Assembly: GCA_918797485.1 (NCBI GenBank)
Contig: CAKKNE010000002.1
Span: 4,740,501-4,804,500, forward strand
Direction of reading: 5' to 3'
DNA from: Pelagomonas calceolata
Lineage: Eukaryota; Sar; Pelagophyceae; Pelagomonadales; Pelagomonadaceae
DNA length: 64,000 bases
In this document: piece after piece, positions 1-64,000 of the stretch
Position numbering within the stretch: the first letter of the stretch is position 1
Layout of the letters: each line of letters begins with the position of its first letter
Translations under genes and position numbers: made by a program
The notes under the pieces: model-generated
What the model was told of the DNA's origin: nothing
The model's database searches: none
What the model saw: only the letters and a program-made list of their open reading frames with translations

Positions 1-2
1 AG

Positions 3-3000
3 GCGGCGGCGCTCGAGGCCGCCGCCTGGGCACGGTACGACGACTCTAAAAAATCGGGCGGCTCGAAGCGGCGCGAGGGCGCGGCGCCGCCTTCCCTGAC
101 ACGCGCGGAGCTTGCCGGACCGTGCACGTGCTGCGCCGCTTCATCGGACGCCGCCGTCGTGGCCGCGGCGTCGAGTCAAGATGTTGCGGTCTTTGCGGTC
201 GAGCGCGGGCCCTCGCTGCGACGCGTCCGCGCGACGCCCCATGCCAACGTGACGGCTCTGGCCGTCTCGGCCGACGGCGCCTGGGTCGCCGCGTCCACTT
301 CCACCAAAACGACCGTCTTCAAGGTCGATGGAGGCGGCGACATGGAGCTGGACGGCTCCCACGCGGCCTTCCGCGGAGCCAAGCTCGCCGTGGCCTCGAG
401 CGAGGGCGTCGTGACCTACGCTTTGGCCAACGACGTCTGGCGCGAGGAGGGCCGCGTGGGTGCGGACGCCGACTCGCTGGGCGACGACGACGCGCGGTCA
501 CCACATTTCGTGCGCTGGCTCGACGACGCGAGAATTTTACTAGGCTTCCGCCATACGGAAGATGCCCTGGCGCGGGCCATCGTCGTCGACGTCTCCAGTA
601 AAACGGTGACGACCTACGCGGCGGATTTAGGTGACACGGTCGTCGCGTTTTTTGATCGGGAGGCGCCTGGTTCTCCACATACCTTCTTCGCCGCGTCATC
701 TAGGAGTGGCTTGTGTCTGGTCGCCTGCAATTTGAGCAGGGACGTCGGCGTGGTACGGGAGGACCCCGAGCAACCTGGTGCTTATTATTTACATGAGGCC
801 TACGACGAGGCGGCGCTCGTGTGTCAGACGCCCTGCCAGTCGTTCCAGGGCGACGAGCGCGAGACGCTGGTCGCGGGGCTGGGGGTGCTGGCGACGGGCG
901 TGGCGCGGGCGGCGCCGCCCGCGGACCCTTCGCTGCCTGTGCCGCCCGACGCGCCGCCGGCGGCGCTCGTCGTGCTGCTGTCGACGGCGGGGCTCCTCTC
1001 GTGCTACGCGCTGGCCGACGACGAGCGGCCGGCTTCTAGGGTCGCCGCCGCGCCGCTGCCGGCGCCTTCCGCCGCCGCCGCGACGTCGAGCTATCCGCCG
1101 ATGCCTTCCAAACCACCGAGCAAGCTGCCCTTCGGCGCGCCCGCCCCGGCGCCCGCGCCGGCGTTCTCCTTCGGCGGCGCGGCCGCGGCGAAGCCCTCGT
1201 TCTCCTTCGCGGCGCCCGCGCCCGCACCCGCCGCCGCGGCGAAGTCGGGCTACCCGCCCATGCCCACGAAAGCGCCGAGCAAATTACCCTTTGGGGCGCC
1301 GGCGCCCGCCGCCGCGGCGAAGTCGAGCTACCCGCCCATGCCCACGAAAGCGCCGAGCAAATTACCCTTCGGCGCGCCGGCGCCCGCTGCCGCGAAATCG
1401 GCCTACCCGCCGATGCCCACGAAAGCGCCGAGCAAGCTTCCGTTCGGCGCGCCCGCGCCCGCTGCCGCGAAATCGGCCTACCCGCCGATGCCCACGAAAG
1501 CGCCGAGCAAATTACCCTTTGGGGCGCCGGCGCCAGCCGCCGCGGCAAAATCGAGCTACCCGCCGATGCCCACAAAAGCTCCCAGCAAGCTACCCTTTGG
1601 ATCTCCTGCGCCGGCCGCCGCGAAGCCGTCCTCGGGCTACCCGCCGATGCCCACGAAGGCTCCCAGCAAGCTTCCGTTCGGCGCGCCCGCGCCCGCGCCG
1701 GCCGCGAAGCCGGCGACCTTCGGCTTCGGCAGTCCCGCGGCCGCACCGGCGCCTGCGAAATCGGCCTACCCGCCGATGCCCACGAAGGCTCCCAGCAAGC
1801 TCCCCTTTGGAGCACCTGCGCCGGCGCCAGCGGCGAAGCCGGCGGGGTTCGGCAGTCCCGCGCCGGCCGCGCCGACGACGCAAGAGGACCTACCCCCCGG
1901 CTGGTCCCTGCAAGTCCCCAAAGACGCGGAAGAGGCCGAGAAGTGGCGCGTCTGCCTCGAGATGGAGCAGGCCATGAGTGCCATGAGAAAAGAATTACAA
2001 ATCGCGAAGGCAGCCATCGCCCCGCAATTGAAAAAGGGCCAAGAAGATTTACGGAAGGAACGGGCGTTGTTGGCCGAAGCTAGAACAACTGCTCTCGCAT
2101 TAGAAGCGCAGGAGCGCGAGTTCGGCGAAGCGAGGGCCGCATTGCTCGGTTCCGTGGAAACGGCCCAGCGCCAGAACGAAGAGACGCGGGCCAATCTAGA
2201 TATCGCCGAGGGCATGATGGCCGACTGCACCGATGAACAATTGAAGAAGAAGGCCAAGGACTGGGAGGAGGTCCTCAAGCACCAGGAGTTGGACGCGGCC
2301 AGTCAGCGGCAGCTAGATAAACTTACGAAACTATCAAGTGAGGTCGCCGACAAGTTGGCCGAGGTGTCTTTGGTGAACTCGCACCGAGAAGCTTTGTCAA
2401 AACAAGCCGATGTGGGAGACACGTCCTTCTTCGGGTCTCCTCGAGACGCGCCCTCGTTCGGGACCGCTCGAGTGAAAAGTTCGTCGCAGAACGACGCCGC
2501 CGCGTTTTTGCGGAGAGTCCGGGCGACCTACGAGCAGACGCTGCAGTTGCAGGAAGTTATTATTCCTTCATTGGATAAGAGGTGGGACGCGGCCTGTGCT
2601 GAGAGGGACAGGCTCAAAGCCCTCAAGACCGATTTGTCGCCCGAGATCGAGGCGGCCATGAAACGCGATTGTGAGGCGCGCAAGGGCATCGAACCGCCCC
2701 CTCTCGAACCCTGGGAGCAGGCCTTCATCAAAATGTGTCAGGAGAACACGCCTCCCATTGTAAGGGATTGCCGACCAATGCACCAACGGACCAAACCTAT
2801 ACCAGGGGCGATCCCCGACGACCACTACCCTCAGCAGACATTCGTGTCTCAAAAGGTCGAAGAACCGAAGCTGGCGACGCACGTCGAGGGCCTGAAGGGC
2901 GCGGCGGCCGTGCCCTGGGCGAAAGTTCATAGAGAGGCCGTGCACCGCGCGAAGCTCGAAACGCCGTCCACGCCGTCGACGCCCGCGCCGGCGCCGGCGC

Positions 3001-4703
3001 CCGCGCCGTCGCTGGGCTTCGGCGCCGCCTTCGGCGCGGCCCTGGACGCGCCCGCGCCGGCGCCCGCCGCTCCATCATCGTCGACCTACCCGCCGATGCC
3101 CTCCAAGCCACCGAGCAAGCTGCCCTTCGGCACGCCGGCGCCCGCACCGGCGCAGAAGAAGAAGGCGAGCCCGTTCGGCGGCGCCTTCGCGCTCGAGGGC
3201 CTCGGGGCCGCGTTGGAGGCCAAGGCCGCGGCCGCGGGCGCCGCGCCTGCTGCCGCACCCGCGCCTGCGGCCTCTGGCGGCTTTGGCGCCGCCACGCCGG
3301 CACCGGCGCCCGCTGCCTTTGGCGGGTTTGGAGCGCCGGCGCCCGTGCCCGCGCCCGCGCCGGCGGCGCCGGCCTTCACGCCCGCGCCCGCACCGGCTTT
3401 TGGTGCGCCTGCTGCGGTGCCCGCGCCGGCGCCCGCGGCGACGCCTTTCGGCGGCTTCGGCGCGCCCGCAGCCGGCGGTGCCGGCGACGCGCGCGCTAAG
3501 GTCGTCGAGATCTACCAGAAGTGCAACCCGACGAAGCTTTCGGAGGTCGACAAGCTCTTGGCCAAATACGCGGGCAAGGAGGCCGAGCTCGTGCTACGAC
3601 TCCAGAAGAAGTACGCGGCGCAGCTCGGCTCGCCGGCCGCGGCGTCCCCGTTCGGACAAACCCCGGCGCCGGCGGCGTCGCCGTTCGGCCAGGCGCCGGC
3701 TCCTGCTGCATCGCCCTTTGGCGCACCCGCGCCCGCCGCCGCGTCGCCGTTCGGGACGACACCGGCCGCTGCATCGCCGTTCGGCCAGACGCCCGCGCCC
3801 GCTGCCTCGCCGTTCAGTGGCAGCGCGCCGGCACCCGCGCCCTTCGGCGGCAGCGCGTTTGGGAGCCCCTCAACGCTCGGTGCCGGCGGCTCGGCCTTCG
3901 GGAGCACGTCTAGCCTCGGCGCGGGCGCCGCAGCCTTCGGGAGCGCGTCGGCGCTCGGGACTCCGGGGTTCGGAGCCGCGGGCGGCGACGCTCGATCAAA
4001 AGTTGTCGAGATCTACCAGAAATGTAACCCCACGAAGCTCGGCGAAGTCGACAAACTGCTGGCCAAGTACGCGGGCCGCGAGGCCGAGCTCGTCGCGCGG
4101 CTCCAGAAAAAATACGCGGCGCAGCTCGGAAACGCAGGCGGTGGGTTCGGCCAGCCCGCGGCCCTGGGCGGCGCGACGTTCGGCGGGGCGGCCGCGGCGC
4201 CGAGCGCGGGCTTTGGCGGGTTCGGCGGCGGCGCCGGGGCATCCACTGGCGGATTCGGCCAGCCCGCGGCCCTCGGAGGCGGCTCGGCCTTCGGCGCCAC
4301 GTCGACGCTCGGCGGGGGCGGTGCGACGTTCGGCGGGGCGGCGGCGGCGCCCAGCTCAGGCTTCGGAGGCTTCGGCGGCGGCGCGGCCGCTGCGCCGACG
4401 AGTGGTTTCGGCGCCGCGGCGCAGGCCCCGGCGTTTGGCTCGCCAGCGGCGCTCGGCGGCGGCGCGGCGTTCGGCGGCGCGTCGCCGGGTGGCGGCTTCG
4501 GTGGAGCCGCGGGCGCGCCGAGTTCTGGCTTCGGAGGTTTCGGTGGGGCGGCCGCCGCGCAGTCGCCAGGCTTCGGCCAGCCCCAGCAACAGCCCGCGTT
4601 CGGCGGCAGCGGTTTCGGCTCGCCCGCGGCGCCCGCCTTCGGCCAGCCACAGGGGCAGCAGTCGTCCACATTCGGGCGGAGCTTCACGCAATTCCGGGGC
4701 TAG
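3..4703 (+). CDS. FG-repeat nucleoporin, Nup214/CAN-like, 5' partial
   Basis: The reading frame is open from base 3 without a stop, so the gene begins upstream; the first in-frame start-like codon is only a GTG at 159. Counting from 159, residues 1-260 look like beta-propeller blades (repeated hydrophobic VAASTS- and FVRWLDD-type strands), as in Nup214/Nup159. Residues 300-590 carry eight copies of a unit with YPPMPTKAPSKLPFG, and a ninth lies near residue 985. Residues 600-800 are a long charged coiled coil. The remainder is FG-rich (GFG, SPFG). A module of about 45 residues (VVEIYQKCNPTKL...LLAKYAG) occurs twice, near residues 1109 and 1276. In the family these proteins sit on the cytoplasmic face of the nuclear pore and bind export factors. 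The FG nucleoporin call is firm; assignment to Nup214 rests on domain order. It converges on the ankyrin gene, with 76 bp between stops. Confidence 0.8.
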   Translation, partial: AAALEAAAWARYDDSKKSGGSKRREGAAPPSLTRAELAGPCTCCAASSDAAVVAAASSQDVAVFAVERGPSLRRVRATPHANVTALAVSADGAWVAASTSTKTTVFKVDGGGDMELDGSHAAFRGAKLAVASSEGVVTYALANDVWREEGRVGADADSLGDDDARSPHFVRWLDDARILLGFRHTEDALARAIVVDVSSKTVTTYAADLGDTVVAFFDREAPGSPHTFFAASSRSGLCLVACNLSRDVGVVREDPEQPGAYYLHEAYDEAALVCQTPCQSFQGDERETLVAGLGVLATGVARAAPPADPSLPVPPDAPPAALVVLLSTAGLLSCYALADDERPASRVAAAPLPAPSAAAATSSYPPMPSKPPSKLPFGAPAPAPAPAFSFGGAAAAKPSFSFAAPAPAPAAAAKSGYPPMPTKAPSKLPFGAPAPAAAAKSSYPPMPTKAPSKLPFGAPAPAAAKSAYPPMPTKAPSKLPFGAPAPAAAKSAYPPMPTKAPSKLPFGAPAPAAAAKSSYPPMPTKAPSKLPFGSPAPAAAKPSSGYPPMPTKAPSKLPFGAPAPAPAAKPATFGFGSPAAAPAPAKSAYPPMPTKAPSKLPFGAPAPAPAAKPAGFGSPAPAAPTTQEDLPPGWSLQVPKDAEEAEKWRVCLEMEQAMSAMRKELQIAKAAIAPQLKKGQEDLRKERALLAEARTTALALEAQEREFGEARAALLGSVETAQRQNEETRANLDIAEGMMADCTDEQLKKKAKDWEEVLKHQELDAASQRQLDKLTKLSSEVADKLAEVSLVNSHREALSKQADVGDTSFFGSPRDAPSFGTARVKSSSQNDAAAFLRRVRATYEQTLQLQEVIIPSLDKRWDAACAERDRLKALKTDLSPEIEAAMKRDCEARKGIEPPPLEPWEQAFIKMCQENTPPIVRDCRPMHQRTKPIPGAIPDDHYPQQTFVSQKVEEPKLATHVEGLKGAAAVPWAKVHREAVHRAKLETPSTPSTPAPAPAPAPSLGFGAAFGAALDAPAPAPAAPSSSTYPPMPSKPPSKLPFGTPAPAPAQKKKASPFGGAFALEGLGAALEAKAAAAGAAPAAAPAPAASGGFGAATPAPAPAAFGGFGAPAPVPAPAPAAPAFTPAPAPAFGAPAAVPAPAPAATPFGGFGAPAAGGAGDARAKVVEIYQKCNPTKLSEVDKLLAKYAGKEAELVLRLQKKYAAQLGSPAAASPFGQTPAPAASPFGQAPAPAASPFGAPAPAAASPFGTTPAAASPFGQTPAPAASPFSGSAPAPAPFGGSAFGSPSTLGAGGSAFGSTSSLGAGAAAFGSASALGTPGFGAAGGDARSKVVEIYQKCNPTKLGEVDKLLAKYAGREAELVARLQKKYAAQLGNAGGGFGQPAALGGATFGGAAAAPSAGFGGFGGGAGASTGGFGQPAALGGGSAFGATSTLGGGGATFGGAAAAPSSGFGGFGGGAAAAPTSGFGAAAQAPAFGSPAALGGGAAFGGASPGGGFGGAAGAPSSGFGGFGGAAAAQSPGFGQPQQQPAFGGSGFGSPAAPAFGQPQGQQSSTFGRSFTQFRG

Positions 4704-4779
4704 TCGTTTAAATGGATGTTTAGGTTATGTCATATCCAAGTGCTGTGCCCCGAGACAAGTCAGGCCACAGCGCCGGCGC

Positions 4780-6555
4780 TCACGACTGCCCGAGCACCTC
4801 GAGCACCGCGTGGCGCACGGGCATGCTCTCCGCGGCGTGCTCGGCCGGCGTCTTGCCCTCATTGTCCCTCGCCTCGACGTCGGCGCCCGCCTCGACGAGC
4901 AGCCGCACGCACTCTGTATGGCCGTTGGCGGCGGCCTCGTGCAGCGGGAGTTTTCCGTTCTTTCGCTTTGGGTTGACGAAGGCGCCGAATTCGATGAGAC
5001 ATCGGATGCAGTCGGCATGGCCGCCCTTGGCCGCGTCGCCCATCGCGGAGAGCCCGAGGCCGCCGCTGACGTAGTCGATCTCGTCGCGCTGGCCATGCGC
5101 GACCAGGTGCTCGCACAGGTAGCGCATGCACCGGGCGTGGCCGAAGCGGCCGCACATCATCAGTTGCGACATGCCGAAGGCGTTCTTGAACGTCGGGCTC
5201 ACTCCGAGGGTCTCCACGCAGTACTTCAGCATCGGCAGGTGCCCCATCATCGCGCAGTTCCACCCCATCATGTTCATGTCGCGCTCGGGGTGCGAGTCGT
5301 ACCCGCCCTGCCGCCCGTCGCCGCGGCCGCAGAAGGCCTCGTAGTCGTCGCGGGTGATCTCCGCGGCCGGCGCCGACCAGCCCTCGGCCACGAAGTCGGG
5401 CTCCTCCGTCGTCTCGGCCAGCACGAGCGGCTTGAGCGTGACGAACGTCCAGATGTTCCAGAAGGCCTGGATGCTGCCCTTCATGGACGCGCCGACGCGC
5501 TCCTCGAAGGGAGCCTCGCGATGGCCCTCCGCGTCCAGCTGCGACCAGACGTATTTCAGCTGCCGCTCGAAGAGTCCGTGCAGCACCCGGCGCAGCTCGA
5601 GCTTGTCGCACGCGATCGGCGTGACCGAGCCGTCCGCGGAGGTGACCTTGTGCCCGAGGCGGCAGCACGAGAAGGCGCCGGTGAGCACGGCGGTCTTGCG
5701 CTGCGTCATGTTCCACGCGCGGTCGATCTTGTCGAGCGTGCGCACCCGCGGCGGCTCGCCGAAGGGCTGCGTGACCAGGAGCGGTCGCCCGTCGCCCAAA
5801 CGCACCAGGTTGAGCACGGCCTCCTCCATCCGGCACCAGCCGCGCGCGAGCCACGTCTCGTAGTCGGCCTCGAAGCCGGCGTCGGCGTGCCGCACGCCCG
5901 CCGGCGCGCAGATCCAGAAGTTCTGAGCATGCTGCACGTACGAGGGAATGGCGTGGATCGCCGCCTTCTGCTCGGCGAGCACGCGCAGTGTCTCCTCCGT
6001 CGTCGTGCACGTGATCGTTTGAGGGATCGATATATAATCCATCCACACCCAGCCGTCGGCGATCGACGCGAGGAAGTGCGCCTCGCTTCGCAGCACCGAC
6101 TCCTCGTCGCCGAACGACCCCTGCGTCGCCGACGCGTGCTTGGTGGAGGCACTTCCTGCATTCTCTGCGGTGTACCCCTTACTGTAGGCGTTCCAGTCCT
6201 CCTCGGAGCGGAAGATACTCTCGCCGGCGATGGCCATGCGGAAGATCGCCTGCATCGTCTTCAGGTGCGCGCCCTCGGGGTCCGCCTCGGCATAAGCGAG
6301 CCACTGGTGCGACACGAAGTTGAGGCGTTCGCCGCGGTGCTCGCCCGAAAAGTCGACGGGCACGACGAGACCCTTGGCGGCCAGGGTGTTGTGCGGCTCG
6401 AGCCTCGTGAGCTCGAGGAAGTCGCGCATCCGCATGGCGTAGAGCGGGAAGCCCGTCTCCGGCTCGACCGGCGCATCGGCCGTCGCGTGCTCGCCCGTCG
6501 CGACGGTGGTCACCTTGGCGCCCTCGGCGGTGGCTTCCTTCGTGGATTTGGCCAT
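4780..6555 (-). CDS. Ankyrin-repeat protein with HET/TIR-like N-terminal domain
   Basis: 591 residues from the ATG at 6555 (MAKSTKEATAEG); the frame extends upstream to 6597 only through non-ATG codons. The C-terminal 200 residues contain ankyrin repeats (LPLHEAAANGHTECVRLLVE, then ADVEARDNEGKTP), with earlier degenerate ones (GWNCAMMGHLPMLKY). The N-terminal 300 residues have an ordered motif set: NFVSHQW, WVWMDYISIPQ, AIHAIPSYV, FWICAPA and RGWCRMEEAV. The order resembles fungal HET and TIR folds (a 'SH.W' strand, then 'W.D...IPQ', then 'RgWCR.E'), which I infer rather than recognise as a named family. No signal peptide or membrane span is evident, so it is probably cytosolic. It is divergent from the channel gene. 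Function unknown; a sensor/adaptor is a guess. Confidence 0.75.
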   Translation of the reverse strand: MAKSTKEATAEGAKVTTVATGEHATADAPVEPETGFPLYAMRMRDFLELTRLEPHNTLAAKGLVVPVDFSGEHRGERLNFVSHQWLAYAEADPEGAHLKTMQAIFRMAIAGESIFRSEEDWNAYSKGYTAENAGSASTKHASATQGSFGDEESVLRSEAHFLASIADGWVWMDYISIPQTITCTTTEETLRVLAEQKAAIHAIPSYVQHAQNFWICAPAGVRHADAGFEADYETWLARGWCRMEEAVLNLVRLGDGRPLLVTQPFGEPPRVRTLDKIDRAWNMTQRKTAVLTGAFSCCRLGHKVTSADGSVTPIACDKLELRRVLHGLFERQLKYVWSQLDAEGHREAPFEERVGASMKGSIQAFWNIWTFVTLKPLVLAETTEEPDFVAEGWSAPAAEITRDDYEAFCGRGDGRQGGYDSHPERDMNMMGWNCAMMGHLPMLKYCVETLGVSPTFKNAFGMSQLMMCGRFGHARCMRYLCEHLVAHGQRDEIDYVSGGLGLSAMGDAAKGGHADCIRCLIEFGAFVNPKRKNGKLPLHEAAANGHTECVRLLVEAGADVEARDNEGKTPAEHAAESMPVRHAVLEVLGQS

Positions 6556-7196
6556 TCCACTGGGGCAGCCTCCTACTTGCTGGAAAAGCAGCAGCACTGG
6601 TCGAAATAGCTCTGGCTGCAGGGCAGCTGTGACAGATGGTGCTGCGGTAGCAAGCCGGATCTCAGAAGTCCTGGCCGCGCTGCATTACTATCTTGTGCTC
6701 TAATATTGGCAGCCTGCGCTGCGTGCGCGGCCCTCTAGTCCCGCGGGGGCAACGGCGGCCCCGGAAGAGTCCTCGTATGGCTGAGCACAAGGAGCAGAAG
6801 CTTCCGGGCAGGGTAAACCACCCGAGCTGCCCCATGCTGGGGGACACCGCCGCCACGCAGCCCTGGTGGCTTGCCCGTCCCGCGAAGCTTGCGCCGACGC
6901 ATCAGCACGGGAGCCCCACGAAGGACCGCACTTCCGTTTCAAACCGGCTATAACTAGGAAGCTAGGATACTTTCGCCTCCGCCGGCTACTCGTCGTCTGT
7001 CTCACGCCGGGAGAGGCCTTCGAAGCTGCCCGTCGCGGCGTCGAGGCAGCGCTCCGCTACTCGTCGTCTGCCTGCGCGGGAGTGGCCAACGAGGCTGCCC
7101 GTCGCGAGCCCCGAGGCAGCACCCAGACCGTAGCCAGTAGCCCAGCTAGCGCAGCGCCGCGCGAGCAGGCAGCACCCGGACCGTAGCCAGCTCAAG
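6556..7196. promoter_or_regulatory. Head-to-head intergenic region with imperfect tandem repeat
   Basis: This is a 641-bp space between the divergent ankyrin gene and the channel gene. From about 6982 to 7120 there is an imperfect duplication with a period of about 70 bp (CTACTCGTCGTCTG at 6986 and 7057; GCTGCCCGTCGCG at 7025 and 7094). A second pair (GCAGCACCC...ACCGTAGCCAG) lies at 7116 and 7169, just upstream of the channel ATG. A GCTAGCGC octamer is at 7145. No coding signal is apparent. Confidence 0.55.
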
Positions 7197-8786
7197 ATGT
7201 CCGCCGCCGCGGCCCACGCGGCCAGACAAAAAAACAAGGCCAAGAAGGAGGCCGCCGCCGCGAAGGACAACTCGCCGTCGAAGTGGTCCTTCCGCAGCAC
7301 GAAGGTAGAGGACGCGCCGGCCGAGGGTATCATACAAACGGACGAAGATGTCGAGTACTCGAAGTGCTTCCCCACGCTCGAAGTGGAACGACCTAGCACG
7401 GACGGCTTCTTCCTCAACAAATTGCGCTACTACCAGCCCGAGGACAAGTATATCTACGAGCACGTCTACGTGCAAATCTTCGTCGCCGTCCTCATCATGG
7501 GTAATTTCGGCGTGAACATCGCGGAAGCGCAGATCGGCACGAACGGCTACGCTAAAGAGGCGGAGTCGGGCCGGGGCAGCTACAAGGACAAGGGCGGCTA
7601 CAAGGAGACGACGTACGACGGCACGGATATCTACTTTAAGAGGGGCGAGGACTCGCACCTGTCGTCGACGATGCGCGTCTTCGTGGGCTTCGAGGAGTTT
7701 TTTTTCTGGGCCTTCCTCATTGAGTTGTCGATGAACTATTATAGATATGCCGATTATCGACTCAACGAGTTCTGGAAGGACGGCTGGAACTGCTTCGATA
7801 GTTTCATTGTGGGCGTGACGATCCTATTCAAGATGCCGTTCGAATTACCGGTCTACCTGAAGTACTTGCGGTTATTGCGGGCGTTCCGCGTGTTTCGATT
7901 ATTCAAGCGCATCAAGTCGCTCAACAAAATTATTGTTTCATTGGGCAAGGCCGTGCCCGGCGTGTCGAACGCCTTTTTGATCCTTTTGTTAGTGATGGCG
8001 ATCTACGCGATCTTGGGCGTCGAGCTCTTCAGCCAGCTGCCCTGCGGCGTGAACAGCCGGGACGGGCCGAACTCGTGCGTGAGCATGAACGGCTGGATGG
8101 CCGAGGGCTACCACCTCTATGGGTTGCAGGACTCGACGTGTACCGGCACGGGCTGCCCGGATTTTTCTACCTATGATAATTGGGATAAAACGGCCGCGAA
8201 CTGCCCGGCCGGCTGCGTATACACTGCAAACGGCTGGGGGCGCGACGGGAAGTTCAAGTGGGGCGGCGACGTCGGCCAGGCTGGGGTGGATAGGCCCGCG
8301 GACGGGCCGCCTCCCTTAATGTGCTCCAAGGAGGGCGCGCCCGGCTACGGCATCGTCAAGGAGTGCCGGATCCAGTACCACTACGGCCAGGAGTACTGGG
8401 GCAACTTCATGAAGTCTTTGTATACACTGTTCCAAGTGTTGACGGGCGAGTCGTGGTCCGAGGCCGTCGCGAGGCCGCTACTCGAATGGTCCCCGGTACC
8501 AACGGCCATCTTCTTCGTGAGCTTCATGCTGCTGAACGGTATTGTTTTGATCAACGTCGTCGTGGCCGTTTTGTTGGAGAAGATGGTCGACGAAGACCCG
8601 CCGCCCGAGGACGAGGGCGGCGACGAGCCCATCACGGAGGCAGGTGTTGACGGCGGCGCGCCGCCGCGCCCCGATGCCGACGGGGACGCGTTGATGACCA
8701 AACTGGAAGCGATTCAGAAACAGCTCGACGTCCTGACGGCGCAGCGGGACGGCGCGGTCCGGGCGCAGCCGGCGGCGGCGGCGTAG
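7197..8786 (+). CDS. Single-domain voltage-gated cation channel (EukCat/NaV-CaV-like)
   Basis: 529 residues, one six-transmembrane domain. S1 is near residues 90-105 (VQIFVAVLIMGNFGVNIAE), followed by a charged loop, S2 (FFFWAFLIELSMNYY), S3 (GWNCFDSFIVGVTILF) and a textbook S4 near 222-245 (KYLRLLRAFRVFRLFKRIKS). S5 follows (FLILLLVMAIYAILGVELF), then an unusually long cysteine-rich turret, a pore helix with filter TGESW at 416-420 (FQVLTGESWSEAVARP), and S6 (FFVSFMLLNGIVLINVVVAV). The pore is close to the bacterial NaV filter (TLESW) and to algal single-domain EukCat channels, so Na+ and/or Ca2+ conduction is likely. Four subunits would be needed for a pore. The tail is acidic with a short coiled coil near residues 500-520. 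The start ATG at 7197 fits the hydrophilic N-terminus. Family call is strong; selectivity is inferred. Confidence 0.88.
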   Translation: MSAAAAHAARQKNKAKKEAAAAKDNSPSKWSFRSTKVEDAPAEGIIQTDEDVEYSKCFPTLEVERPSTDGFFLNKLRYYQPEDKYIYEHVYVQIFVAVLIMGNFGVNIAEAQIGTNGYAKEAESGRGSYKDKGGYKETTYDGTDIYFKRGEDSHLSSTMRVFVGFEEFFFWAFLIELSMNYYRYADYRLNEFWKDGWNCFDSFIVGVTILFKMPFELPVYLKYLRLLRAFRVFRLFKRIKSLNKIIVSLGKAVPGVSNAFLILLLVMAIYAILGVELFSQLPCGVNSRDGPNSCVSMNGWMAEGYHLYGLQDSTCTGTGCPDFSTYDNWDKTAANCPAGCVYTANGWGRDGKFKWGGDVGQAGVDRPADGPPPLMCSKEGAPGYGIVKECRIQYHYGQEYWGNFMKSLYTLFQVLTGESWSEAVARPLLEWSPVPTAIFFVSFMLLNGIVLINVVVAVLLEKMVDEDPPPEDEGGDEPITEAGVDGGAPPRPDADGDALMTKLEAIQKQLDVLTAQRDGAVRAQPAAAA

Positions 8787-9333
8787 ACCGCCGGCGCCCT
8801 AACGTATAACGAATATTAGTCTATAGTACTCTTCCCGCGTACTAGTACTAACGGGACTCGGGGCGACGGCGCATGGGGGCCGGTGGCGGGACGCGCGTTC
8901 GGTCAGTAGTACGTCCCATCATGATCGCGGATATTTTTAAAATGGTCAAGTCGGTCGATCATGAATCTAATACCGGTTCCTATGTCCTGTGTGGTAGTGG
9001 AGTCGCTGATATATTTTAGGTTTTAATCCCGGCCCATTTTAATACCTTACCCCCATGGCGACGGGTCGCGCAGCATGCGGGATTTTATGGAGAGTGGTCA
9101 AGTCGGTCGATCATAAATGTAATAACGGTTCCTATGTCCGGTGGATACCCCCGTCTCGGCCTAGTCACAGCTTTAATCCCCCGTGCCGTTTTAGATACCT
9201 TACCTTACCCTATTGCCAACCAGTTGCTGACCAGTAGTCACTGACCAGTAGGTTGGGATTAAAGCGTCCGGCACTGCTCCCGGGGCCGCGCCGCCGTCGC
9301 CGCTAACACTCGGCAAAGCACCTTGAACAAATA
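8787..9333. other. Tail-to-tail intergenic region holding repeat copy A
   Basis: The space lies between two convergent genes and is visibly less GC-rich than its flanks. It contains a tandem dimer, annotated separately at 8941-9260, that is nearly identical to a sequence 35.6 kb away. I see no gene here; the one short open frame (9055-9237) overlaps the repeat and looks non-coding. Confidence 0.7.
8941..9260. repeat. Dispersed repeat copy A: tandem dimer, 152-bp period
   Basis: Two related units begin with TCAAGTCGGTCGATCAT at 8946 and 9098, exactly 152 bp apart. Each continues with CGGTTCCTATGTCC and ends in a GATTTTA-type tract. The second unit is followed by TTGCTGACCAGTAGTCACTG. Unit 1 here matches unit 1 of copy B (44540) better than it matches its own neighbour, and likewise for unit 2. 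The dimer therefore existed before the two copies separated. Confidence 0.85.
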
Positions 9334-10887
9334 TTAGTCCCCCAACGCCGTCGCCGCGTGCACGAGCCGCGCGTCGAGGCCCTCCCCCACCTCGTCACCC
9401 GCGCGGTAGAGCAGGAGCCGGCCCGCCCGCACGAGGTCCAGCACGACGCGCGCGTCCGCTCTTGAGGGAGGCGGCCGCCGCGCGGCGACGCACGGCTCGC
9501 CCGGCGCGAGGGCGGCGAGCTGCGCGTCGCCCCGTCGGATCACGAAGTCGTGGCGCTTCTCGTTCTCCACACAAATTCCGCCGCACCAATGACTTGGATC
9601 ACCCCTCACACAACACGCGTCGTACTCCGCCTTGGATCGAGAGGACGCGTCCCTGACAACAGCGACGTACCGCAAGTCCAGCGCGTAGTCGAGGCCGTGG
9701 TTTCTGGCAGGCGCCGCGACCCACTCCTCGCAGTCATCGAAGGCTTGTCGCGCCACCCTCGCATGTATCGAGGCGTCGTCCACCGAGAAAGGTAACGAGA
9801 CCCAGGCGCACGTTTTTTTACCTTCCAATGGATCGAGCCGCCGGAAGTCGCTCGTCTCGTGCGAGTGCAGGACGTCGCAGTGGCGGCCCCCCTTCAGCCG
9901 TTTCTCGACGGCTAGGGCGGCCGAAACGGCTCGTGGGGAGGTCTCCGGGTCGTCCGTGGAGGAGGAGGTAGCCACGAAGGTATCCTCATGATCAAAGCCG
10001 TCGCAAGTTAATGCGGCATGCGCGCGCGTCGCCGGGTCCCGGCCCCGGCAGTTCGCGGCGTCATCTATTGAATGCCACTTTGCCCGAGATATATGCAGCG
10101 CCGCTCTGAAAGCGACCTGATCCATCAATTGCGGCGGGTCCGCTCGTCGCAGGTCTCTGTACGTCCTCGACCAATGGTTTAACAGATCTAACGCTTTCGG
10201 CGTTCTTCTCAGAAACAAAGCACCGGTGTTCGCTTCGGGTGTTGATAGATCCACATCATAGGACAGCCTCAACTGGCCGCCGGCGTGCCACCTTGCTGGA
10301 GGCACGGGCACGAATGCGACGTCAGCTTTGTCCATAGCACAAGCGTACTTCACGAGGCTGCGACACACGATCGTGTCCGCGTCCAGGAACACGAGCGCAC
10401 CGTAGGTCGGCGCTCTTTTTAAAGCTTCCGTCAGGGATCTGATTTTTGCCGCTCGCAAATCCGCGACCGCCTTGTTATTCGCATCCCCAACAGTAGTCCA
10501 GGGCTTGTGCTTCGACACGAGTTTTTTCCCGTCCTTCTGGTACGTGCGGAAGGCCACAAATTCCGGCATGCTGTTGAACGATGTCGCGTTTTCTGCCTCT
10601 GCCAATACGTCGACATAGTCAAAAACGACGCCGTGGCCGTCGCATTTTGTCGCTTCCTTCTTCACGTGCGACGCGCCCTTCGCATCGGTGATCAGCACCG
10701 TATGGGCTTGCGGATGCGCGGCCTTCGCCGAACGCGCGCTCCGGCGCGCTTTCGCGAGCGTCCGCGGGCCTACCGCAAAATAGGCGAAGGCTAGTTCTTC
10801 GCAGTGGTCGGCGTGTTCGTCTGCCGTTGTGGCGGCGTGCTCCTGCGCCGCCGTGGCGAGCAGCAGAAGCAGTAGGCGCGCGATCAT
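9334..10887 (-). CDS. Secretory-pathway glycosyltransferase-like protein
   Basis: 517 residues from the ATG at 10887, chosen because it gives a clean signal peptide or anchor (MIARLLLLLLATAAQEHA). The frame stays open to 11181, where another hydrophobic stretch (VIGNFLLFCLSL) could instead be used. Residues 30-200 resemble a nucleotide-diphospho-sugar transferase fold: FAYFAVGPRTLAKA, an internal HTVLITDAKG strand and VFLDADTIVC with a DAD (DxD metal-binding) motif near 169-171. QLMDQVAFRAAL near 250 matches the acceptor-side DQ motif of GT8-like enzymes. The C-terminal 200 residues have many Cys pairs. Golgi/ER glycosyl transfer is inferred; sugar and acceptor are unknown. It is head-to-head with the SUMO ligase gene. 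Confidence 0.65.
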   Translation of the reverse strand: MIARLLLLLLATAAQEHAATTADEHADHCEELAFAYFAVGPRTLAKARRSARSAKAAHPQAHTVLITDAKGASHVKKEATKCDGHGVVFDYVDVLAEAENATSFNSMPEFVAFRTYQKDGKKLVSKHKPWTTVGDANNKAVADLRAAKIRSLTEALKRAPTYGALVFLDADTIVCRSLVKYACAMDKADVAFVPVPPARWHAGGQLRLSYDVDLSTPEANTGALFLRRTPKALDLLNHWSRTYRDLRRADPPQLMDQVAFRAALHISRAKWHSIDDAANCRGRDPATRAHAALTCDGFDHEDTFVATSSSTDDPETSPRAVSAALAVEKRLKGGRHCDVLHSHETSDFRRLDPLEGKKTCAWVSLPFSVDDASIHARVARQAFDDCEEWVAAPARNHGLDYALDLRYVAVVRDASSRSKAEYDACCVRGDPSHWCGGICVENEKRHDFVIRRGDAQLAALAPGEPCVAARRPPPSRADARVVLDLVRAGRLLLYRAGDEVGEGLDARLVHAATALGD

Positions 10888-11277
10888 CGCATTTTTTTGG
10901 CAGCCTAATTGGAGCAGGTGTGCTTGCGATGAACAATGCCTCGAATTGCAGTGTTTTTTCGTCTTGCGCTGCACCGTAGGGTCGCCTTTAGCTCCTGGCC
11001 GCACGTAAACTGGCGGTGCGTGCAAGCTTAAGCAAAAAAGCAAAAAATTGCCGATAACTAGCGGCTTAAAGACACTAGAAACGAAAGCCAAGCTGGCGCG
11101 CCGCTCGACTGAGGCTATAGAATCAGTCTCCGGCGCCGCTCTGGGCTCAGGGGAGCTATTTGTCACCGGCATCGCTGCCACGCGCGCGCGCGCTGCGTCA
11201 AAGGCCGCCGCCGCGCCGGGTCAGATCGATCTGCCAAAAGCGCCTTTAAAACGCGCCGCAGCGCGACGTAGCGCACG
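10888..11277. promoter_or_regulatory. Head-to-head intergenic region
   Basis: 390 bp between the divergent glycosyltransferase and SUMO-ligase genes, if the 10887 start is right. An in-frame extension of the minus-strand gene crosses most of it, so it could be part of that gene. An AACTAGCGGC element lies near 11057. No TATA box is obvious. Confidence 0.4.
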
Positions 11278-12006
11278 ATGACCAGCGACGTCGCGAGAAT
11301 AGCGACGAGCACCTGCGACAAGCTCCTCGCCAAGAAGGACACGTTCGGCGACCAGTGCGTCGCCGTGAGGGCCGAGCTCGAGAACTTCGCGAAGACTTGC
11401 AAGAAGCTCGAGGTGTCCGACGCGGCGAAGAAGAAGGCGTTTGATGCCATGATCAAGGCGATGTCAGGCACGCTGGAGACGACGCACGCCATCGACGCGT
11501 TCGTGCGAGCCTTGGAGAAGGTGCGGAACGACGCGAGGAGGGGTGTTTTCGACAACTCCGGAGACGCGTTCCCGGATGAATTCAGGAAAGCGTTGGACGC
11601 GGCCGTCGAGTCTTATGGAGAGGCCGACATCGACGACGAGCCTCCATTAAAAAAGCTGAGGGAAACCGCGGGCTTCGAGAAGGCTGATGATGCGGACGAG
11701 GACGTGGTATTGGACGACACGCATGATCAGGGAGAGGCGGCGCTGACGTGCCCCCTCTCGACCGGTCTTTTAGTGCAGCCGGTGAAGGCGCGGCCCTGCG
11801 GCCACGTCTACTCCACGGCCTCGGCCAAGGCCTTCTTCAAGGGCCAGGGCAAGAAGTGCGCCGTCTTCGGCTGCGACAAAATGCTCAAGTGGAGCGACTT
11901 CGTCAAGGACAAGGCCTCGGAGATCGCGCTCCGCGAGGCGCGGAAGAGGCGCGAGCGGACGCAGCGGTCCCAGGCCGAGGAGATCGACGACGAGGACGAC
12001 GAGTGA
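11278..12006 (+). CDS. SP-RING SUMO E3 ligase, NSE2/MMS21-like
   Basis: 242 residues. The C-terminal half is an SP-RING (Miz-type) finger: C158-P-L, then the hallmark C174-G-H-V-Y, then KKCAVFGCDKML. The order C-PL...CGH-Y...C...C is diagnostic of SIZ/PIAS/MMS21 ligases, which lack two of the canonical RING zinc ligands. The N-terminal 150 residues are helical and charged, as in MMS21, which uses this part to dock on SMC5. Size matches NSE2 (about 250) rather than the larger PIAS proteins. In the family it sumoylates targets as part of the SMC5/6 repair complex. The tail is basic, then acidic (EEIDDEDDE). The stop is 27 bp from that of the convergent HAD gene. Confidence 0.8.
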   Translation: MTSDVARIATSTCDKLLAKKDTFGDQCVAVRAELENFAKTCKKLEVSDAAKKKAFDAMIKAMSGTLETTHAIDAFVRALEKVRNDARRGVFDNSGDAFPDEFRKALDAAVESYGEADIDDEPPLKKLRETAGFEKADDADEDVVLDDTHDQGEAALTCPLSTGLLVQPVKARPCGHVYSTASAKAFFKGQGKKCAVFGCDKMLKWSDFVKDKASEIALREARKRRERTQRSQAEEIDDEDDE

Positions 12007-12033
12007 GTAAGTGTGTACAACCCAACTACTCAA

Positions 12034-13299
12034 CTACTTAACAACAACACTGAAGTCCCACGTGATGCACACGTTCAGGAGGACGCTCTGGGGGGCGACG
12101 GGCTCGGCCGCGGCCGAGGGCGCCGTGCGGTCCAGGAGCCCGTGGCCGACGCCGACCTGCAGGGCGATCATGGCGACCCACGTCGCCGCCGCATAGATCG
12201 GCGAAATGTGCAGGTCGGCGGCCATCGCAAGCTGCGGCGGCGCGAGCCAGACCGTATGTGGAGGCCGCGCCGCCGCCGTGCCGAGGGCCACGCAGACCTG
12301 GAGCGCCCAGACTACCACGGGTCCGCAGCACTGCCGCAGGACCGCGAGGAACGCGACCCACTCGATCGGCGAGAGGAGCGCGTGGAGCCATTTGTTTGCC
12401 GCTCCCGGATGCGCCGCGGCGTATTTTCTCCTTTCTTCCGCGTAGGCGTCGCGCCAGCGCTGGAGCGGCGAGCGCCGCGGCAGCGCCAGCAGCGCGTCGA
12501 GTTCTTTAGAAACGCAGAGCCCGTCGTTCGTCCAGGCCGAGACGGCGGCGGCGGCCGTTTTGGCCGCCTCCGTAGCGTTCGCCGTCGCGACGCCGACGTG
12601 CGCGGCGCGGAGCATCGCCGCGTCGTTGTGGCCGTCCCCGATTGCTACCGTCGCCGTCCGTAGCATCTCGTCGCCGAGGACGCGGCGCAGAGCCGTGGCC
12701 TTGTCGACCCCTCTCGAGACGAACTCGACGTGGATCTCGGCTTCCACAACGTCGAGGCCGTCGGGGAGCCGTACGTCATGCGCCGTCGCCGCTGGATCGT
12801 CGCTCAGCGCGAGGACCTTGATGGCTTCACATACGTAGGGCGCGCCGTCCGCGACGACCTCCTGCGCCGATCCGGCTTTCCGATCGAGCGCCGCAAGCTG
12901 GGCGCGCTGCTTCGCATTTGTCGCGACGCCGACGCTGCGAGTCGGCAGGACCAGCGAGACCGCGCCGCCGCATTCAATGGCGGCACGATACGCTTTGGCA
13001 GCGCGCTCCTCTCCGAGCGGCTCGAGGAAGCGTGTTACTGGCGCAGTGTGCGGCCGCAGCGTCGCACAGGACGCGCCGTTGAACAAAATGCACGTGACGG
13101 GCGCGCCGAGCGCATCCACAAAAGGCTGGACGTCCCAGGTCGGCCGGCCCGTGGCGAATATGAGGCGTACCGCTCTGCTGGCGCGGCGCAGCGCCGCGAG
13201 AGTTGCGGGTGCCAGCTTGTGGTCCGCGTCGAGCGTCGTGCCGTCGAGGTCTAGAGCTACTACGGCTGGGCGTACTTTTAGCAGGGCGGCTGCGGCCAT
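12034..13299 (-). CDS. HAD-superfamily (Cof-like) phosphatase with C-terminal membrane segments
   Basis: 421 residues. Motif I is VVALDLDGTTLD with nucleophile D17 and acid/base D19; motif II is LIFATGR; motif III/IV is VAIGDGHNDAAML near residue 220, followed by GVATANAT. This is the Cof/IIB subtype, which usually dephosphorylates sugar phosphates or related metabolites. Typical Cof proteins are about 270 residues. Here about 130 extra residues follow, with three or four hydrophobic segments (PIEWVAFLAVL, VVVWALQVCVALG, AAATWVAMIALQVGVG), implying membrane attachment, which is unusual for the family. No signal peptide. Start ATG at 13299. Substrate unknown. Confidence 0.8.
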   Translation of the reverse strand: MAAAALLKVRPAVVALDLDGTTLDADHKLAPATLAALRRASRAVRLIFATGRPTWDVQPFVDALGAPVTCILFNGASCATLRPHTAPVTRFLEPLGEERAAKAYRAAIECGGAVSLVLPTRSVGVATNAKQRAQLAALDRKAGSAQEVVADGAPYVCEAIKVLALSDDPAATAHDVRLPDGLDVVEAEIHVEFVSRGVDKATALRRVLGDEMLRTATVAIGDGHNDAAMLRAAHVGVATANATEAAKTAAAAVSAWTNDGLCVSKELDALLALPRRSPLQRWRDAYAEERRKYAAAHPGAANKWLHALLSPIEWVAFLAVLRQCCGPVVVWALQVCVALGTAAARPPHTVWLAPPQLAMAADLHISPIYAAATWVAMIALQVGVGHGLLDRTAPSAAAEPVAPQSVLLNVCITWDFSVVVK

Positions 13300-13843
13300 T
13301 CTTTAGCGCTGCGGTTGCGTGTGCTGCTCTACTTTGGGAGAGCACCTCCTGAACTCGATGTCAAGTGCAGCTCGCAGCCCAAAACTTGCAGCACTGAAAG
13401 CACGCGTTACGAAGACAATGATAACGGCTTGAAATAGCTGAATTCACGACAGCGGCAGCGGCAGCCGCGTCAAAGCCGCGCCGAGCTGCATGCAGAGCTC
13501 GGGTTTTTACGAATCTCCAGGTGCGTTTTCTTCGCCAGCAGAGCCCTTCCAGCCCTCGTGCTGCCGCAGCACACGCGAAGAGACGGATGCGGCTGGCCAT
13601 AGAATTTTTTTTTTTAGCAAAAAACATCTCGCGGCTTCCTCTTGCGGGAGCGTGCGCAGCGGTGGAGCAGCCGCCAAGCGCAGTGTGCTGCGGAATTGCA
13701 GCGCTGCAAGCGGCCCAAAGAGCTAGCGCCGAAGCGCTGCGGCCGTGGCGCAAGGCGTGACCCGACCGCCTCACAACAGGTGGCCTGAGCGCCCAGCCGG
13801 GACGCGGCGCGCGGGAGCAAGTTACGCAGCGGAATAATTCATC
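13300..13843. promoter_or_regulatory. Head-to-head intergenic region (HAD / clathrin)
   Basis: 544 bp between two divergent starts. It contains a long T tract near 13605-13616 and GCTAGCGC at 13722, 122 bp upstream of the clathrin ATG. Short open frames here have no recognisable protein content. Confidence 0.5.
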
Positions 13844-16800
13844 ATGGCGCAGCAAATACCCTTAACGTTTAGCGAGGTGCTCAACCTGCCGAGCCTGGGC
13901 GTCTCGGCGAACGCGATAAAATTCGGCGTACGCGACCTGAGTGAATAATGACCTTCCCGCCCGCGCCGCGCCGCCTTAGCTGTTTCCCCGTATTATCGAT
14001 CCGAACGCCCCGCGCGCGCCGCGCCGTTTCGCACCGTCGCGCGCGAAACCCCCGCGGAACGCCCACGCCTCGTTTCCTCACACAGTCCTGCGCCATGGAG
14101 TCCGACGCCTTCGTGAGCGTCTGCGACGGCTCGTCCGGCCAGCCCCAGGTTTTTATTGTGGACCTCAAGAACGGCAACCAGGTCATGAAGCGGCCGATGT
14201 CTGCTGAAGCCGCGATCATGAACCCGGTGAGCAAGATCCTGGCCTTGCGGGCGGGCCAACAACTACAAATCTTCAATCTGGAGTTAAGAGCCAAGATGAA
14301 GAGCCACCAGATGCCCGAGGCCGTCGTCTTCTGGCGCTGGGTCTCGCCGTCGACGATCGCGCTGGTCACACCGACCGCGGTCTTCCATTGGTCGACCGAG
14401 GGGTCCTCAGCACCCTCAAAAGTCTTCGACCGCCATGCGCAGCTCGGCGAGGGCACGCAAGTCATCAATTATCAAGTAAGCCCGGACGAGAAGTGGTGCC
14501 TCCTCATGGGCATCAGTCAAGGCGGCGCCGGCGTTATTAAAGGAGCGATGCAGTTGTATTCCAGAGACAAGTCGGTCTCGCAGACCTTGCAAGGCCATGC
14601 CGGCTGCTTCCACACCATGTCCGTGCCCGGTCGAACGGACAAGGCCCAGGTCCTCTGTTTCCAGGAGAAGAAGGAAGGCCAGCCCGCGAAGCTCTTCGTC
14701 ATGGAAGTTGGTCGAGATGCGTCGGCCGGCGCGGCGTTCCGACTGGCCCCAGTGCCCATCCCGGTGCCGGGCGACGCGCAGAACGACTTCCCCGTGTCTA
14801 TGTGAGTTGCAGTGTCCGTGACGCTTACGCCATCGCCGCGCGTCGTCTCCGTCAGACGAGGTCGTTCCGAGAGGACGCGGTCACGTCGATGGCGTCTTGA
14901 GACCGCGCCGCCGCGACGGCGTCGACGCGATGCCACGTCGACGCGGCCGTATCGAGGGAGCTGCAGCATCGTAACATCGCACACACAGGCTCGCCTCGCC
15001 GAAGCACGACATCCTCTACATGGTGTCGAAGATGGGCTACCTCTACTTGTTCGACTGTCTGAGCGGCAAGGCCTTATGTAGGGCTAGAATCACGACGGAC
15101 ACCGTCTTCGTCACGTGCCCTCAAACCTCCACCGGAGGCATTCTGGGCGTCACCGCGAGAAAAGGCCAATTATTACAAGTGTCGGTCAACGAACAGACGC
15201 TCGTGCCGTACGTCGTCTCGACGCTACGAGACACGCAATTGGGAATAGCGTTAGCCGGAAGACTAGGCTTACCAGGAGCCGACGACTTGTACGCGCAGGA
15301 GTTCCAGCGCCAGCTCGCCGCTGGTGATGTCTCTGGTGCCGCAAAAACAGCGGCAGACTCGCCCAACGGCATGCTGAGAACGGCAGAAACCATCCAAAGG
15401 TTCCAGGGTTTACCAGGACAGCCGGGCCAGCCCCAGCCCGTCTTCCAGTACTTCCACCTGTTACTAGAGAGAGGCAAGCTCAATTCCTTGGAGTCGATGG
15501 AGCTTGCTAAGCCCGTCATCGCGCAGGGGCGCACGCAGTTCCTCGAGAAGTGGCTCACGGAGGACAAGTTGGAGTGCTCGGAGCAGCTCGGTGATTTAGT
15601 AGTACAATCGGATGTCAATATGGCTCTCTCAGTATACTTGAGAGCCAATGTCCCCGAGAAGGCCGTGAATTGCTTCTTGCAACGGGGCGAGTACGACAAG
15701 ATCGCGGCGTATGCCGCGAAGGTCGGCTACCGCTGCGATTATGGAGTTATGCTCGGCAACCTAGCCAGGCAGAACCCCGCTGGCGCGCTAGATTTTGCGA
15801 AACAACTTAGTGCGGGTTCATTGGTGGATCCGAACGCCGTGGTAGAAATCTTCATGGGCCTGAACCGCATCCAGGAGACGACGGCGTTTCTGTTGGAAGC
15901 TTTGAAAGGTAACAAGCCCGAAGAGGGCTACCTCCAGACCAAATTGTTAGAAATCAACTTACGAGGCGGCTCCCCACAAGTGGCCGATGCCATTCTCCAG
16001 AACGCCATGTTCACGCACTACGACCGCCAGTACGTCGCGAAGTTGTGCGAGAGCTGTGGGTTGTCTCAAAGGGCTTTAGAACACTACACGGACACGGACG
16101 ACATCAAACGGTCACTGCTCGCGATGTGCAGCAACCCGCAGCAGTTGAATCCCGAATTTGTCCTGTCCTACTTCGGTTCGCTGTCTCCTGAAGCCTCATT
16201 GGACTGTCTTCGCGAATTATTACAGCGCAACATGCGGGGCAACATGCAGATCGTTACCCAGGTCGCCGCGAAATACAACGAGCAGATCGGGGCCGAGCCG
16301 CTGGTCGAGCTGTTCGAGGGCTTCAAATGCTACGAAGGGTTGTTTTATTATTTAGGACAGATCGTGAACTTTTCTCAAGATGCTTTAGTGCATTTCAAGT
16401 ACATCGAGGCGGCGGCGAAGTGCCAGCAGTTCAAGGAGGTCCGTTGTCCGGTGTCCTGCCTACGCCATCGTCGCGTCGACTGCGTGGAGGCGGACGCGAG
16501 GGCACGCCATCGACGCGATACACACGCAGGTTGAGCGCGTCTGCCGCGATAGTACCGTGTACGACCCCGAGACGGTGAAGCAGTTCCTGATGGACGCCAA
16601 ACTGCCCGACCCGAGACCGTTGATCCACGTCTGCGATAGACATGATTTTGTGGAAGAAATGACGTCGTATTTGCACAGCAACCAGCTCCAGAAGTACATT
16701 GAGGTCTACTGCAACAAAGTCAGTCCCCAGAAGACGCCGTTAGTCGTGGGCAAACTCCTAGATCTCGACGCGAACGAGGACTTCGTGCGCGGGTTACTCA

Positions 16801-19481
16801 ACTCCGTAGGACATGCGTGTCCCGTCGAGGAGCTCGTGGAGCAGGTCGAGCGTAGGAACCGACTGAGGTTGTTACAACCGTGGCTGGAGGCGAGAATCGC
16901 CACGGGCAACCAGGAGGTGGGCACGCACAATGCTATTGGCAAGATATATGTTACACTTAACAGGGACCCCGTATCATTTTTAACAAACGACCAGTGGTAC
17001 GACCCGGCCGTGCTCGGGAAGTACTGCGAGAAGCTGGATCCGTCGCTCGCATTTATCGCGTATAAGCGGGCGGGTGGGGCCTGCGACCAGGATTTGATTC
17101 GCGTTACTACTGCTAATGGGTTGTTCAAGGACCAGGCTCGGTATCTCGTCGAGAAGCAGGACCTGGAGCTGTGGGCCACCGTGTTGACGCCGCCGGACGA
17201 AGAGCAGCCCGGGGATACCTCGGAACAGAACCGTCGCTCTCTGATCGACCAGGTCGTGCAGACGGCGCTGCCGGAGACGCGGGACCCCGACCACGTGTCT
17301 ACTACCGTGAAAGCCTTCATGGCCGCGGACTTACCTCATGAGCTCATTGAGTTACTTGAGAGAATAGTGTTACAGGGTAGCGACTTCAGTGAAAATAAAA
17401 ATTTGCAGAATTTGTTGATTTTAACCGCTATAAAAGCGGACAAGGAGCGCGTCATGGAGTACATCAACCGCCTGGACAACTTCGACGGGCCGGAGATCGC
17501 GAAGATCGCGATTAGCGACCAGTACGGCATGTACGAAGAAGGTTTTGTAATATATACAAAGTTCGCCAAGGCCGCGGCCAAGCCGGATGAGGCCACCGAG
17601 CTGAACGTTTTAGCGATGGGCGTGCTTGTTGGTGATCTGAAGGCCATGGAGCGCGCCGCCGAGTTTGCCGAAAGGGCCGACGACAAGGCCGTGTGGTCTC
17701 GGCTGGCCAAGGCGCAACTCGCTGAAGGGTTACTGGCTCCGTCAATAGCTTCTTACTTGAAGGCCGACGACCACAAGGACTGGCCCGAGGTCGTGTCTGC
17801 CGCGGAAGGTTCCGATAGCTATGAGGAGCTCGTTCCTTATCTAGTGATGGCTAGAACCCATGTCAAGGAAGCCCAACTCGACACGACCTTGATCTACGCC
17901 TACGCCAAAGCGAACAAGCTCGGCGAGCTCGAAGAGTTCATCAGTGCGCCGAACGTGGCTCGCATCGACGACGTCGGCGAGCGCTGCTTCAACGAGCAGA
18001 TGTTCTCGGCCGCCAAGTTGTTATTTGCGTCGATCAACAACAACGCGAAGCTTGCGCTGTGTTTGGTGAATCTCGAGCAGTACCGCGAAGCTGTCGACGC
18101 TGCGCATAAGGCCAACAGTGTTTCTACCTGGAAGGAGGTCAATCGCGTCTGCGTTCGAGTGGGCGAGTTCAAGCTCGCTAGGATCGCGGGCCTGCAGATC
18201 ATCGTGCACCCGGATCACTTAGAAGAGCTCACTTCACTCTACGAGCGTTCAGGCGCCACTGATGAACTCATAGAATTGATGGAGCAAGGATTAGGGTTGG
18301 ATCAAGCCCATTCGGGCGTGTTCACGGAGCTCGGCGTCCTCTACTCGAAGTACGTCCCGGAAAAGCTCATGGAGCACATCAAGATCTTCTGGAGTCGCAT
18401 GAACGCGCCCAAGGTCATGAAGGCCTGCGAGAAGGCGTTGCTCTGGGACGAGGCCGTCTTCCTGCTCAAGGAAGATGAACAATATGATAGCGCCGTGAAG
18501 ACGATGATCGCGCATCCGTCCGCGTTCTCCCATGATCTGTTCCTGGATTGCGCGCAGAAGGTGCGGAACGCCGAGGTCTACTACAAGGCCATCGCGTTCT
18601 ACGTGGAACAGCAGCCGCTGCAGCTCAACAGGCTATTGCAGGTCTTGACGCCGAATCTAGATCACTCTAGGGTCACGCATCAACTGAGAAAACTTGAGAA
18701 TTTACCTTTGGCCCTACCTTACTTGAGGGACGTCCAGAAGGAAAATCTGACGGCCGTCAACGACGCCGTGAACGAGCTCTGCGTCGACGATGAAGATTAC
18801 GACGCTCTCCGGTCGTCGATCAACGACTTCGACAACTTCGATCATATTGCTTTGGCCCAGAAGGTCGAGAAGCATGAGCTGCTCGAGTTTCGACGCATCG
18901 CGGCCACGATCTACAAGAAGCACAAGCGCTGGGAGAAGAGTATACAGTTGTCCAAAGCTGATAAGATGTACAAGGACGCGATCGACACGTGTTCAGCGTC
19001 GGGCGACCCGGCCCTCGCGGAAGATTTGTTGAGGTTCTTCGTCGATGTGTGCGACAAGGAGTGCTTCTGCGCCACACTCTATACGTGCTACAAGATCGTA
19101 ACTCCCGACGTGGCCCTGGAGCTGGCCTGGCGGTCGGATTACGTGGACTTTGCGATGCCCTATGTTATACAATATGCGAGACACCTGCACGATACGATCG
19201 CGGAGCTCGAGAAGCGCACGGCACCGAAGGAGGAGCCCACCGAGTCGGAGCAGGCCCAGGCCGCCGCGGCGGCCATGTACGGCGACCCGGCCATGGGCAT
19301 GGCCGGCGCGCCGCTCCAGATCGGCTACCAGGACCCGTCGATGGGCTACGCGGACCCGTCGCAGATGTACAACGCGGGCATGAACGGCGGCATGGCGCCG
19401 CCAATGCCTGGTACCATGCCTGGTATGCCTCCACAAATGCCGCCGCAGGGCATGTACCCGGGCCAGATGCCGCAATACTAG
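13844..19481 (+). CDS. CLTC: Clathrin heavy chain, four exons
   Basis: Exons are 13844-13927, 14086-14801, 14989-16438 and 16530-19481, giving 1733 residues, the usual clathrin length. Exon 1 (MAQQIPLTFSEVLNLPSLGV) is short; splicing at GTACGC (13928) to TCCTGCGCC restores the conserved first propeller blade (MESDAF for the MESDKF of animals). Exon 2 ends in phase 2 and joins to ASPKHDILYMVSK. Exon 4 resumes at VERVCRDSTVYDPE. The N-terminal propeller includes MNPVSKILALRAG and FWRWVSPSTIALVT; the rest is helical clathrin legs with the FYVEQQPLQLN and YKKHKRWEKSIQLSK segments. The tail is Met/Pro/Gly-rich, where trimerisation and uncoating motifs lie in other species. It forms coats for endocytic and trans-Golgi vesicles. 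Introns 2 and 3 are introner-like. Confidence 0.95.
13928..14085 (+). other. Clathrin intron 1 (158 bp)
   Basis: Begins GTACGC and ends CACACAG, in phase 0. Position is fixed by the protein: IKFG joins SCAMESD, matching the spacing in other clathrins. An alternative donor 13 bp downstream (GTGAAT, 13941) would break the frame. The repeated introner core is not obvious here. Confidence 0.75.
14802..14988 (+). mobile_element. Introner-like clathrin intron 2 (187 bp)
   Basis: Donor GTGAGT, acceptor CACACACAG, phase 2. Contains TTACGCCATCGCCGCG at 14825 and, inverted, GTCGATGGCGTC at 14885. The stretch after the first motif (CGTCTCC.TCAGACGAGG) also occurs in anoctamin intron 2, so the two are copies of one element rather than independent introns. 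Confidence 0.75.
16439..16529 (+). mobile_element. Introner-like clathrin intron 3 (91 bp)
   Basis: Donor GTCCGT, acceptor CACACGCAG, phase 0; GT follows both splice junctions (GAG/GTCC and CAG/GTTG). Carries CTACGCCATCGTCGCG and a second copy, CACGCCATCGACGCG, just before the acceptor. Confidence 0.75.
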
Positions 19482-19800
19482 ACACGCGCCTTCCCTCTCC
19501 CCGTCCCCTCCCCCGCTTCGTCGTAAGCATCTATAGGCGCTATTGTTCTTACTCGAGGCTAGAGTTCCAGACGACTTCCAGACGCGTCTCGCGCAAATCT
19601 CGAAAGATCTAGGGTGAAGCCCTACTACCGCCGTAGTACCGGATTACTAGTAATCCGAGTCCCGGGCCGAGTCGATTGCGCCGTCACGTGACGGTGGAGA
19701 CTCGGACGCCTGAGCATAGAGCTATGACCCCGGAGCTATGACGTCCAGTCACTACGGTCCCCTCAGGACGCCCTCGACGCGCACCAAGACCACACAACCC
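19482..19800. other. Tail-to-tail intergenic region
   Basis: 319 bp between the clathrin stop and the stop of the convergent secreted-protein gene. It has short self-similar CCGGATTACTAGTAATCCG, a 19-bp inverted repeat at about 19639-19657 that could form a hairpin. No gene seen. Confidence 0.5.
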
Positions 19801-20358
19801 TTACTCATCTTCATCAGGTAAATGAACTTCGACGGCCACGCGAGGCCTTCCACTATCATCCCGCAGCTCCAAGCGATGGCCGTGCGGGATCGCCCGGCTC
19901 GATTGACCGCCCGGGCCGAAGGGCACGACCGGCGCGTCGTCGTGGTGCTTCAATTCAATGACTGAATTACTTTCGAGCATCGGGTTCGAAAACGTGATCC
20001 CATAGGGCTGCTCGATGAACCGACTCGGAATGATGTGAAACCGCACGCGCCACTTCATGTCCGCGCTCCGGACCACGAACGAATCGCGGAACCGCACGAA
20101 CCGGCCCGCTTCCTCGTCCGGCCCGAGTACCGCACAGAGCGTCTCGGACATGTCCCACGTCGGTTCTGGATGCTCCATGCCCTGGTTGCCCTCGTTGCCC
20201 AAGTAGTAGAAGGCCAAATCCTCGTCCCCAATGTTGGAAACGATGATCTTGTGGTGTTTATCGACGCGAAAGTCCCGTGCCAATTCGATGTCCGCGTGGC
20301 TGGCGTGGATGTGGTCGTCGGCCGCCGCGAGGGCTGCGAGGAGGAGTATCCGCCGCAT
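19801..20358 (-). CDS. Secreted protein of unknown function
   Basis: 185 residues from the ATG at 20358, preferred to upstream non-ATG codons because it yields a short signal peptide (MRRILLLAALAAADDH). The mature part has no cysteines and alternates beta-like stretches (HHKIIVSNIGDEDLAFYYLG, KWRVRFHIIPSRF) with acidic loops, ending in an acidic tail (LPDEDE). It looks like a small beta-rich extracellular or lumenal domain. I recognise no family. The upstream region overlaps the 3' side of the neighbouring minus-strand gene by less than 200 bp, so transcription units are close. Confidence 0.55.
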   Translation of the reverse strand: MRRILLLAALAAADDHIHASHADIELARDFRVDKHHKIIVSNIGDEDLAFYYLGNEGNQGMEHPEPTWDMSETLCAVLGPDEEAGRFVRFRDSFVVRSADMKWRVRFHIIPSRFIEQPYGITFSNPMLESNSVIELKHHDDAPVVPFGPGGQSSRAIPHGHRLELRDDSGRPRVAVEVHLPDEDE

Positions 20359-20549
20359 GGCTTCGTTGCAACACGTATCGCTGGGCAGCGTGCAGCAATG
20401 CGATAGCGTACGGTGGGCTGCCCCCAAAAAAAAGTCGAGCTCGACGCGTGCGTGCGGGTTCTTGAAGAACGCTCCAAAGGTCCCAACCCCTTACGCCGTC
20501 GCCGCGCCACGCATCAACTTCCACAAATATATACAACACATCCTTACCC

Positions 20550-21482
20550 TCACCGCAAAAATCCATTGTCGCGCAGCTGCATGACCATGGCCACCTGGCA
20601 GTCGAACTTGACGCGCTGGAAGGCCACGCGCGCGCGATGGCGCTCCAGGGCGTGGTAGCGCCGCCCGGCTGCGGTCTTCTCCAGAGCGTAGGCGACCGTC
20701 GTCCGGTAGTGCTCGTCCTCGAGCTTTTCTGTTAATGAAGCTGTCAACAACGCATTGGTGTCCAGCGCGAGGCGCTCCATGGCGTCGGCGGCGTCCTTTG
20801 CGGGGCCTGCTGATTGCGCGGTTGTTTTCTTCAGCGGAGGCCGCGGTAGCGTGAGGCGGGCGTTCTTCCGTCTCAAAGGTCTTGAGAGTAACGCAGAGGA
20901 CGACGTGTCGACGGGGCAGCCCCAGTTGACGACGGGGGGCAGCTTCTGTGTCGGCTTTCGTCGTCGTCGTCGCTCGGGGATCGGGCTGCACGCCGGCCGT
21001 TGTGTCAATGACGCCCGCGACTGTGTCGTGGCGTGCGACGGCTCACCTTGTGATGACGGCAGCGAGTCGAGGGACAAGCGAGAGAGGACCGTCGACTCGT
21101 CGTCTCCTATGGACAATCTACGCTGCACCTCGCTCGCGTCGTCCGGCCGCGGCTTCTCCCATTGGAGGGGAGGCCGCGTCTCGTAGTCCCGGGCGAAGGC
21201 GCGCATGGCCTCCTCGATGCTACGTCGCGTCGCGATGCGCCGCCTCGTTACGCGCTGGAGCCGCCGCGCCGCTTGCTCGGGGTCCAGCGCCGCCGCGGCC
21301 TCGGGCGGCGGCGCCGCCGCGGTCGGCAGTGGCGGTGGGGTCGCCGCGGGCGGCCTTGCGTTGGCCTTGCGCTGGCTCTGCCGGAGGAGCACCCGGCCCA
21401 GCTTGGCCCTGGCCCGGTCGCGGGCCCAGGCGTCGACGTCGAAGGCCTCGGCGGGCTGCCCCGCGGCGTCTGCTTGCTCCAT
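20550..21482 (-). CDS. IQ-motif, low-complexity protein of unknown function
   Basis: 310 residues. A proline/alanine-rich stretch (residues 45-65) is followed by an IQ-like helix (AARRLQRVTRRRIATRR, residues 72-88), a potential calmodulin/centrin contact. The middle is Ser- and Arg-rich. The C-terminal 90 residues are a predicted long helix (MERLALDTNALLTASLTEKL, then FQRVKFDCQVAMVMQLRDN). No catalytic motif. Downstream of its stop is TACGCCGTCGCCGCG (20488-20502), an isolated introner core, which may mean the 3' end is spliced. Function unknown. Confidence 0.55.
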   Translation of the reverse strand: MEQADAAGQPAEAFDVDAWARDRARAKLGRVLLRQSQRKANARPPAATPPPLPTAAAPPPEAAAALDPEQAARRLQRVTRRRIATRRSIEEAMRAFARDYETRPPLQWEKPRPDDASEVQRRLSIGDDESTVLSRLSLDSLPSSQGEPSHATTQSRASLTQRPACSPIPERRRRRKPTQKLPPVVNWGCPVDTSSSALLSRPLRRKNARLTLPRPPLKKTTAQSAGPAKDAADAMERLALDTNALLTASLTEKLEDEHYRTTVAYALEKTAAGRRYHALERHRARVAFQRVKFDCQVAMVMQLRDNGFLR

Positions 21483-21756
21483 GCCTTGTCTTGTGTCGCC
21501 CCGGGGGCTTCTCCGGCGTGGCCCGAGCGCGTGGTGCTCTCCAGAGAGCTCTGGATCGAGAAGTTGTCGGACTTGTGCTCAAGCCCGATGGCTGGCTGAG
21601 GACCTGTACTGATATGTATCTACCGATCGAAGCGCCCGCGCATGCGGCGTAGGCGATTGCCCACGTCTAGTATCGACCCTAGACGCCCTCGGGGAGACCT
21701 CAGGACCACGAATCGACAGGATTCCATCGACGCGCCCGCCATGGCGGGATCGTCAT

Positions 21757-22113
21757 GGCACAGAGCATCAAATCACCCTCAGAGAAGCCAGCAATTACGC
21801 ACTCACCCTGATCAAACTAGGGCGCTACGCAGAAGCCAGGGCATTTACACGCAATAGAATGCCCGTAGCCAGCCGCGTTCTCGGAGATAATAACGACATC
21901 ACGCTCAAGATGAGGAGGACTTACGCGATGGCACTTTACAGGGACGCCGGCGCCTCGCTCGACGATGTCCGCGAGGCCGTGACGACGCTCGAGGAGTCGA
22001 AACGGACCGCCCGGCGTGTTCTCGGCAGCGCCCACCCAACAGTAAGCTGGATAGAGCGGTCCCTGCGAGATGCGCGAGCGGCGCTCCGCGCCCGCGAGAC
22101 GGGGGACGCCTAA
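21757..22113 (+). pseudogene. Truncated TPR gene copy (KLC-type algal family), C-terminal part
   Basis: The open frame reads GTEHQITLREASNYALTLIK, LGRYAEAR, VLGDNNDITLKM, ALYRDAGASLDDVREAVTTL and RRVLGSAHP, ending ARAALRARE. This is the C-terminal end of a large family of kinesin-light-chain-like TPR proteins abundant in algae, usually preceded by more TPRs and a RING or MYND finger. No upstream repeats are in frame; the first ATG is at 21859, inside a repeat, so the copy is probably a 5'-truncated relic, or a last exon whose acceptor (CATGGCACAG, ending 21762) follows an introner-like core at 21722. It converges on the helicase with a 29-bp gap. Confidence 0.5.
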
Positions 22114-22142
22114 GCTACTAACAGATTACACCACAATAAAAA

Positions 22143-25100
22143 TCAAGCCAGCCCGTCGTGCAACAACAACCGCAGGATCGCCCCGACGACGGCCGACCCG
22201 AGCACGTCCAGCTGCGGCCGCTCGGCCTTGTCCACGAGCAAAGCGTCGAAGTGCTCCCTCAGAGCAGCAACCAACGCCCCGACGCGCGCGTGCGCCGCGA
22301 AGGAGACCCAACCATCCACCACAATCGACCCCTGCAACGGCCGCGGCTCGACCCTGCCCCCGAAGAGCAGGACCGCGTACGGCGCCGCCTCGCCGCAGTC
22401 GCGTATGGACACGCGGTGCGTCTCGACGCACTCGCCGTAGACGGCCCAGGGCGACGGCCACGAGCGCTCCGCGTAGCACGACGACGTCGGGTGTAAGAAA
22501 GCTCTTTCGAGCTGCCCCGTCGGCGTCCTTCTGAGAAACCGCAGTTCCCGCGCTTGGGCGTCCATGGCAATGTTCCCCTCCGACGTCTCGGCGTATTTCT
22601 GCGAGGGCTTCTCGATCTTCACTAAACGCGGATACAGCGCGCCGGCGACGACCGCGCGTGCGACGCGCCAGAGCGCCGGTCCCGACAGTTGCGTGGCGTA
22701 CGACCCGAAGCCGCGGTCCGAGAGCGCGCCGTCCAACTGTTTGACTAGGGACAACGCGTCCTCCAAGGGGTCCGCGCTCAAGCCGCGCTGCGCGCACCAG
22801 TCTCGTAAAGCCCGTTTCCGCGCCCAGCCCCGCTGTGACCTGTGCGCAAATCGACCAGTGAGTCGGGTGCAGTCGCGTCGATGGCGTGGAGGTCGACGCA
22901 GTGAGTCGGGTGCACGCCACCGAGCAGGCATCGCGTCGATGGCGTGGAAGGCACCGTGACGTGTTGATGCACAGGTTGGGACGAAGCCTCGGCATAGGCC
23001 CGCAACGCCAACGCATCTAGGGCGTGGTCCGACCGGCCGCAGCCGTGCCGCTCCCGCAACTCCTGGCGGAATTTTGCTGCTAAAGGCCTATCATCAGGAT
23101 GCGACCGCCACGGGCTTCTCCCCCCTAGACCGGCCGCGACCCGCAACGCCTCGTCGCGCACGCCCAGGGACGCCCCGAGCACCAGGAGCTTGCCTAGTCT
23201 CGGCGCGCACGGGAGGTGGGCTAAATGACGGCCCAATGGAGTTAACTTCTTTGACGAGACAGCACCCAAGTCCGAGAGCTCCCGCAACGCTTGCTGTAAC
23301 GTATCAGGTGAAGGAGGATCGAGCAGCGATGGAGCAAAGGTCTCGACGTCGAGGTCCATCGACAGGACTTGCAGACACAACCCATCCAAGCCGACCCTAT
23401 GGATCTCCGGTGTGGTGTGCTCCCCAAAGCCCTCGAAGAAGGACTTGGGACACAGCCGGTAGCACCGGCCCCGCCGCACGCGGCCCGCCCGACCTTTCCT
23501 TTGCTTCGCGGCATCCTGGCGCACCCACACCTCCTTCAGACACGGTAACGACCTAGAAGCGTCGTAGCCCGTCTCCTTGCATCGCAACGTGTCCACCACC
23601 GCCGTCACGTCGGGTATGGTGATACTGGTCTCAGCCACATTGGTAGCAACAACTATTTTTGTTTTACCTTTAGGTGCCGTATCGAAGGCTCTACGTTGGT
23701 CCTTTGCGGGTAGGGAACCATGTAAAGGTAGGGGGTACAATGTAGGGTCTCGCTCCAGTATTCTACAGATCTGTGTTATTTCTAGAGCACCACTCACGAA
23801 GACCAATACCGCACCGGTTGAATCTCTCTGAAATTCATCCAGAGCGATAGCTCGACAGGCGTCGGCGACGAACTGCACATCCAATCGTTGCGGCGTCGCC
23901 GTCCAGGCCTCCTTTTCTCTACGAGTCATCTCTTCGTCCTGATCTAGTAACCTCTTGACATCATTCAAATAACTCACGTCGACGGGATGCGCGAATCCTG
24001 GTATAGATAGGACGGGACACCTGCCCTTATATAGCTGAGGATTGAGATCGGCGAAGTACCGCGAGAACCGACTCGTGTCCATCGTTGCCGACATCAGGAT
24101 GACTCTCAGGGAAGGTCGCTTTTGTAGTAGTGGCCTTAGTAAAGCTAACAACAAATCGGCATCCAGGTGCCGTTCGTGCACCTCATCGACAATCAGGTGT
24201 GTTATGCCTTGTATATTAGTGTCGCTCCTTAGACGTTGTAGTAACACCCCAGTCGTGCAGAACAGCAAATGGGAGCCCATCGACACTTCCCCTCTTACTG
24301 CTACTCCGACCGTACTACCGACGTGTTCGCCCCGTTCTTCAGCGACTCGGGACGCGACACCCACCGCAGCCACTCGCCTTGGTTGGGCCACCACTATCTT
24401 GATCGGTTCAGTCGCATTATCTAATAAAAATTGGGGCACCTGGGTCGTCTTACCACATCCGGTACCGCCCTCAATTAACATGACCTGGTACTTGGATACC
24501 GTATCGATAACGTTGCTAGCCTCTTTGTGCGCGGGCAGCGTCTTCCGTTGTAGTGTGATGGATGTCCTAGGCTGCGATGGCGGTGGCGGGCCATTCGAAG
24601 GCTGCGACCACCAGTCGGGGCCCCGTCGACGCATGCGCCGCGGCGGTCGCGGTGCGACGACGGGCGCCGCCTTCGGTTGAACGACGGGCGGCGGCGGCGG
24701 CACATCCACAGGATTCTTAGCAGCCTCGACGAGATCGAAGAGCATGGGCTCGCCCACCAAGGAGAAGGCGAGCGTCGCCCACGCCGCATGTGCTTTTTGT
24801 GACGCGCCCTTCTTGAGGACCATGGCCGGTATCGACGGGTACGTTGATGGTACCAGCAAGCACGCGTCCCCCATGGTCATCACCGAGCCCTGGTCCTCTT
24901 TTACAGCAGTAACGTCGAGCGTCGCCTCGAGGGCCTCGATTTCATCAGTCTCACCACCTTCCCCCGCTTCGAAGGACGCGTCCGGCCTTGCGAGTCTAGC
25001 GCATTGGGTCCACCTACTACAAAAGTCGCCCTCAACCGCAAAAGAAGCTACTTTGCGAGAAACAACAACGTCCAGATTCGCGCCGCTCTTCGGGTCGAAC

Positions 25101-26307
25101 GTCTCCGGTAAATCGCCCTCGTCCACATGGAGACATAAATGAGCCAACGCCGCCTCGGTAGCTTGCAAGGCATCATTTGTTGATGTCGTAGCCACGGCCT
25201 CGACGGCCTGGCCCGGCCGAAAGCCTAGACCAACTAAGTGTTGCGCCGCGTCCCTCTTCGCACCTTCGAGGTCTGCCAATTTTTGGAGGTCGTTCGAACT
25301 TCCACCGTCGTCCTCCTTTGTTCGCTGTAAACCTAACGCCTCCACGACGGCGCGCCTTACGGAAGGCGCCATATAAACTCGAGCGTCGGGGTTGGCCCGC
25401 TTCCGCGCCTCCCGCGCGTGCGTCCTTTGGTTCCGGACGGCCTCCTTGGCGCGCCTCGCCCTATCGGCCTCGGCCCTCGACGCGTGGGCGCGGTCCATCG
25501 TCGGCACTACTATAGAAGGCTTCTCCGGCGCGGCGGCGGCGGCCTCCTCGAGATTATTCTTCGAGCCCTTGCGCGGGAGCTTCGCCGGCTCCTTCTTCGC
25601 CGTGGCCGCGCCTGCGTGGAATCAAATTTCGGGCGCCCCACGCCGTCGACGCGATGTTGTCCCCGTGGCAGCGTCGGCTCGATGGCGTGGAGGTCACGAA
25701 GGTCCACGCTATGATTTCCACACAGGCCCGCGCCCATGGCGAGCCACGTGCTCCGGTAGGGCTCCGGTAATTTCCGCTCCAGAGGGAGACTCCCTTGCGT
25801 CTGCTTCAGAGCTAATAGCGCAGCATTCTCCTTCGCCACACTTTCGGAAGGAAACGCCTCGGCGGGGCAGAAGGCCAGGTCGTGCTCGGCGCCCCGCCTC
25901 TTGGGATCGGGCACGATACACCTGGAACGGTGCTTGCCCGGCGGCGCGGGTTTGGCCGGGTGCCATCTAGGTTTCGGCCGCTTCTCGCGCTGGCACCACT
26001 CACCCAGCATCTGGGAGGGCAACTTCTCGTGCGTTTTCAAGGTCAAACCCTTCACTTCCTTGGGACCCTTGTCCGTGAGCTTCGACGCGATGCGCTGGTC
26101 CCGACTCCCTTTGCCGACCCATTTTTGCACCTCGCCGTCCCATCGGAAGCCGTGGTCGGGCTTGCCGTCCTTTTTCGTGGGGCGTTCCGGCCTTATGCCG
26201 CACTCGCACCGTCTTTCACACTCGCAGCGTTTTTGTACTGGCTCCTTGCCCTTGCCCTTCTTCTTCTTGTCGGCCTTCGAGGGCGGCGGGGGCTTGTCGC
26301 GACCCAT
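22143..26307 (-). CDS. DEAH-box RNA helicase, DHX29/DHX57-like, three exons
   Basis: Exons 26307-25722, 25611-about 22973 and 22832-22143. Intron 1 splices CTGT to GC in phase 1, joining two frames that look like separate genes into one. Exon 1 has a Cys-rich start (KRCECERRCECG) and a segment typical of DHX29/57 (LPSQMLGEWCQ, then LPEPYRSTWLAM). Exon 2 holds the helicase core: GGTGCGKTTQVPQFLLDN (motif I), VAQPRRVAAVG (Ia), VDEVHERHLDADLLL (DEVH, motif II), LMSATMD (III), VLVFVSG (IV), VATNVAETSITIP (V) and QRKGRAGRVRRGRCYRL (VI), then the winged-helix/ratchet part. Exon 3 is the OB-like tail. Family members unwind RNA in translation initiation or decay. The 3' donor of intron 2 is ambiguous (22972 or 22960, both in phase). 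Confidence 0.88.
22833..22972 (-). mobile_element. Introner-like helicase intron 2 (about 140 bp), double core
   Basis: On the minus strand it starts GTGCATCAAC (or GTCACG at 22960) and ends GCGCACAGGTCACAG, in phase 0. It carries CCACGCCATCGACGCGA twice, 58 bp apart, each followed by a CACCCGACTCACTG-like tail. The ends are imperfect inverted repeats (CCTGTGCATCAAC against CCTGTGCGCAAATCGACC). Confidence 0.7.
25612..25721 (-). mobile_element. Introner-like helicase intron 1 (110 bp) with terminal inverted repeats
   Basis: Minus-strand donor GTGGAA, acceptor CCACGCAG. The ends are inverted copies: GTGGAAATCA at the start and TGATTCCAC at the end. Inside, CTCCACGCCATCGAGCCG and CGTCGACGGCGTGG form a second inverted pair. 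Removal restores one long frame across the helicase. Confidence 0.8.
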
Positions 26308-26698
26308 CTTTCTCGGCAGCGATGCGCGCAGCGATGCAGTGCTGCAGCACACAGCGATTGAAGGCTGCAGTGATTGATGCTAGCTGTACCAGCAATGCAG
26401 CGCGCCGCAGCAATCGACACAACGACGAGAAACGATGTTAAACGCTACAGGAGCACCCCTGTCCAGCAGTACGTCCGTCTACAGCCCCGCCACAGTAGTC
26501 GAGGCGGCTTGCTAGTATCTTACACCGCTAGCTCCGCTCCGTCCACTTCTCCCACACGCAAACTACTAAACTACGTCGTCTCCGACGCCTCGAGTTGAGG
26601 TACGATTCGCATTTGCTGGGAGTTTGAGTCCTGTTGACTCTCCGGCCGCCAGAGAGCCGCCAATACTGCTGCACTGGAAGGCGACTAGGACGCACTGA
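26308..26698. promoter_or_regulatory. Head-to-head intergenic region
   Basis: 391 bp between the helicase start and the next plus-strand start. Contains the CTAG element annotated at 26506. No gene seen. Confidence 0.5.
26506..26533 (+). promoter_or_regulatory. CTAG element, copy 1
   Basis: GCTTGCTAGTATCTTAC followed after 3 bp by GCTAGCT. The two GCTAG-type blocks frame a central TCTTAC. Near-identical copies lie at 33753, 38234 and 48369. Confidence 0.5.
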
Positions 26699-27790
26699 AT
26701 GCTGCGGCTAGCGAAACGGTTATTCAGACGCGGTGGGGACGACATGGCAGCGCCCTCGATCGACGCAAAAGCCGACACCGCATCGGAAGACACCTCCGCG
26801 GCGACGACCGCATCAGTGTGTGACCTGCTGATCGGAAACAACCTCCTGCAGGGGTACTTGGGCGGTGCGGACGCGCTTCGCTTGGAGGTCGTGTCGAAGC
26901 GGCACCCGTTCGGGAAGGATGCGCTGCGCAACCGCACCCTGCTCCGATTCCCGAGCAACGACGAGGGATTTAGTTATAAATGGTGGCAGTCGCCTTTGCG
27001 TCACATTCTGGATCGCTACCCGAACATACGAATTATCGACGCAGAAATATCGACCATGGACTGCATAGGAGACGACAATCGCCGCTTCCTACACGTCCTG
27101 ATGATCGAGTTGGCCGGCGCATCCCTGCCGCACCTGCGCGAGCTCCAAGTACCGGAAGCCTACTTGTCCGTGGAGCGGTATATGGTCTGCCAGGAGTACC
27201 CGCACCTCGTCGTGACACCAGCGCTTGATGCTTCCGTCGAGCAGTTCCTGGCGGCGGGGTATGCGTGCGGAAACCGCGAGGAGTATCCCTGGCGAATCCA
27301 CCGTTGTCACCAGTATGAGGAACCGAATGGCTGGTATATATTTTCTGCGCCGGGCACGGATGGCTACAGTGCAAAATTAGTAAACTATGAATTACGGGGC
27401 GGGATCATATACTACGAGGCCGTCATTCGAACGCCGGACAAGGACATCCGGGTAACCTGGGGGGACGCCAACTCACCCCTGAACGGCGACATCGAGGCCC
27501 TGGTGGACACTTGGCACGATCAGATCTATGAGGCATTTGGCGCTAGCCGGCACGGGCCTTCGTATGAACTCGAACCGCCCGGGCTGATCTATGATATCGT
27601 GGCTGATCTGTTGAACAACATGGATTGGGAGGGAGAAGCGTGGCTTGCGTTCGAGCGAAGCTGCCGAGAAGATTACGAGGAGCAACAGCGCGAGTCTTTC
27701 CAGCGGGGCGCCTTCGATATGCTGTTATATTACATGGCGGATTTTTATGGGAATGACGTCCAGATCACCATCATGGCTCGTCGCGGCTAG
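26699..27790 (+). CDS. Unknown protein, possibly F-box-like N-terminus
   Basis: 363 residues. After a basic start and an acidic Ala/Thr linker, residues 40-80 (VCDLLIGNNLLQGYLGGADA, then LRLEVVSKRH) have the Leu spacing of an F-box, followed by residues suggesting leucine-rich strands (IRIIDAEIS, LPHLRELQVPEAYL). The C-terminal half is aromatic and acidic with no motif I know. The composition (many Tyr, Trp, Asp) is normal for a folded cytosolic protein. If the F-box reading is right it would be a substrate receptor of an SCF ubiquitin ligase; that is only a suggestion. It converges on the anoctamin gene with 33 bp between stops. Confidence 0.6.
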   Translation: MLRLAKRLFRRGGDDMAAPSIDAKADTASEDTSAATTASVCDLLIGNNLLQGYLGGADALRLEVVSKRHPFGKDALRNRTLLRFPSNDEGFSYKWWQSPLRHILDRYPNIRIIDAEISTMDCIGDDNRRFLHVLMIELAGASLPHLRELQVPEAYLSVERYMVCQEYPHLVVTPALDASVEQFLAAGYACGNREEYPWRIHRCHQYEEPNGWYIFSAPGTDGYSAKLVNYELRGGIIYYEAVIRTPDKDIRVTWGDANSPLNGDIEALVDTWHDQIYEAFGASRHGPSYELEPPGLIYDIVADLLNNMDWEGEAWLAFERSCREDYEEQQRESFQRGAFDMLLYYMADFYGNDVQITIMARRG

Positions 27791-27823
27791 GTCCTAAGAG
27801 TACGGTATATATATCCAGAAGAC

Positions 27824-30800
27824 TTAGAGACTCGTCAGCTCCGCCGCGCGCGGGCTGTACCCCTCATCCTCCATCACTTTCTTGCGACTCCGCACCGAAT
27901 CGGAAATCTCCTGCTTCCGTTCTTTGCCATAATTTTCATAACCAGGATAGTCCAAGTAAACCACGGAGTCATCTTTATCAAATATGGTCACGTCCGGCGC
28001 GTCCCCATCGTCGGCGTCCGCGTTCGGGACTTCTATTTGGTCGTCCGCGGCACAAAAGATCAGCTTCTTCTCGACGAACTCCTGCCTATCTATTTGTATT
28101 TGGACATCCCCAGGAACATCTTCAATCACCAACGCCGCCAACTGCTTCGCCACCACCATCCCGTGGTACAGGAAACAAAAGGTGATGATGCGGTGCGCGT
28201 TGTTCCAATGTGTGAGGAACTCGCCCGTATATGTAATAATGATACTATTCGTAAAGACCGCGATATACGACAGCAGTTCGATGATGTCCGCCCAGGAGCC
28301 AATGTCCTCGGCGTTTTGTGGCCAAGGGCGTCTGCTGACCACCGAGATGTTCCAGGCGTCCACCCGGATCTGGGCGTAGGCGTTTATTAACGCGAGCATC
28401 GGCGCTAGAGGTAATGCCGCGACGAATAACACGGTGTAACCATATATAAGTACCAAATCTCTGTAGTCTCCAAAAGTACCTAACATATGATGGTATTCGT
28501 CCAGCTCCAGCTCCCGTTCGGCAGGCGAGATGTCCCGAGAAACAACCTCCTCCTCCTCGGGCGGCTCTTCGCCCAGCGCGGCGTACTCGTCGAGCCTCTC
28601 TTGCTTCGCCATCTCATCGAGTTCGGCCCTTCTTTGTTCTTGGATGCGGTCCTTCTTCCACCAGAAGTGGGGGATCATGATCTCCTTGACGTTGGCCAGC
28701 ACGACTTTCGAGATGAAGATAGCTTGTAATTGTTTATTCAATTCCGACATACAGGTGCCCTTGCAGCCATAGCTCCCGGGAAACGGCTGCAATATGGCGC
28801 GGTTCGCTTGGAGTTGCTTGAAGAAGGCTATATATATATAGGAGAAGAAGGAGTTGATGCCCTGGAAGATGAAAACCTTCTCGGTTAATTTATCCGTAAA
28901 CTCGGTATCGGTCGCGTGGTTCTCGTAGCGATTCAAGAACAGAGCGAGTTCATTAAACACGTTCTCCAAAGCGAATATTTGTGCAGCTTGGGCTAGCGAC
29001 ACAAGCGTGTTGCCGATCTCGCCGGACATGTCAACACCGAGCCAGCGCGGGATGCCGTAATTCTTGACGCATTTGGGAGAACCAGAGAATTGCCTCTGGT
29101 TCTTCCTGCAGTTCCAGTGGCGCGTGTTCAGCAAGTTATTTCTCACCGCTAAGATAGCCTTCAAAAAAAATGTAGCTATAACAAGGGCCATCACCGCCGT
29201 AGAAGCCACGAGAATGACGGTCCACGCGATTAAATTCCTTCTAGCCTTGATGTTCGGCGGGAAGTATTTGATTTCCTCGCCGTCGACGGGCGAGTTGATA
29301 TCTATAACTAAGTCACTCTCAAGAAAATCAGGTCTTTCTTCTTCGATCTCCTCGATGCCCACCATGCCCCACTCCATGGCATACCTGCTTTGCTTTCTCT
29401 TCCACGTTTCCAAGAACACAGTAGCCCATACTGACATGACGACGCAAAAAAACGGTATGACTGGCGAATTCACGCCGCCCGTGAGACACGCCGCGAGCCA
29501 CACGATCACCCCAATAATCGCCGCGACGCCGGCCTGCTCCGTGTAGTGGCCCAGGAACACGAAATACAGGCCGATCTTCTCGCCAAAATAATCCTTGATC
29601 TTCACGAACGGCTGGTCCCACCTGCGGCGGTGTCGCGTGACGCGGGGCGTCTCCCCGTGGTCGTCTCCACGAGAGATGATCGAAGTCGGGCGCGACGCGA
29701 GGACGCCGCGAGACGTACGGCCAGCTCCAATACACGAGCCACTTCGCCTGGCAGGCCTGCAGTTCGCTTCGATCGTGCAGCGGGAACGCCGCCAGGATGA
29801 TTTCAGCTTTGAGCAATTTCTCGAGCACCAATCCGGCGCCGTTTTCGTTCGGGTCGCACTTCAGGATGCTCATGATCAACTTCACGCGATCGACCGACCG
29901 GAACATGCTTGACGTCCGAGGGTACTTCTGATATAATGATTGCAATTCCGGATTCGAGCGGTACTCCCCGTAGATATACTCGTAGTACCTGCGCGTGATA
30001 TGCATCGAGTCGCGATCTCGCCCGAACCCACGGCCTCGTCTGATGGAGACGAGTCGCGGCGATGGCGTAAGGAGGGATATATAGGGCGCCGCTGCAAACG
30101 CGTACGGGCACTGGTCCTCGGTGTCGGTGATGGCCGTCTCCATCTGGAAGCCCTTGTAGGTCCAGCCGTTCTTGCGCGGGTAGACGTCGTACTCGTCGGG
30201 GTTCAGGGGGTCCGGCTGGCCATCTAGCAGTCGTTGTTTCACATTTCTTTCATCTAAACGAAACTTCATATTCAACCGATCCGCTTCCTCCTCGAGTCGC
30301 TCGCGACTAGCTCGGATCTTGATGAAGACCTTGTCGAACTTCCTGGACTTGTACTGCTCCGTCTCCAGGTCGGCGTTCTCCAGCGCTGAGACAATATTAC
30401 GCATACTGTTTTTTCTTTGTAGGTCATCTACGAGCTTATGACCCTCGTCCTTAATAGAAGTAACAATAACAAAGTCGTAGTTCCAGTTCTGGCCCTCCTC
30501 GCGACTCTGGAACTTGTCCTTGACGAACCGGTACCTGTGTGTGATGTATCGAGTCGCGATCTCGCCCGAAACGCGCTCAAAATCCAAAATGAGACCACCC
30601 ACGTCCATCATTCCTGGAGACGAGTCGCGTCGATGGCGTGAAGGCGCCGCAGCACCGCGGGACGCCGGGTCCGTACTCCGGGAACTCGTCGATCTGGGCA
30701 GTAGCCATGTGTAACAACTGCTTGAGGCAGAACATCACGAACGCAATGTTCGCGAAGATCGTGATGCCCGGCGTGAATCGCGACACGATGGTGTACTCGA

Positions 30801-31137
30801 AGAAGACGGCCTCCGTCGCTGGGGGTGGGGTGGTTGTGGTATTGGTGGCGTTCGTCGCTTGCAGGAAGCGCCGCGCGAAGTGCTCGTCGGTCATGAAGCC
30901 CGCCCCTAGGTCATGTAGTGGTCTTTTTGGGACTATGAATGACGCTATGAAGCATACGAATGGGATTGCTACGAATACGTAGTTGTATAAGCGCAGCGGT
31001 TCCTGGGGTAGGTAGTCTTTTATTGATGAAACGCGCCGCCGTCGTCCCGGTCGCGGCTTTCTAGCCGGCGGCGCTTGTTCAGCGGCGGCGTCCCAGTCGT
31101 GGGGCGTGGGGCCGTCGGTGTCTCGTCGGTGGCGCAT
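27824..31137 (-). CDS. Anoctamin/TMEM16 family channel or scramblase, four exons
   Basis: Exons 31137-30656, 30534-30106, 29988-29719 and 29621-27824; all three introns are phase 2 and the joined frame gives 992 residues. Exon 2/3 holds the anoctamin cytosolic dimerisation region (NWNYDFVIVTS, DTEDQCPYYEYIYGEYRS). Exon 3/4 makes the family hallmark VKIKDYFGEKIGLYFVFLG. Exon 4 has the pore segments: FNELALFLNRYENH, KVFIFQGINSFFSYIYIAFF, LFVAALPLAPMLALINAYAQ with IRVDAW, and WADIIELLSYIAVFTN. The acidic residues of TM6-8 that bind Ca2+ appear partly kept. Odd: exon 1 adds two hydrophobic spans (YNYVFVAIPFVCFIASFIV; FANIAFVMFCLKQLL) before a region that is cytosolic and membrane-free in animals. 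Ion channel versus lipid scramblase cannot be told from sequence. Confidence 0.9.
29622..29718 (-). mobile_element. Anoctamin intron 3 (97 bp), introner-like
   Basis: Minus strand: GTACGT to CCGCCGCAG, phase 2. It contains a tandem CGTGGAGACGACCACGGGGAGACG-like inverted segment (29650-29690) but only a weak match to the ACGCCATCG core, so membership of the family is less certain than for introns 1 and 2. Confidence 0.55.
29989..30105 (-). mobile_element. Introner-like anoctamin intron 2 (117 bp)
   Basis: Minus strand: GTACGC to CACGCGCAG, phase 2; GTAC follows both junctions. Shares GCGGCGCC, ACGCCATCGCCGCGACTC, GTCTCCATCAGACGAGG and TCGGGCGAGATCGCGACTCG with anoctamin intron 1, ending GATGCATATCACGCGCAG. 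Confidence 0.8.
30535..30655 (-). mobile_element. Introner-like anoctamin intron 1 (121 bp)
   Basis: Minus strand: GTGCTG to ATCACACACAG, phase 2. It is a clear paralogue of intron 2 of the same gene (shared GATCGCGACTCGAT near the 3' end and TCACGCCATCGACGCGACTC near the 5' end), so two insertions of one element interrupt this gene about 430 bp apart. Confidence 0.82.
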
Positions 31138-31581
31138 GCTTGTGTTGGGGCTGCCTCTGGTCCTGTTGTGTGCTTTCAGGGGCAGCCCTGGCGCCTGGCT
31201 GCCGAAGCCGCCACGCACGCTAGCGTCCGCTGCGGCGTCTGCCTAGCAGCGTAGACCTTTTGGTGGGCGTAGCCCTTTTGTTTTTGGCTCCCTCTCGATG
31301 GCTTTTGCTTGCGAAATGCTAGCTTCCCCGCACGATGCACGCCACGAGAGCGGTGCGCCCAACTCTCTGAGGCTCGTGGAAGGGATCGGATGCGTACGCA
31401 GACGAATAAAAAGTTTAGGCCTCCAGCCCTCGATGCCTCTGCGCAGCGGCTCTTAGAACGCAGGCAGTGGCCGCAGACTCGAAGCGCGCTTGATTCGGAC
31501 ACGCAGGAATCATTTAATTGCTCTCTGCAAGCAATTGCTGCTTACGCGAACGCCGCATCTGCCCTACACAGGGAGAGCAGC
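31138..31581. promoter_or_regulatory. Head-to-head intergenic region
   Basis: 444 bp between the anoctamin start and the chosen RING-CH start. GCTAGCGT is at 31219. An in-frame plus-strand extension runs from an ATG at 31390, so part may be coding. Confidence 0.4.
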
Positions 31582-32820
31582 ATGGCCTCATTAGCTGGCT
31601 TTGCTGACGCCAAGCGCAGCACACCGGTGGCGTCCGAGCAAAAGCCAGCCACGACCACCACGCCGGCGCAGCGCTCCTCCGCACCGCTCGCCGGCTTTGC
31701 GCCTGCTGCAAAACCATTGAGCGGTTTCGCGCCCGCCAAAAAGCCGGTCGCAAACGGCTTCGCCGCCGCCAAGCCGGTGCGAGCGCGCACGGGCGCCGCC
31801 GCGATTCCGCCCGGGAGGGATGGTGGCGTCGTCCCGCGCGGCCCGCGCCTGTCCGACAAGTGGGTGTCGGGCGGCAGCGCGCGAAAGGTCGTGGCGGCGC
31901 CGCGCGCTCCCTCGTCGCGGGACGTCTGCGACGACTGCGGCTGGCGCGACTGCCAGTGCGCGCACCGGAAGGTCGTGCGCGTCGTCCGGGCGCCGCTGCC
32001 CGCCGGTGCGGCCTGCCGCGTGTGCTTCTGCGGCGAGGAGGACGAGCCCCTCTGGCAGCCCTGCGCGTGCCGCGGCGAGTCGGCCTACGCCCACGCTTCT
32101 TGCTTGAGAAAATGGGCCGAGATGGCGACGGTGAGCACGGCCGCGTCGTACGAGTGCCCAACTTGCAAGACGCGGTATACGGGCCCGACCGCCGTCGCGC
32201 TGGCCGTGGATCGGGTGGATTTGGAGTACGATAGGTCTGGTTCCGACTCGCGGCACGCCGACGTCGCGTGCGCGAATCTCGTCGTCGTGGGATTGCGCGA
32301 GGGCACGACCATCGACGCGGCGCTGTTGCGTCGGCAACTGCGCAAGGACACGCGGCGGGACCGCCTCGACTCCGTGCTCGCCTCCATAAAGAAGTGCGAG
32401 CAAAAACGCGACAAGGCCATCGAGGCGACGAAAGCGTCCCTGCTCGACGTTGATGAAGGGGCTTTGCGCAAGAAATGCGACGCGCCCGCGTCGACGGCCG
32501 CCGAGCAGCTCTCCCGCGCCGACTCGCGACTGGAACTAGCCTTCGTGCTCGCGGAGCGCTGCGTCCGGCGGCTCAACGACCACACTCGATCTCGCGACGA
32601 GGATCGGAAGTTGCAAGTCGCTGCATCGGAGGCGTTATCGCTCGCGCAAGCCGCGCATGGGGACGTAAAGCGGATACTCGGCCCGAATCACGACGACACA
32701 CGCCGCCACCTGCGCTGCGTCGGCCGCCTCCACGCTCTCGATAAGCATCTCCGCGAGGTGAACGCGCAGCGGGCGAAGCGCGAGAATTTGGCCGAGCGGC
32801 TGGCGCGCGTGGATTGTTAG
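31582..32820 (+). CDS. RING-CH (MARCH-type) ubiquitin ligase, soluble
   Basis: 412 residues from the ATG at 31582; an ATG at 31390 in the same frame would add 64. Residues 10-75 are repeats of 'LAGFA / LSGFAPAKKP' low complexity. A RINGv finger follows at about 143-195: CRVCFC, PCACRGESAYAHASCLRKWA, then CPTCKTRY, with the C4HC3 ligand pattern. A preceding CDDCGWRDCQC cluster may add a zinc knuckle. Most MARCH proteins have two membrane spans; here there are none, and instead a long helical tail (VLAERCVRRLNDHTRS, AASEALSLAQAAHGDVKRIL, then LGPNHDDTRRHL) resembles degenerate TPR helices as in algal RING-TPR proteins. Role: ubiquitin transfer to an unknown target. Confidence 0.75.
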   Translation: MASLAGFADAKRSTPVASEQKPATTTTPAQRSSAPLAGFAPAAKPLSGFAPAKKPVANGFAAAKPVRARTGAAAIPPGRDGGVVPRGPRLSDKWVSGGSARKVVAAPRAPSSRDVCDDCGWRDCQCAHRKVVRVVRAPLPAGAACRVCFCGEEDEPLWQPCACRGESAYAHASCLRKWAEMATVSTAASYECPTCKTRYTGPTAVALAVDRVDLEYDRSGSDSRHADVACANLVVVGLREGTTIDAALLRRQLRKDTRRDRLDSVLASIKKCEQKRDKAIEATKASLLDVDEGALRKKCDAPASTAAEQLSRADSRLELAFVLAERCVRRLNDHTRSRDEDRKLQVAASEALSLAQAAHGDVKRILGPNHDDTRRHLRCVGRLHALDKHLREVNAQRAKRENLAERLARVDC

Positions 32821-32845
32821 GTTAAACTTGTACACACTATCACAC

Positions 32846-33697
32846 TTAGTAGTAACCACAGTGGGCCCAGAGCTTCACGATGTGACGGACGACGTCTGCG
32901 TTAAGATGCGGAAATTTCGGGACGAATATCGCGACGAGGGCGTCCGTGTGTTCCTTCTCGTAGGCAGCGAATGACCCTGCTCGCTGGATTTGGGTGAGGT
33001 ACGAGAAGCGCTGCCGGCGAAGGTGCGCTGGTATCGCATCCCAGGAGTGCCGAGGGAAAGCTGCGCCGGCCCGCAGGAGTAGTGGGTAGATGCGGTGCAC
33101 CCGTGGCCGGTTGTTGACCCTGCCTGTTTCAATCGCTCTGTCTAGCGGTGTCCAGTAAGGTCCCGTAAAGTTCCCAGTTTGACGATCACGGTCCTGGCAC
33201 TTCGCGTCCACTTCGGCGCCAGCAGCTAGTAGTAGCTGAACACATTGCGGGCATTGCTCAGCTGCATAGTGTAGCGGCGTGCTACCGAGGTAGTTGGGCG
33301 TCCGGGGATTGCTTCCCGCTTCTAGAAGCAGCTTGATGATCCGGGCGTGGCCATAAATTGCCGCCCCATGGAGCGCTGGAGTGCCGGGCGGATTCGGCGA
33401 CGCGCCCGCGCGCAGGAGCGCGACGACACAGGCCTCTTGATTTTCTTGAGTTGGGCGCACAATTTCCCCTGTTGAGAGTCCAAAGTTCAGTCCCCCCGAC
33501 GCATAAAACAGAGCCGAGCGCTGAGGCCATTGGTGTAACCAGCCATTTATATGTGGAGCAGTACGAGCAGCACTTGCTAAATCAGGTGAGACCCCCGCCG
33601 CGAGTAATCTGCGTATCTCTGCGACGTCGCCGCGCCTGGCGGCAGCTAGGAATGGGTGACCTATGCTTGTTGTCCCTTCCAACTGCAGATCCGCCAT
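32846..33697 (-). CDS. Ankyrin-repeat protein
   Basis: 283 residues from the ATG at 33697 (MADLQLEGTTS). Ankyrin repeats run from residue 15 to about 180: FLAAARRGDVAEIRRLLAAG, ALHGAAIYGHARIIKLLLEA, TPLHYAAEQCPQCVQLLLAA and a last one with TPLDRAIETG. The C-terminus (FPHLNADVVRHIVKLWAHC) resembles the short F-box/PRANC-like helix seen at the end of some ankyrin proteins, but the match is weak. No membrane span. It is tail-to-tail with the RING-CH gene (25 bp apart) and head-to-head with the methyltransferase-gluconokinase fusion across a promoter bearing the CTAG element. Confidence 0.8.
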   Translation of the reverse strand: MADLQLEGTTSIGHPFLAAARRGDVAEIRRLLAAGVSPDLASAARTAPHINGWLHQWPQRSALFYASGGLNFGLSTGEIVRPTQENQEACVVALLRAGASPNPPGTPALHGAAIYGHARIIKLLLEAGSNPRTPNYLGSTPLHYAAEQCPQCVQLLLAAGAEVDAKCQDRDRQTGNFTGPYWTPLDRAIETGRVNNRPRVHRIYPLLLRAGAAFPRHSWDAIPAHLRRQRFSYLTQIQRAGSFAAYEKEHTDALVAIFVPKFPHLNADVVRHIVKLWAHCGYY

Positions 33698-33752
33698 GTT
33701 TGACAACAGGGGCCGATAAATGCGGTAGTTATACTTACAGGATAGGCGCGGA

Positions 33753-33783
33753 GGCTTGCTAGTGTCTTACCGACGCTAGCTAC
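33753..33783 (+). promoter_or_regulatory. CTAG element, copy 2
   Basis: GCTTGCTAGTGTCTTAC, 4 bp, then GCTAGCTACG. It lies 56 bp from the ankyrin ATG and 190 bp from the fusion-gene ATG, in a head-to-head spacer. Confidence 0.55.
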
Positions 33784-33973
33784 GGCTTTTGCGGGCGCGG
33801 CTTGTTTTTGGGCACCAGGGCTATAGACTGATTATAGCGCTGTAAGGAAAGTCATCAACGTCTCACAGCGCCGCTGCAAAACAACTCGTACTGCCCTCGG
33901 AGCCTCTGAGAAGCCACCAAGCTGCCACTGGCTGTGCATAGCAAGAGCTGTGTCGCCACATTGATCGATAGCG

Positions 33974-35272
33974 ATGTCCGCACAACTCGCGGAGGACTCG
34001 TCAGACGGCGACGACGCGACTCTCGTCGGTCTGCGGGCAATAGGCGAAGATGAACCACTCGTCGACCCAAACGCGGACACCTTCGAGCTCGACCTCGGCG
34101 CGGGCCGACGAGTGGTCATACCGATGGACCGCGCAGCCCAGCGCCGCGGCGTCGCCGGCGCGTCGGGCACGGAGGCCGCGTCGGAGACCGGCGCGGTCGT
34201 CTGGGACGGCGCGGTACTGCTAGCGCGTCGCCCGGCACGGCGCCCAAACGAAAAGCGCAACGTACTGGAGCTGGGCGCGGGCTGCGGGCTGACAGGTATA
34301 GCCTGGGCCGTGACCCTGGGGGCCAACGGCTGCAATTTGACCTTGACCGATAGACCGCACCGGCTCCAGGCGCTGCGAGAAAACGCTCGGCGCAACGGCG
34401 TCCAGGCAACGGTTGCGGCTCTAGACTGGACGCGGGCCCTGGAAGACGCGGCACAACTCGAGTTGTTTGGCTCTTCAGATGTCGTCCTCGCGGCGGACTG
34501 CGTGTACGACGAGGCGCTCGCCACGCCCCTCGTGCGCACGATCTCCTACGCGATGCACGACGAGTCGATCGCCTTCGTCGCGGTCGACGAGGCGAATCGG
34601 CGGCCCGCGGCCCTCAGGGCCTTCCTGCGCGTCGCCGAGCGCGCGTTTAGCTATTTCAGGGAGGAATCATATGGAATGGAACCGCGGAGCCGATGGAGCC
34701 ACGGCCACGACCGTGAGTCCATCCGGCTCTTCGTATTTCGCGGCCCGCGGCTCTTCGACCCGCGACGGCCTCTTCGCGTAATAATAGCAGGCCCCTGCGG
34801 CTGCGGCAAGACCACGGTCGGCAGGGAGCTGGCCGCGGTCCTCGGCCTCCCGTTCATCGAGGGCGACGACCTGCACCCCGAGGCCAACCGGGCGAAGATG
34901 GCGCGCGGCGAGCCGCTCGACGACGCCGACCGCGCGCCCTGGCTCGAACGCATCCGGGCCGCGGTCGGCGCCAGCCAGGAGGGCGCCGTCGCGAGCTGCT
35001 CGGCGCTCAAGCAGATTTATCGAGACGCGCTCGGCCCGGTGCGCATCGCTCTGCTGGACGTGCCCGAGGCCGTCGCGCGGGAACGGGTCGAAAAGCGGTC
35101 GGGCCACTACATGCCCGCGTCGCTCGTCGCGTCGCAGTACGCGGCGCTCGAGCTGCCCGCGGTAGAGTGCCGGGCCTTGGTCTTCGACGGGACGCTCGCG
35201 CCGGCCGCGCTCGTCGACGAGATCGTCGGGACGATCGCCAAGGACGAGCTCTGGCGTCGGTCCTGCCGCTGA
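33974..35272 (+). CDS. Fusion: METTL21-type methyltransferase + gluconokinase
   Basis: 432 residues in one uninterrupted frame. Residues 1-255 are a class I methyltransferase of the METTL21/FAM86 lysine-methyltransferase group: the WDGAVLLAR motif E, VLELGAGCGLTGIAWA (motif I), LTDRPHRLQALRENARRNG (motif II), LDW, and VVLAADCVYDEALA, which stands where animal enzymes have a DxxY motif. Residues 270-432 are a complete GntK-type gluconokinase: P-loop GPCGCGKTTVGREL, the substrate segment EGDDLHPEANRAKM, LDDADRAPWL, ASCSALKQIYRD and SGHYMPASLVASQ. The first would methylate a protein lysine; the second converts gluconate to 6-phosphogluconate, feeding the pentose phosphate pathway. A functional link between them is unknown. 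The join is at about residue 258-268 with no intron signal. Confidence 0.9.
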   Translation: MSAQLAEDSSDGDDATLVGLRAIGEDEPLVDPNADTFELDLGAGRRVVIPMDRAAQRRGVAGASGTEAASETGAVVWDGAVLLARRPARRPNEKRNVLELGAGCGLTGIAWAVTLGANGCNLTLTDRPHRLQALRENARRNGVQATVAALDWTRALEDAAQLELFGSSDVVLAADCVYDEALATPLVRTISYAMHDESIAFVAVDEANRRPAALRAFLRVAERAFSYFREESYGMEPRSRWSHGHDRESIRLFVFRGPRLFDPRRPLRVIIAGPCGCGKTTVGRELAAVLGLPFIEGDDLHPEANRAKMARGEPLDDADRAPWLERIRAAVGASQEGAVASCSALKQIYRDALGPVRIALLDVPEAVARERVEKRSGHYMPASLVASQYAALELPAVECRALVFDGTLAPAALVDEIVGTIAKDELWRRSCR

Positions 35273-35497
35273 CTAAGCTTTTTGTGGTGTGTGTTTATTG
35301 CATCTCTGTCAGCAAAACCCGTCACAGCACTGTTTCTTTGTTTATACGACCTTGCCGGACGCACCGGTCGTCGTTATACACTTGATCACGCGCGAATAGC
35401 TCGTTCTCCAACGTGCGTGTCCGCCACTCTGCATTCTTCAGCGATCTCAGGCAAGTAAGATCCTGATTAAAGAGATAAAGAGACTGCCCTGAAAGAC

Positions 35498-35878
35498 ATG
35501 ACGCCGTACGGGGCGCTCGACAAGGAAGCCGGCGGCGATTCACAACCACCGCATAAGTCGTATAGCCGGTTGGGGCTCGGTCTGCTGGCGTTTGTGCTGG
35601 TCGCCGGCGCCGCCGCCGTCGGCCTGGATTTGTATTGCCCTGCTGGCTACATATGCCCATTCAACAACAGCGACTATGTTTCCACATCTTCCGGCAAGTC
35701 CGTCGCGTCCAGCTTGTCGTCCACCGAGTGCCCTCCAGGCACCGATCCGCAATTTCAGTGTGAAACCGCATACGGCTATTGCAGAGCTCATTGTAGCAGC
35801 GGTATTGCGGTGCCCGAGTTGCAGGAAAGATGCAGGAATACATGCAGTATCGCGCTCGGCAGATGCTGTGACAACTGA
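35498..35878 (+). CDS. Small cysteine-rich type II membrane protein
   Basis: 126 residues. A hydrophilic N-terminus is followed by one membrane span at 24-45 (LGLGLLAFVLVAGAAAVGL) and then a Cys-rich outer part with ten cysteines. The last eight (CPPG, CETAYGYCRAHC, CRNTC, CC) are spaced somewhat like a ShK-type disulphide domain, but the conserved ShK core is not clear. By charge the N-terminus should face the cytosol and the Cys-rich part the lumen or outside. It has no clear homologue that I recognise. It is close behind the fusion gene on the same strand (225 bp), but separate transcription is expected. Confidence 0.6.
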   Translation: MTPYGALDKEAGGDSQPPHKSYSRLGLGLLAFVLVAGAAAVGLDLYCPAGYICPFNNSDYVSTSSGKSVASSLSSTECPPGTDPQFQCETAYGYCRAHCSSGIAVPELQERCRNTCSIALGRCCDN

Positions 35879-35967
35879 ATGGCATATACCTATTCCCGTC
35901 GCCGCCCCACCCACTAATCACCTTCATTATGTCGTTAGTCAGTGGAGTTAGCAGGGAGGGGGAAGCG

Positions 35968-37866
35968 TTACCGCCGCGACCGCGCCAGCGCCGCCAGCCC
36001 GCGCTCCGCCAAACACAGGTAGACGAGGAAGAAGATGATCAATGCTAAAGCGCACATGCCCACGGACGGCGCGCGCCTGACATCATAATGGTCCAGGACA
36101 TCCGTATTGGGGGACCCCATCTCCGCGCTGTCGTAGGAGAAGTTGTCTCTGAGTAGAGCCATCCAGGCGTAGTAGAGATGATTGCATCGGGTGTACCAGC
36201 GCCAGCCCAGGGGTATGTCCGACGTGAGTAGGACATATCCTGAGGATAACAAATTGCATGTGATGTAGGTCGGCAGGAGAGCATTCGCCGCGTCCGCATC
36301 CGGCGCGTAGGCGGCGACCATCTGGGCGATGGCCAGGCCCACGATCACCGTCAGATAGAACAGTCCAAAACTAATCAGGAAATTCCCCTGCAGCCCCACC
36401 GAGAAGAAGACCGCCGCAAAATAGATCAAGGCAAAGGGCAATATGATGATACACTCCTCTATTGTTTTGGCTATCAAAAATGTCACGGGCAGGTACGCAC
36501 CATCGGCAGTTTCTCGGAGGAAAATAGGTCTCTCGGAAACTAATTGCGGCATGTAGCAGGCCGCCCCGTACCCCGTGAGCACAGCAGCGAACCATAAAAC
36601 ACCAGCGGAATTCATCGCCGCCTCCATCTGTCTTTTTTTACGACCCTCGCCCCAAAATAGGGACATCATGACCAGGCCATAGAGTAGCTTGTCTCCTAAT
36701 CTAGTCATGATGTACTCCACGTCGCCGAAGGAACGCAATGATCTATATCTTAGTAACGTTACGATACCGTGCGGTACACTTGTAGCTACGGCTAGTTTCC
36801 TTCGAGGGTCGTCCTTGGTCCACGCGAGACTCCCAGGACAAGCTTCTCTGAGTCGTTGGGCCGCAGCGTCGGGGTCCTCCGTCTCGGCCTTCGAGGCTAA
36901 GTATTGTACTCGTTTCAGCGTAGCTGCATATACAGGGTGCTTGCTCCACCTCTCGGCTACATCAATGTCCTTCGTCTTGGCGTCGCGCATGGCATACAGC
37001 AAATGTTCGGCCAACGAGTCGCCGTCCACATACTGTGAACCGAGGGATTGGGACACATACGTCGCCAGGGGGCCGTGGGAACCTTCGCCCGGCGGAGCCG
37101 CCCACGCGACTTTTCCTCCGTCCAAAGCTACGACGTCGTCGATCAACAACCGGAACGCTCGGGACGACGGCGCGTGGATCGTACATGCTACCACTCGACT
37201 CCCATCTCTCGCAAGTTTTTTCACGGCCGCGAGCACGTCGTCCGCCGTGGCCGCATCTAAACCAGTTGTGGGCTCATCTAAGAGTAGTACGGGGGGCTTC
37301 GAGACGAGAGCTAACGCTATACTCGTACGTTTTCGTTCACCCCCGGAAATAACTGACACTTGCGAGGACGCGATGTGTGTTAAACCCATCTCGTTGAGCA
37401 ACTCGTCCACCCGTTGTATCTTGGTAGAATGACTCAAGTACTGGGAACACTTCAATTCCGCCGTGTACTCGAGCATCTCTCGCACACTGAGAACATCTAT
37501 CAATGAATCATGCTGCTCGCAGTAGCCCGTGTATCGCTTCCGGACCACATCGGTAGGCTTCGCTCGCGCGATCACGACATCTCCCGAAACTTGGATGGAG
37601 GTGGTCGTTCGACCAGCTAGGACATTGAGTAGTGTCGTCTTCCCAGCTCCCGAAGGCCCCATGATCGCGGCCACGCGACCAGCCCCGAACGCCCCCGAGA
37701 CATTATCAAGCAACTTCTTGTCGTCGCACGACGCGCAGATGGCGTGGAAGACTACACTCACCTCATTGTCGTCCGCCGCGACGGCTATCGCCGCGTGGTC
37801 GACCTCCTCCTTCAGCACCGCGCTCAGCGGGATCTGGCTGCCCGTCTCGACGCGCTTGATGGGCAT
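35968..37866 (-). CDS. ABCG (WBC) half transporter
   Basis: 632 residues with the reverse domain order of ABCG: nucleotide-binding domain first. Walker A GPSGAGKTTLL at 70-80, Q-loop in YCEQHDSLIDVLSVREML, signature VISGGERKRTSIALAL, Walker B VLLLDEPTTGLD and H-loop ACTIHAPSS are all intact. The C-terminal half has six hydrophobic segments, including AGVLWFAAVLTGYGAACY, ECIIILPFALIYFAAVFF and VGMCALALIIFFLVYLCLA. Half transporters dimerise and export lipids, sterols or waxes; the substrate here is unknown. Near residue 35 the frame passes GTGAGTGTAGTCTTCCACGC, which looks like a donor plus an introner core, yet the frame continues and no acceptor is evident; removing residues 35-47 would not harm the domain. 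Confidence 0.9.
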   Translation of the reverse strand: MPIKRVETGSQIPLSAVLKEEVDHAAIAVAADDNEVSVVFHAICASCDDKKLLDNVSGAFGAGRVAAIMGPSGAGKTTLLNVLAGRTTTSIQVSGDVVIARAKPTDVVRKRYTGYCEQHDSLIDVLSVREMLEYTAELKCSQYLSHSTKIQRVDELLNEMGLTHIASSQVSVISGGERKRTSIALALVSKPPVLLLDEPTTGLDAATADDVLAAVKKLARDGSRVVACTIHAPSSRAFRLLIDDVVALDGGKVAWAAPPGEGSHGPLATYVSQSLGSQYVDGDSLAEHLLYAMRDAKTKDIDVAERWSKHPVYAATLKRVQYLASKAETEDPDAAAQRLREACPGSLAWTKDDPRRKLAVATSVPHGIVTLLRYRSLRSFGDVEYIMTRLGDKLLYGLVMMSLFWGEGRKKRQMEAAMNSAGVLWFAAVLTGYGAACYMPQLVSERPIFLRETADGAYLPVTFLIAKTIEECIIILPFALIYFAAVFFSVGLQGNFLISFGLFYLTVIVGLAIAQMVAAYAPDADAANALLPTYITCNLLSSGYVLLTSDIPLGWRWYTRCNHLYYAWMALLRDNFSYDSAEMGSPNTDVLDHYDVRRAPSVGMCALALIIFFLVYLCLAERGLAALARSRR

Positions 37867-38489
37867 CTTTTCTGCTGGTGCTGGTCGTTAGCGCTGTTGC
37901 GCTTTCGGCTGATGGGTCGTTGCTTTGTTGGATGGCCTCGGCGCCGTTGCACGGGCGCCCTGCTGTTGAACTGGCTGCCTGCTCTGCTCTCGGTGCTAGT
38001 CTCAGAGGCGGATATGGGGCTGCCTGCTCGGCCGACGATCGGTGCGGGCGTGCGTGCGTGTTTGCGTGCGTGCGTTGGGTAGCCTGGTCGCCTCGCTCAA
38101 TGGTGGGAACAGGATAAAGCCACTCTGCCAGAGCATGAAGAGCATTTTCGTCCAGCTTCACAGGTACTCGTGTTTCGGCCCGCCGCGGCGTCGTGGCGGG
38201 CCAGAGACTTCCTCGGACGCGTACGTCGGTATTCGTGCTAGTGTCTTTACAGGCCGCTAGCTACGAGTTTTGGATCAAACTTTGCGCCGCGCGCCTCGCT
38301 AGGCGCCACAACCACGCTCCGCAGCGCCTGCAAGCACCGCGACAGCGCACTTGTCCCAGACTTTTGAAGCCGTGCGCCGCCGCGCCCCAAAAAAAGCATT
38401 CCAAAGACCAGCAGCTTTAAGCACAGCGCAAGACGCCAAGACGCCGCGCGGCACAGATAGCTTCTTAAGCCAGCGAATAAACAGCAAAG
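37867..38489. promoter_or_regulatory. Head-to-head intergenic region (ABCG / p47)
   Basis: 623 bp with a GCGTGCGTGCGTGT-type simple run near 38050-38072 and the CTAG element at 38234. No gene seen. Confidence 0.5.
38234..38267 (+). promoter_or_regulatory. CTAG element, copy 3
   Basis: TGCTAGTGTCTTTAC, 5 bp, then GCTAGCTACGAG. One extra T compared with the other copies; it lies 223 bp upstream of the p47 ATG. Confidence 0.5.
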
Positions 38490-39245
38490 ATGCCCATCGC
38501 CACGCTGTTTGACGACAAGAAGGAAGACGACGACGAGCAGGACGACCGGAACGAGCTCTACACCGGCGGGAATCGGCGGGGCGGCGGCGGGTCCGGTCTC
38601 GCCGTGATTGGCGGCGACGACGACCCCGATGCCGATGCCGTAACGCGCATGTTCCGCCAGGCCCAGCGCAACGCGGCTGGTAATGGAGAGGGCCCCGAGG
38701 AAGGCGCCGATCAAGTGAAAGTTACTGTTTACTCGAACGGCTTTGTGGTCGGCGACGGCCCGTTTCGGCCCTCTGATGGCTCTGAGGAGAACGAGGCGTT
38801 TTTGCGCGATGTTGGGAGAGGTATCGTGCCGCGAGAGTTGGAAGATAGAGCTGGCGCCGGCGCCGTGAATTTGGAACTCGTCGACAAGCGCGGCGAGAGT
38901 TACGAGGCACCGGCTTATACTGCCTTCTCAGGAGGCGGCCAGACGCTAGCCTCCACAAACACGTCGGGTATCTTTTCGGAAGCTTCATGCGAAAAACCAG
39001 CTCTTGATGACGGGAAGCCGAAAACGACGCTACAAGTGCGCTTGTCAAACGGGAAGAGAGCTAGAGTCACCCTGAACCTCGACCACACGGTGGCGCAGCT
39101 CGACGCGTTGATCCGGGCGGACCACGGCGCCGAAGGCAGCTACCAATTGTTAGCAGGCTTCCCGCCCGCGCCGCTCGCGGACCCCGCGGCCTCCGTCGAG
39201 GCGGCCGGGCTGAAGGGCGCCTCCGTGACGCAGAAGGCGGCCTAG
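38490..39245 (+). CDS. p47/Shp1-like Cdc48 adaptor (SEP + UBX)
   Basis: 251 residues. After an acidic linker, residues 75-140 form a SEP domain (VTVYSNGFVVGDGPFRP, then FLRDVGRGIVPREL, LELVDKRGESY). Residues 170-250 form a UBX domain (TTLQVRLSNGKRARVTLNLD, LLAGFPPAPLADP), where the FPPAP loop corresponds to the Cdc48-binding FPR loop with Arg replaced. The ubiquitin-binding UBA domain at the N-terminus of animal p47 (about 370 residues) is missing, giving the compact form seen in some protists. Family members recruit Cdc48/p97 for membrane fusion and phosphatase regulation. Start ATG 38490 is preceded by an A-rich AACAGCAAAG. Confidence 0.88.
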   Translation: MPIATLFDDKKEDDDEQDDRNELYTGGNRRGGGGSGLAVIGGDDDPDADAVTRMFRQAQRNAAGNGEGPEEGADQVKVTVYSNGFVVGDGPFRPSDGSEENEAFLRDVGRGIVPRELEDRAGAGAVNLELVDKRGESYEAPAYTAFSGGGQTLASTNTSGIFSEASCEKPALDDGKPKTTLQVRLSNGKRARVTLNLDHTVAQLDALIRADHGAEGSYQLLAGFPPAPLADPAASVEAAGLKGASVTQKAA

Positions 39246-39329
39246 TTGTGTTCCTCCCACTTTAAAACTTCCTCTCGGTAGTCGTTTGCCATCGGCGCGT
39301 GGCCTCGTGGGATCTCTAGGTGTCGTCAC

Positions 39330-39425
39330 AGTCGCGTCAGTTGTCGCGTCGATGGCGTCGAGAGGCGGGCCCTGGCAGACGACGGCGCGAATTTCGGGTA
39401 GCCCGAGCACGCCATCGCCGCGTAT
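39330..39425. repeat. Introner-like sequence outside any coding exon
   Basis: TTGTCGCGTCGATGGCGTCG at 39341 and, inverted, GCACGCCATCGCCGCG at 39409 frame a 50-bp middle that includes GCGCGAATTTCGGG, resembling the helicase intron 1 interior. It lies between the p47 stop and the stop of the convergent ankyrin gene, so it is either an intron in a 3' UTR or an unspliced insertion. Confidence 0.6.
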
Positions 39426-39437
39426 CACAATAATGAT

Positions 39438-40400
39438 TTACCCGAGCCCCTCGTAGCACGTTTTGCCAGAAGCGTTCACGATGCGGTTGTCCGCGCCCTT
39501 CGTGATGAGGTACTCGCCGAGCTGCTCGAACCCGAACGCAAAACAAAAATGGAGGCACGTGTTGCCCCGCAGGTTCGCCGCGTTCACGTCCGCGCCGCGC
39601 CGCAGCGCCGCCTTGACGACGCGCTTGTGGCCGTTCTGCGCGCCTATTATTGCGATCGTATTGCCATGAACGTCTCGACTATCCGCCGGCACGCCCCGTA
39701 CCAACAACCGTTCAATATCCGGCACGCGGTTGTGCCTCGCGAACGAGAAGACGTCGGCCACGTCGGCATCGGAATGAGTCGGTGCTGGTGCTTGTTGCTG
39801 CACGGGGGGCCGCGCGCTCGCGAAGCGGTCCGCCGCTCTTGTAAATTCGTCTTGCACATATAGCGACGACGCCGGCCCGGGCGGCGCGGGCCTCCAGTCT
39901 TCGACGTCGGCGCCGGGCGGCGCGTAGGTTGGTGGAGGCGCTCGCGGCGCGCCGCCGAGCGCCAGCGGCGGCACGCGTGGCGCGGCGCCGTGCGGCGGCC
40001 CTCGCGGCGGCGGCCCGCGCGGCGCGGCGCCGTGCGGCGGGGGCCCTCGCGGCGGTCGCGGCGCGGCGCTGGGCGGGCTCTGGCGCGGCGAGTACCAGTT
40101 GCTCGATCCGTCGCTATTGTTACTCCGCGCGGTGTCGTACCAGACGTTCGATGCGTCGCTGCCGGCGCTCCGGGCCGTGTCCTGCCAGGCGGCCGGCGGC
40201 GACGGCGAGCCGGTGGTCGAGGCCGCCGACTCGCGCGGCGTGTACCAGCGGTCGTCGTCGAGGCGAGCCAGTGTTGCTGATCTGGTTTGTGGCTGCCCCT
40301 CTTTTAGGGCTCTATCCGCAGTAGCGGTCGAAGCGATGCCTGTTATGGGTGCCTTTGGAGAGCTGGCGGCATGGGAGCTGCGCCTAGCGACGAATGGCAC
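39438..40400 (-). CDS. Proline-rich ankyrin-repeat protein, start uncertain
   Basis: About 320 residues. No ATG occurs anywhere in the frame: it is open to a TAG near 40487 and the given start is a GTG at 40400. An upstream exon or a non-ATG start is therefore needed. Residues 45-100 contain three degenerate 'WY..R' repeats (DDRWYTPRES, NVWYDTARSN, NWYSPRQS). Residues 105-165 are a Pro/Gly/Arg low-complexity run (RPPRGPPPHGAAPRG). Residues 210-320 are three ankyrin repeats (DVFSFARHNRVPDIERLLVR, AIIGAQNGHKRVVKAALRRG, TCLHFCFAFGFEQLGEYL). Likely a scaffold protein; function unknown. Confidence 0.6.
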   Translation of the reverse strand: MPFVARRSSHAASSPKAPITGIASTATADRALKEGQPQTRSATLARLDDDRWYTPRESAASTTGSPSPPAAWQDTARSAGSDASNVWYDTARSNNSDGSSNWYSPRQSPPSAAPRPPRGPPPHGAAPRGPPPRGPPHGAAPRVPPLALGGAPRAPPPTYAPPGADVEDWRPAPPGPASSLYVQDEFTRAADRFASARPPVQQQAPAPTHSDADVADVFSFARHNRVPDIERLLVRGVPADSRDVHGNTIAIIGAQNGHKRVVKAALRRGADVNAANLRGNTCLHFCFAFGFEQLGEYLITKGADNRIVNASGKTCYEGLG

Positions 40401-40692
40401 AAATGAGTGCTCTCGGAGCCTGTTATGCGGCAGAGTGCCAGTGTAACTTCGCAGGCTCGCAGCTATCGTGCGGGTCGGACGCTTGACTGGCGGGCGCTAT
40501 GTTTCCGTGGCGCCCGGACAATGGATTGTGGACAGAGTTCAAGCGCTAGCGTCTGCAAGCCACTAGCCAGCCTTTCCAGCCTCCATCTTTGTCAAGTCCT
40601 TCTTGCTCGCGCAGGACAGGGGGTGCACGTCGACGCAGTTTCGTGGCTGATAAGTGATTGAACAGCTTCGCTGGTCCATTTTTGCAATCGTA

Positions 40693-41132
40693 ATGGCGGA
40701 CGACGACGAAGTAGTGTGCCCTCTCCCGGCTTTGAGGAAGGTCAGGCGCCGCGTCCGGACAGGGGGGGACGGCGCGCACGCATGAAAACGCTGCGCGTCT
40801 CGGCCAGAGATGGGTGGACCGCGAAACCGACCATTTCCGCAGTTCGCTGCACGCCTCGCGCCTGACCGCAAAAGAGCCGATCACACACGCCCATCCGCAG
40901 GCCTGCGAGCCGCGCTGCGCGGACGTCTTCAAGCACTACTTGGCCTGCGCTGATCGCATCGAGCAGAAGGGCGCGGGTGCGGGCGCCGCGTCCTTAAACA
41001 CAAAACCGCCATCGTACGCCATCGCCGCGACCGCACCACAACCCCGCAGGCGACTGCGAGCCCTACTACTTCGACTGGCTCAAGTGCATAGACAAGTGCG
41101 CGATGCCGCACATCATGCAGAAGCTCAAGTAG
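40693..41132 (+). CDS. UQCRH: Mitochondrial bc1 complex hinge protein (QCR6/UQCRH), three exons
   Basis: A 68-residue protein assembled from three tiny exons: 40693-40740 (MADDDEVVCPLPALRK), 40901-40976 (ACEPRCADVFKHYLACADRI plus EQKGA) and 41050-41132 (GDCEPYYFDWLKCIDKC, AMPHIMQKLK). The four-cysteine twin pattern (C-x3-C-x8-C...C-x9-C-x3-C-type) and the ends DWLKCIDKC and LK-stop match the hinge subunit that docks cytochrome c1 in respiratory complex III. Splice sites fit in phase: AAG/GTCAGG...CCGCAG/GCC, then G/GTGCGG...CCGCAG/GC. Without splicing the gene is invisible. The acidic start is typical of the family. The stop is 17 bp from that of the convergent methyltransferase. Confidence 0.85.
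40741..40900 (+). other. QCR6 intron 1 (160 bp)
   Basis: GTCAGG to CATCCGCAG, phase 0. The position is set by protein homology: K16 is followed directly by ACEPRC. An alternative acceptor at 40807 would insert 31 residues not found in the family. No introner core visible. Confidence 0.7.
40977..41049 (+). mobile_element. Introner-like QCR6 intron 2 (73 bp)
   Basis: GTGCGG to CCCCGCAG, phase 1. Carries CGTACGCCATCGCCGCGACC. Very short; only one half of the usual inverted pair is clear. Confidence 0.7.
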
Positions 41133-41148
41133 AATTCTTTAAATATTA

Positions 41149-42585
41149 TTAGCATATCGCGCACGTACTGTTTGAAGATTTCTTCGCCTTCCCGAAGACC
41201 AGCGGTGGGAGGTCGTCCCGCCTTCGAGATCGCCTCTTGACCGGAGATGACGGCGGCGGCGCGGCGATGCCGCGCGTGAAGGCAAGACCGGCATTTCCAG
41301 GTTTCAACACCTTCACCCACAGAAATAAATGATGCCCTCGTTGCACCGACCACGACGTCGGGTACCGGTCCGCGAACGACCTATTAGCCTCCAGTTGCCG
41401 GAACGGAAAGGGCTGCCCCGGCAGGCGCCAGACCCGCCGCAGATCCAAGTACGTCAACAATCTACAACCCTCCTTGCACGCGTCGAGCAACCGCGAGAAC
41501 TCGCCGAACGTGTCGGCCGGCACCTCGGTCTCGAGCATGACGATGGACCTGCGCGGACATCGTCGGTTGACCTTCTTGCGCGTCGCGTCGATGGCGTCTG
41601 GTGGAGAGCCGGTCGCCGCGATGGCGTCTTCGCGGATTTACGGCGCGACCTCCACGCCCTCGACGCGACACACACCGGTTGATTTCCACGCCGCTCCGGA
41701 CGCGTCGCCGACGTCGCGCGTCCGCATCAGGTTGCCGTGCTCTATTATGAGAGTGCGGTCGACACTTGTGACCTCGATGGAGGAACCGGGCTCCCGCCTC
41801 GTTATATGGGCGTCGCAGTCGTCGCGCGCCGCCAGCGCTAGCAGTGCTCGCTCCGCGACGTGGAAGCGCGCGAGCGACAATTCCACACCATACACTCTTT
41901 TCAGGTTCGGGAACTGCAGAAACGCCTGCAATGCTACTTTTCCTGTACCACACCCTAAGTCATACACTGAAGAAGCCCGGGCCGCGTCCAGGTGTCGCGC
42001 ATCTAAAGCTTTATGGACGCCTCGCGGCAGCAACTCGCCGTACAACAACGAGCCCCGATCTTCGGTCGCCCGCCTTCGATCGTCGTCCGTCACACAAACA
42101 TGACCTAGCGTCTTGTGGCCCGTCTCCTGCGTCCGCCCGCCGTAGCAGTCGTGTAAAACACTTTGAGCCTTGGCAAACGCTAGGGAAAGGTCCTCAGCAA
42201 AGGTCCAGGGCTCGTCGCGCGCGTTTCGGAGTACCGGTAGGCCCTCCGGTTCCTTCGTTTCTTCGTCACAAGTACCTCTATCCACAATATAGAACGCGGT
42301 TCTCAACATCAGGAGCCACCGCCTCGCTCCCGAGTGGCGGAATTCGACGCAGTGCTTGCCTGATGATCTATGGTACTGGGCCACCAGGCCCTCGGACCAC
42401 TCGCGGTTTTCTAGGAGCACCGATACTCTGCACCCAACTAATCCAGCGTTGGACCAGGCCGTCTTGGCTCGCAGGTGTCTTCTTAGTCCTTCTAAGTCGG
42501 CCCACTCCGTGCCGTCCTCGTGGCAGACGAATTTGGTGCCCGTTCGCGGCGGGGGCTTGGTCTCGGGTTGATCTGAGCTGGTCAT
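41149..42585 (-). CDS. SAM-dependent methyltransferase with Tudor-like domain, two exons
   Basis: Exons 42585-41690 and 41548-41149, phase 2, 431 residues. Residues 45-100 look Tudor-like (GCRVSVLLENREWSEGLVAQ, KHCVEFRHSGARRWLLML). Residues 190-330 form a class I SAM fold: VYDLGCGTGKVALQAFLQFP (motif I), VYGVELSLARFHVAERAL, then IIEHGNLMRTRDVGDA. Splicing GC to G gives DASGAASIVMLETEV, which restores the next strand, and the chain continues through LLDACKEGCRLLTYLDLRRV. The motif order recalls DOT1-type histone methyltransferases, and a Tudor-like module would suit chromatin, but the DOT1 lysine-channel residues are not clear. The tail is basic with KRRSRRRDD and ends CAIC-stop, a possible CaaX prenylation box. 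Confidence 0.75.
41549..41689 (-). mobile_element. Introner-like methyltransferase intron (141 bp)
   Basis: Minus strand: GTGGAAATCA start (the same end as helicase intron 1), acceptor GTCCGCGCAG. Contains three cores: GTCGCGTCGAGGGCGTGG (reverse orientation), ACGCCATCGCGGCG and ACGCCATCGACGCGACGCG (forward). Splicing here restores the methyltransferase frame. Confidence 0.78.
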
Positions 42586-43159
42586 GGTGTGATTCCGTCG
42601 CCCGGGACGCGGCGCGTCTGGCGCGCGGCCGGCGGGAGCTAGTTATTTAGAGCGCTGCTCGGCCCGGATGCCGGGGTAGGCAGTATTTGGGCCCTCACAG
42701 GGGCGCGGCGCGGGATCCGGGAGCTCTTTGGCAGCTCTTGCTCCCGAGCGCTGAGTTGGTTTCGGCCGATTCAGGCGCAACAGCTGCGGCCCTAAGATTC
42801 TAGACCGTACCTTATCGATGCTGAGAGGTGGTCGGGCGGCTCTTCGGCGCGCCGGGTGCCAGCGTGCCCCAGAGTCCCAGGTGCTTTTGCCGTCTCTTGT
42901 CCGGCCGCGCTGAGTCTGAGCCGGGCGCTTGATCGCTCTTGTCCCAGGGATTTCGCGGCCGAGGAGGCTTCCCTCATACGAGTAAAGTGCCAATTTGCTT
43001 CGCTTCTTGGCGCTAGTACGGCCGGCAGAGGCTGCTTGGCTGATGCTCTCGCAGCTTTTAGCGGTCGAAGGCTAGCGCAAAAAGCAACAAGAAGAACGTG
43101 CGCGGCAGCATTTTCAGCCATTATCACGCCTGCGACGCGATTTGGCACGGTCTGAGGTG
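42586..43159. promoter_or_regulatory. Head-to-head intergenic region
   Basis: 574 bp between the methyltransferase and PurU starts. GCTAGCGC at 43071 lies 89 bp upstream of the PurU ATG. No gene seen. Confidence 0.5.
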
Positions 43160-43878
43160 ATGGCGAGCGTTTCTGAAACCCAGGCCATCTTATTGGTGCA
43201 CGGGCCGGATCGTAAAGGCATCGTCGCCGCGTTCTCGCAGACGCTCTTTGGCCATGGATGCGGCATCGTCTCCTCCGAGCAGCATACCGATGCGGAATCG
43301 AGCGTGTTCTATCAACGGATCGTGTTTGATGCGGCGGCATTACACACGGACCGCGTGAGCCTCGAGCGCGGCATCGACGAGGTGGCTAGTCGCTTAGGCA
43401 TGACGTGCGAGGTGCGCTGGCCCAAGCCGAAGCGAGTTGCCATCTTCGTAGCGCCCCCGCGCCCGACCGTCTCGATGGCGCACCACGAACGCCGCCGCAC
43501 GCAGGTCTCCAAGTACGCCCACTGCCTCTGGGAATTGCTCCTCAGGCACGACGCCGGCGAGCTGCCGGGCGTCGAGATTGTTCAGATCGTGTCGAATCAC
43601 GAAGATTTGCGGCACGTCGCGGAGCATTTTTCTGTGCCCTACGCCGTGTTCAAGGTGACGAAGGACACGAAAAGAGCGGTCGCGGCCAGTGCGGAAACCA
43701 GGTACTACGCCATCGATGCGACGTCGTCCCTGCGCGATGGCGTAAAATAGCTCTAGTCGCACAGGTGGAGGACCAGGAGCTCGCGCTCCTCAAAGAAAAG
43801 CAGGTCGACCTCGTCGTCCTCGCTAGATATATGCAGATCATCACCGACGAGTTCTGCGACGCCTTCCCGCACCGCGTG

Positions 43879-43911
<33 letters not shown>

Positions 43912-44254
43912 ATTGGCTCGAAGCCGTACCACCGGGCGCACGCGCGCGGCGTGAAATTAGTCGGTGCGACGGCGCACTACGCGACGGCGGACCTCGACGA
44001 GGGTCCGATCATCGAGCAGGACTGCGCGCGCATCTCGCACAAGAACTCCATCGACGACCTGCTGCGCAAGGGCCGCGTCCTCGCCCGGCGCCGAATCAGG
44101 ATCTTGTGGGGGTCGCGGCGACGGCGTGGTGGGGGCTAGACGTTACGATGCCGCGCAGGTGCTCGAGAAAAACGTCCTCGTGACGGCCGTCCGCGCGCAC
44201 GTCGAGGACCGGATCATCGTGTACGAGAGCAAGTGTGTGGTCTTCGGGGAGTGA
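43160..44254 (+). CDS. purU: Formyltetrahydrofolate deformylase, three exons
   Basis: Exons 43160-43678, 43765-44076 and 44159-44254, all phase 0, 308 residues. Residues 5-85 are an ACT domain ([28 protein letters not shown]). The catalytic domain has the conserved [13 protein letters not shown], then after splicing [30 protein letters not shown], the [20 protein letters not shown] block with active-site His/Asn, [20 protein letters not shown] with catalytic Asp, and a last exon [19 protein letters not shown]. It hydrolyses 10-formyl-THF to formate and THF, balancing one-carbon units; in plants it is mitochondrial. No clear presequence is seen after the ATG at 43160. Both introns are introner-like, in opposite orientations. 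Confidence 0.93.
43679..43764 (+). mobile_element. Introner-like PurU intron 1 (86 bp), perfect 10-bp inverted repeat
   Basis: GTCGCG to TCGCACAG. TACGCCATCG at 43706-43715 and CGATGGCGTA at 43735-43744 are perfect inverted copies, 19 bp apart, extended by ATGCG / TGCG. This is the smallest clean example of the element's paired ends in the window. A more tempting donor at 43702 is out of phase; the one chosen aligns [12 protein letters not shown] with other PurU proteins. Confidence 0.78.
44077..44158 (+). mobile_element. Introner-like PurU intron 2 (82 bp), reverse orientation
   Basis: GTCCTC to CCGCGCAG. The core appears only as its reverse complement (GCGGCGACGGCGTGG). The flanks CGC/GTCCTCG and CAG/GTGCTCG are similar over seven bases, as a target-site duplication would be. 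Confidence 0.68.
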
Positions 44255-44936
44255 CGTGTCTCTCGCGGCCGGGACGGTCGTCGGTCGCGCTATCTCCTAA
44301 GTTACTGTCGTTTCCTGGACATCTCCTCACTAGTAGTCTTTCTCCGCGGCGCGGCGTCGGTCGTTGATAAATTCCCCATGACCACGCCGACCTTGCGCCG
44401 CACGTTTGCCAGCGTCATTATACTTAGCCCAATCGTGCCGTCGCTGATAGGCACAGAAAAAAAATCCCGAGGCCCATTTCAAATCCCTTCCCCCCATGAC
44501 GACGGTACCGCGTAGCTTGCGGGATTTTTTGAAGAATGCTCAAGTCGGTCGATCCTCAATCTAATACCGGTTCCTATGTCCTGTGTGATAGTGGAGTCGC
44601 TGATATATTTTAGGCTTTAATCCCGGCCCGTTTTAAATTCCTTACCCCTATGACGACGGCTCGCGTAGCTTCCGGGATATTTTAAAAATGCTCAAGTCGG
44701 TCGATCATAAATGTAATAACGGTTCCTATGTCCGGTGGAATACCCCCGATCGCTGATAGACGCAGCTTTAATCCCCCGTGCCGTTTTAAATACCTTACCT
44801 TACCCTATTACTAACCAGTTGCTGACCAGTAGTTACTGACTAGACATCTCCACGAGTAGGATTACTAGCGGTACGCCTCGGCGGCGTTTCTTCGCGCCTC
44901 GTGTAAGACTAATCACGACGGAAGCTTACACCCGAC
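44255..44936. other. Tail-to-tail intergenic region holding repeat copy B
   Basis: 682 bp between the convergent PurU and NOP58 genes. The repeat dimer is annotated at 44468-44850. The rest (44255-44460) shows nothing recognisable. Confidence 0.7.
44468..44850. repeat. Dispersed repeat copy B: tandem dimer, 152-bp period, plus partial unit
   Basis: Units begin with TCAAGTCGGTCGATC at 44540 and 44692, again exactly 152 bp apart. A partial upstream unit (CCCATTTCAAATCCCTT through GCGGGATTTTTTGAAG, 44474-44536) matches the end of a further unit. The two full units align end to end with copy A at 8946 and 9098, including the trailing TTGCTGACCAGTAGTTACTGAC. Both copies lie in the same orientation. 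Confidence 0.87.
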
Positions 44937-46433
44937 CTAGTCCTTCGACTTCTTCTTCTTCTTTTTGGGCTTCTCGCCCTCGCCGCCAGCTGCAGCTGCT
45001 TCCGCCAGTTTCCTCGCTTTTTTCTCGGCCTTGCGCGCCTTCTTCGCGGCGGCCTCGTCGGGCGACAGCTCCTCGCGGTCGCGCTTCTTCTTCTTCTTTT
45101 CTTTCTTTTCTAACACCATATCCGATGCAGCACTGTAGCCGGCGGCGCCGTTGCCGCTCTGGACGACCTCGATGAGCTTCTTGGGCGCGCCATTGGGGGC
45201 AGAAGCACGTACAGAACCGCCCTCGAGCTGCCGCAGCCTCGCCTCGACCTTGGACCGCGCGTCGATGCCCAGGGACGCGTCGTCGCCCTCGCCAAGCGCG
45301 TCGACGCGCACGGCCAGCGAGCACTTCGCGGCCAGCACGCGGGCAATTTTGCCTTTGTTCTTCGGCGCAGCCTGGCCGATGAGGGAAGCGTGGTAGATCA
45401 GGCCGTATTTGGGGGTATCATGCTTGGTCTTCAGGGCTCGGAAGAGGGCCTTCTCGGCGCCGAGGATCTGCACGGTCGACGCCGGCTGCTTCGCGAGGTT
45501 CATAATCGAGCCAGCGTGCTGCACGAGGCGCGCGCCAACGAGTTCACCGACGAGAGTCGTCAGGTTGGGCGCCAGGGCCTGCATACGGGCTCTAAGGTAA
45601 TCCGCGAGCCGCGTCCGATACGCCGACAGCTCCACGACCTGATCAGCTAACGCAACCACATGGTCCATGTCGCTCGGATCGACCTCCGTGCCCATGGACA
45701 TCTCCGCCGTATCTAACAAAGTCTGCGCGGCCGTTTCGTCGTCGTCGAGGATTTCCGTGACCACATCCCTTGAGTTCTTGAAGTTCGTCCTATCGCGAAC
45801 CTTTCGTACGAGTTCGGCATAGTGCACATTATCGTTGACCAAGCGCGCCATCTCCGGGAAGTGCCAGCCGTACCACTCCTTGACCCTCATGGCATAGGTA
45901 TTCACCTCCTTGTCGAGGTCGTCCAGCAGACCGACGGCCTGCACGACCATCGTGTCCACTTTATCTGGAGAGAACTTGAGCTTGTACCTCGATAAGCTAT
46001 GAGATAGACCGAGCTGCATGGCTCTCACGTCATGTGAATCGGCAACTGGGGCGTCGCCGTCGATAGCCAACGACCGAGCCCCTCGCAAACATTCATTGAC
46101 GAACGACGACGCGACACATGGAATGTTCAGCTTCTCCTTGATGAGGGCACCTAATTTAGGATCCGCAACTCCGAGCTCGACGCCCCCGTTCGGAACTTGC
46201 TTCTTCAGAAATTTCTTGAGCTGCTTGTTGAGCTTGGACTCGACGAAGTCGGACGCGGCGGCCACGGCCTCCGTCGTGTCTCGAAAGGGCGCGAAGGTTT
46301 TTAGTGAGAGCGCCTTTCTCGGGTCCTCGCTCAGCTTCGACGCGAGCTTGTCCGCATCCAACTTCTTGAGCTTGTCCTCGTGCTTGAGCTCGTACAAGGC
46401 GTGGCCCGCGGCGGTCTCGAAGAGGAGGAGCAT
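44937..46433 (-). CDS. NOP58: Nucleolar protein NOP58
   Basis: 498 residues, the usual NOP58 length. The N-terminus (MLLLFETAAGHALYEL) and RYKLKFSPDKVDTMVVQAVG are characteristic, as is the coiled coil leading to WYGWHFPEMARLVNDNVHYA. The NOP RNP-binding domain follows (LTTLVGELVGARLVQHAGSI, then LGAEKALFRALKTKHDTPKY and GLIYHASLIGQA). The tail has the Lys/Glu-rich KKEKKKKKRDREE repeats that act in nucleolar targeting. It is a core protein of box C/D snoRNPs, guiding 2'-O-methylation of rRNA with fibrillarin, NOP56 and SNU13. It is distinguished from NOP56 by the short N-terminus and the KKE/D tail. No intron. Confidence 0.95.
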   Translation of the reverse strand: MLLLFETAAGHALYELKHEDKLKKLDADKLASKLSEDPRKALSLKTFAPFRDTTEAVAAASDFVESKLNKQLKKFLKKQVPNGGVELGVADPKLGALIKEKLNIPCVASSFVNECLRGARSLAIDGDAPVADSHDVRAMQLGLSHSLSRYKLKFSPDKVDTMVVQAVGLLDDLDKEVNTYAMRVKEWYGWHFPEMARLVNDNVHYAELVRKVRDRTNFKNSRDVVTEILDDDETAAQTLLDTAEMSMGTEVDPSDMDHVVALADQVVELSAYRTRLADYLRARMQALAPNLTTLVGELVGARLVQHAGSIMNLAKQPASTVQILGAEKALFRALKTKHDTPKYGLIYHASLIGQAAPKNKGKIARVLAAKCSLAVRVDALGEGDDASLGIDARSKVEARLRQLEGGSVRASAPNGAPKKLIEVVQSGNGAAGYSAASDMVLEKKEKKKKKRDREELSPDEAAAKKARKAEKKARKLAEAAAAGGEGEKPKKKKKKSKD

Positions 46434-47003
46434 TGTGCCTTACGGTGTGCCTTACGGTGGCCGCGGCGGCGGGCGTGCCGCGCAGCGTCCGGGTTCGCGC
46501 CGCCGCGCGCGGAGGGGCGCGGGCTCGCTGCGCTTCTCGGGCGGCTGCCTTTGAGGCTTGTTTTTGTTGCCGGCGGCGTTTGGCGCGGCGGTTTCGAGGC
46601 TCAGTCGCAGGGAGTTGCTATCGAGCGTACCCCTCGTGCTCCTGGCGCACTGTTTGGAGCGCGCGCACGTCCTGCCCGTCGCTTTCGCTCTCAGACTGAA
46701 GTTAGTCTAGCCTCTTAAAGTCTCTAGTCTTGCAAGAGCGCAGGGATCGGTCCAGCCGTCGCCACGGCACCGCAGAGCTCCCACGGCGAGCCTTCGAAGG
46801 CAAACCCCTACTTAGCGCGCAGCGAGAGCGTCGCATTGCTTTGCAGCGCCGAGATCAAAACGCCGCGCGAGGAGCGCACATCTGGCTGCCCCACGGAAGC
46901 ATTCGTGAGCGGACAGGCACCGTCGCACGTGGTGCTGCGCCTCGACTGGCGTCGCGCCCAGTTCTGACATACATCTCAGTATGGTACCATCATGACCTAA
47001 ACG
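46434..47003. promoter_or_regulatory. Head-to-head intergenic region (NOP58 / USP)
   Basis: 570 bp, GC-rich in its first part and AT-richer near 46690-46735 (TAGTCTAGCCTCTTAAAG). No gene seen. Confidence 0.5.
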
Positions 47004-48224
47004 ATGCTGCGTGAGAGGGACCTCATTGCGCGCGTGCGCCGCACGAAGAAACCAGAAACGCTGCCCGCCGTCGTCGAAGCGGCAACGAAGGCCCCGTTCC
47101 CTGGGCGGTTGAGGAGACCGTCGGCCCAGAAAGCAAGAGGACCGCTGCCGCACACTGGATTAAAGAACCTGGGCAACACATGTTTTATGAATGCAACATT
47201 ACAATGTTTGTTTGGTTGTTCGGAATTCTGTGCCGGATTTGTCGAGAGACAGTATCCGCTCGCGGCGAAATCTCCCTCTTCCGGAAAGATAGCCATGGCC
47301 TTTGCCGAATTGCTTGGAGATATCGCCCAAGATAAACCTATCGTGTCTCCATCAAATCTCAGGAAGAGTCTGACGAAGATCGCGCCCCAGTTCCGAGGCA
47401 ACGGCCAGCACGACTCCCAGGAATTACTTCGGTGTCTCTTGGACGGCCTCGCGGAGGATTTGAAGCGGCCGCCGCCGCCGTCACCTGTCACGTTACCACG
47501 GCAGGAGAATACGGAGATAGTGGAGGAGGCGCATTGTGAGGCGTGGCGGACCTATGTACGTGATAATGCCTCGCCCGTTTCGGATCACTTCGCCGGGTTG
47601 CTAAGGAGCACGGTCGAGTGCTGTAAATGCAGTCATCGATCGATACGGTACGACCCCTACCTCGACCTGTCGCTGCCGCTGCCGCCGCCTCCATCATCAA
47701 CCGTGCGGAGCCCGCTCTCGGCGAAGCTGCAGAAGGGATCTACGAGTTGTACGCTCGAGAAGTGTATGGAACAGTTCACAGCTACTGAAGATTTAACGGA
47801 AAAAATAACCTGTGAAAAGTGCAAGAAGCCGCAGAAGTCGAAGAAGTCTCTGACTTTGCAGACGTGGCCCCGCATCCTGGTGTTGCACGTGAAGCGCTTC
47901 TCGTACACGGAGACGCGGAGAGAAAAACTCGACACCCTGGTCACGTTCCCGACGGAGGGCCTCGATCTCAGTCCGTTCGCGTCCGAGGACCGGCGGAGCG
48001 TCCCGGCCGTCTACGACCTCTTCGCGACGACGGACCATTTAGGAGCGTCCGGCGCGGCGGGCCACTACGTCGCGCACCGCAAAGACCAAAGCGGCTGGCG
48101 TACGTTTGATGATACGACGCACGCGCCGACGGCGGCCGAGCGGCTCCAGGGCGGCGCCGCCTACGTGCTCTGGTACCGGCGGCGCGACGGCGGCGCGCCA
48201 CCAGCGAAACCTAAGTTAGTTTAG
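47004..48224 (+). CDS. Ubiquitin-specific protease (USP family)
   Basis: 406 residues, a minimal USP. The Cys box is LGNTCFMNATLQC with nucleophile C60. QHDSQELLRCLLD follows as the Q/D box. A zinc ribbon is present (C-x2-C in VECCKCSHR and C-x2-C in ITCEKCKKPQKS). The His box has LVLHVKRFSY, then GAAGHYVAHRK with catalytic H354, and WRTFDDTTHAP; AAYVLWYRR ends the fold. All catalytic residues are intact. The proline linker (PLPPPPSS) is unusual but lies between finger strands. It removes ubiquitin from unknown substrates; the short N-terminus gives no clue. ATG at 47004; no alternative upstream. Confidence 0.92.
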   Translation: MLRERDLIARVRRTKKPETLPAVVEAATKAPFPGRLRRPSAQKARGPLPHTGLKNLGNTCFMNATLQCLFGCSEFCAGFVERQYPLAAKSPSSGKIAMAFAELLGDIAQDKPIVSPSNLRKSLTKIAPQFRGNGQHDSQELLRCLLDGLAEDLKRPPPPSPVTLPRQENTEIVEEAHCEAWRTYVRDNASPVSDHFAGLLRSTVECCKCSHRSIRYDPYLDLSLPLPPPPSSTVRSPLSAKLQKGSTSCTLEKCMEQFTATEDLTEKITCEKCKKPQKSKKSLTLQTWPRILVLHVKRFSYTETRREKLDTLVTFPTEGLDLSPFASEDRRSVPAVYDLFATTDHLGASGAAGHYVAHRKDQSGWRTFDDTTHAPTAAERLQGGAAYVLWYRRRDGGAPPAKPKLV

Positions 48225-48723
48225 TCTATGCGGTGCCATTCGTGCCGTTGGCACCGCCGCTCGTCGCGGAGAAGGGGCGCGGCTTATAGCATTCCCGCGG
48301 GCGCTGAAAAAAGAGCAGTATGCTCAGGCTCAGGCTAGTTACGTCGCGTGTCCCCCGTACCCCGTTGATGCTTGCTAGTGTCTTACTGGCCGCTAGCCCA
48401 CGCCAACTCGACCTCACGAGTATTCAACACCGGTGACGGTTTTTTGCGGTGACGGCGTGTTATTTAACACCTCGAATACACACAAGTCCGCTGTCCAGGC
48501 GACGCGATCTGGCTAATCTCAACACCTGAGTTACACCTCAGGCTGGCCTGCTTAGCCGTGGAGCTCCCCTCTCGCTCCACGTAAAAAAAACACGGGACCC
48601 AGTACTCACTTCAATGAGTCCGCGGTAACGCTTCGGTCTGTGCTCATTTGCGGGTCGGAGCGACCATGACGCGTCCCGCGACTCGCGGAATGATAGTCCT
48701 GCTGGGCCTGCTCGCGACAATCG
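48225..48723. other. Intergenic region between two plus-strand genes
   Basis: 499 bp. Holds a CTAG element at 48369, and an introner core (CAATCGATGGCGTCGAGG) at 48719, which overlaps the next gene's candidate start. An ATG at 48666 opens a signal-peptide-like string (MTRPATRGMIVLLGLLA) in a different frame. Confidence 0.45.
48369..48398 (+). promoter_or_regulatory. CTAG element, copy 4
   Basis: GCTTGCTAGTGTCTTAC, 5 bp, then GCTAGCCC. It lies 145 bp after the USP stop and about 300 bp before the next start, so unlike the other three copies it is between same-strand genes. Confidence 0.5.
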
Positions 48724-49401
48724 ATGGCGTCGAGGCTGATTTTCGCACAGGTGACGCTCGGCGCGATGGAGCGGGTCATGGCCGGCGAGTACGAGTACGA
48801 CACCATCAAACAGCACGAGTACGGGACCGTAGGTACCTCCGGTACCGTGGGAACCCTCATTTCACGTACGGAATTCACGACGGAATCAGTTTTAACCTTC
48901 GACGCGTACCACGCCGTCTGCCTCGAGGACCTCGTGGCCTCGCGCGAGGCGTGCGGGGCGGCCTGGGCGGCCGCCGCCGCGACGTTGTTTGGCAAAGGCC
49001 CCTGGGGGATTTTGTTCGGCGAGCGCGTCGCGAACGCGACGTGCGCCGGGGACGCGAGCCCCGTCGAACCGCACCACCGGGGACATCTCCGGGCCCTCGT
49101 GCGCGCCAACGACGCGGCGCTCTTCGGGGGCCGCCTCGCGGCCGTCCAGCGGCGCGTCGCGGCGCGCGGCTGCGGCGGCGAGTGGACCACGCCCGCGCCG
49201 ACGCCCGCGCCGGCGCCCGCGACCCCGGCGTCGATGGACGGCCGGACGCCCGCGCGCCGCCAAGCGGACTACGCGCTCCGGGAACCTCATGCGGAGGCTG
49301 GCCAGACTGATATGGTGACAGGCCCGAGAACCGCACGAAGAACCCACGTTGCTTTGCCTAGAGCTAGGCCGCCTAGCCACCACGACCGCCTCCTTGCGTG
49401 A
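48724..49401 (+). CDS. Unknown protein; exon structure uncertain
   Basis: 225 residues if the ATG at 48724 is used. That ATG lies inside the 3' end of an introner-like sequence ending GATTTTCGCACAG, so a spliced start is more likely: ATG 48666, exon to 48695, intron 48696-48750 (55 bp), then VTLGAMERVMAG in frame. Either way the main part reads YEYDTIKQHEYGTVGTSG, FDAYHAVCLEDLVASREACG and GPWGILFGERVANATC with a few cysteines, then an Ala/Pro hinge (TPAPTPAPAPATPAS) and a basic tail. It may be a lumenal protein. I recognise no family. Confidence 0.4.
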   Translation: MASRLIFAQVTLGAMERVMAGEYEYDTIKQHEYGTVGTSGTVGTLISRTEFTTESVLTFDAYHAVCLEDLVASREACGAAWAAAAATLFGKGPWGILFGERVANATCAGDASPVEPHHRGHLRALVRANDAALFGGRLAAVQRRVAARGCGGEWTTPAPTPAPAPATPASMDGRTPARRQADYALREPHAEAGQTDMVTGPRTARRTHVALPRARPPSHHDRLLA

Positions 49402-49512
49402 CCGCGCCCGCCCCGCCCCCGCCCTCATTATGGGCCTCATACGCGTTCTATTCGCGTTCCCTCCCTAGGCTAAGTCTATCGAGCAGGCCTCTTACGGCAG
49501 GAGGGGACGCGC

Positions 49513-50610
49513 CTATCGAGGGATTTCGACGACGACGCACGTCATGTTGTCCCCCCCAATACCTCTGGTTTCGCGAGGGTTCGTCGCGATGCACCGGTCG
49601 AACACGGCCTCGCAGATCTTCGACAATTGCGGTTCTCGACCCGCACCCCGCTCCGCCTGGATGCGAGTCCGCACGAAGTCCACGGCCTCTTGGTTGGACA
49701 GGACGTCCCAGACGCCGTCACAGGCGACGATGAAGAACTCGTCTTTGGGATCGAGCGTATGCTTCAGGACGTCGGGCTCCGCCGTGATGATCTGCGCCTC
49801 CGGGGGTAATTCGGGAGACTGCTTGTACTTGAGGTCGCCGATCGACCGCGACAGGTTCAAATTGCCGTTGACGCGGAAGAAGCCGTTCGTGGCCTCGACG
49901 AAGCCGCCCGCCTTCGTAATTCGCGTCGACTCGATTTCACTGTTGGGCTTGTGGTCGAAAGATAGAGGGATGGCCACGCCGTCCCGACAGACCACAGCGC
50001 GAGAATCCCCCGCGTTCGCGCACCACAGCGTATCTGACGTGGCGGCTACGACCACCGACGTACAGCCCGCCTGCAAAGGGTGGTCCGGCAGCGAACATTG
50101 GGGCCGCTGCTCGACCTCTTGCTGGGGCTCTTCCTCATCTCCAGATTGACGGGCGTTCGACGCGGCGATCATCTGCTGGAAGAGGGCAAAGGCTTCTTTT
50201 ACTGAGACCTTCTCGCCTTCTTCCTCCTCCTCCTGTTGCGGTGCGTTTTGGAGCTGGCCGGGCGCCGTGGCGCCGTTCTTGAGAGAAGCGAGTTCGGGCT
50301 GGTTCTCCGGTAAGCGCAATCGCTCATCCATGCGGTGGAACAATTTCTTAAGTGCTTGTTCGGGATTCTCTCCCCAATTCTCGGGGAAGTCCTCGGCCAT
50401 GTGCCTTGCCACGTATCTTGCAACTTCCGCGCCGCCGTGCCCGTCAAACACGCCGTACAACGTCGCGCCGGCCTTTTCCGTTCCAACGATGTGCGCGTCT
50501 TCCATGGATCGACGCCAGCCCTGCATGCTCGACGCGCCGTGGCGTAATCTTGATGTGGCGCCGTCCTCGGACTCCTTGAGCGTGATGGGGGCGCTGAGGT
50601 AGGCGCCCAT
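49513..50610 (-). CDS. PP2C (PPM) Ser/Thr phosphatase, myristoylation signal
   Basis: 365 residues. PPM motifs in order: RRSMEDAH (33-40, metal Asp D38 and Glu E37), VFDGHGG (54-60), AGCTSVVVAA, WCANAGDSRAV, LSFDHKPNSEIES, LNLSRSIGDLKYK, ADPDV-type AEPDV, FFIVACDGVWDVLSNQEAV with catalytic Asp, and GGDNMTCVVVEI with the last metal Asp. The active site looks complete. An acidic Gln/Glu insert (residues 125-175) expands the flap. The N-terminus MGAYLSAP is a plausible N-myristoylation site (G2, small residue at 6), as in the plant and human PP2C alpha/beta group, suggesting membrane association. The start ATG at 50610 is well placed. Confidence 0.93.
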   Translation of the reverse strand: MGAYLSAPITLKESEDGATSRLRHGASSMQGWRRSMEDAHIVGTEKAGATLYGVFDGHGGAEVARYVARHMAEDFPENWGENPEQALKKLFHRMDERLRLPENQPELASLKNGATAPGQLQNAPQQEEEEEGEKVSVKEAFALFQQMIAASNARQSGDEEEPQQEVEQRPQCSLPDHPLQAGCTSVVVAATSDTLWCANAGDSRAVVCRDGVAIPLSFDHKPNSEIESTRITKAGGFVEATNGFFRVNGNLNLSRSIGDLKYKQSPELPPEAQIITAEPDVLKHTLDPKDEFFIVACDGVWDVLSNQEAVDFVRTRIQAERGAGREPQLSKICEAVFDRCIATNPRETRGIGGDNMTCVVVEIPR

Positions 50611-51034
50611 CTTTATTTATGCGTCGCGTGTGTGGCCGTGAATCCACGGGGTTCTATTTGTTTACTGGCCGCGCAAATATAGATGCGGTGTGCGCGGCAG
50701 CTTATGGAGGTGCACAGCGCAGTGTTTTGAGAGCTGACAAACTATGATCTGTCAACGAGGCGGGCGCACGCGCACGTCCGTAAAAACCAGTGTTGGCATA
50801 ACGGTACCGCTAGTGAAGCCCACTAGAAATCGAAACGTGTGCTCATGCCCCGTACCGTTACACGGGGCACACAGGCGTACTCGGGGGAGTTTGCCGAGCT
50901 GGTTCTGCTTAGAAGGAGGTATGCTGTTATGAAAGACGCGGCCCGCGCCCGCCGCCGGATGACCAGGGCGCCGCCCACTAGTCCTATCACCGCAACACGA
51001 CGCTCGTACCATAATAAAACTCCCTAAAACTAAA
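50611..51034. other. Intergenic region between two minus-strand genes
   Basis: 424 bp upstream of the PP2C gene and downstream of the 5-phosphatase stop. A short open frame at 50744-50932 has no protein character. The PP2C promoter is presumably here; no motif stands out. Confidence 0.5.
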
Positions 51035-52384
51035 TTACATGAGCGCACAGACCTCCGACTTCTCGGGCGCCGCCTTGCGCGCAAAGCCGGCGGGCGACCG
51101 CGCCGCGGGGTCGACGGCTAAAGCGACGGTCGCCGCGACGGGCCGGTGGTCCGACCATCTTAAGTCAGCCACGGACTCATACTCTAAAATAGCGGCGCAC
51201 TCCTTCGAGGCGACCAGCACCCGATCGGTCCACGAGGGCACCCTTCGTTTTTCCGACGTGTCGTAGACGTCGCTGCGCTTGTCGAACTTGTACGTTGGCG
51301 GGAAGGCGCGTTCTGCTTCTACAAAACCAGCGAAGGCGTCTCCCTGTCTCCGCGCGTTATCCAACTGGTCCCTGGCTTTCAACAGATGCAGGTCATTTGC
51401 AGCCAGAGCGTTATCGGCGTCCTCTCTTGATAAATCAACTCTATAGTTCAGGTCCCCGCTCCAGACGACCGCATCGAAGGCCTGGCGCAACCTGTCGCCG
51501 CCCTCGATACTGTCATCGAGGAAACCTGGTGCCAGTACTTTGGCCAAGCCACTCGAGATACTATGAAACTCAGCATTCCTCTCCTTGACCTTGTGCTGGT
51601 GGGCACACAAATGCGCCGCGACGAAACACACGTCCAAACCACCGATTTTCAAGGCAATCCCGATGCCGCCTTTGTTGCCCATCTTCGCGCCTTCGACGCC
51701 CAGTCCCGTCGCGACCGCCGACGTGGCGACGTTGCTGATGTATCCTTGTATAGATACATGGGCAAACACGACGCCGTGGGTGGCCTGTAAAGCGTGCGAC
51801 GCCACGACGCTGTAGGCGGGTCCTAAACAACTTTGTAAGGTAGCCGTCCACTCTCGCTTCGACGGGTTCGCCACACTATTTAAAATGGACCGTTCGCACT
51901 CCTGGCAGCCGACGTGGATCAGGTGGAAGCGGTCCGGGACGAGTAGTTGACTCTCAAGACCGTCCGCAGTTATCTCCTTGGCCTGCTGGTTCCAGGTGAC
52001 GCAGCGCGCGCGTATCCTTCCGTTCCGCAACTCCTCCTCTAATAAATCAGCTCGGATGGTCCGCCTCCACCGATCAAAGGCGCCGGCCCGCGACACCCGC
52101 CCCCACCGACTCACGGCGACGGTCACGAGCTTCCTAGCTCTCGCACGGCTTGCGACGTCCTCCTCCGACGGGATCGTCGTAGCATGCGAAGGGAGTAATG
52201 ACCTAACGTCGTCGGCCGTCGCTCCGGGTGCTACGCCGAAGCGCCGCTCCCGCCCCGTAGACACCTCGCGCGCCACGACAAACCGCTGGGCGTGGACCTT
52301 GTCGTCCACGACCGTGACCAACAGGTCCTGGCCTTGTTGCGTGTGGGCGAACTGGTCCACCAAAGTGCCGGCGGCGGCCGTCAT
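51035..52384 (-). CDS. Inositol polyphosphate 5-phosphatase with CaaX terminus
   Basis: 449 residues. Residues 105-420 are an IPPc catalytic domain: RCVTWNQQAKEI, HVGCQECERS (catalytic QE), GAKMGNKGGIGIALKI, FVAAHLCAHQHKVKERNAEF, VVWSGDLNYRVDLS, PPTYKFDKRSDVYDTSEK, RRVPSWTDRVLV and LRWSDHRPVAATV. All metal and phosphate contacts are present. The enzyme removes the 5-phosphate of PI(4,5)P2, PI(3,4,5)P3 or soluble inositol phosphates. The protein ends CALM, a CaaX box predicted to be farnesylated, which would tether it to membranes as in animal INPP5E and type I enzymes. The N-terminal 100 residues (QGQDLLVTVVDDKVHAQRF) resemble a PH-like or ubiquitin-like module. Confidence 0.92.
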   Translation of the reverse strand: MTAAAGTLVDQFAHTQQGQDLLVTVVDDKVHAQRFVVAREVSTGRERRFGVAPGATADDVRSLLPSHATTIPSEEDVASRARARKLVTVAVSRWGRVSRAGAFDRWRRTIRADLLEEELRNGRIRARCVTWNQQAKEITADGLESQLLVPDRFHLIHVGCQECERSILNSVANPSKREWTATLQSCLGPAYSVVASHALQATHGVVFAHVSIQGYISNVATSAVATGLGVEGAKMGNKGGIGIALKIGGLDVCFVAAHLCAHQHKVKERNAEFHSISSGLAKVLAPGFLDDSIEGGDRLRQAFDAVVWSGDLNYRVDLSREDADNALAANDLHLLKARDQLDNARRQGDAFAGFVEAERAFPPTYKFDKRSDVYDTSEKRRVPSWTDRVLVASKECAAILEYESVADLRWSDHRPVAATVALAVDPAARSPAGFARKAAPEKSEVCALM

Positions 52385-52793
52385 GGCTGCTGGCGCGATG
52401 GGTCCACTGGTGCAGCTGGCGGGCGAGGACCGCTGTGGTACGAGCCGTTCGGCTCACAGCCCCATAGCACACGCCGGGGCAGCAGTGCGGCGTCGAGCGC
52501 GGCCAACGCCTGGCAGGCTCCAACTGCTAGTGCCTCGACCGCTTAGCTCCACAGGGCAGCGGTCCACGGCATTGCCGACCGCTCCCAGGGCCGCCGAGGC
52601 GGTGGCGGGACGCGTCGCGCCGATAGTAGGCTAGAGCATTTCGTGCTGGGCACCTGCCATTTTGGTCGCGCGCGGCGTGCGCGCGCGGAGGGCAGCCGAG
52701 GCGGTCGACGCAAACGGAACGGCCGTTCCTCCGAATTTGTTGAGACAGCCGCGCCAGCGCCAGGGACAAAAGCGGGCAGCCCCACTGAGCACG
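52385..52793. promoter_or_regulatory. Head-to-head intergenic region (5-phosphatase / KAP3)
   Basis: 409 bp between divergent starts. The KAP3 frame is open through the last 130 bp but begins with a non-ATG codon at 52662. No motif stands out. Confidence 0.45.
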
Positions 52794-55094
52794 ATGCCCC
52801 GCCGCGACGACGAGGAGGAGAACGAGACGCGAGCGAAGCGCAAGGTCCACCCCGGCTTGATCGAGGCGGACAACGAGGAGGTGGCCATCGTGGTGCATTT
52901 CGAAACTTCCGAGCCACCGTCGAAGCTCCGGACGCCGCACGTGCGCCGGTTGCGACTGAAGACGCTCGATGAACGGTCAGATCCGGAAAAGATCGCCGAC
53001 GACGTCATGCGCAAGTGCAAATACATTCCTTCGTCCAAGCGAAGAGTCGTGGAAATGCTCGTGGCCAATCTGCAAGACCACCTCGCGAGGAATGATGATG
53101 CGAGGCAGAACGCCCAGGATGCGAGGGAGCGACGGCGACGGAAGGAGACGAACACGAGCGAGCGGGCGTCGATCGACGACGTCGATGACTATGTGGAGTT
53201 ACTTTACGAGGGTGATATCGACACGAAGATCAAAGGGACTTCTCTGGTACTGTCTCTTTGTGGCCGAGTCGGTGATTTGGAACATCTCGTACAGCATCAA
53301 ACGTTGATGGGCGCTCTCGCTCGAGTCCTGCAGGAAGACGGTAAGAAGTCGACGGAGGTCGCGTACAACGTCCTCCGCGTGTTTCTCTCGTTTTCTAATT
53401 TTGTCGAGATGCACCAGTTACTTGCCCAACATAGAGTTGGAAGCGTCTGTCTCGAGGTCGTCGCGTTCGAGACGGACCGCATCACACATCACTCAAAAGA
53501 AAGTGAGAAGAGGGAGCTGGAGCGAGCGAGACACAACGAGATGAAGGAATCATCAGATAAGGATGAAAGGCGCGCTAGACGCGCGCGACAAAGATCGGAT
53601 AAGGCGTTGTATGTGGCTCTCCACGTGTTGCTGAATTTGGGCGAGGATAGCGGTGTCGAGCACAAGATGGTCCGGCGACGATTAGTTCATCATTTAGCTT
53701 CTATCTTAACGCACGCGACGTCCGCACCTTTGTTAGTGCTGACAGCTGTATTCTTAACGCGACTCGCAAGATACGCGGAAAATAAGGACACGATGGTCAA
53801 GCTCGACGTCTCTGGTAGAGGTGCGAGATTCCTAGGCTGCGGGCATCGGGATTTAGTTGTGTCGTTACTACGGTTGTCGGCGAACTTGAGCTTCGACAAG
53901 GACGCGCGCGAGCAGATGGTCTCGCGGTCCTACGTTCCGACGCTGGTCAAATTACTCAAGGAACATCATAGATACCGGGGGCCCTCTCTGAAAGTACTGT
54001 ACCATTTGTCAGCGGACGACCGGTGTCGGGGGATGTTCGCGTACGCGGGAGCGGTTCCCATTATTTTGCAGCTGGTCCTGAAGTTCCCCCCAGATAGGTG
54101 TGTGGCTCGGGAATTAGCTGCTTTGATTTGCAATTTGACCTTGCACGCGTCCTGTGCGGAGATCCTTTGCAGTCAACAACGAGGCTTGACCGCATTAATT
54201 GATCGGATCTCGTCGACGCAAGACGCGCCACTCGCGAAAACTTTGAGGAATTTGACGCAGTGGTCTCTCATAGAACAAGAGAACAATAACCTAGATGTCT
54301 CGCAATACAAGCGGCGAGGTCTGTGGGCGCGGCACGTCGACAACATCGTGTCGTTAGCGAAAAAAGCCGATGATCGGCACGATTTACTAGTGGAAGCCTT
54401 GGGCGCCCTAGGTAATCTGACGCAATACGACTTGCCGCGAGCTACGACCTGGAAGGATTTGGTCGACGACCACGACCTGTGCGGCTTCTTAGCTCGACTG
54501 TTAACGCCGGGCTTCGCGAGGCACGACGTCGTGCTGGAGGTGGTCAATGTTGTATCAGCAATGGCCGCCGACGAAGGGGCTGGTAGTGTCGTAGCGTCGT
54601 CCGGTCTAGCTAGGGCATTGGAAGAGGTCTGGCGGGACAAAGCGGACGACGCCGAGGTCGTTCTGCAATTGCTCGTCGCCTACGGGAAGCTCTTCGCCTT
54701 CAAGAGCGTGCACGACGAGTTGCTCTACAATTCTAGGGTGTTACTAGATGTGATGGACTGCCTGGAAAATGAGAATCCCGTCATTGCTCACAGAGCGGAC
54801 GCTTGTCTAGACTTGGTCTGCGAGCACGACCGGCAGGCTGATGGAGACTTCGGTGATTTGGGTAGTCAAGTGCGCAAGAGGCGCTTCCAGTCGTTCAACA
54901 AGGCGTACCTCCAGAAGACGGAATTGTCGACAGGGGTCTATGGGAGGCGGAACTACCCGTCGCCCTCCAATAGCGATGGCGAGTCGGAGTCGGCATCGCC
55001 GACGCCCTATAAACGAGGCGAGGCCAAGTACTCGGACTCGGACTCGCAGGAGGAGAAGTACGACGACTCGGGCGAGGGCAAAGGATGGGACTAG
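52794..55094 (+). CDS. KIFAP3: Kinesin-2 accessory subunit KAP3
   Basis: 766 residues from the ATG at 52794 (MPRRDDEEENET). The N-terminal block (RKVHPGLIEADNEEVAIVVH, then LRLKTLDERSDPEKIADDVM, KCKYIPSSKRRVVEMLVANL) matches the signature start of kinesin-associated protein 3. The rest is armadillo repeats: SLVLSLCGRVGDLEHLVQHQ, LGALARV-type helices, VALHVLLNLGEDSGVEHKMV, LLRLSANLSFDKDAREQMV, KVLYHLSADDRCRGMFAYAG and so on to about residue 690. The acidic/serine tail is not conserved. KAP3 links the kinesin-2 heavy chains to intraflagellar-transport trains, so the organism, or its recent relatives, should build flagella. No intron. The last bases before the stop are followed by GACGCGATGGCGTAAG, an introner core fragment. 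Confidence 0.88.
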   Translation: MPRRDDEEENETRAKRKVHPGLIEADNEEVAIVVHFETSEPPSKLRTPHVRRLRLKTLDERSDPEKIADDVMRKCKYIPSSKRRVVEMLVANLQDHLARNDDARQNAQDARERRRRKETNTSERASIDDVDDYVELLYEGDIDTKIKGTSLVLSLCGRVGDLEHLVQHQTLMGALARVLQEDGKKSTEVAYNVLRVFLSFSNFVEMHQLLAQHRVGSVCLEVVAFETDRITHHSKESEKRELERARHNEMKESSDKDERRARRARQRSDKALYVALHVLLNLGEDSGVEHKMVRRRLVHHLASILTHATSAPLLVLTAVFLTRLARYAENKDTMVKLDVSGRGARFLGCGHRDLVVSLLRLSANLSFDKDAREQMVSRSYVPTLVKLLKEHHRYRGPSLKVLYHLSADDRCRGMFAYAGAVPIILQLVLKFPPDRCVARELAALICNLTLHASCAEILCSQQRGLTALIDRISSTQDAPLAKTLRNLTQWSLIEQENNNLDVSQYKRRGLWARHVDNIVSLAKKADDRHDLLVEALGALGNLTQYDLPRATTWKDLVDDHDLCGFLARLLTPGFARHDVVLEVVNVVSAMAADEGAGSVVASSGLARALEEVWRDKADDAEVVLQLLVAYGKLFAFKSVHDELLYNSRVLLDVMDCLENENPVIAHRADACLDLVCEHDRQADGDFGDLGSQVRKRRFQSFNKAYLQKTELSTGVYGRRNYPSPSNSDGESESASPTPYKRGEAKYSDSDSQEEKYDDSGEGKGWD

Positions 55095-55183
55095 ACGCGA
55101 TGGCGTAAGTTAAATACAACATATACGTTAAATAGCCGCGGCCGTGTATGTGGTGGCCGCGTCGGCGCCGTCCGGGGCGCCGC

Positions 55184-56743
55184 TCAGAGCTCGCGCTCAG
55201 CGCCGCTCGTCAGGCCCAGCCGCTCGGCGGCCTCCTCCTTGCGCTGCCTGATCAAATTGCGCCGCTTCCTATCCCGCCTTGCCCGAATTTTACTGAACTC
55301 GGGGTATTCGGTGGCCAAAGGACAGCCCAGGCAACCGTTGGTGGGACAGTTGCCGCACGCTTTACCGTTGACGCGATCACCCACACCGAACATGGGGCAA
55401 TCTTCGCACTCGTTCGACGGGCAGTTGTTGCACCGCAGCATAGAATTCGTCGAGATGTCCTGCGACTGGCCGCCTCCTTCCGCATATAAGAACCCATCAT
55501 TACCGACCAAACGAGACTTGAAATTGTACGCCGTCATCACCTCGGCCCTTTCCTGCTCCAACCTCACCAACTCGTCCCAGGGCACGAAGTGGATGCACGA
55601 CACGGGACAGGTCGAAATGGCCTCCGTAATCGTCTCTTCGTCTTCACCCTCTTGGTTGAAGACCCGAGCGCGGCCGTGGTCGTCGGTCATCTGAAATGTC
55701 GAAGGCGCGATGCCGGCGCATAATGTACAGCCGACGCACGTCGCCTCGTCGACGTACGTCATTCTAGCGGTTTCGGTTATTGGATCTCCATCTTCATCCA
55801 CCTCGATGAGCTCGTGGGACGGCACGACGCCTAACCGCTCATCATAAAATTCGATCTCCTCCTCCTCTTGTTCTTCGATGAAATCTAAGAAATCCTCGAC
55901 GTCGACGGCGGCCGTCGGCGCGTTGTCGGCGGCATCGTCGGCGTCTAGAGGCCGGCCGTCGAGGCCGATGACGCGCGGTTCATCGAGGCCCGCCTCCCCG
56001 AGCTGCTCGTCCGTGAGCGCGGACGCGAAGAGGTCCAGCGCGCGCGACGCAGATGCGTCCGGCGGCGCCTCCGAGGGCGCCTCCGACGACGCCCACTCCG
56101 TGTCCCACGAGGCCTCGGAGGGACTGCTGTCCTCCCAAGTCGTGAGCGCGTCAAGCGCGGCGTCGACGCGGCCGCCGAGCTGCGGCGTGTACGGCTCCGG
56201 GTCCGCCGCGAGCGCGTCCAGGGCCGCGTCGACGCGATCGCCGAGCGGCGGCTTATAGCTGTCGGCCGGCGCGTCCCAGGCGCCCGGCGTGGCTTCCGGC
56301 AGCGCGCCGTCGACGCGACCACCAAGCGCTGGCGTGACGCCCTCGTCCGGGCCGTCCAGCGGCAGGAACGGCGCCTCGGCGCCGGCCACGAGCGCCTCGA
56401 GCGCCACGTCGGCCGCTATCGCCTCGGCGGTGCGGACGTCGCCGTAGAACGGATGCACCGTGGTGGGCTTCTCGTACCCATCCTCTATCACATTATAATA
56501 GGTATAGGTGCCACCTTCGTCCCAGACCTCCCAGCCGCTCGGCAGGTTCTCCTGGGGGTCGGTCACGCCCGGCGGCAGCGAGTGCAATCGGTGTTGCACT
56601 CTGTGCCGCCGTCGGTCGCACGACGCGTCCCAGCGGTGCCTGCTGGACACTCTGATTGCTGGTGCAAGCCATCCATGCGCGGACGCGACGAGGTAGGCGC
56701 CGGCGAACTCGAGGAGGCGATTACGTCGCCTACCGATCTTCAT
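55184..56743 (-). CDS. WW + 4Fe-4S ferredoxin-like protein, probably plastid
   Basis: 519 residues from the ATG at 56743. The start (MKIGRRRNRLLEFAGAYLVA, then SAHGWLAP) reads as a signal peptide followed by an Ala/aromatic site, a plausible bipartite plastid presequence of heterokonts, though the usual ASA-F motif is imperfect. Residues 65-100 look like a WW domain (LPSGWEVWDEGGTYTYYNV, then KPTTVHPF). Residues 100-230 are acidic with four copies of LGGRVDAALDAL. Residues 325-395 carry a ferredoxin domain: DEATCVGCTLCAGIAPSTF, GRARVFNQ and ISTCPVSCIHFV, as in chloroplast DnaJ-ferredoxin proteins. The C-terminal part has a paired CxxCPSNxCxxCPM / CxxCPTNGCxxCPL motif. It probably carries iron-sulphur clusters; partner unknown. 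Confidence 0.75.
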   Translation of the reverse strand: MKIGRRRNRLLEFAGAYLVASAHGWLAPAIRVSSRHRWDASCDRRRHRVQHRLHSLPPGVTDPQENLPSGWEVWDEGGTYTYYNVIEDGYEKPTTVHPFYGDVRTAEAIAADVALEALVAGAEAPFLPLDGPDEGVTPALGGRVDGALPEATPGAWDAPADSYKPPLGDRVDAALDALAADPEPYTPQLGGRVDAALDALTTWEDSSPSEASWDTEWASSEAPSEAPPDASASRALDLFASALTDEQLGEAGLDEPRVIGLDGRPLDADDAADNAPTAAVDVEDFLDFIEEQEEEEIEFYDERLGVVPSHELIEVDEDGDPITETARMTYVDEATCVGCTLCAGIAPSTFQMTDDHGRARVFNQEGEDEETITEAISTCPVSCIHFVPWDELVRLEQERAEVMTAYNFKSRLVGNDGFLYAEGGGQSQDISTNSMLRCNNCPSNECEDCPMFGVGDRVNGKACGNCPTNGCLGCPLATEYPEFSKIRARRDRKRRNLIRQRKEEAAERLGLTSGAEREL

Positions 56744-56899
56744 TGCACAGGCAACTCGCACGCTCAAGCCTCTATGAAGTAGAGCTTCTTCTTATCTACT
56801 CCTTTGATGCATTATGCAATCCATGGCAGCGCTTCGAGTGGCCGCGTCATCGATCTCGGGAAAAATCATACTCTAGCTTCCCCCACTAGAAAAATAGAC

Positions 56900-57925
56900 T
56901 TAGTCGTAGTACCAGTCCGCCGCCTTCCGGTGGTGTTTCCGCTCTTCGGCAGTCAGTCCCGACGACCAGCGCAGCCCGAGGTCGGGGTCCTTGGGCTCGG
57001 CCGGGTCCTCGCGAACCAGTCCCAACGAAACCTTCTGGGACTCGGCCCGCCACTTCGGGGGCGGGCCCGTGCCCGTTTGACGTAGCCGTCGCAAGACACC
57101 ACTCTTGGACCCGCACCGGCCGCCGGCCGTCCAGACGTAGCCCTCGTCCGCGTCCGATCGGTCCTTGAAGTGGTCGAAGGACGCCTGGTTCGCGGGCGTC
57201 GAGAAGACCTTGGCCTTCGACACTAATCTTGTGGGCGAGTAGGACCAGGGCTGGTCGGGCAGCGGATCTTCTCTGACAGCAGTAGCGTTCGTCTCCGACG
57301 CTTCTCTCGCAAATGCGCTCCACTCCTCCTTCCTCGTCCGACGGCGATGCGAGGATGCGGCCCTAGCTCTGTTTCTCAAGTTCTCGTCAATCAACACAGC
57401 TCTACTTTTCTCGGACCGCTTCCACGCTCGATCGGCCGCCAGAGCCGCCTTCTGCGAAGACATCACTCGGCTCTGGACATGTCTACCATACTTCCTCTGT
57501 CTCGTCGTCGCATACTCGGACTGCGCATGGTAGGTCACCTGAAAGTCGTCATTCTTCAGAACTTTGCGCAAGGTCGCGATCGCCGCCCTTAGTGCGCGCA
57601 TGTCCTCCAACATAGGAAACCGGGCGTGACTCTTCTCGCACGTCGACCAGATGTCCTCTTCACTGGACGTGGGAGCCAGAGAGCCTTCAAGGGCCTTTTC
57701 CAACTCATTAAGTATCTTCTGGCCCTCTTCAGCATTATTGACGCACCTCGCCTTATGCAATAATTGGTCGATCTTCTTCCGGCGCTGCGCCTCGCGCCGC
57801 TTCTCCTCAATAACATTGTAGTTGGCCCAGCCGATCGCTCGGCCCTTGCGCAACTTGTAGTCCGCGCTTTGTTCGCAAAAAACGGGCACGCGGCGCTTGC
57901 CGTCGCCTCCGTAATACCGCGGCAT
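56900..57925 (-). CDS. Basic coiled-coil protein of unknown function
   Basis: 341 residues from the ATG at 57925 (MPRYYGGDGKRRVPVFCEQS). The chain is highly charged and helical: EEKRREAQRRKKIDQLLHKA, LRAAIATLRKVLKNDDF, AADRAWKRSEKSRAVLIDEN. The C-terminal 120 residues are less charged and contain WSYSPTRLV, YVWTAGGRCGSKS and a closing HHRKAADWYYD. No catalytic motif or membrane span. The frame continues upstream to 58348 without an ATG that makes sense; the sequence there is a tandem repeat with introner cores and is likely 5' UTR. Its neighbours (KAP3, W-rich protein) suggest, weakly, a cytoskeletal role. Confidence 0.6.
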   Translation of the reverse strand: MPRYYGGDGKRRVPVFCEQSADYKLRKGRAIGWANYNVIEEKRREAQRRKKIDQLLHKARCVNNAEEGQKILNELEKALEGSLAPTSSEEDIWSTCEKSHARFPMLEDMRALRAAIATLRKVLKNDDFQVTYHAQSEYATTRQRKYGRHVQSRVMSSQKAALAADRAWKRSEKSRAVLIDENLRNRARAASSHRRRTRKEEWSAFAREASETNATAVREDPLPDQPWSYSPTRLVSKAKVFSTPANQASFDHFKDRSDADEGYVWTAGGRCGSKSGVLRRLRQTGTGPPPKWRAESQKVSLGLVREDPAEPKDPDLGLRWSSGLTAEERKHHRKAADWYYD

Positions 57926-58383
57926 GGCTGGAGCGCTGCGACGGCGTCTTCTGGGTAGCCCTGAGGTGCTGAGTGAAGCCGCAACGCGCCGATGGCGTCT
58001 CCGGGGCAGCCCTGAGGAGGTGCTGAGTGGGCAGCTCTGCTGCAATCGAGAGCGTGTCCCGGTGAAGCGCGGGGTCAGACAGCGTGAGCCGAGAGGCTCC
58101 TCCCTCGCGAGGAGCTTCGGTGCGGCGCGGAGAGCGGCGGACTCGCACTCGGCGCTGCAGCAGAGGCAAAGCTCACAGCGCATTTTCCGGCGAGGGCTGG
58201 CACGAGCCGGTCCGACGCGTGCGCGCGCGGCACGGATCCACCGAGGAGCTTGTGCGTTCCGTGCGGGGTAATACCGTGCGGGGCAGGTTTCATTGTTGTG
58301 GCAGCAGACTTGGAGCGCGCATATTGGGAGCGGGGCAGCCGCAATCATGCTTCAGATACACCGAACGACGTAGTTTGACGACC
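57926..58383. promoter_or_regulatory. Head-to-head intergenic region with duplicated introner-like segment
   Basis: 458 bp between divergent starts. At 57946-58030 an imperfect duplication (GTAGCCCTGAGGTGCTGAGT near 57953, GCAGCCCTGAGGAGGTGCTGAG near 58009) flanks GACGGCGTC and GCCGATGGCGTCTCC cores. It resembles other introners but sits upstream of the minus-strand start, so it may be a 5' UTR intron. Confidence 0.5.
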
Positions 58384-61300
58384 ATGCGCCGCGTCTGGGG
58401 CCATTTCCGCCGGGGCAGCGACGAGGAGCTGCCCTCCTTCGAGGAGGCGGTAGCCGCCGACGCGCGGCTCCGCGGCGCTGCTCGATTGGCGGTCCTCGAC
58501 GCATCGCGCCTCCAGCGTCGCTCAGCGCGCGCGTTTCGGAGCTGGAACGCGCATACGGTCTCTCTGATTGTCTCCGACGCCCGGGAGAAGCAGTACGCGG
58601 CCCAACTGCGAGCCAAGGACGGCGAGAACGCCCAGAAGATCTCCGAGGCGCTCTCCGAGGCCTACGCGGGCCACGCCGCCGAGCTCGCGGCGCAGGCGCG
58701 AGAGCACGAGGAGTCCAAACAACTCGCGCTCGCGGGCCAGCGCGCGTCCTTTGAGGGGAAGACACCCACTAAGAAGAAGAAGACGCCCGGCAAGGGCCAA
58801 CACTCTGATAAACTCGTGGAGAAGGCCTTCGCCGACCGCCAGAGCCGCCACGACGACGCCATTAAAAGTTTGAGACGGTCCCACGACGCGAAATTGGTAG
58901 CGCTGAAGGCGTCGCACGCCAAAGAACTCACGATGGTCAAGACGGCTATCTCATTGGAGAAGGATCAAGAAAGGGTTACTGCGGTCAACGATGCTTTAAG
59001 AGCGGCAGAAAAGATACATACGGAACGGATGAAGGAGCGCGCGTTTGTCATTGAAGGTAGGACGCCGTGCAAGACGCCTGGTAGAGAACGTGCGGCGCGG
59101 GCAACCGCCGATGACGTCTCGCCGGAGACGCTGGCCCAGCGCGCGGCGCCGGGCGCGGCACGCAGTGCGGATTTACGAGCTTTGTGTTTGGTCCTGAACG
59201 CGAAGGCGCGCCACCGGTCACATGCAACTATGGCGTCCCGCTTCGCGGCGTGGGGCCACGCTACAAAAACGACGACGCAGAAGGCGAGGGCCGCGCGCTT
59301 GTTGAGGGCGATGACGGACCGCATCATAACACAAGTAATGCAACGACGGGCCTGGCGGCTCTGGCGCGACATACTCATAGCGAAGCGCGTCTTCGTGGAA
59401 GCGGAAGTGCGGCAACGGGAAATTGGTGAAGAAAACGAAGCGAGGTTGCGGTTGCTGCGCGTGGACTACGACCAGCTGACGGCCGAGCGGCAGCACGATT
59501 TAGATAACGACCTGCAGGGCGTGTCGGAGAACGTCGAGCGGAACCAGATCGAGCGCTTCAGCAAAGAACTCGAGACGCAGAAAGCGAAGCTGGTCCGGCA
59601 GAATTCGCAACATGCGCACGAGCTCCAGACGACGCAGTCCAAATTACTCGAGCGAGCCAACGAGGCCGTGGTGAAAGCTGTTAGACAGAGAGAGCAGGAG
59701 CTCGAGGCGGCCCACGCGTTGGTGCTGCACGACCTGAACAAGCAGTGGCGGTCGAAAATGGCGGCGTTGGTCGACAAGCAGCAGGGCGACGTCGATTACT
59801 TGCGCGTGTCGTGTACGACGGAATTAGAAAGCGCCGTCGATTCGCTGAAGTTCGAGCACGAGCGCGAGCTGAGTGCTCGGCGGAAGGCCCAAGCTTCTCA
59901 ACTCGAGGCTGAGAGGGGCGTGCGGGACGCCGCGTTGGCTGCGATTTCTGATGCGCAGACGGCCGCGAGGAAAGCCAGGGCGGCGCGGCTACTGTGCATG
60001 GCATTTGCGCGGTGGGCGTCGCAGTCCGTCGGGGGTGCCTTTGTCTTCTGGCGCGGCGTGACCCGCACCATCTTCCTCGTCGAAGATCAGCGGGCCCGCG
60101 CTTCGCGCCTGTTCGGTCTAGCTTTACAGAGATGGGCCCTGAAGTCGCAGGCGTGCGCGTTCGTCTGCTGGCGGTCGACGACGTCCGAACTTTTGCTGAT
60201 CGACGACGCGCGCCGACGGGCGACCCGACTACTAGCTCAGTCACTGCAACGACTGATGCGGCAGTCCGAAGGCGGCGCGTTCGTTTGGTGGCGTCGCGTG
60301 ACTGCCGAGGCGCGCGCCAGCGAGGAGGCGCGCGCACATGCTGCAAACCTATTTGGCCTGGCGCTGCAGCGGTGCATGAGACAGTCAGTACAAGGGTCGT
60401 ATCTCTGGTGGTCCACGACCACAAGGGACGCGAGGCGTCTCGAAGAGCGCCGGGCACTGGCGATGAAGCTTTTCTCGGAAGCTTTACAGCGTTGCATGAG
60501 GCGGTCCGAAGGCGGCGCCTTCATCTGGTGGCATCGGGTGGCGTCTGAGGCGCGCGCTAGCGAGGAGGCGCGAGCGCACGCCGCCAACCTATTTGTGCAA
60601 GCGCTGACGCGCCTCGCGCACAAGCATACGGGCGGCTGTTTCATGCTGTGGCGCCGCACCCTAAGGCTGCAAGACCAATACCGCTCAGCGGCCCGGCTGT
60701 TCGGCCAGGCTCTGTGGCGGCTCGCCCGCAAGTCCGCGTCGGCGGCGTTCCTCTGGTGGCGACGATCCACTGCCATCGCGCGCGACGCCGAGGCGCAGCG
60801 CCTGCGGCTAATCGAAGCTGAACAAGCAGCGACGACGGCGAAGCAGCGCGCTGCGATAGCTCTGGAACGAGTGACTAGAAGATGGGCCAGGACGTGCGTC
60901 GACGGGTCGTTCGAGTGGTGGCACCGCTGCGCCGCGTACGCACGAGCAAGTGAAGCAGCGAAGTACCGTGCAACTTTACAGTTACAGCGCTCATTTTCGC
61001 GGTGGGCGCAGAAATCGGCCGCTGGGGCCTTTTTGTGGTGGCGGAGAGTAGTTGCCTCGCAGAAGGCGCTGGAGAGCGAGCGTCTCGCAAAGGAACGCGC
61101 GCTCGCCGCGCTCGAGCGCGTCGCGGTGCGGTACCTACGCCGGTCGGTGAGCGGATCCTTTGAAGTCTGGGACCGAGCACTGGCAATCGAGCGGCAGCGG
61201 CAACGTGGCGTTCATCTGTTCGATGTCGTACTGCGAAGGTGGGCGCGGCAATCGGTCGCGGCGGCCTTCGTTCGTTTACAGCGCGAGGCGGACATCCAGC

Positions 61301-64000
61301 GCCAGCTGCTCGCCGCGGAGATGCGCCACGCCGCCGCGCGCGATAGATACGATTCCCAAAAGGAGGCCGAGTCCGCCGAGGCGCTGCAGGCCCTCGAGGC
61401 GCGGCTCGTCAATGAATTCGCGGCGGAACGCGCGGCGTTCGAACGCGACGCCGGCGAACGCCTCGAGGCGGAGCGGGCATCGTTGATGAGCCAGCACGGC
61501 GCGGCGCTCGCCGCGCTGGCCGCGGAACGGGCGAGGAGCGAGGAACTCCTCGCCAACCAAAGCGACGCGGACGTGACCGTGCTACGGAACGAGTACGCGC
61601 TGCAGACGGACCGCACCGCGGCGGCCCACGCCTGCGCCCTCGCCGAGGCTCGTTTACTCTACGGCGACGACCTCGCGGAGCTCCAGGGGCAATTGGACGA
61701 CGCCCAGCAGGCGCTGCGCGACGCGCCCGAGCCCGTTGACAATCAAGACGAGCTGCTCGCGCTGGAGGCGGAAGCCTCAGCCCAGGTGCGGGGCATGTCC
61801 CTGAGTATGGCCGTGGTCTTCTTCTCGAACGCGCTGGAGGCACGGAGCCGGCGGCTCCTTGCGAGGGCCTTTGCGGTCCTCAAGGCCGCGGCGGCCTCGG
61901 CGTCGGCTGTAGCTCTCAGGGATATAGACCACGCCGATGCGTTGCGAGAGGTGGTGCTTGAGTCCAACAAGGCGGCGGCGCGAGTCACCGGGAGTTCGGA
62001 TCTCGCGCGCGTGCTCTGGACCTTCATGAGACGGCGCCATGTGGGTGCCTGGAATCAGTGGCGGCGCGTCGCGCTCTACCAGCGCTTCTGCAACGAGCGG
62101 GATATCCTACTGGAATCCCACACGTCCGAACTTTCTTCCCTGAAGGAAGAGTTCGCAGCGGAGCAAGAAGCAAGCAGGGATGCTGCGCAGCTTGAACTCG
62201 AGGACGCCGTGGCCCGCGCTTTGTCCGAGGGAGAGAGGGCATCACTCAAGGCGCTCGCCGACCGCGAGGCCCTCGCCGAATCTACATTGGAGGCGCGTGA
62301 GCAGGAGCTTTTGGCATATCATGGGGCCGACATGGACGCGCTCGACGCGAAGCATCAGCGCGAAATCGAGGCCGCCGTCGCGGACGCGGAGCAGCGCATG
62401 CGGGCCCAGCGCGAGGCGGCGGAGCGGGCGCTGGTAGAAACGCATCGGAGCACGCTCAAAAGTGCCCAGTCGACGTACGAGGCAGCGGTGAAGGCGGCTT
62501 TAGCCGATAAGGACCGCGCGCGTCTGCTCCAGGCGCAGAAGCAGGCCTTGCAACGGGTCCTGAGGGTGCTGCGGCGATGGCTGCGCGAGTCGCTGGCCGG
62601 CTCTTTTGTCTGGTGGCGTCGAGCGGTGACCCAATCCCTGGAGGGCCAGGACCTAACAGCAGTGCGGCTGCTGGAACGAACAGTGGCACGAATCGGTCGG
62701 CGGCACGTGGGCTTTGCTTTCGCGTCCTGGGTGCGTGTGATGAAACGCGAGGAAAGGAGACGGGCGGCCCTGCGTGCGTTCGACAGAAGTCTGAGAAGGT
62801 GGTGCCGGAGCTCCGCGACGGCCTCCTTTGTCTTCTGGCGGGGCATTACTCAAGCGGCCGCGGCCCAGGAGAGGGCAGCGCGCTTGCTTGACCAAGCGCT
62901 GAATCGCATGGCGCGGGCGTCAGAAGCAGGGGCATTTGTGTGGTGGCGCCGCGTGGCCTCTCAGGCGCGTGCCAGTGACGAAGCTCGCGTTCACGCGGCA
63001 AACTTATTCAGTCAGGCGCTGACGCGCCTCGCACACAAGCACACGGGCGGCTGCTTTATGCTGTGGCGGCACGCTTTGTTATTAGAGGACCAGCAAAAAC
63101 AGGCCGCGCGTTTCCTGGAGCATGCGATAGCACGAATGGCGCGAGGGTCCGTAGGCGGCGCCTTCGTGTGGTGGCGCCGAGTCGCGACGAACGCGACGAA
63201 TGCTCTATATGCAAAGCACCGCGCGTCGCGCGCCCTCACGCGAGTTATGAGGCGCTGGTCACGCATTTCGATGGCGGGGGCGTACCTTTGGTGGGCCCGC
63301 GCGACGCGCGACGGGAGAGCGTTAGAAGATTCCAAGCGTCTAGCGACGCAACTCTTCACGCGGGCCCTCGAGCGGCTGGCAAGGAAGTCATGGACCGCAG
63401 CATACTTATTGTGGCGGAAAAGGACGACAGACGCTAGAAATGCCGACTCCTCGCGGAGCCAGGGCGCGCTCCTGGTCACACGAGCCCTCCGCGGTGCTCG
63501 CGAGCGGCGCGCGGTCCTCCGGGCCTTTTTGAAATGGCAGGCGTTCAGCGACGCCGTCGCGCAGTATCTCTTGATCGAGGACGAGCGCGAGCGCGACCAC
63601 GACCTGGCATTGCGCAAGGCGGTCTCGGGCATGAGAACCGCGCTGCTCAAGGCATCGGCGGGGTCGGCGCTCATACGCATCACGCGGCGATCGCGATTCT
63701 TCCAAGCGTGGCGCGCGTGGAAGGCCTTGAGTGTCCAGGCTGTGGCGACGCGCCGGCTGAACCGAGTCTGCCGACGCTGGTGCCGCATGTCCATCTACGG
63801 CTCCTTTGATTGGTGGCGTCGCGTCGTCGTCGATGCGGTGGCGGCGGAGGAAGCGCAAAAACGGGCAGCGCGCTTGTTTGGTGCGGCGTTGCAGCGGTGG
63901 AGTGTCAAGTCGCGGAGTGGCGCCTTTGCCTACTGGAGAATAGTTGCCACGGAAGCTCGAGATGCAGATGAGCTCCATGGTCGCTCGGTACGCTTGCTAG
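58384..64000 (+). CDS. Giant W-rich helical repeat protein (Sfi1-like?), 3' partial
   Basis: An uninterrupted frame of 1872 complete codons from ATG 58384 to the window end. Residues 1-230 and 330-510 are coiled coil. From about residue 540 there are roughly 24 copies of a motif of type L..AL.R...[RK]S..GAF.WWRR. The first six lie exactly 40 residues apart (core Trp codons at 60049, 60169, 60289, 60409, 60529, 60649). The array breaks at 61270-62030 for another coiled coil and resumes near 62580 to the end. Two units are near copies (GGAFVWWRR...ARASEEAR at 60277 and 62932; HKHTGGCFMLWR at 60625 and 63037), suggesting block duplication. Such W-containing helices recall Sfi1 repeats, each of which binds a centrin, so a basal-body or centriolar filament is plausible. 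Sfi1 units are usually 33 residues, not 40. Confidence 0.8.
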   Translation, partial: MRRVWGHFRRGSDEELPSFEEAVAADARLRGAARLAVLDASRLQRRSARAFRSWNAHTVSLIVSDAREKQYAAQLRAKDGENAQKISEALSEAYAGHAAELAAQAREHEESKQLALAGQRASFEGKTPTKKKKTPGKGQHSDKLVEKAFADRQSRHDDAIKSLRRSHDAKLVALKASHAKELTMVKTAISLEKDQERVTAVNDALRAAEKIHTERMKERAFVIEGRTPCKTPGRERAARATADDVSPETLAQRAAPGAARSADLRALCLVLNAKARHRSHATMASRFAAWGHATKTTTQKARAARLLRAMTDRIITQVMQRRAWRLWRDILIAKRVFVEAEVRQREIGEENEARLRLLRVDYDQLTAERQHDLDNDLQGVSENVERNQIERFSKELETQKAKLVRQNSQHAHELQTTQSKLLERANEAVVKAVRQREQELEAAHALVLHDLNKQWRSKMAALVDKQQGDVDYLRVSCTTELESAVDSLKFEHERELSARRKAQASQLEAERGVRDAALAAISDAQTAARKARAARLLCMAFARWASQSVGGAFVFWRGVTRTIFLVEDQRARASRLFGLALQRWALKSQACAFVCWRSTTSELLLIDDARRRATRLLAQSLQRLMRQSEGGAFVWWRRVTAEARASEEARAHAANLFGLALQRCMRQSVQGSYLWWSTTTRDARRLEERRALAMKLFSEALQRCMRRSEGGAFIWWHRVASEARASEEARAHAANLFVQALTRLAHKHTGGCFMLWRRTLRLQDQYRSAARLFGQALWRLARKSASAAFLWWRRSTAIARDAEAQRLRLIEAEQAATTAKQRAAIALERVTRRWARTCVDGSFEWWHRCAAYARASEAAKYRATLQLQRSFSRWAQKSAAGAFLWWRRVVASQKALESERLAKERALAALERVAVRYLRRSVSGSFEVWDRALAIERQRQRGVHLFDVVLRRWARQSVAAAFVRLQREADIQRQLLAAEMRHAAARDRYDSQKEAESAEALQALEARLVNEFAAERAAFERDAGERLEAERASLMSQHGAALAALAAERARSEELLANQSDADVTVLRNEYALQTDRTAAAHACALAEARLLYGDDLAELQGQLDDAQQALRDAPEPVDNQDELLALEAEASAQVRGMSLSMAVVFFSNALEARSRRLLARAFAVLKAAAASASAVALRDIDHADALREVVLESNKAAARVTGSSDLARVLWTFMRRRHVGAWNQWRRVALYQRFCNERDILLESHTSELSSLKEEFAAEQEASRDAAQLELEDAVARALSEGERASLKALADREALAESTLEAREQELLAYHGADMDALDAKHQREIEAAVADAEQRMRAQREAAERALVETHRSTLKSAQSTYEAAVKAALADKDRARLLQAQKQALQRVLRVLRRWLRESLAGSFVWWRRAVTQSLEGQDLTAVRLLERTVARIGRRHVGFAFASWVRVMKREERRRAALRAFDRSLRRWCRSSATASFVFWRGITQAAAAQERAARLLDQALNRMARASEAGAFVWWRRVASQARASDEARVHAANLFSQALTRLAHKHTGGCFMLWRHALLLEDQQKQAARFLEHAIARMARGSVGGAFVWWRRVATNATNALYAKHRASRALTRVMRRWSRISMAGAYLWWARATRDGRALEDSKRLATQLFTRALERLARKSWTAAYLLWRKRTTDARNADSSRSQGALLVTRALRGARERRAVLRAFLKWQAFSDAVAQYLLIEDERERDHDLALRKAVSGMRTALLKASAGSALIRITRRSRFFQAWRAWKALSVQAVATRRLNRVCRRWCRMSIYGSFDWWRRVVVDAVAAEEAQKRAARLFGAALQRWSVKSRSGAFAYWRIVATEARDADELHGRSVRLL

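Follow-up and report, generated by a model that had tools for sequence, protein, structure and literature searches.

Where spliceosomal introns come from has long been asked, and introners are the clearest source of them at the present day. Introner elements were reportedly described in Aureococcus anophagefferens by Huff et al. in 2016. Among DNA transposons with comparable traces, those of the hAT type have inverted ends with the consensus YARNG. MITEs of this type share the 8-bp duplication, the short non-autonomous element, and a symmetrical target tendency (nTnnnnAn) with the introners of Pelagomonas calceolata analyzed here, but the Pelagomonas ends start with CTGTG and not with YARNG, and the genome yielded no hAT transposon carrying them. 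The introners of A. anophagefferens and of Aureococcus sp. TARA_AOS_82 (Gozashti et al. 2022, PMC9860276) resemble ours in their pelagophyte host, short inverted-repeat elements, canonical splice sites, many genic copies, and both orientations, those of Aureococcus sp. also in an 8-bp target duplication. Compared by description, family 4 of Aureococcus sp. differs in carrying both splice sites and adding 12 nt, while in Pelagomonas the donor appears to come from the duplication and removal to be exact. In Symbiodinium microadriaticum, the 3' splice site likewise lies on the element, the 5' splice site is derived from the target duplication, and the ends are inverted, but the duplication is 4 bp long instead of the 8 bp of Pelagomonas (PMC9860276, Fig. 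2B).

For P. calceolata RCC100 itself, the main text of the genome paper published in 2022 (PMC9481584) reports 32.4 Mb in six chromosomes plus plastid and mitochondrial contigs of 90 kb and 39 kb, respectively, 16,667 genes with 0.45 introns per gene, and intron lengths peaking at about 210 bp, a peak equated there with the introner elements of Aureococcus anophagefferens. In outline, introners in Pelagomonas are already published; the phenomenon is known, and this genome is an unusually clear example of it. What is added here are the ends, the duplication, the donor rule, and the hairpin, which were not found in the literature searched; the main text of PMC9481584 does not describe inverted ends, a target duplication, or a donor rule.

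The stretch of DNA analyzed in this study (64,000 nucleotides, in the following called the window) is part of contig 2 of a genome of 32,445,274 bases in 8 contigs, which was searched as a whole. Ten introns bearing a shared core motif were delimited, two each in the genes for clathrin, a DHX helicase, an anoctamin, and PurU, and one each in those for QCR6 and a DOT1-like methyltransferase (Table 1). Going by the main text of PMC9481584, they are almost certainly the same introns, in the same genome, as the introner-like introns of P. calceolata RCC100. We consider it very probable that they are introners, i.e., short non-autonomous DNA-transposon-like elements whose insertion creates spliceosomal introns.

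Table 1. Introners and introner-like introns of the window, with the sequence expected after removal (a hyphen marks the junction; duplications as matching bases of 8).
Feature	Position in the window	Strand	Length and sequence features	After removal
Introner-like intron 1, clathrin heavy chain	14802..14988	+	187 nt, GTGAGT...CACACACAG; exact core at 14827, inverted copy near 14882	...NDFPVSM-LASPKHD..., gapless against clathrin 6yai
Introner-like intron 2, clathrin heavy chain	16439..16529	+	91 nt, two cores (16462, 16504)	FKE-VERVCR, gapless against PDB clathrin
Introner, DHX-type helicase	22840..22982	-	143 nt, two cores, element CTGTGCATCAA...GATTTGCGCACAG; target duplication GTCCCAAC/GTCACAGC, 6/8	frame restored through the helicase HA2/OB region
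Introner, same DHX-type helicase gene	25612..25733	-	122 nt as GC-AG, element CTGTGTGGAAATCA...TTGATTCCACGCAG; target duplication GCGCGGGC/GCGCGGCC, 7/8	frame restored by GC-AG removal
Introner-like intron, anoctamin gene	29989..30105	-	117 nt, exact core	EDQCP-YYEYIYGEYRSN
Introner-like intron, anoctamin gene	30535..30676	-	142 nt, exact core	DEFP-EYRFVKDKF
Probable introner-like intron (eleventh), ankyrin-repeat-like gene	39316..39441	-	two opposed cores, donor GTAAAT, 3' splice site uncertain	
Introner-like intron, QCR6	40977..41049	+	73 nt, exact core at 41016	IEQKGA-GDCEPYYFDWLKCIDKC
Introner, DOT1-like methyltransferase gene	41549..41701	-	153 nt, element CGGCGTGGAAATCAACC...GATGTCCGCGCAG; target duplication GTCCGGAG/GTCCATCG, 5/8	frame restored, ...DVGDA-SIVMLETEV...
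Introner 1, PurU	43679..43764	+	86 nt, donor GTCGCGGC, element CAGTGCGGAAACCA...GTCGCACAG	14-residue junction peptide, gapless against 3w7b
Introner 2, PurU	44077..44158	+	82 nt, minus-strand core variant ACGCCGTCGCCGCG; target duplication GTCCTCGC/GTGCTCGA, 6/8	13-residue junction peptide, gapless against 3w7b (formyltetrahydrofolate deformylase)

The first-pass annotation had proposed that splicing at GT...CAG exactly repairs each protein. Removal restored the frame in 10/10 cases, and with gapless homology across both clathrin and both PurU junctions the predicted repair holds up well. In QCR6, the match to cytochrome bc1 subunit 6 has a 2-residue gap beside the junction, and the spliced anoctamin protein revealed an Anoct_dimer match (residues 209-421); for the anoctamin, helicase, and methyltransferase junctions, the support is limited to the reading frame and to domain matches that are partial. 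As for the boundaries, CAG was present at the 3' end of all ten and a GT donor in nine, while one of the DHX introns (at 25.6 kb) would use GC if removal is exact; for some introns, the donor was picked among in-frame candidates.

The motif common to these unrelated genes is a core of 14 bases, ACGCCATCG[AC]CGCG, which was found 43 times in the window with up to two mismatches, compared to a mean of 4.75 and a maximum of 14 in shuffled sequence. A genome-wide search, which had been set as a check on the core, resulted in 1,899 + 1,747 = 3,646 exact matches versus 3 for the reversed pattern, so that the core is strongly over-represented at both scales and extends far beyond the few introns of the window. 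Allowing two mismatches, 14,097 matches were obtained versus a background of 869, i.e., about 13,000 above background. The pairing of the core with an inverted copy, also claimed at first pass, is seen in several of the window introns, not in all of them.

Alignment of 105 cores revealed a conserved stretch of only about 16 nt, and the core is therefore a part of the mobile unit and not the unit itself. A role of the core as terminal inverted repeat was likewise ruled out by this short common stretch and by its internal position in intact elements, where it commonly starts about 30 or 57 nt from the element end. It is one arm of an internal hairpin common to several introner types. Besides the intact elements, cores occur in introns that have other ends, as short tandem arrays, and at sites that lack coding sequence on at least one flank; the latter applies to 18 of 65 sampled cores in a codon-usage scan, which misplaced known boundaries and serves as a rough guide only. 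At three loci (L029, L030, and L051), local head-to-tail repeats of the core with a period of 14 or 20 bp are seen within introns or next to them. At three others (L032, L039, and the first core of L056), sense-strand cores precede apparent start codons by a short distance, which could reflect 5'-leader introns or a promoter-linked motif.

Inverted ends were first noticed on reading sampled core loci. The best-preserved subfamily is, by its sequence, a MITE-like element with inverted ends CTGTGTGGAAATCAA...TTGATTTCCACACAG of 15 bp and an 8-bp target duplication. With at most one mismatch, the end motif occurs 2,516 times in the genome (control: 2). From the contig-1 places listed, selected by one exact end, 85 unique elements with both ends were obtained. 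Their duplications match on average at 6.69 of 8 positions, with 82% reaching at least 6, while mismatched pairs average 3.04 and only 3.6% of them reach 6. At the ninth base on either side, agreement of the flanks drops to 32-38%. The empty site can be read letter by letter from the target duplications. Element lengths are mostly about 60-210 bp with a cluster at 202-206, and 37 long copies led to a consensus of 203 bases in which the core occupies positions 58-71 and the inverted copy positions 80-89. For this consensus together with the donor, RNA folding predicted a structure far more stable than shuffled sequences (z = -5.6) with the inverted ends paired. Apart from these, one 53-bp introner derivative (L130, 372-424) carries a perfect 8-bp duplication, ACCATGAC; it is shorter than a usual intron and may be near the lower limit for splicing.

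Within intact elements, the inverted arm diverges by 0.8% and the core by 3.7%, versus 5.9% at other interior positions. Such low divergence of the hairpin arms would also be expected if no mobile element were involved and these were old introns of the ordinary kind with the core as a common, conserved motif for splicing or regulation, and the mere 16 nt or so held in common outside intact elements point the same way. Ancient introns of unrelated genes should not, however, be similar over their full length of about 200 nt, as is the case here, nor end in inverted repeats flanked by target duplications, and we regard this explanation as extremely improbable. The proposal that introners spread through unrelated genes and are removed precisely is instead supported by the repeat counts, the inverted ends, the 8-bp duplications, and the frame restoration described below. 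Counting against the introner explanation, core copies far outnumber elements with intact ends. It is conceivable, if rather unlikely, that selection or mobility applies to the core hairpin as a module of its own, given its presence in introner types with differing ends, its abundance, its exact persistence in introns with eroded ends, and the low divergence of its arms. Such a module might act in splicing or transcription and so render insertions tolerable, and it might be swapped among introner families; the hairpin may also be simply old sequence held in common.

How an insertion may turn into an intron was read from 69 elements with a duplication of at least 6/8 and usable flanks, 58 of which had clear coding flanks. 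Codon usage was scored separately for each flank, and the two frames were chosen independently. Removal of one duplicate together with the element restored the frame in 58/58 (chance 1/3), while leaving both in place would result in a stop or shift in 53. On the coding strand, the upstream duplicate starts with GT in 44 and with GC in the remaining 14, with no other start. Using a slightly different flank filter, GY was present on the sense strand in 56/56 and on the antisense strand in 15/56, compared to a background of about 16%. Since the sense-strand duplication starts with GT or GC, the 5' splice site seems to be supplied by the target, and the acceptor CACACAG by the element end. A donor rule without exception in the sample separates the two contributions, i.e., the 3' splice site of the element and the 5' splice site of the target. 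The strand asymmetry is most simply explained by selection against insertions that cannot be spliced, to which an insertion preference would contribute at most modestly, and the contrast between sense and antisense GY makes selection on new introns measurable.

The GC fraction and the absence of any other start argue that GC donors are in use and that splicing further inside the element is not the rule here. In that mode, some GC-start members would be spliced at the GT inside the inverted end, between CTGT and GTGG, leaving 12 extra nucleotides in the mRNA. This site lies 12 nt inside the donor and hence is always in frame with the exact mode, as in the DHX intron at 25612..25733, the best-preserved copy of the window, and the mode has been reported for family 4 of Aureococcus sp. 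(PMC9860276). Were this mode widespread, nothing should constrain how the duplication begins, whereas GT or GC was present there in 58/58, and we consider the mode improbable even for part of the GC-start members. In four cases, the intronic duplicate has changed from GC to GT and in none the reverse, which is suggestive, though the cases are too few.

Taken as an introner mechanism, these features suggest that a transposase would act on the inverted ends, inserting the element and duplicating 8 bp of the gene. The upstream duplicate, provided that its sense strand begins with GT or GC, would then serve as 5' splice site and CACACAG at the right end of the element as 3' splice site, so that excision of one duplicate plus the element would give back exactly the original coding sequence. 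In the transcript, pairing of the inverted ends and of the internal core hairpin is predicted to draw the two splice sites near each other. Selection against insertions that lack GY on the sense strand would most likely account for the absence of such copies from coding sequence. With inverted repeats at its ends, the element should work in either orientation; among the 58, the core was oriented + in 25 and - in 25 and was missing in 8.

These equal orientations also bear on a spread via RNA, by which spliced introns would be reverse-spliced into other transcripts and copied back to DNA, as proposed for fungal introner-like elements. Such a route would directly give a strand-aware rule like the strict sense-strand GY (58/58), and the location of 58 of the 69 usable intact elements in coding sequence also speaks for it; but introns spread by reverse splicing would not end up in both orientations, and 8-bp duplications with 15-bp inverted ends are DNA-transposon signatures unexpected from it. 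We therefore judge the RNA route to be very unlikely compared to insertion of introners as DNA.

In the search for a mobiliser of the introners, no transposon with introner ends (CTGTGTGGAAATC) was found among the end matches listed. Models for MULE (PF10551) and PF13359 transposases had no match in the genome, with positive controls, and the P-element models PF21787 and PF12017 gave none either in the genome or in the control genomes. As to viral carriers, no exact introner end was present in viral contigs. The only hAT transposase detected in the genome belongs to a single-copy, intact-looking transposon of 3,651 bp on contig 4 (G000:C4:4499549-4503199; locus L159, 2550-6200), which displays an 8-bp duplication (TTGCTCGC) and 20-bp inverted ends (CAGGGCAGCAGAAGGGCAAG), both of them perfect, as well as an open transposase frame of 721 aa, and which is possibly a recent arrival. 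As the mobiliser it was ruled out, given its unrelated ends and single copy. No claim draws on a generic scan of the surroundings of all cores for ends and duplications, as it returned chance pairs at 16 of 300 random points.

Most of the window copies look like members that are older and eroded, or like relatives whose ends have diverged; the ends are clear in only two or three of them. Ends of the intact-subfamily kind were recognizable at 25.6 kb and 41.6 kb and variants of them at 22.9 kb and in PurU intron 1, the rest being eroded or different. The target duplications of the window copies match on average at 4.7/8, still above permutation (p = 0.0007). The exon following the intron starts with GT or GC in 10/10, compared to about 16% for GT plus GC in coding background, an excess part of which may reflect a general preference for an exon-initial G. 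Given these duplications and the erosion of most inverted ends, the recent spread suggested by the first-pass annotation finds no support for the window copies; it fares better genome-wide, where the young subfamily differs from its consensus by a mean of 4.7% (not counting subfamily-diagnostic sites) and nearest neighbours in a small sample were at most 97% identical, values that speak for activity in the moderately recent past. With more than 1,000 copies that have readable ends, and with both young and eroded copies, the genome offers a compact test case.

Two further features of the window were observed. A dispersed repeat, AT-richer and about 330 bp long, which contains an internal duplication of 152 bp, is present at 8915-9250 and 44509-44843, the two copies being about 89% identical, and has at least 9 matches in the genome. 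Finally, a long coding region at about 736-6609 is abundant in FG-type repeats and appears nucleoporin-like.
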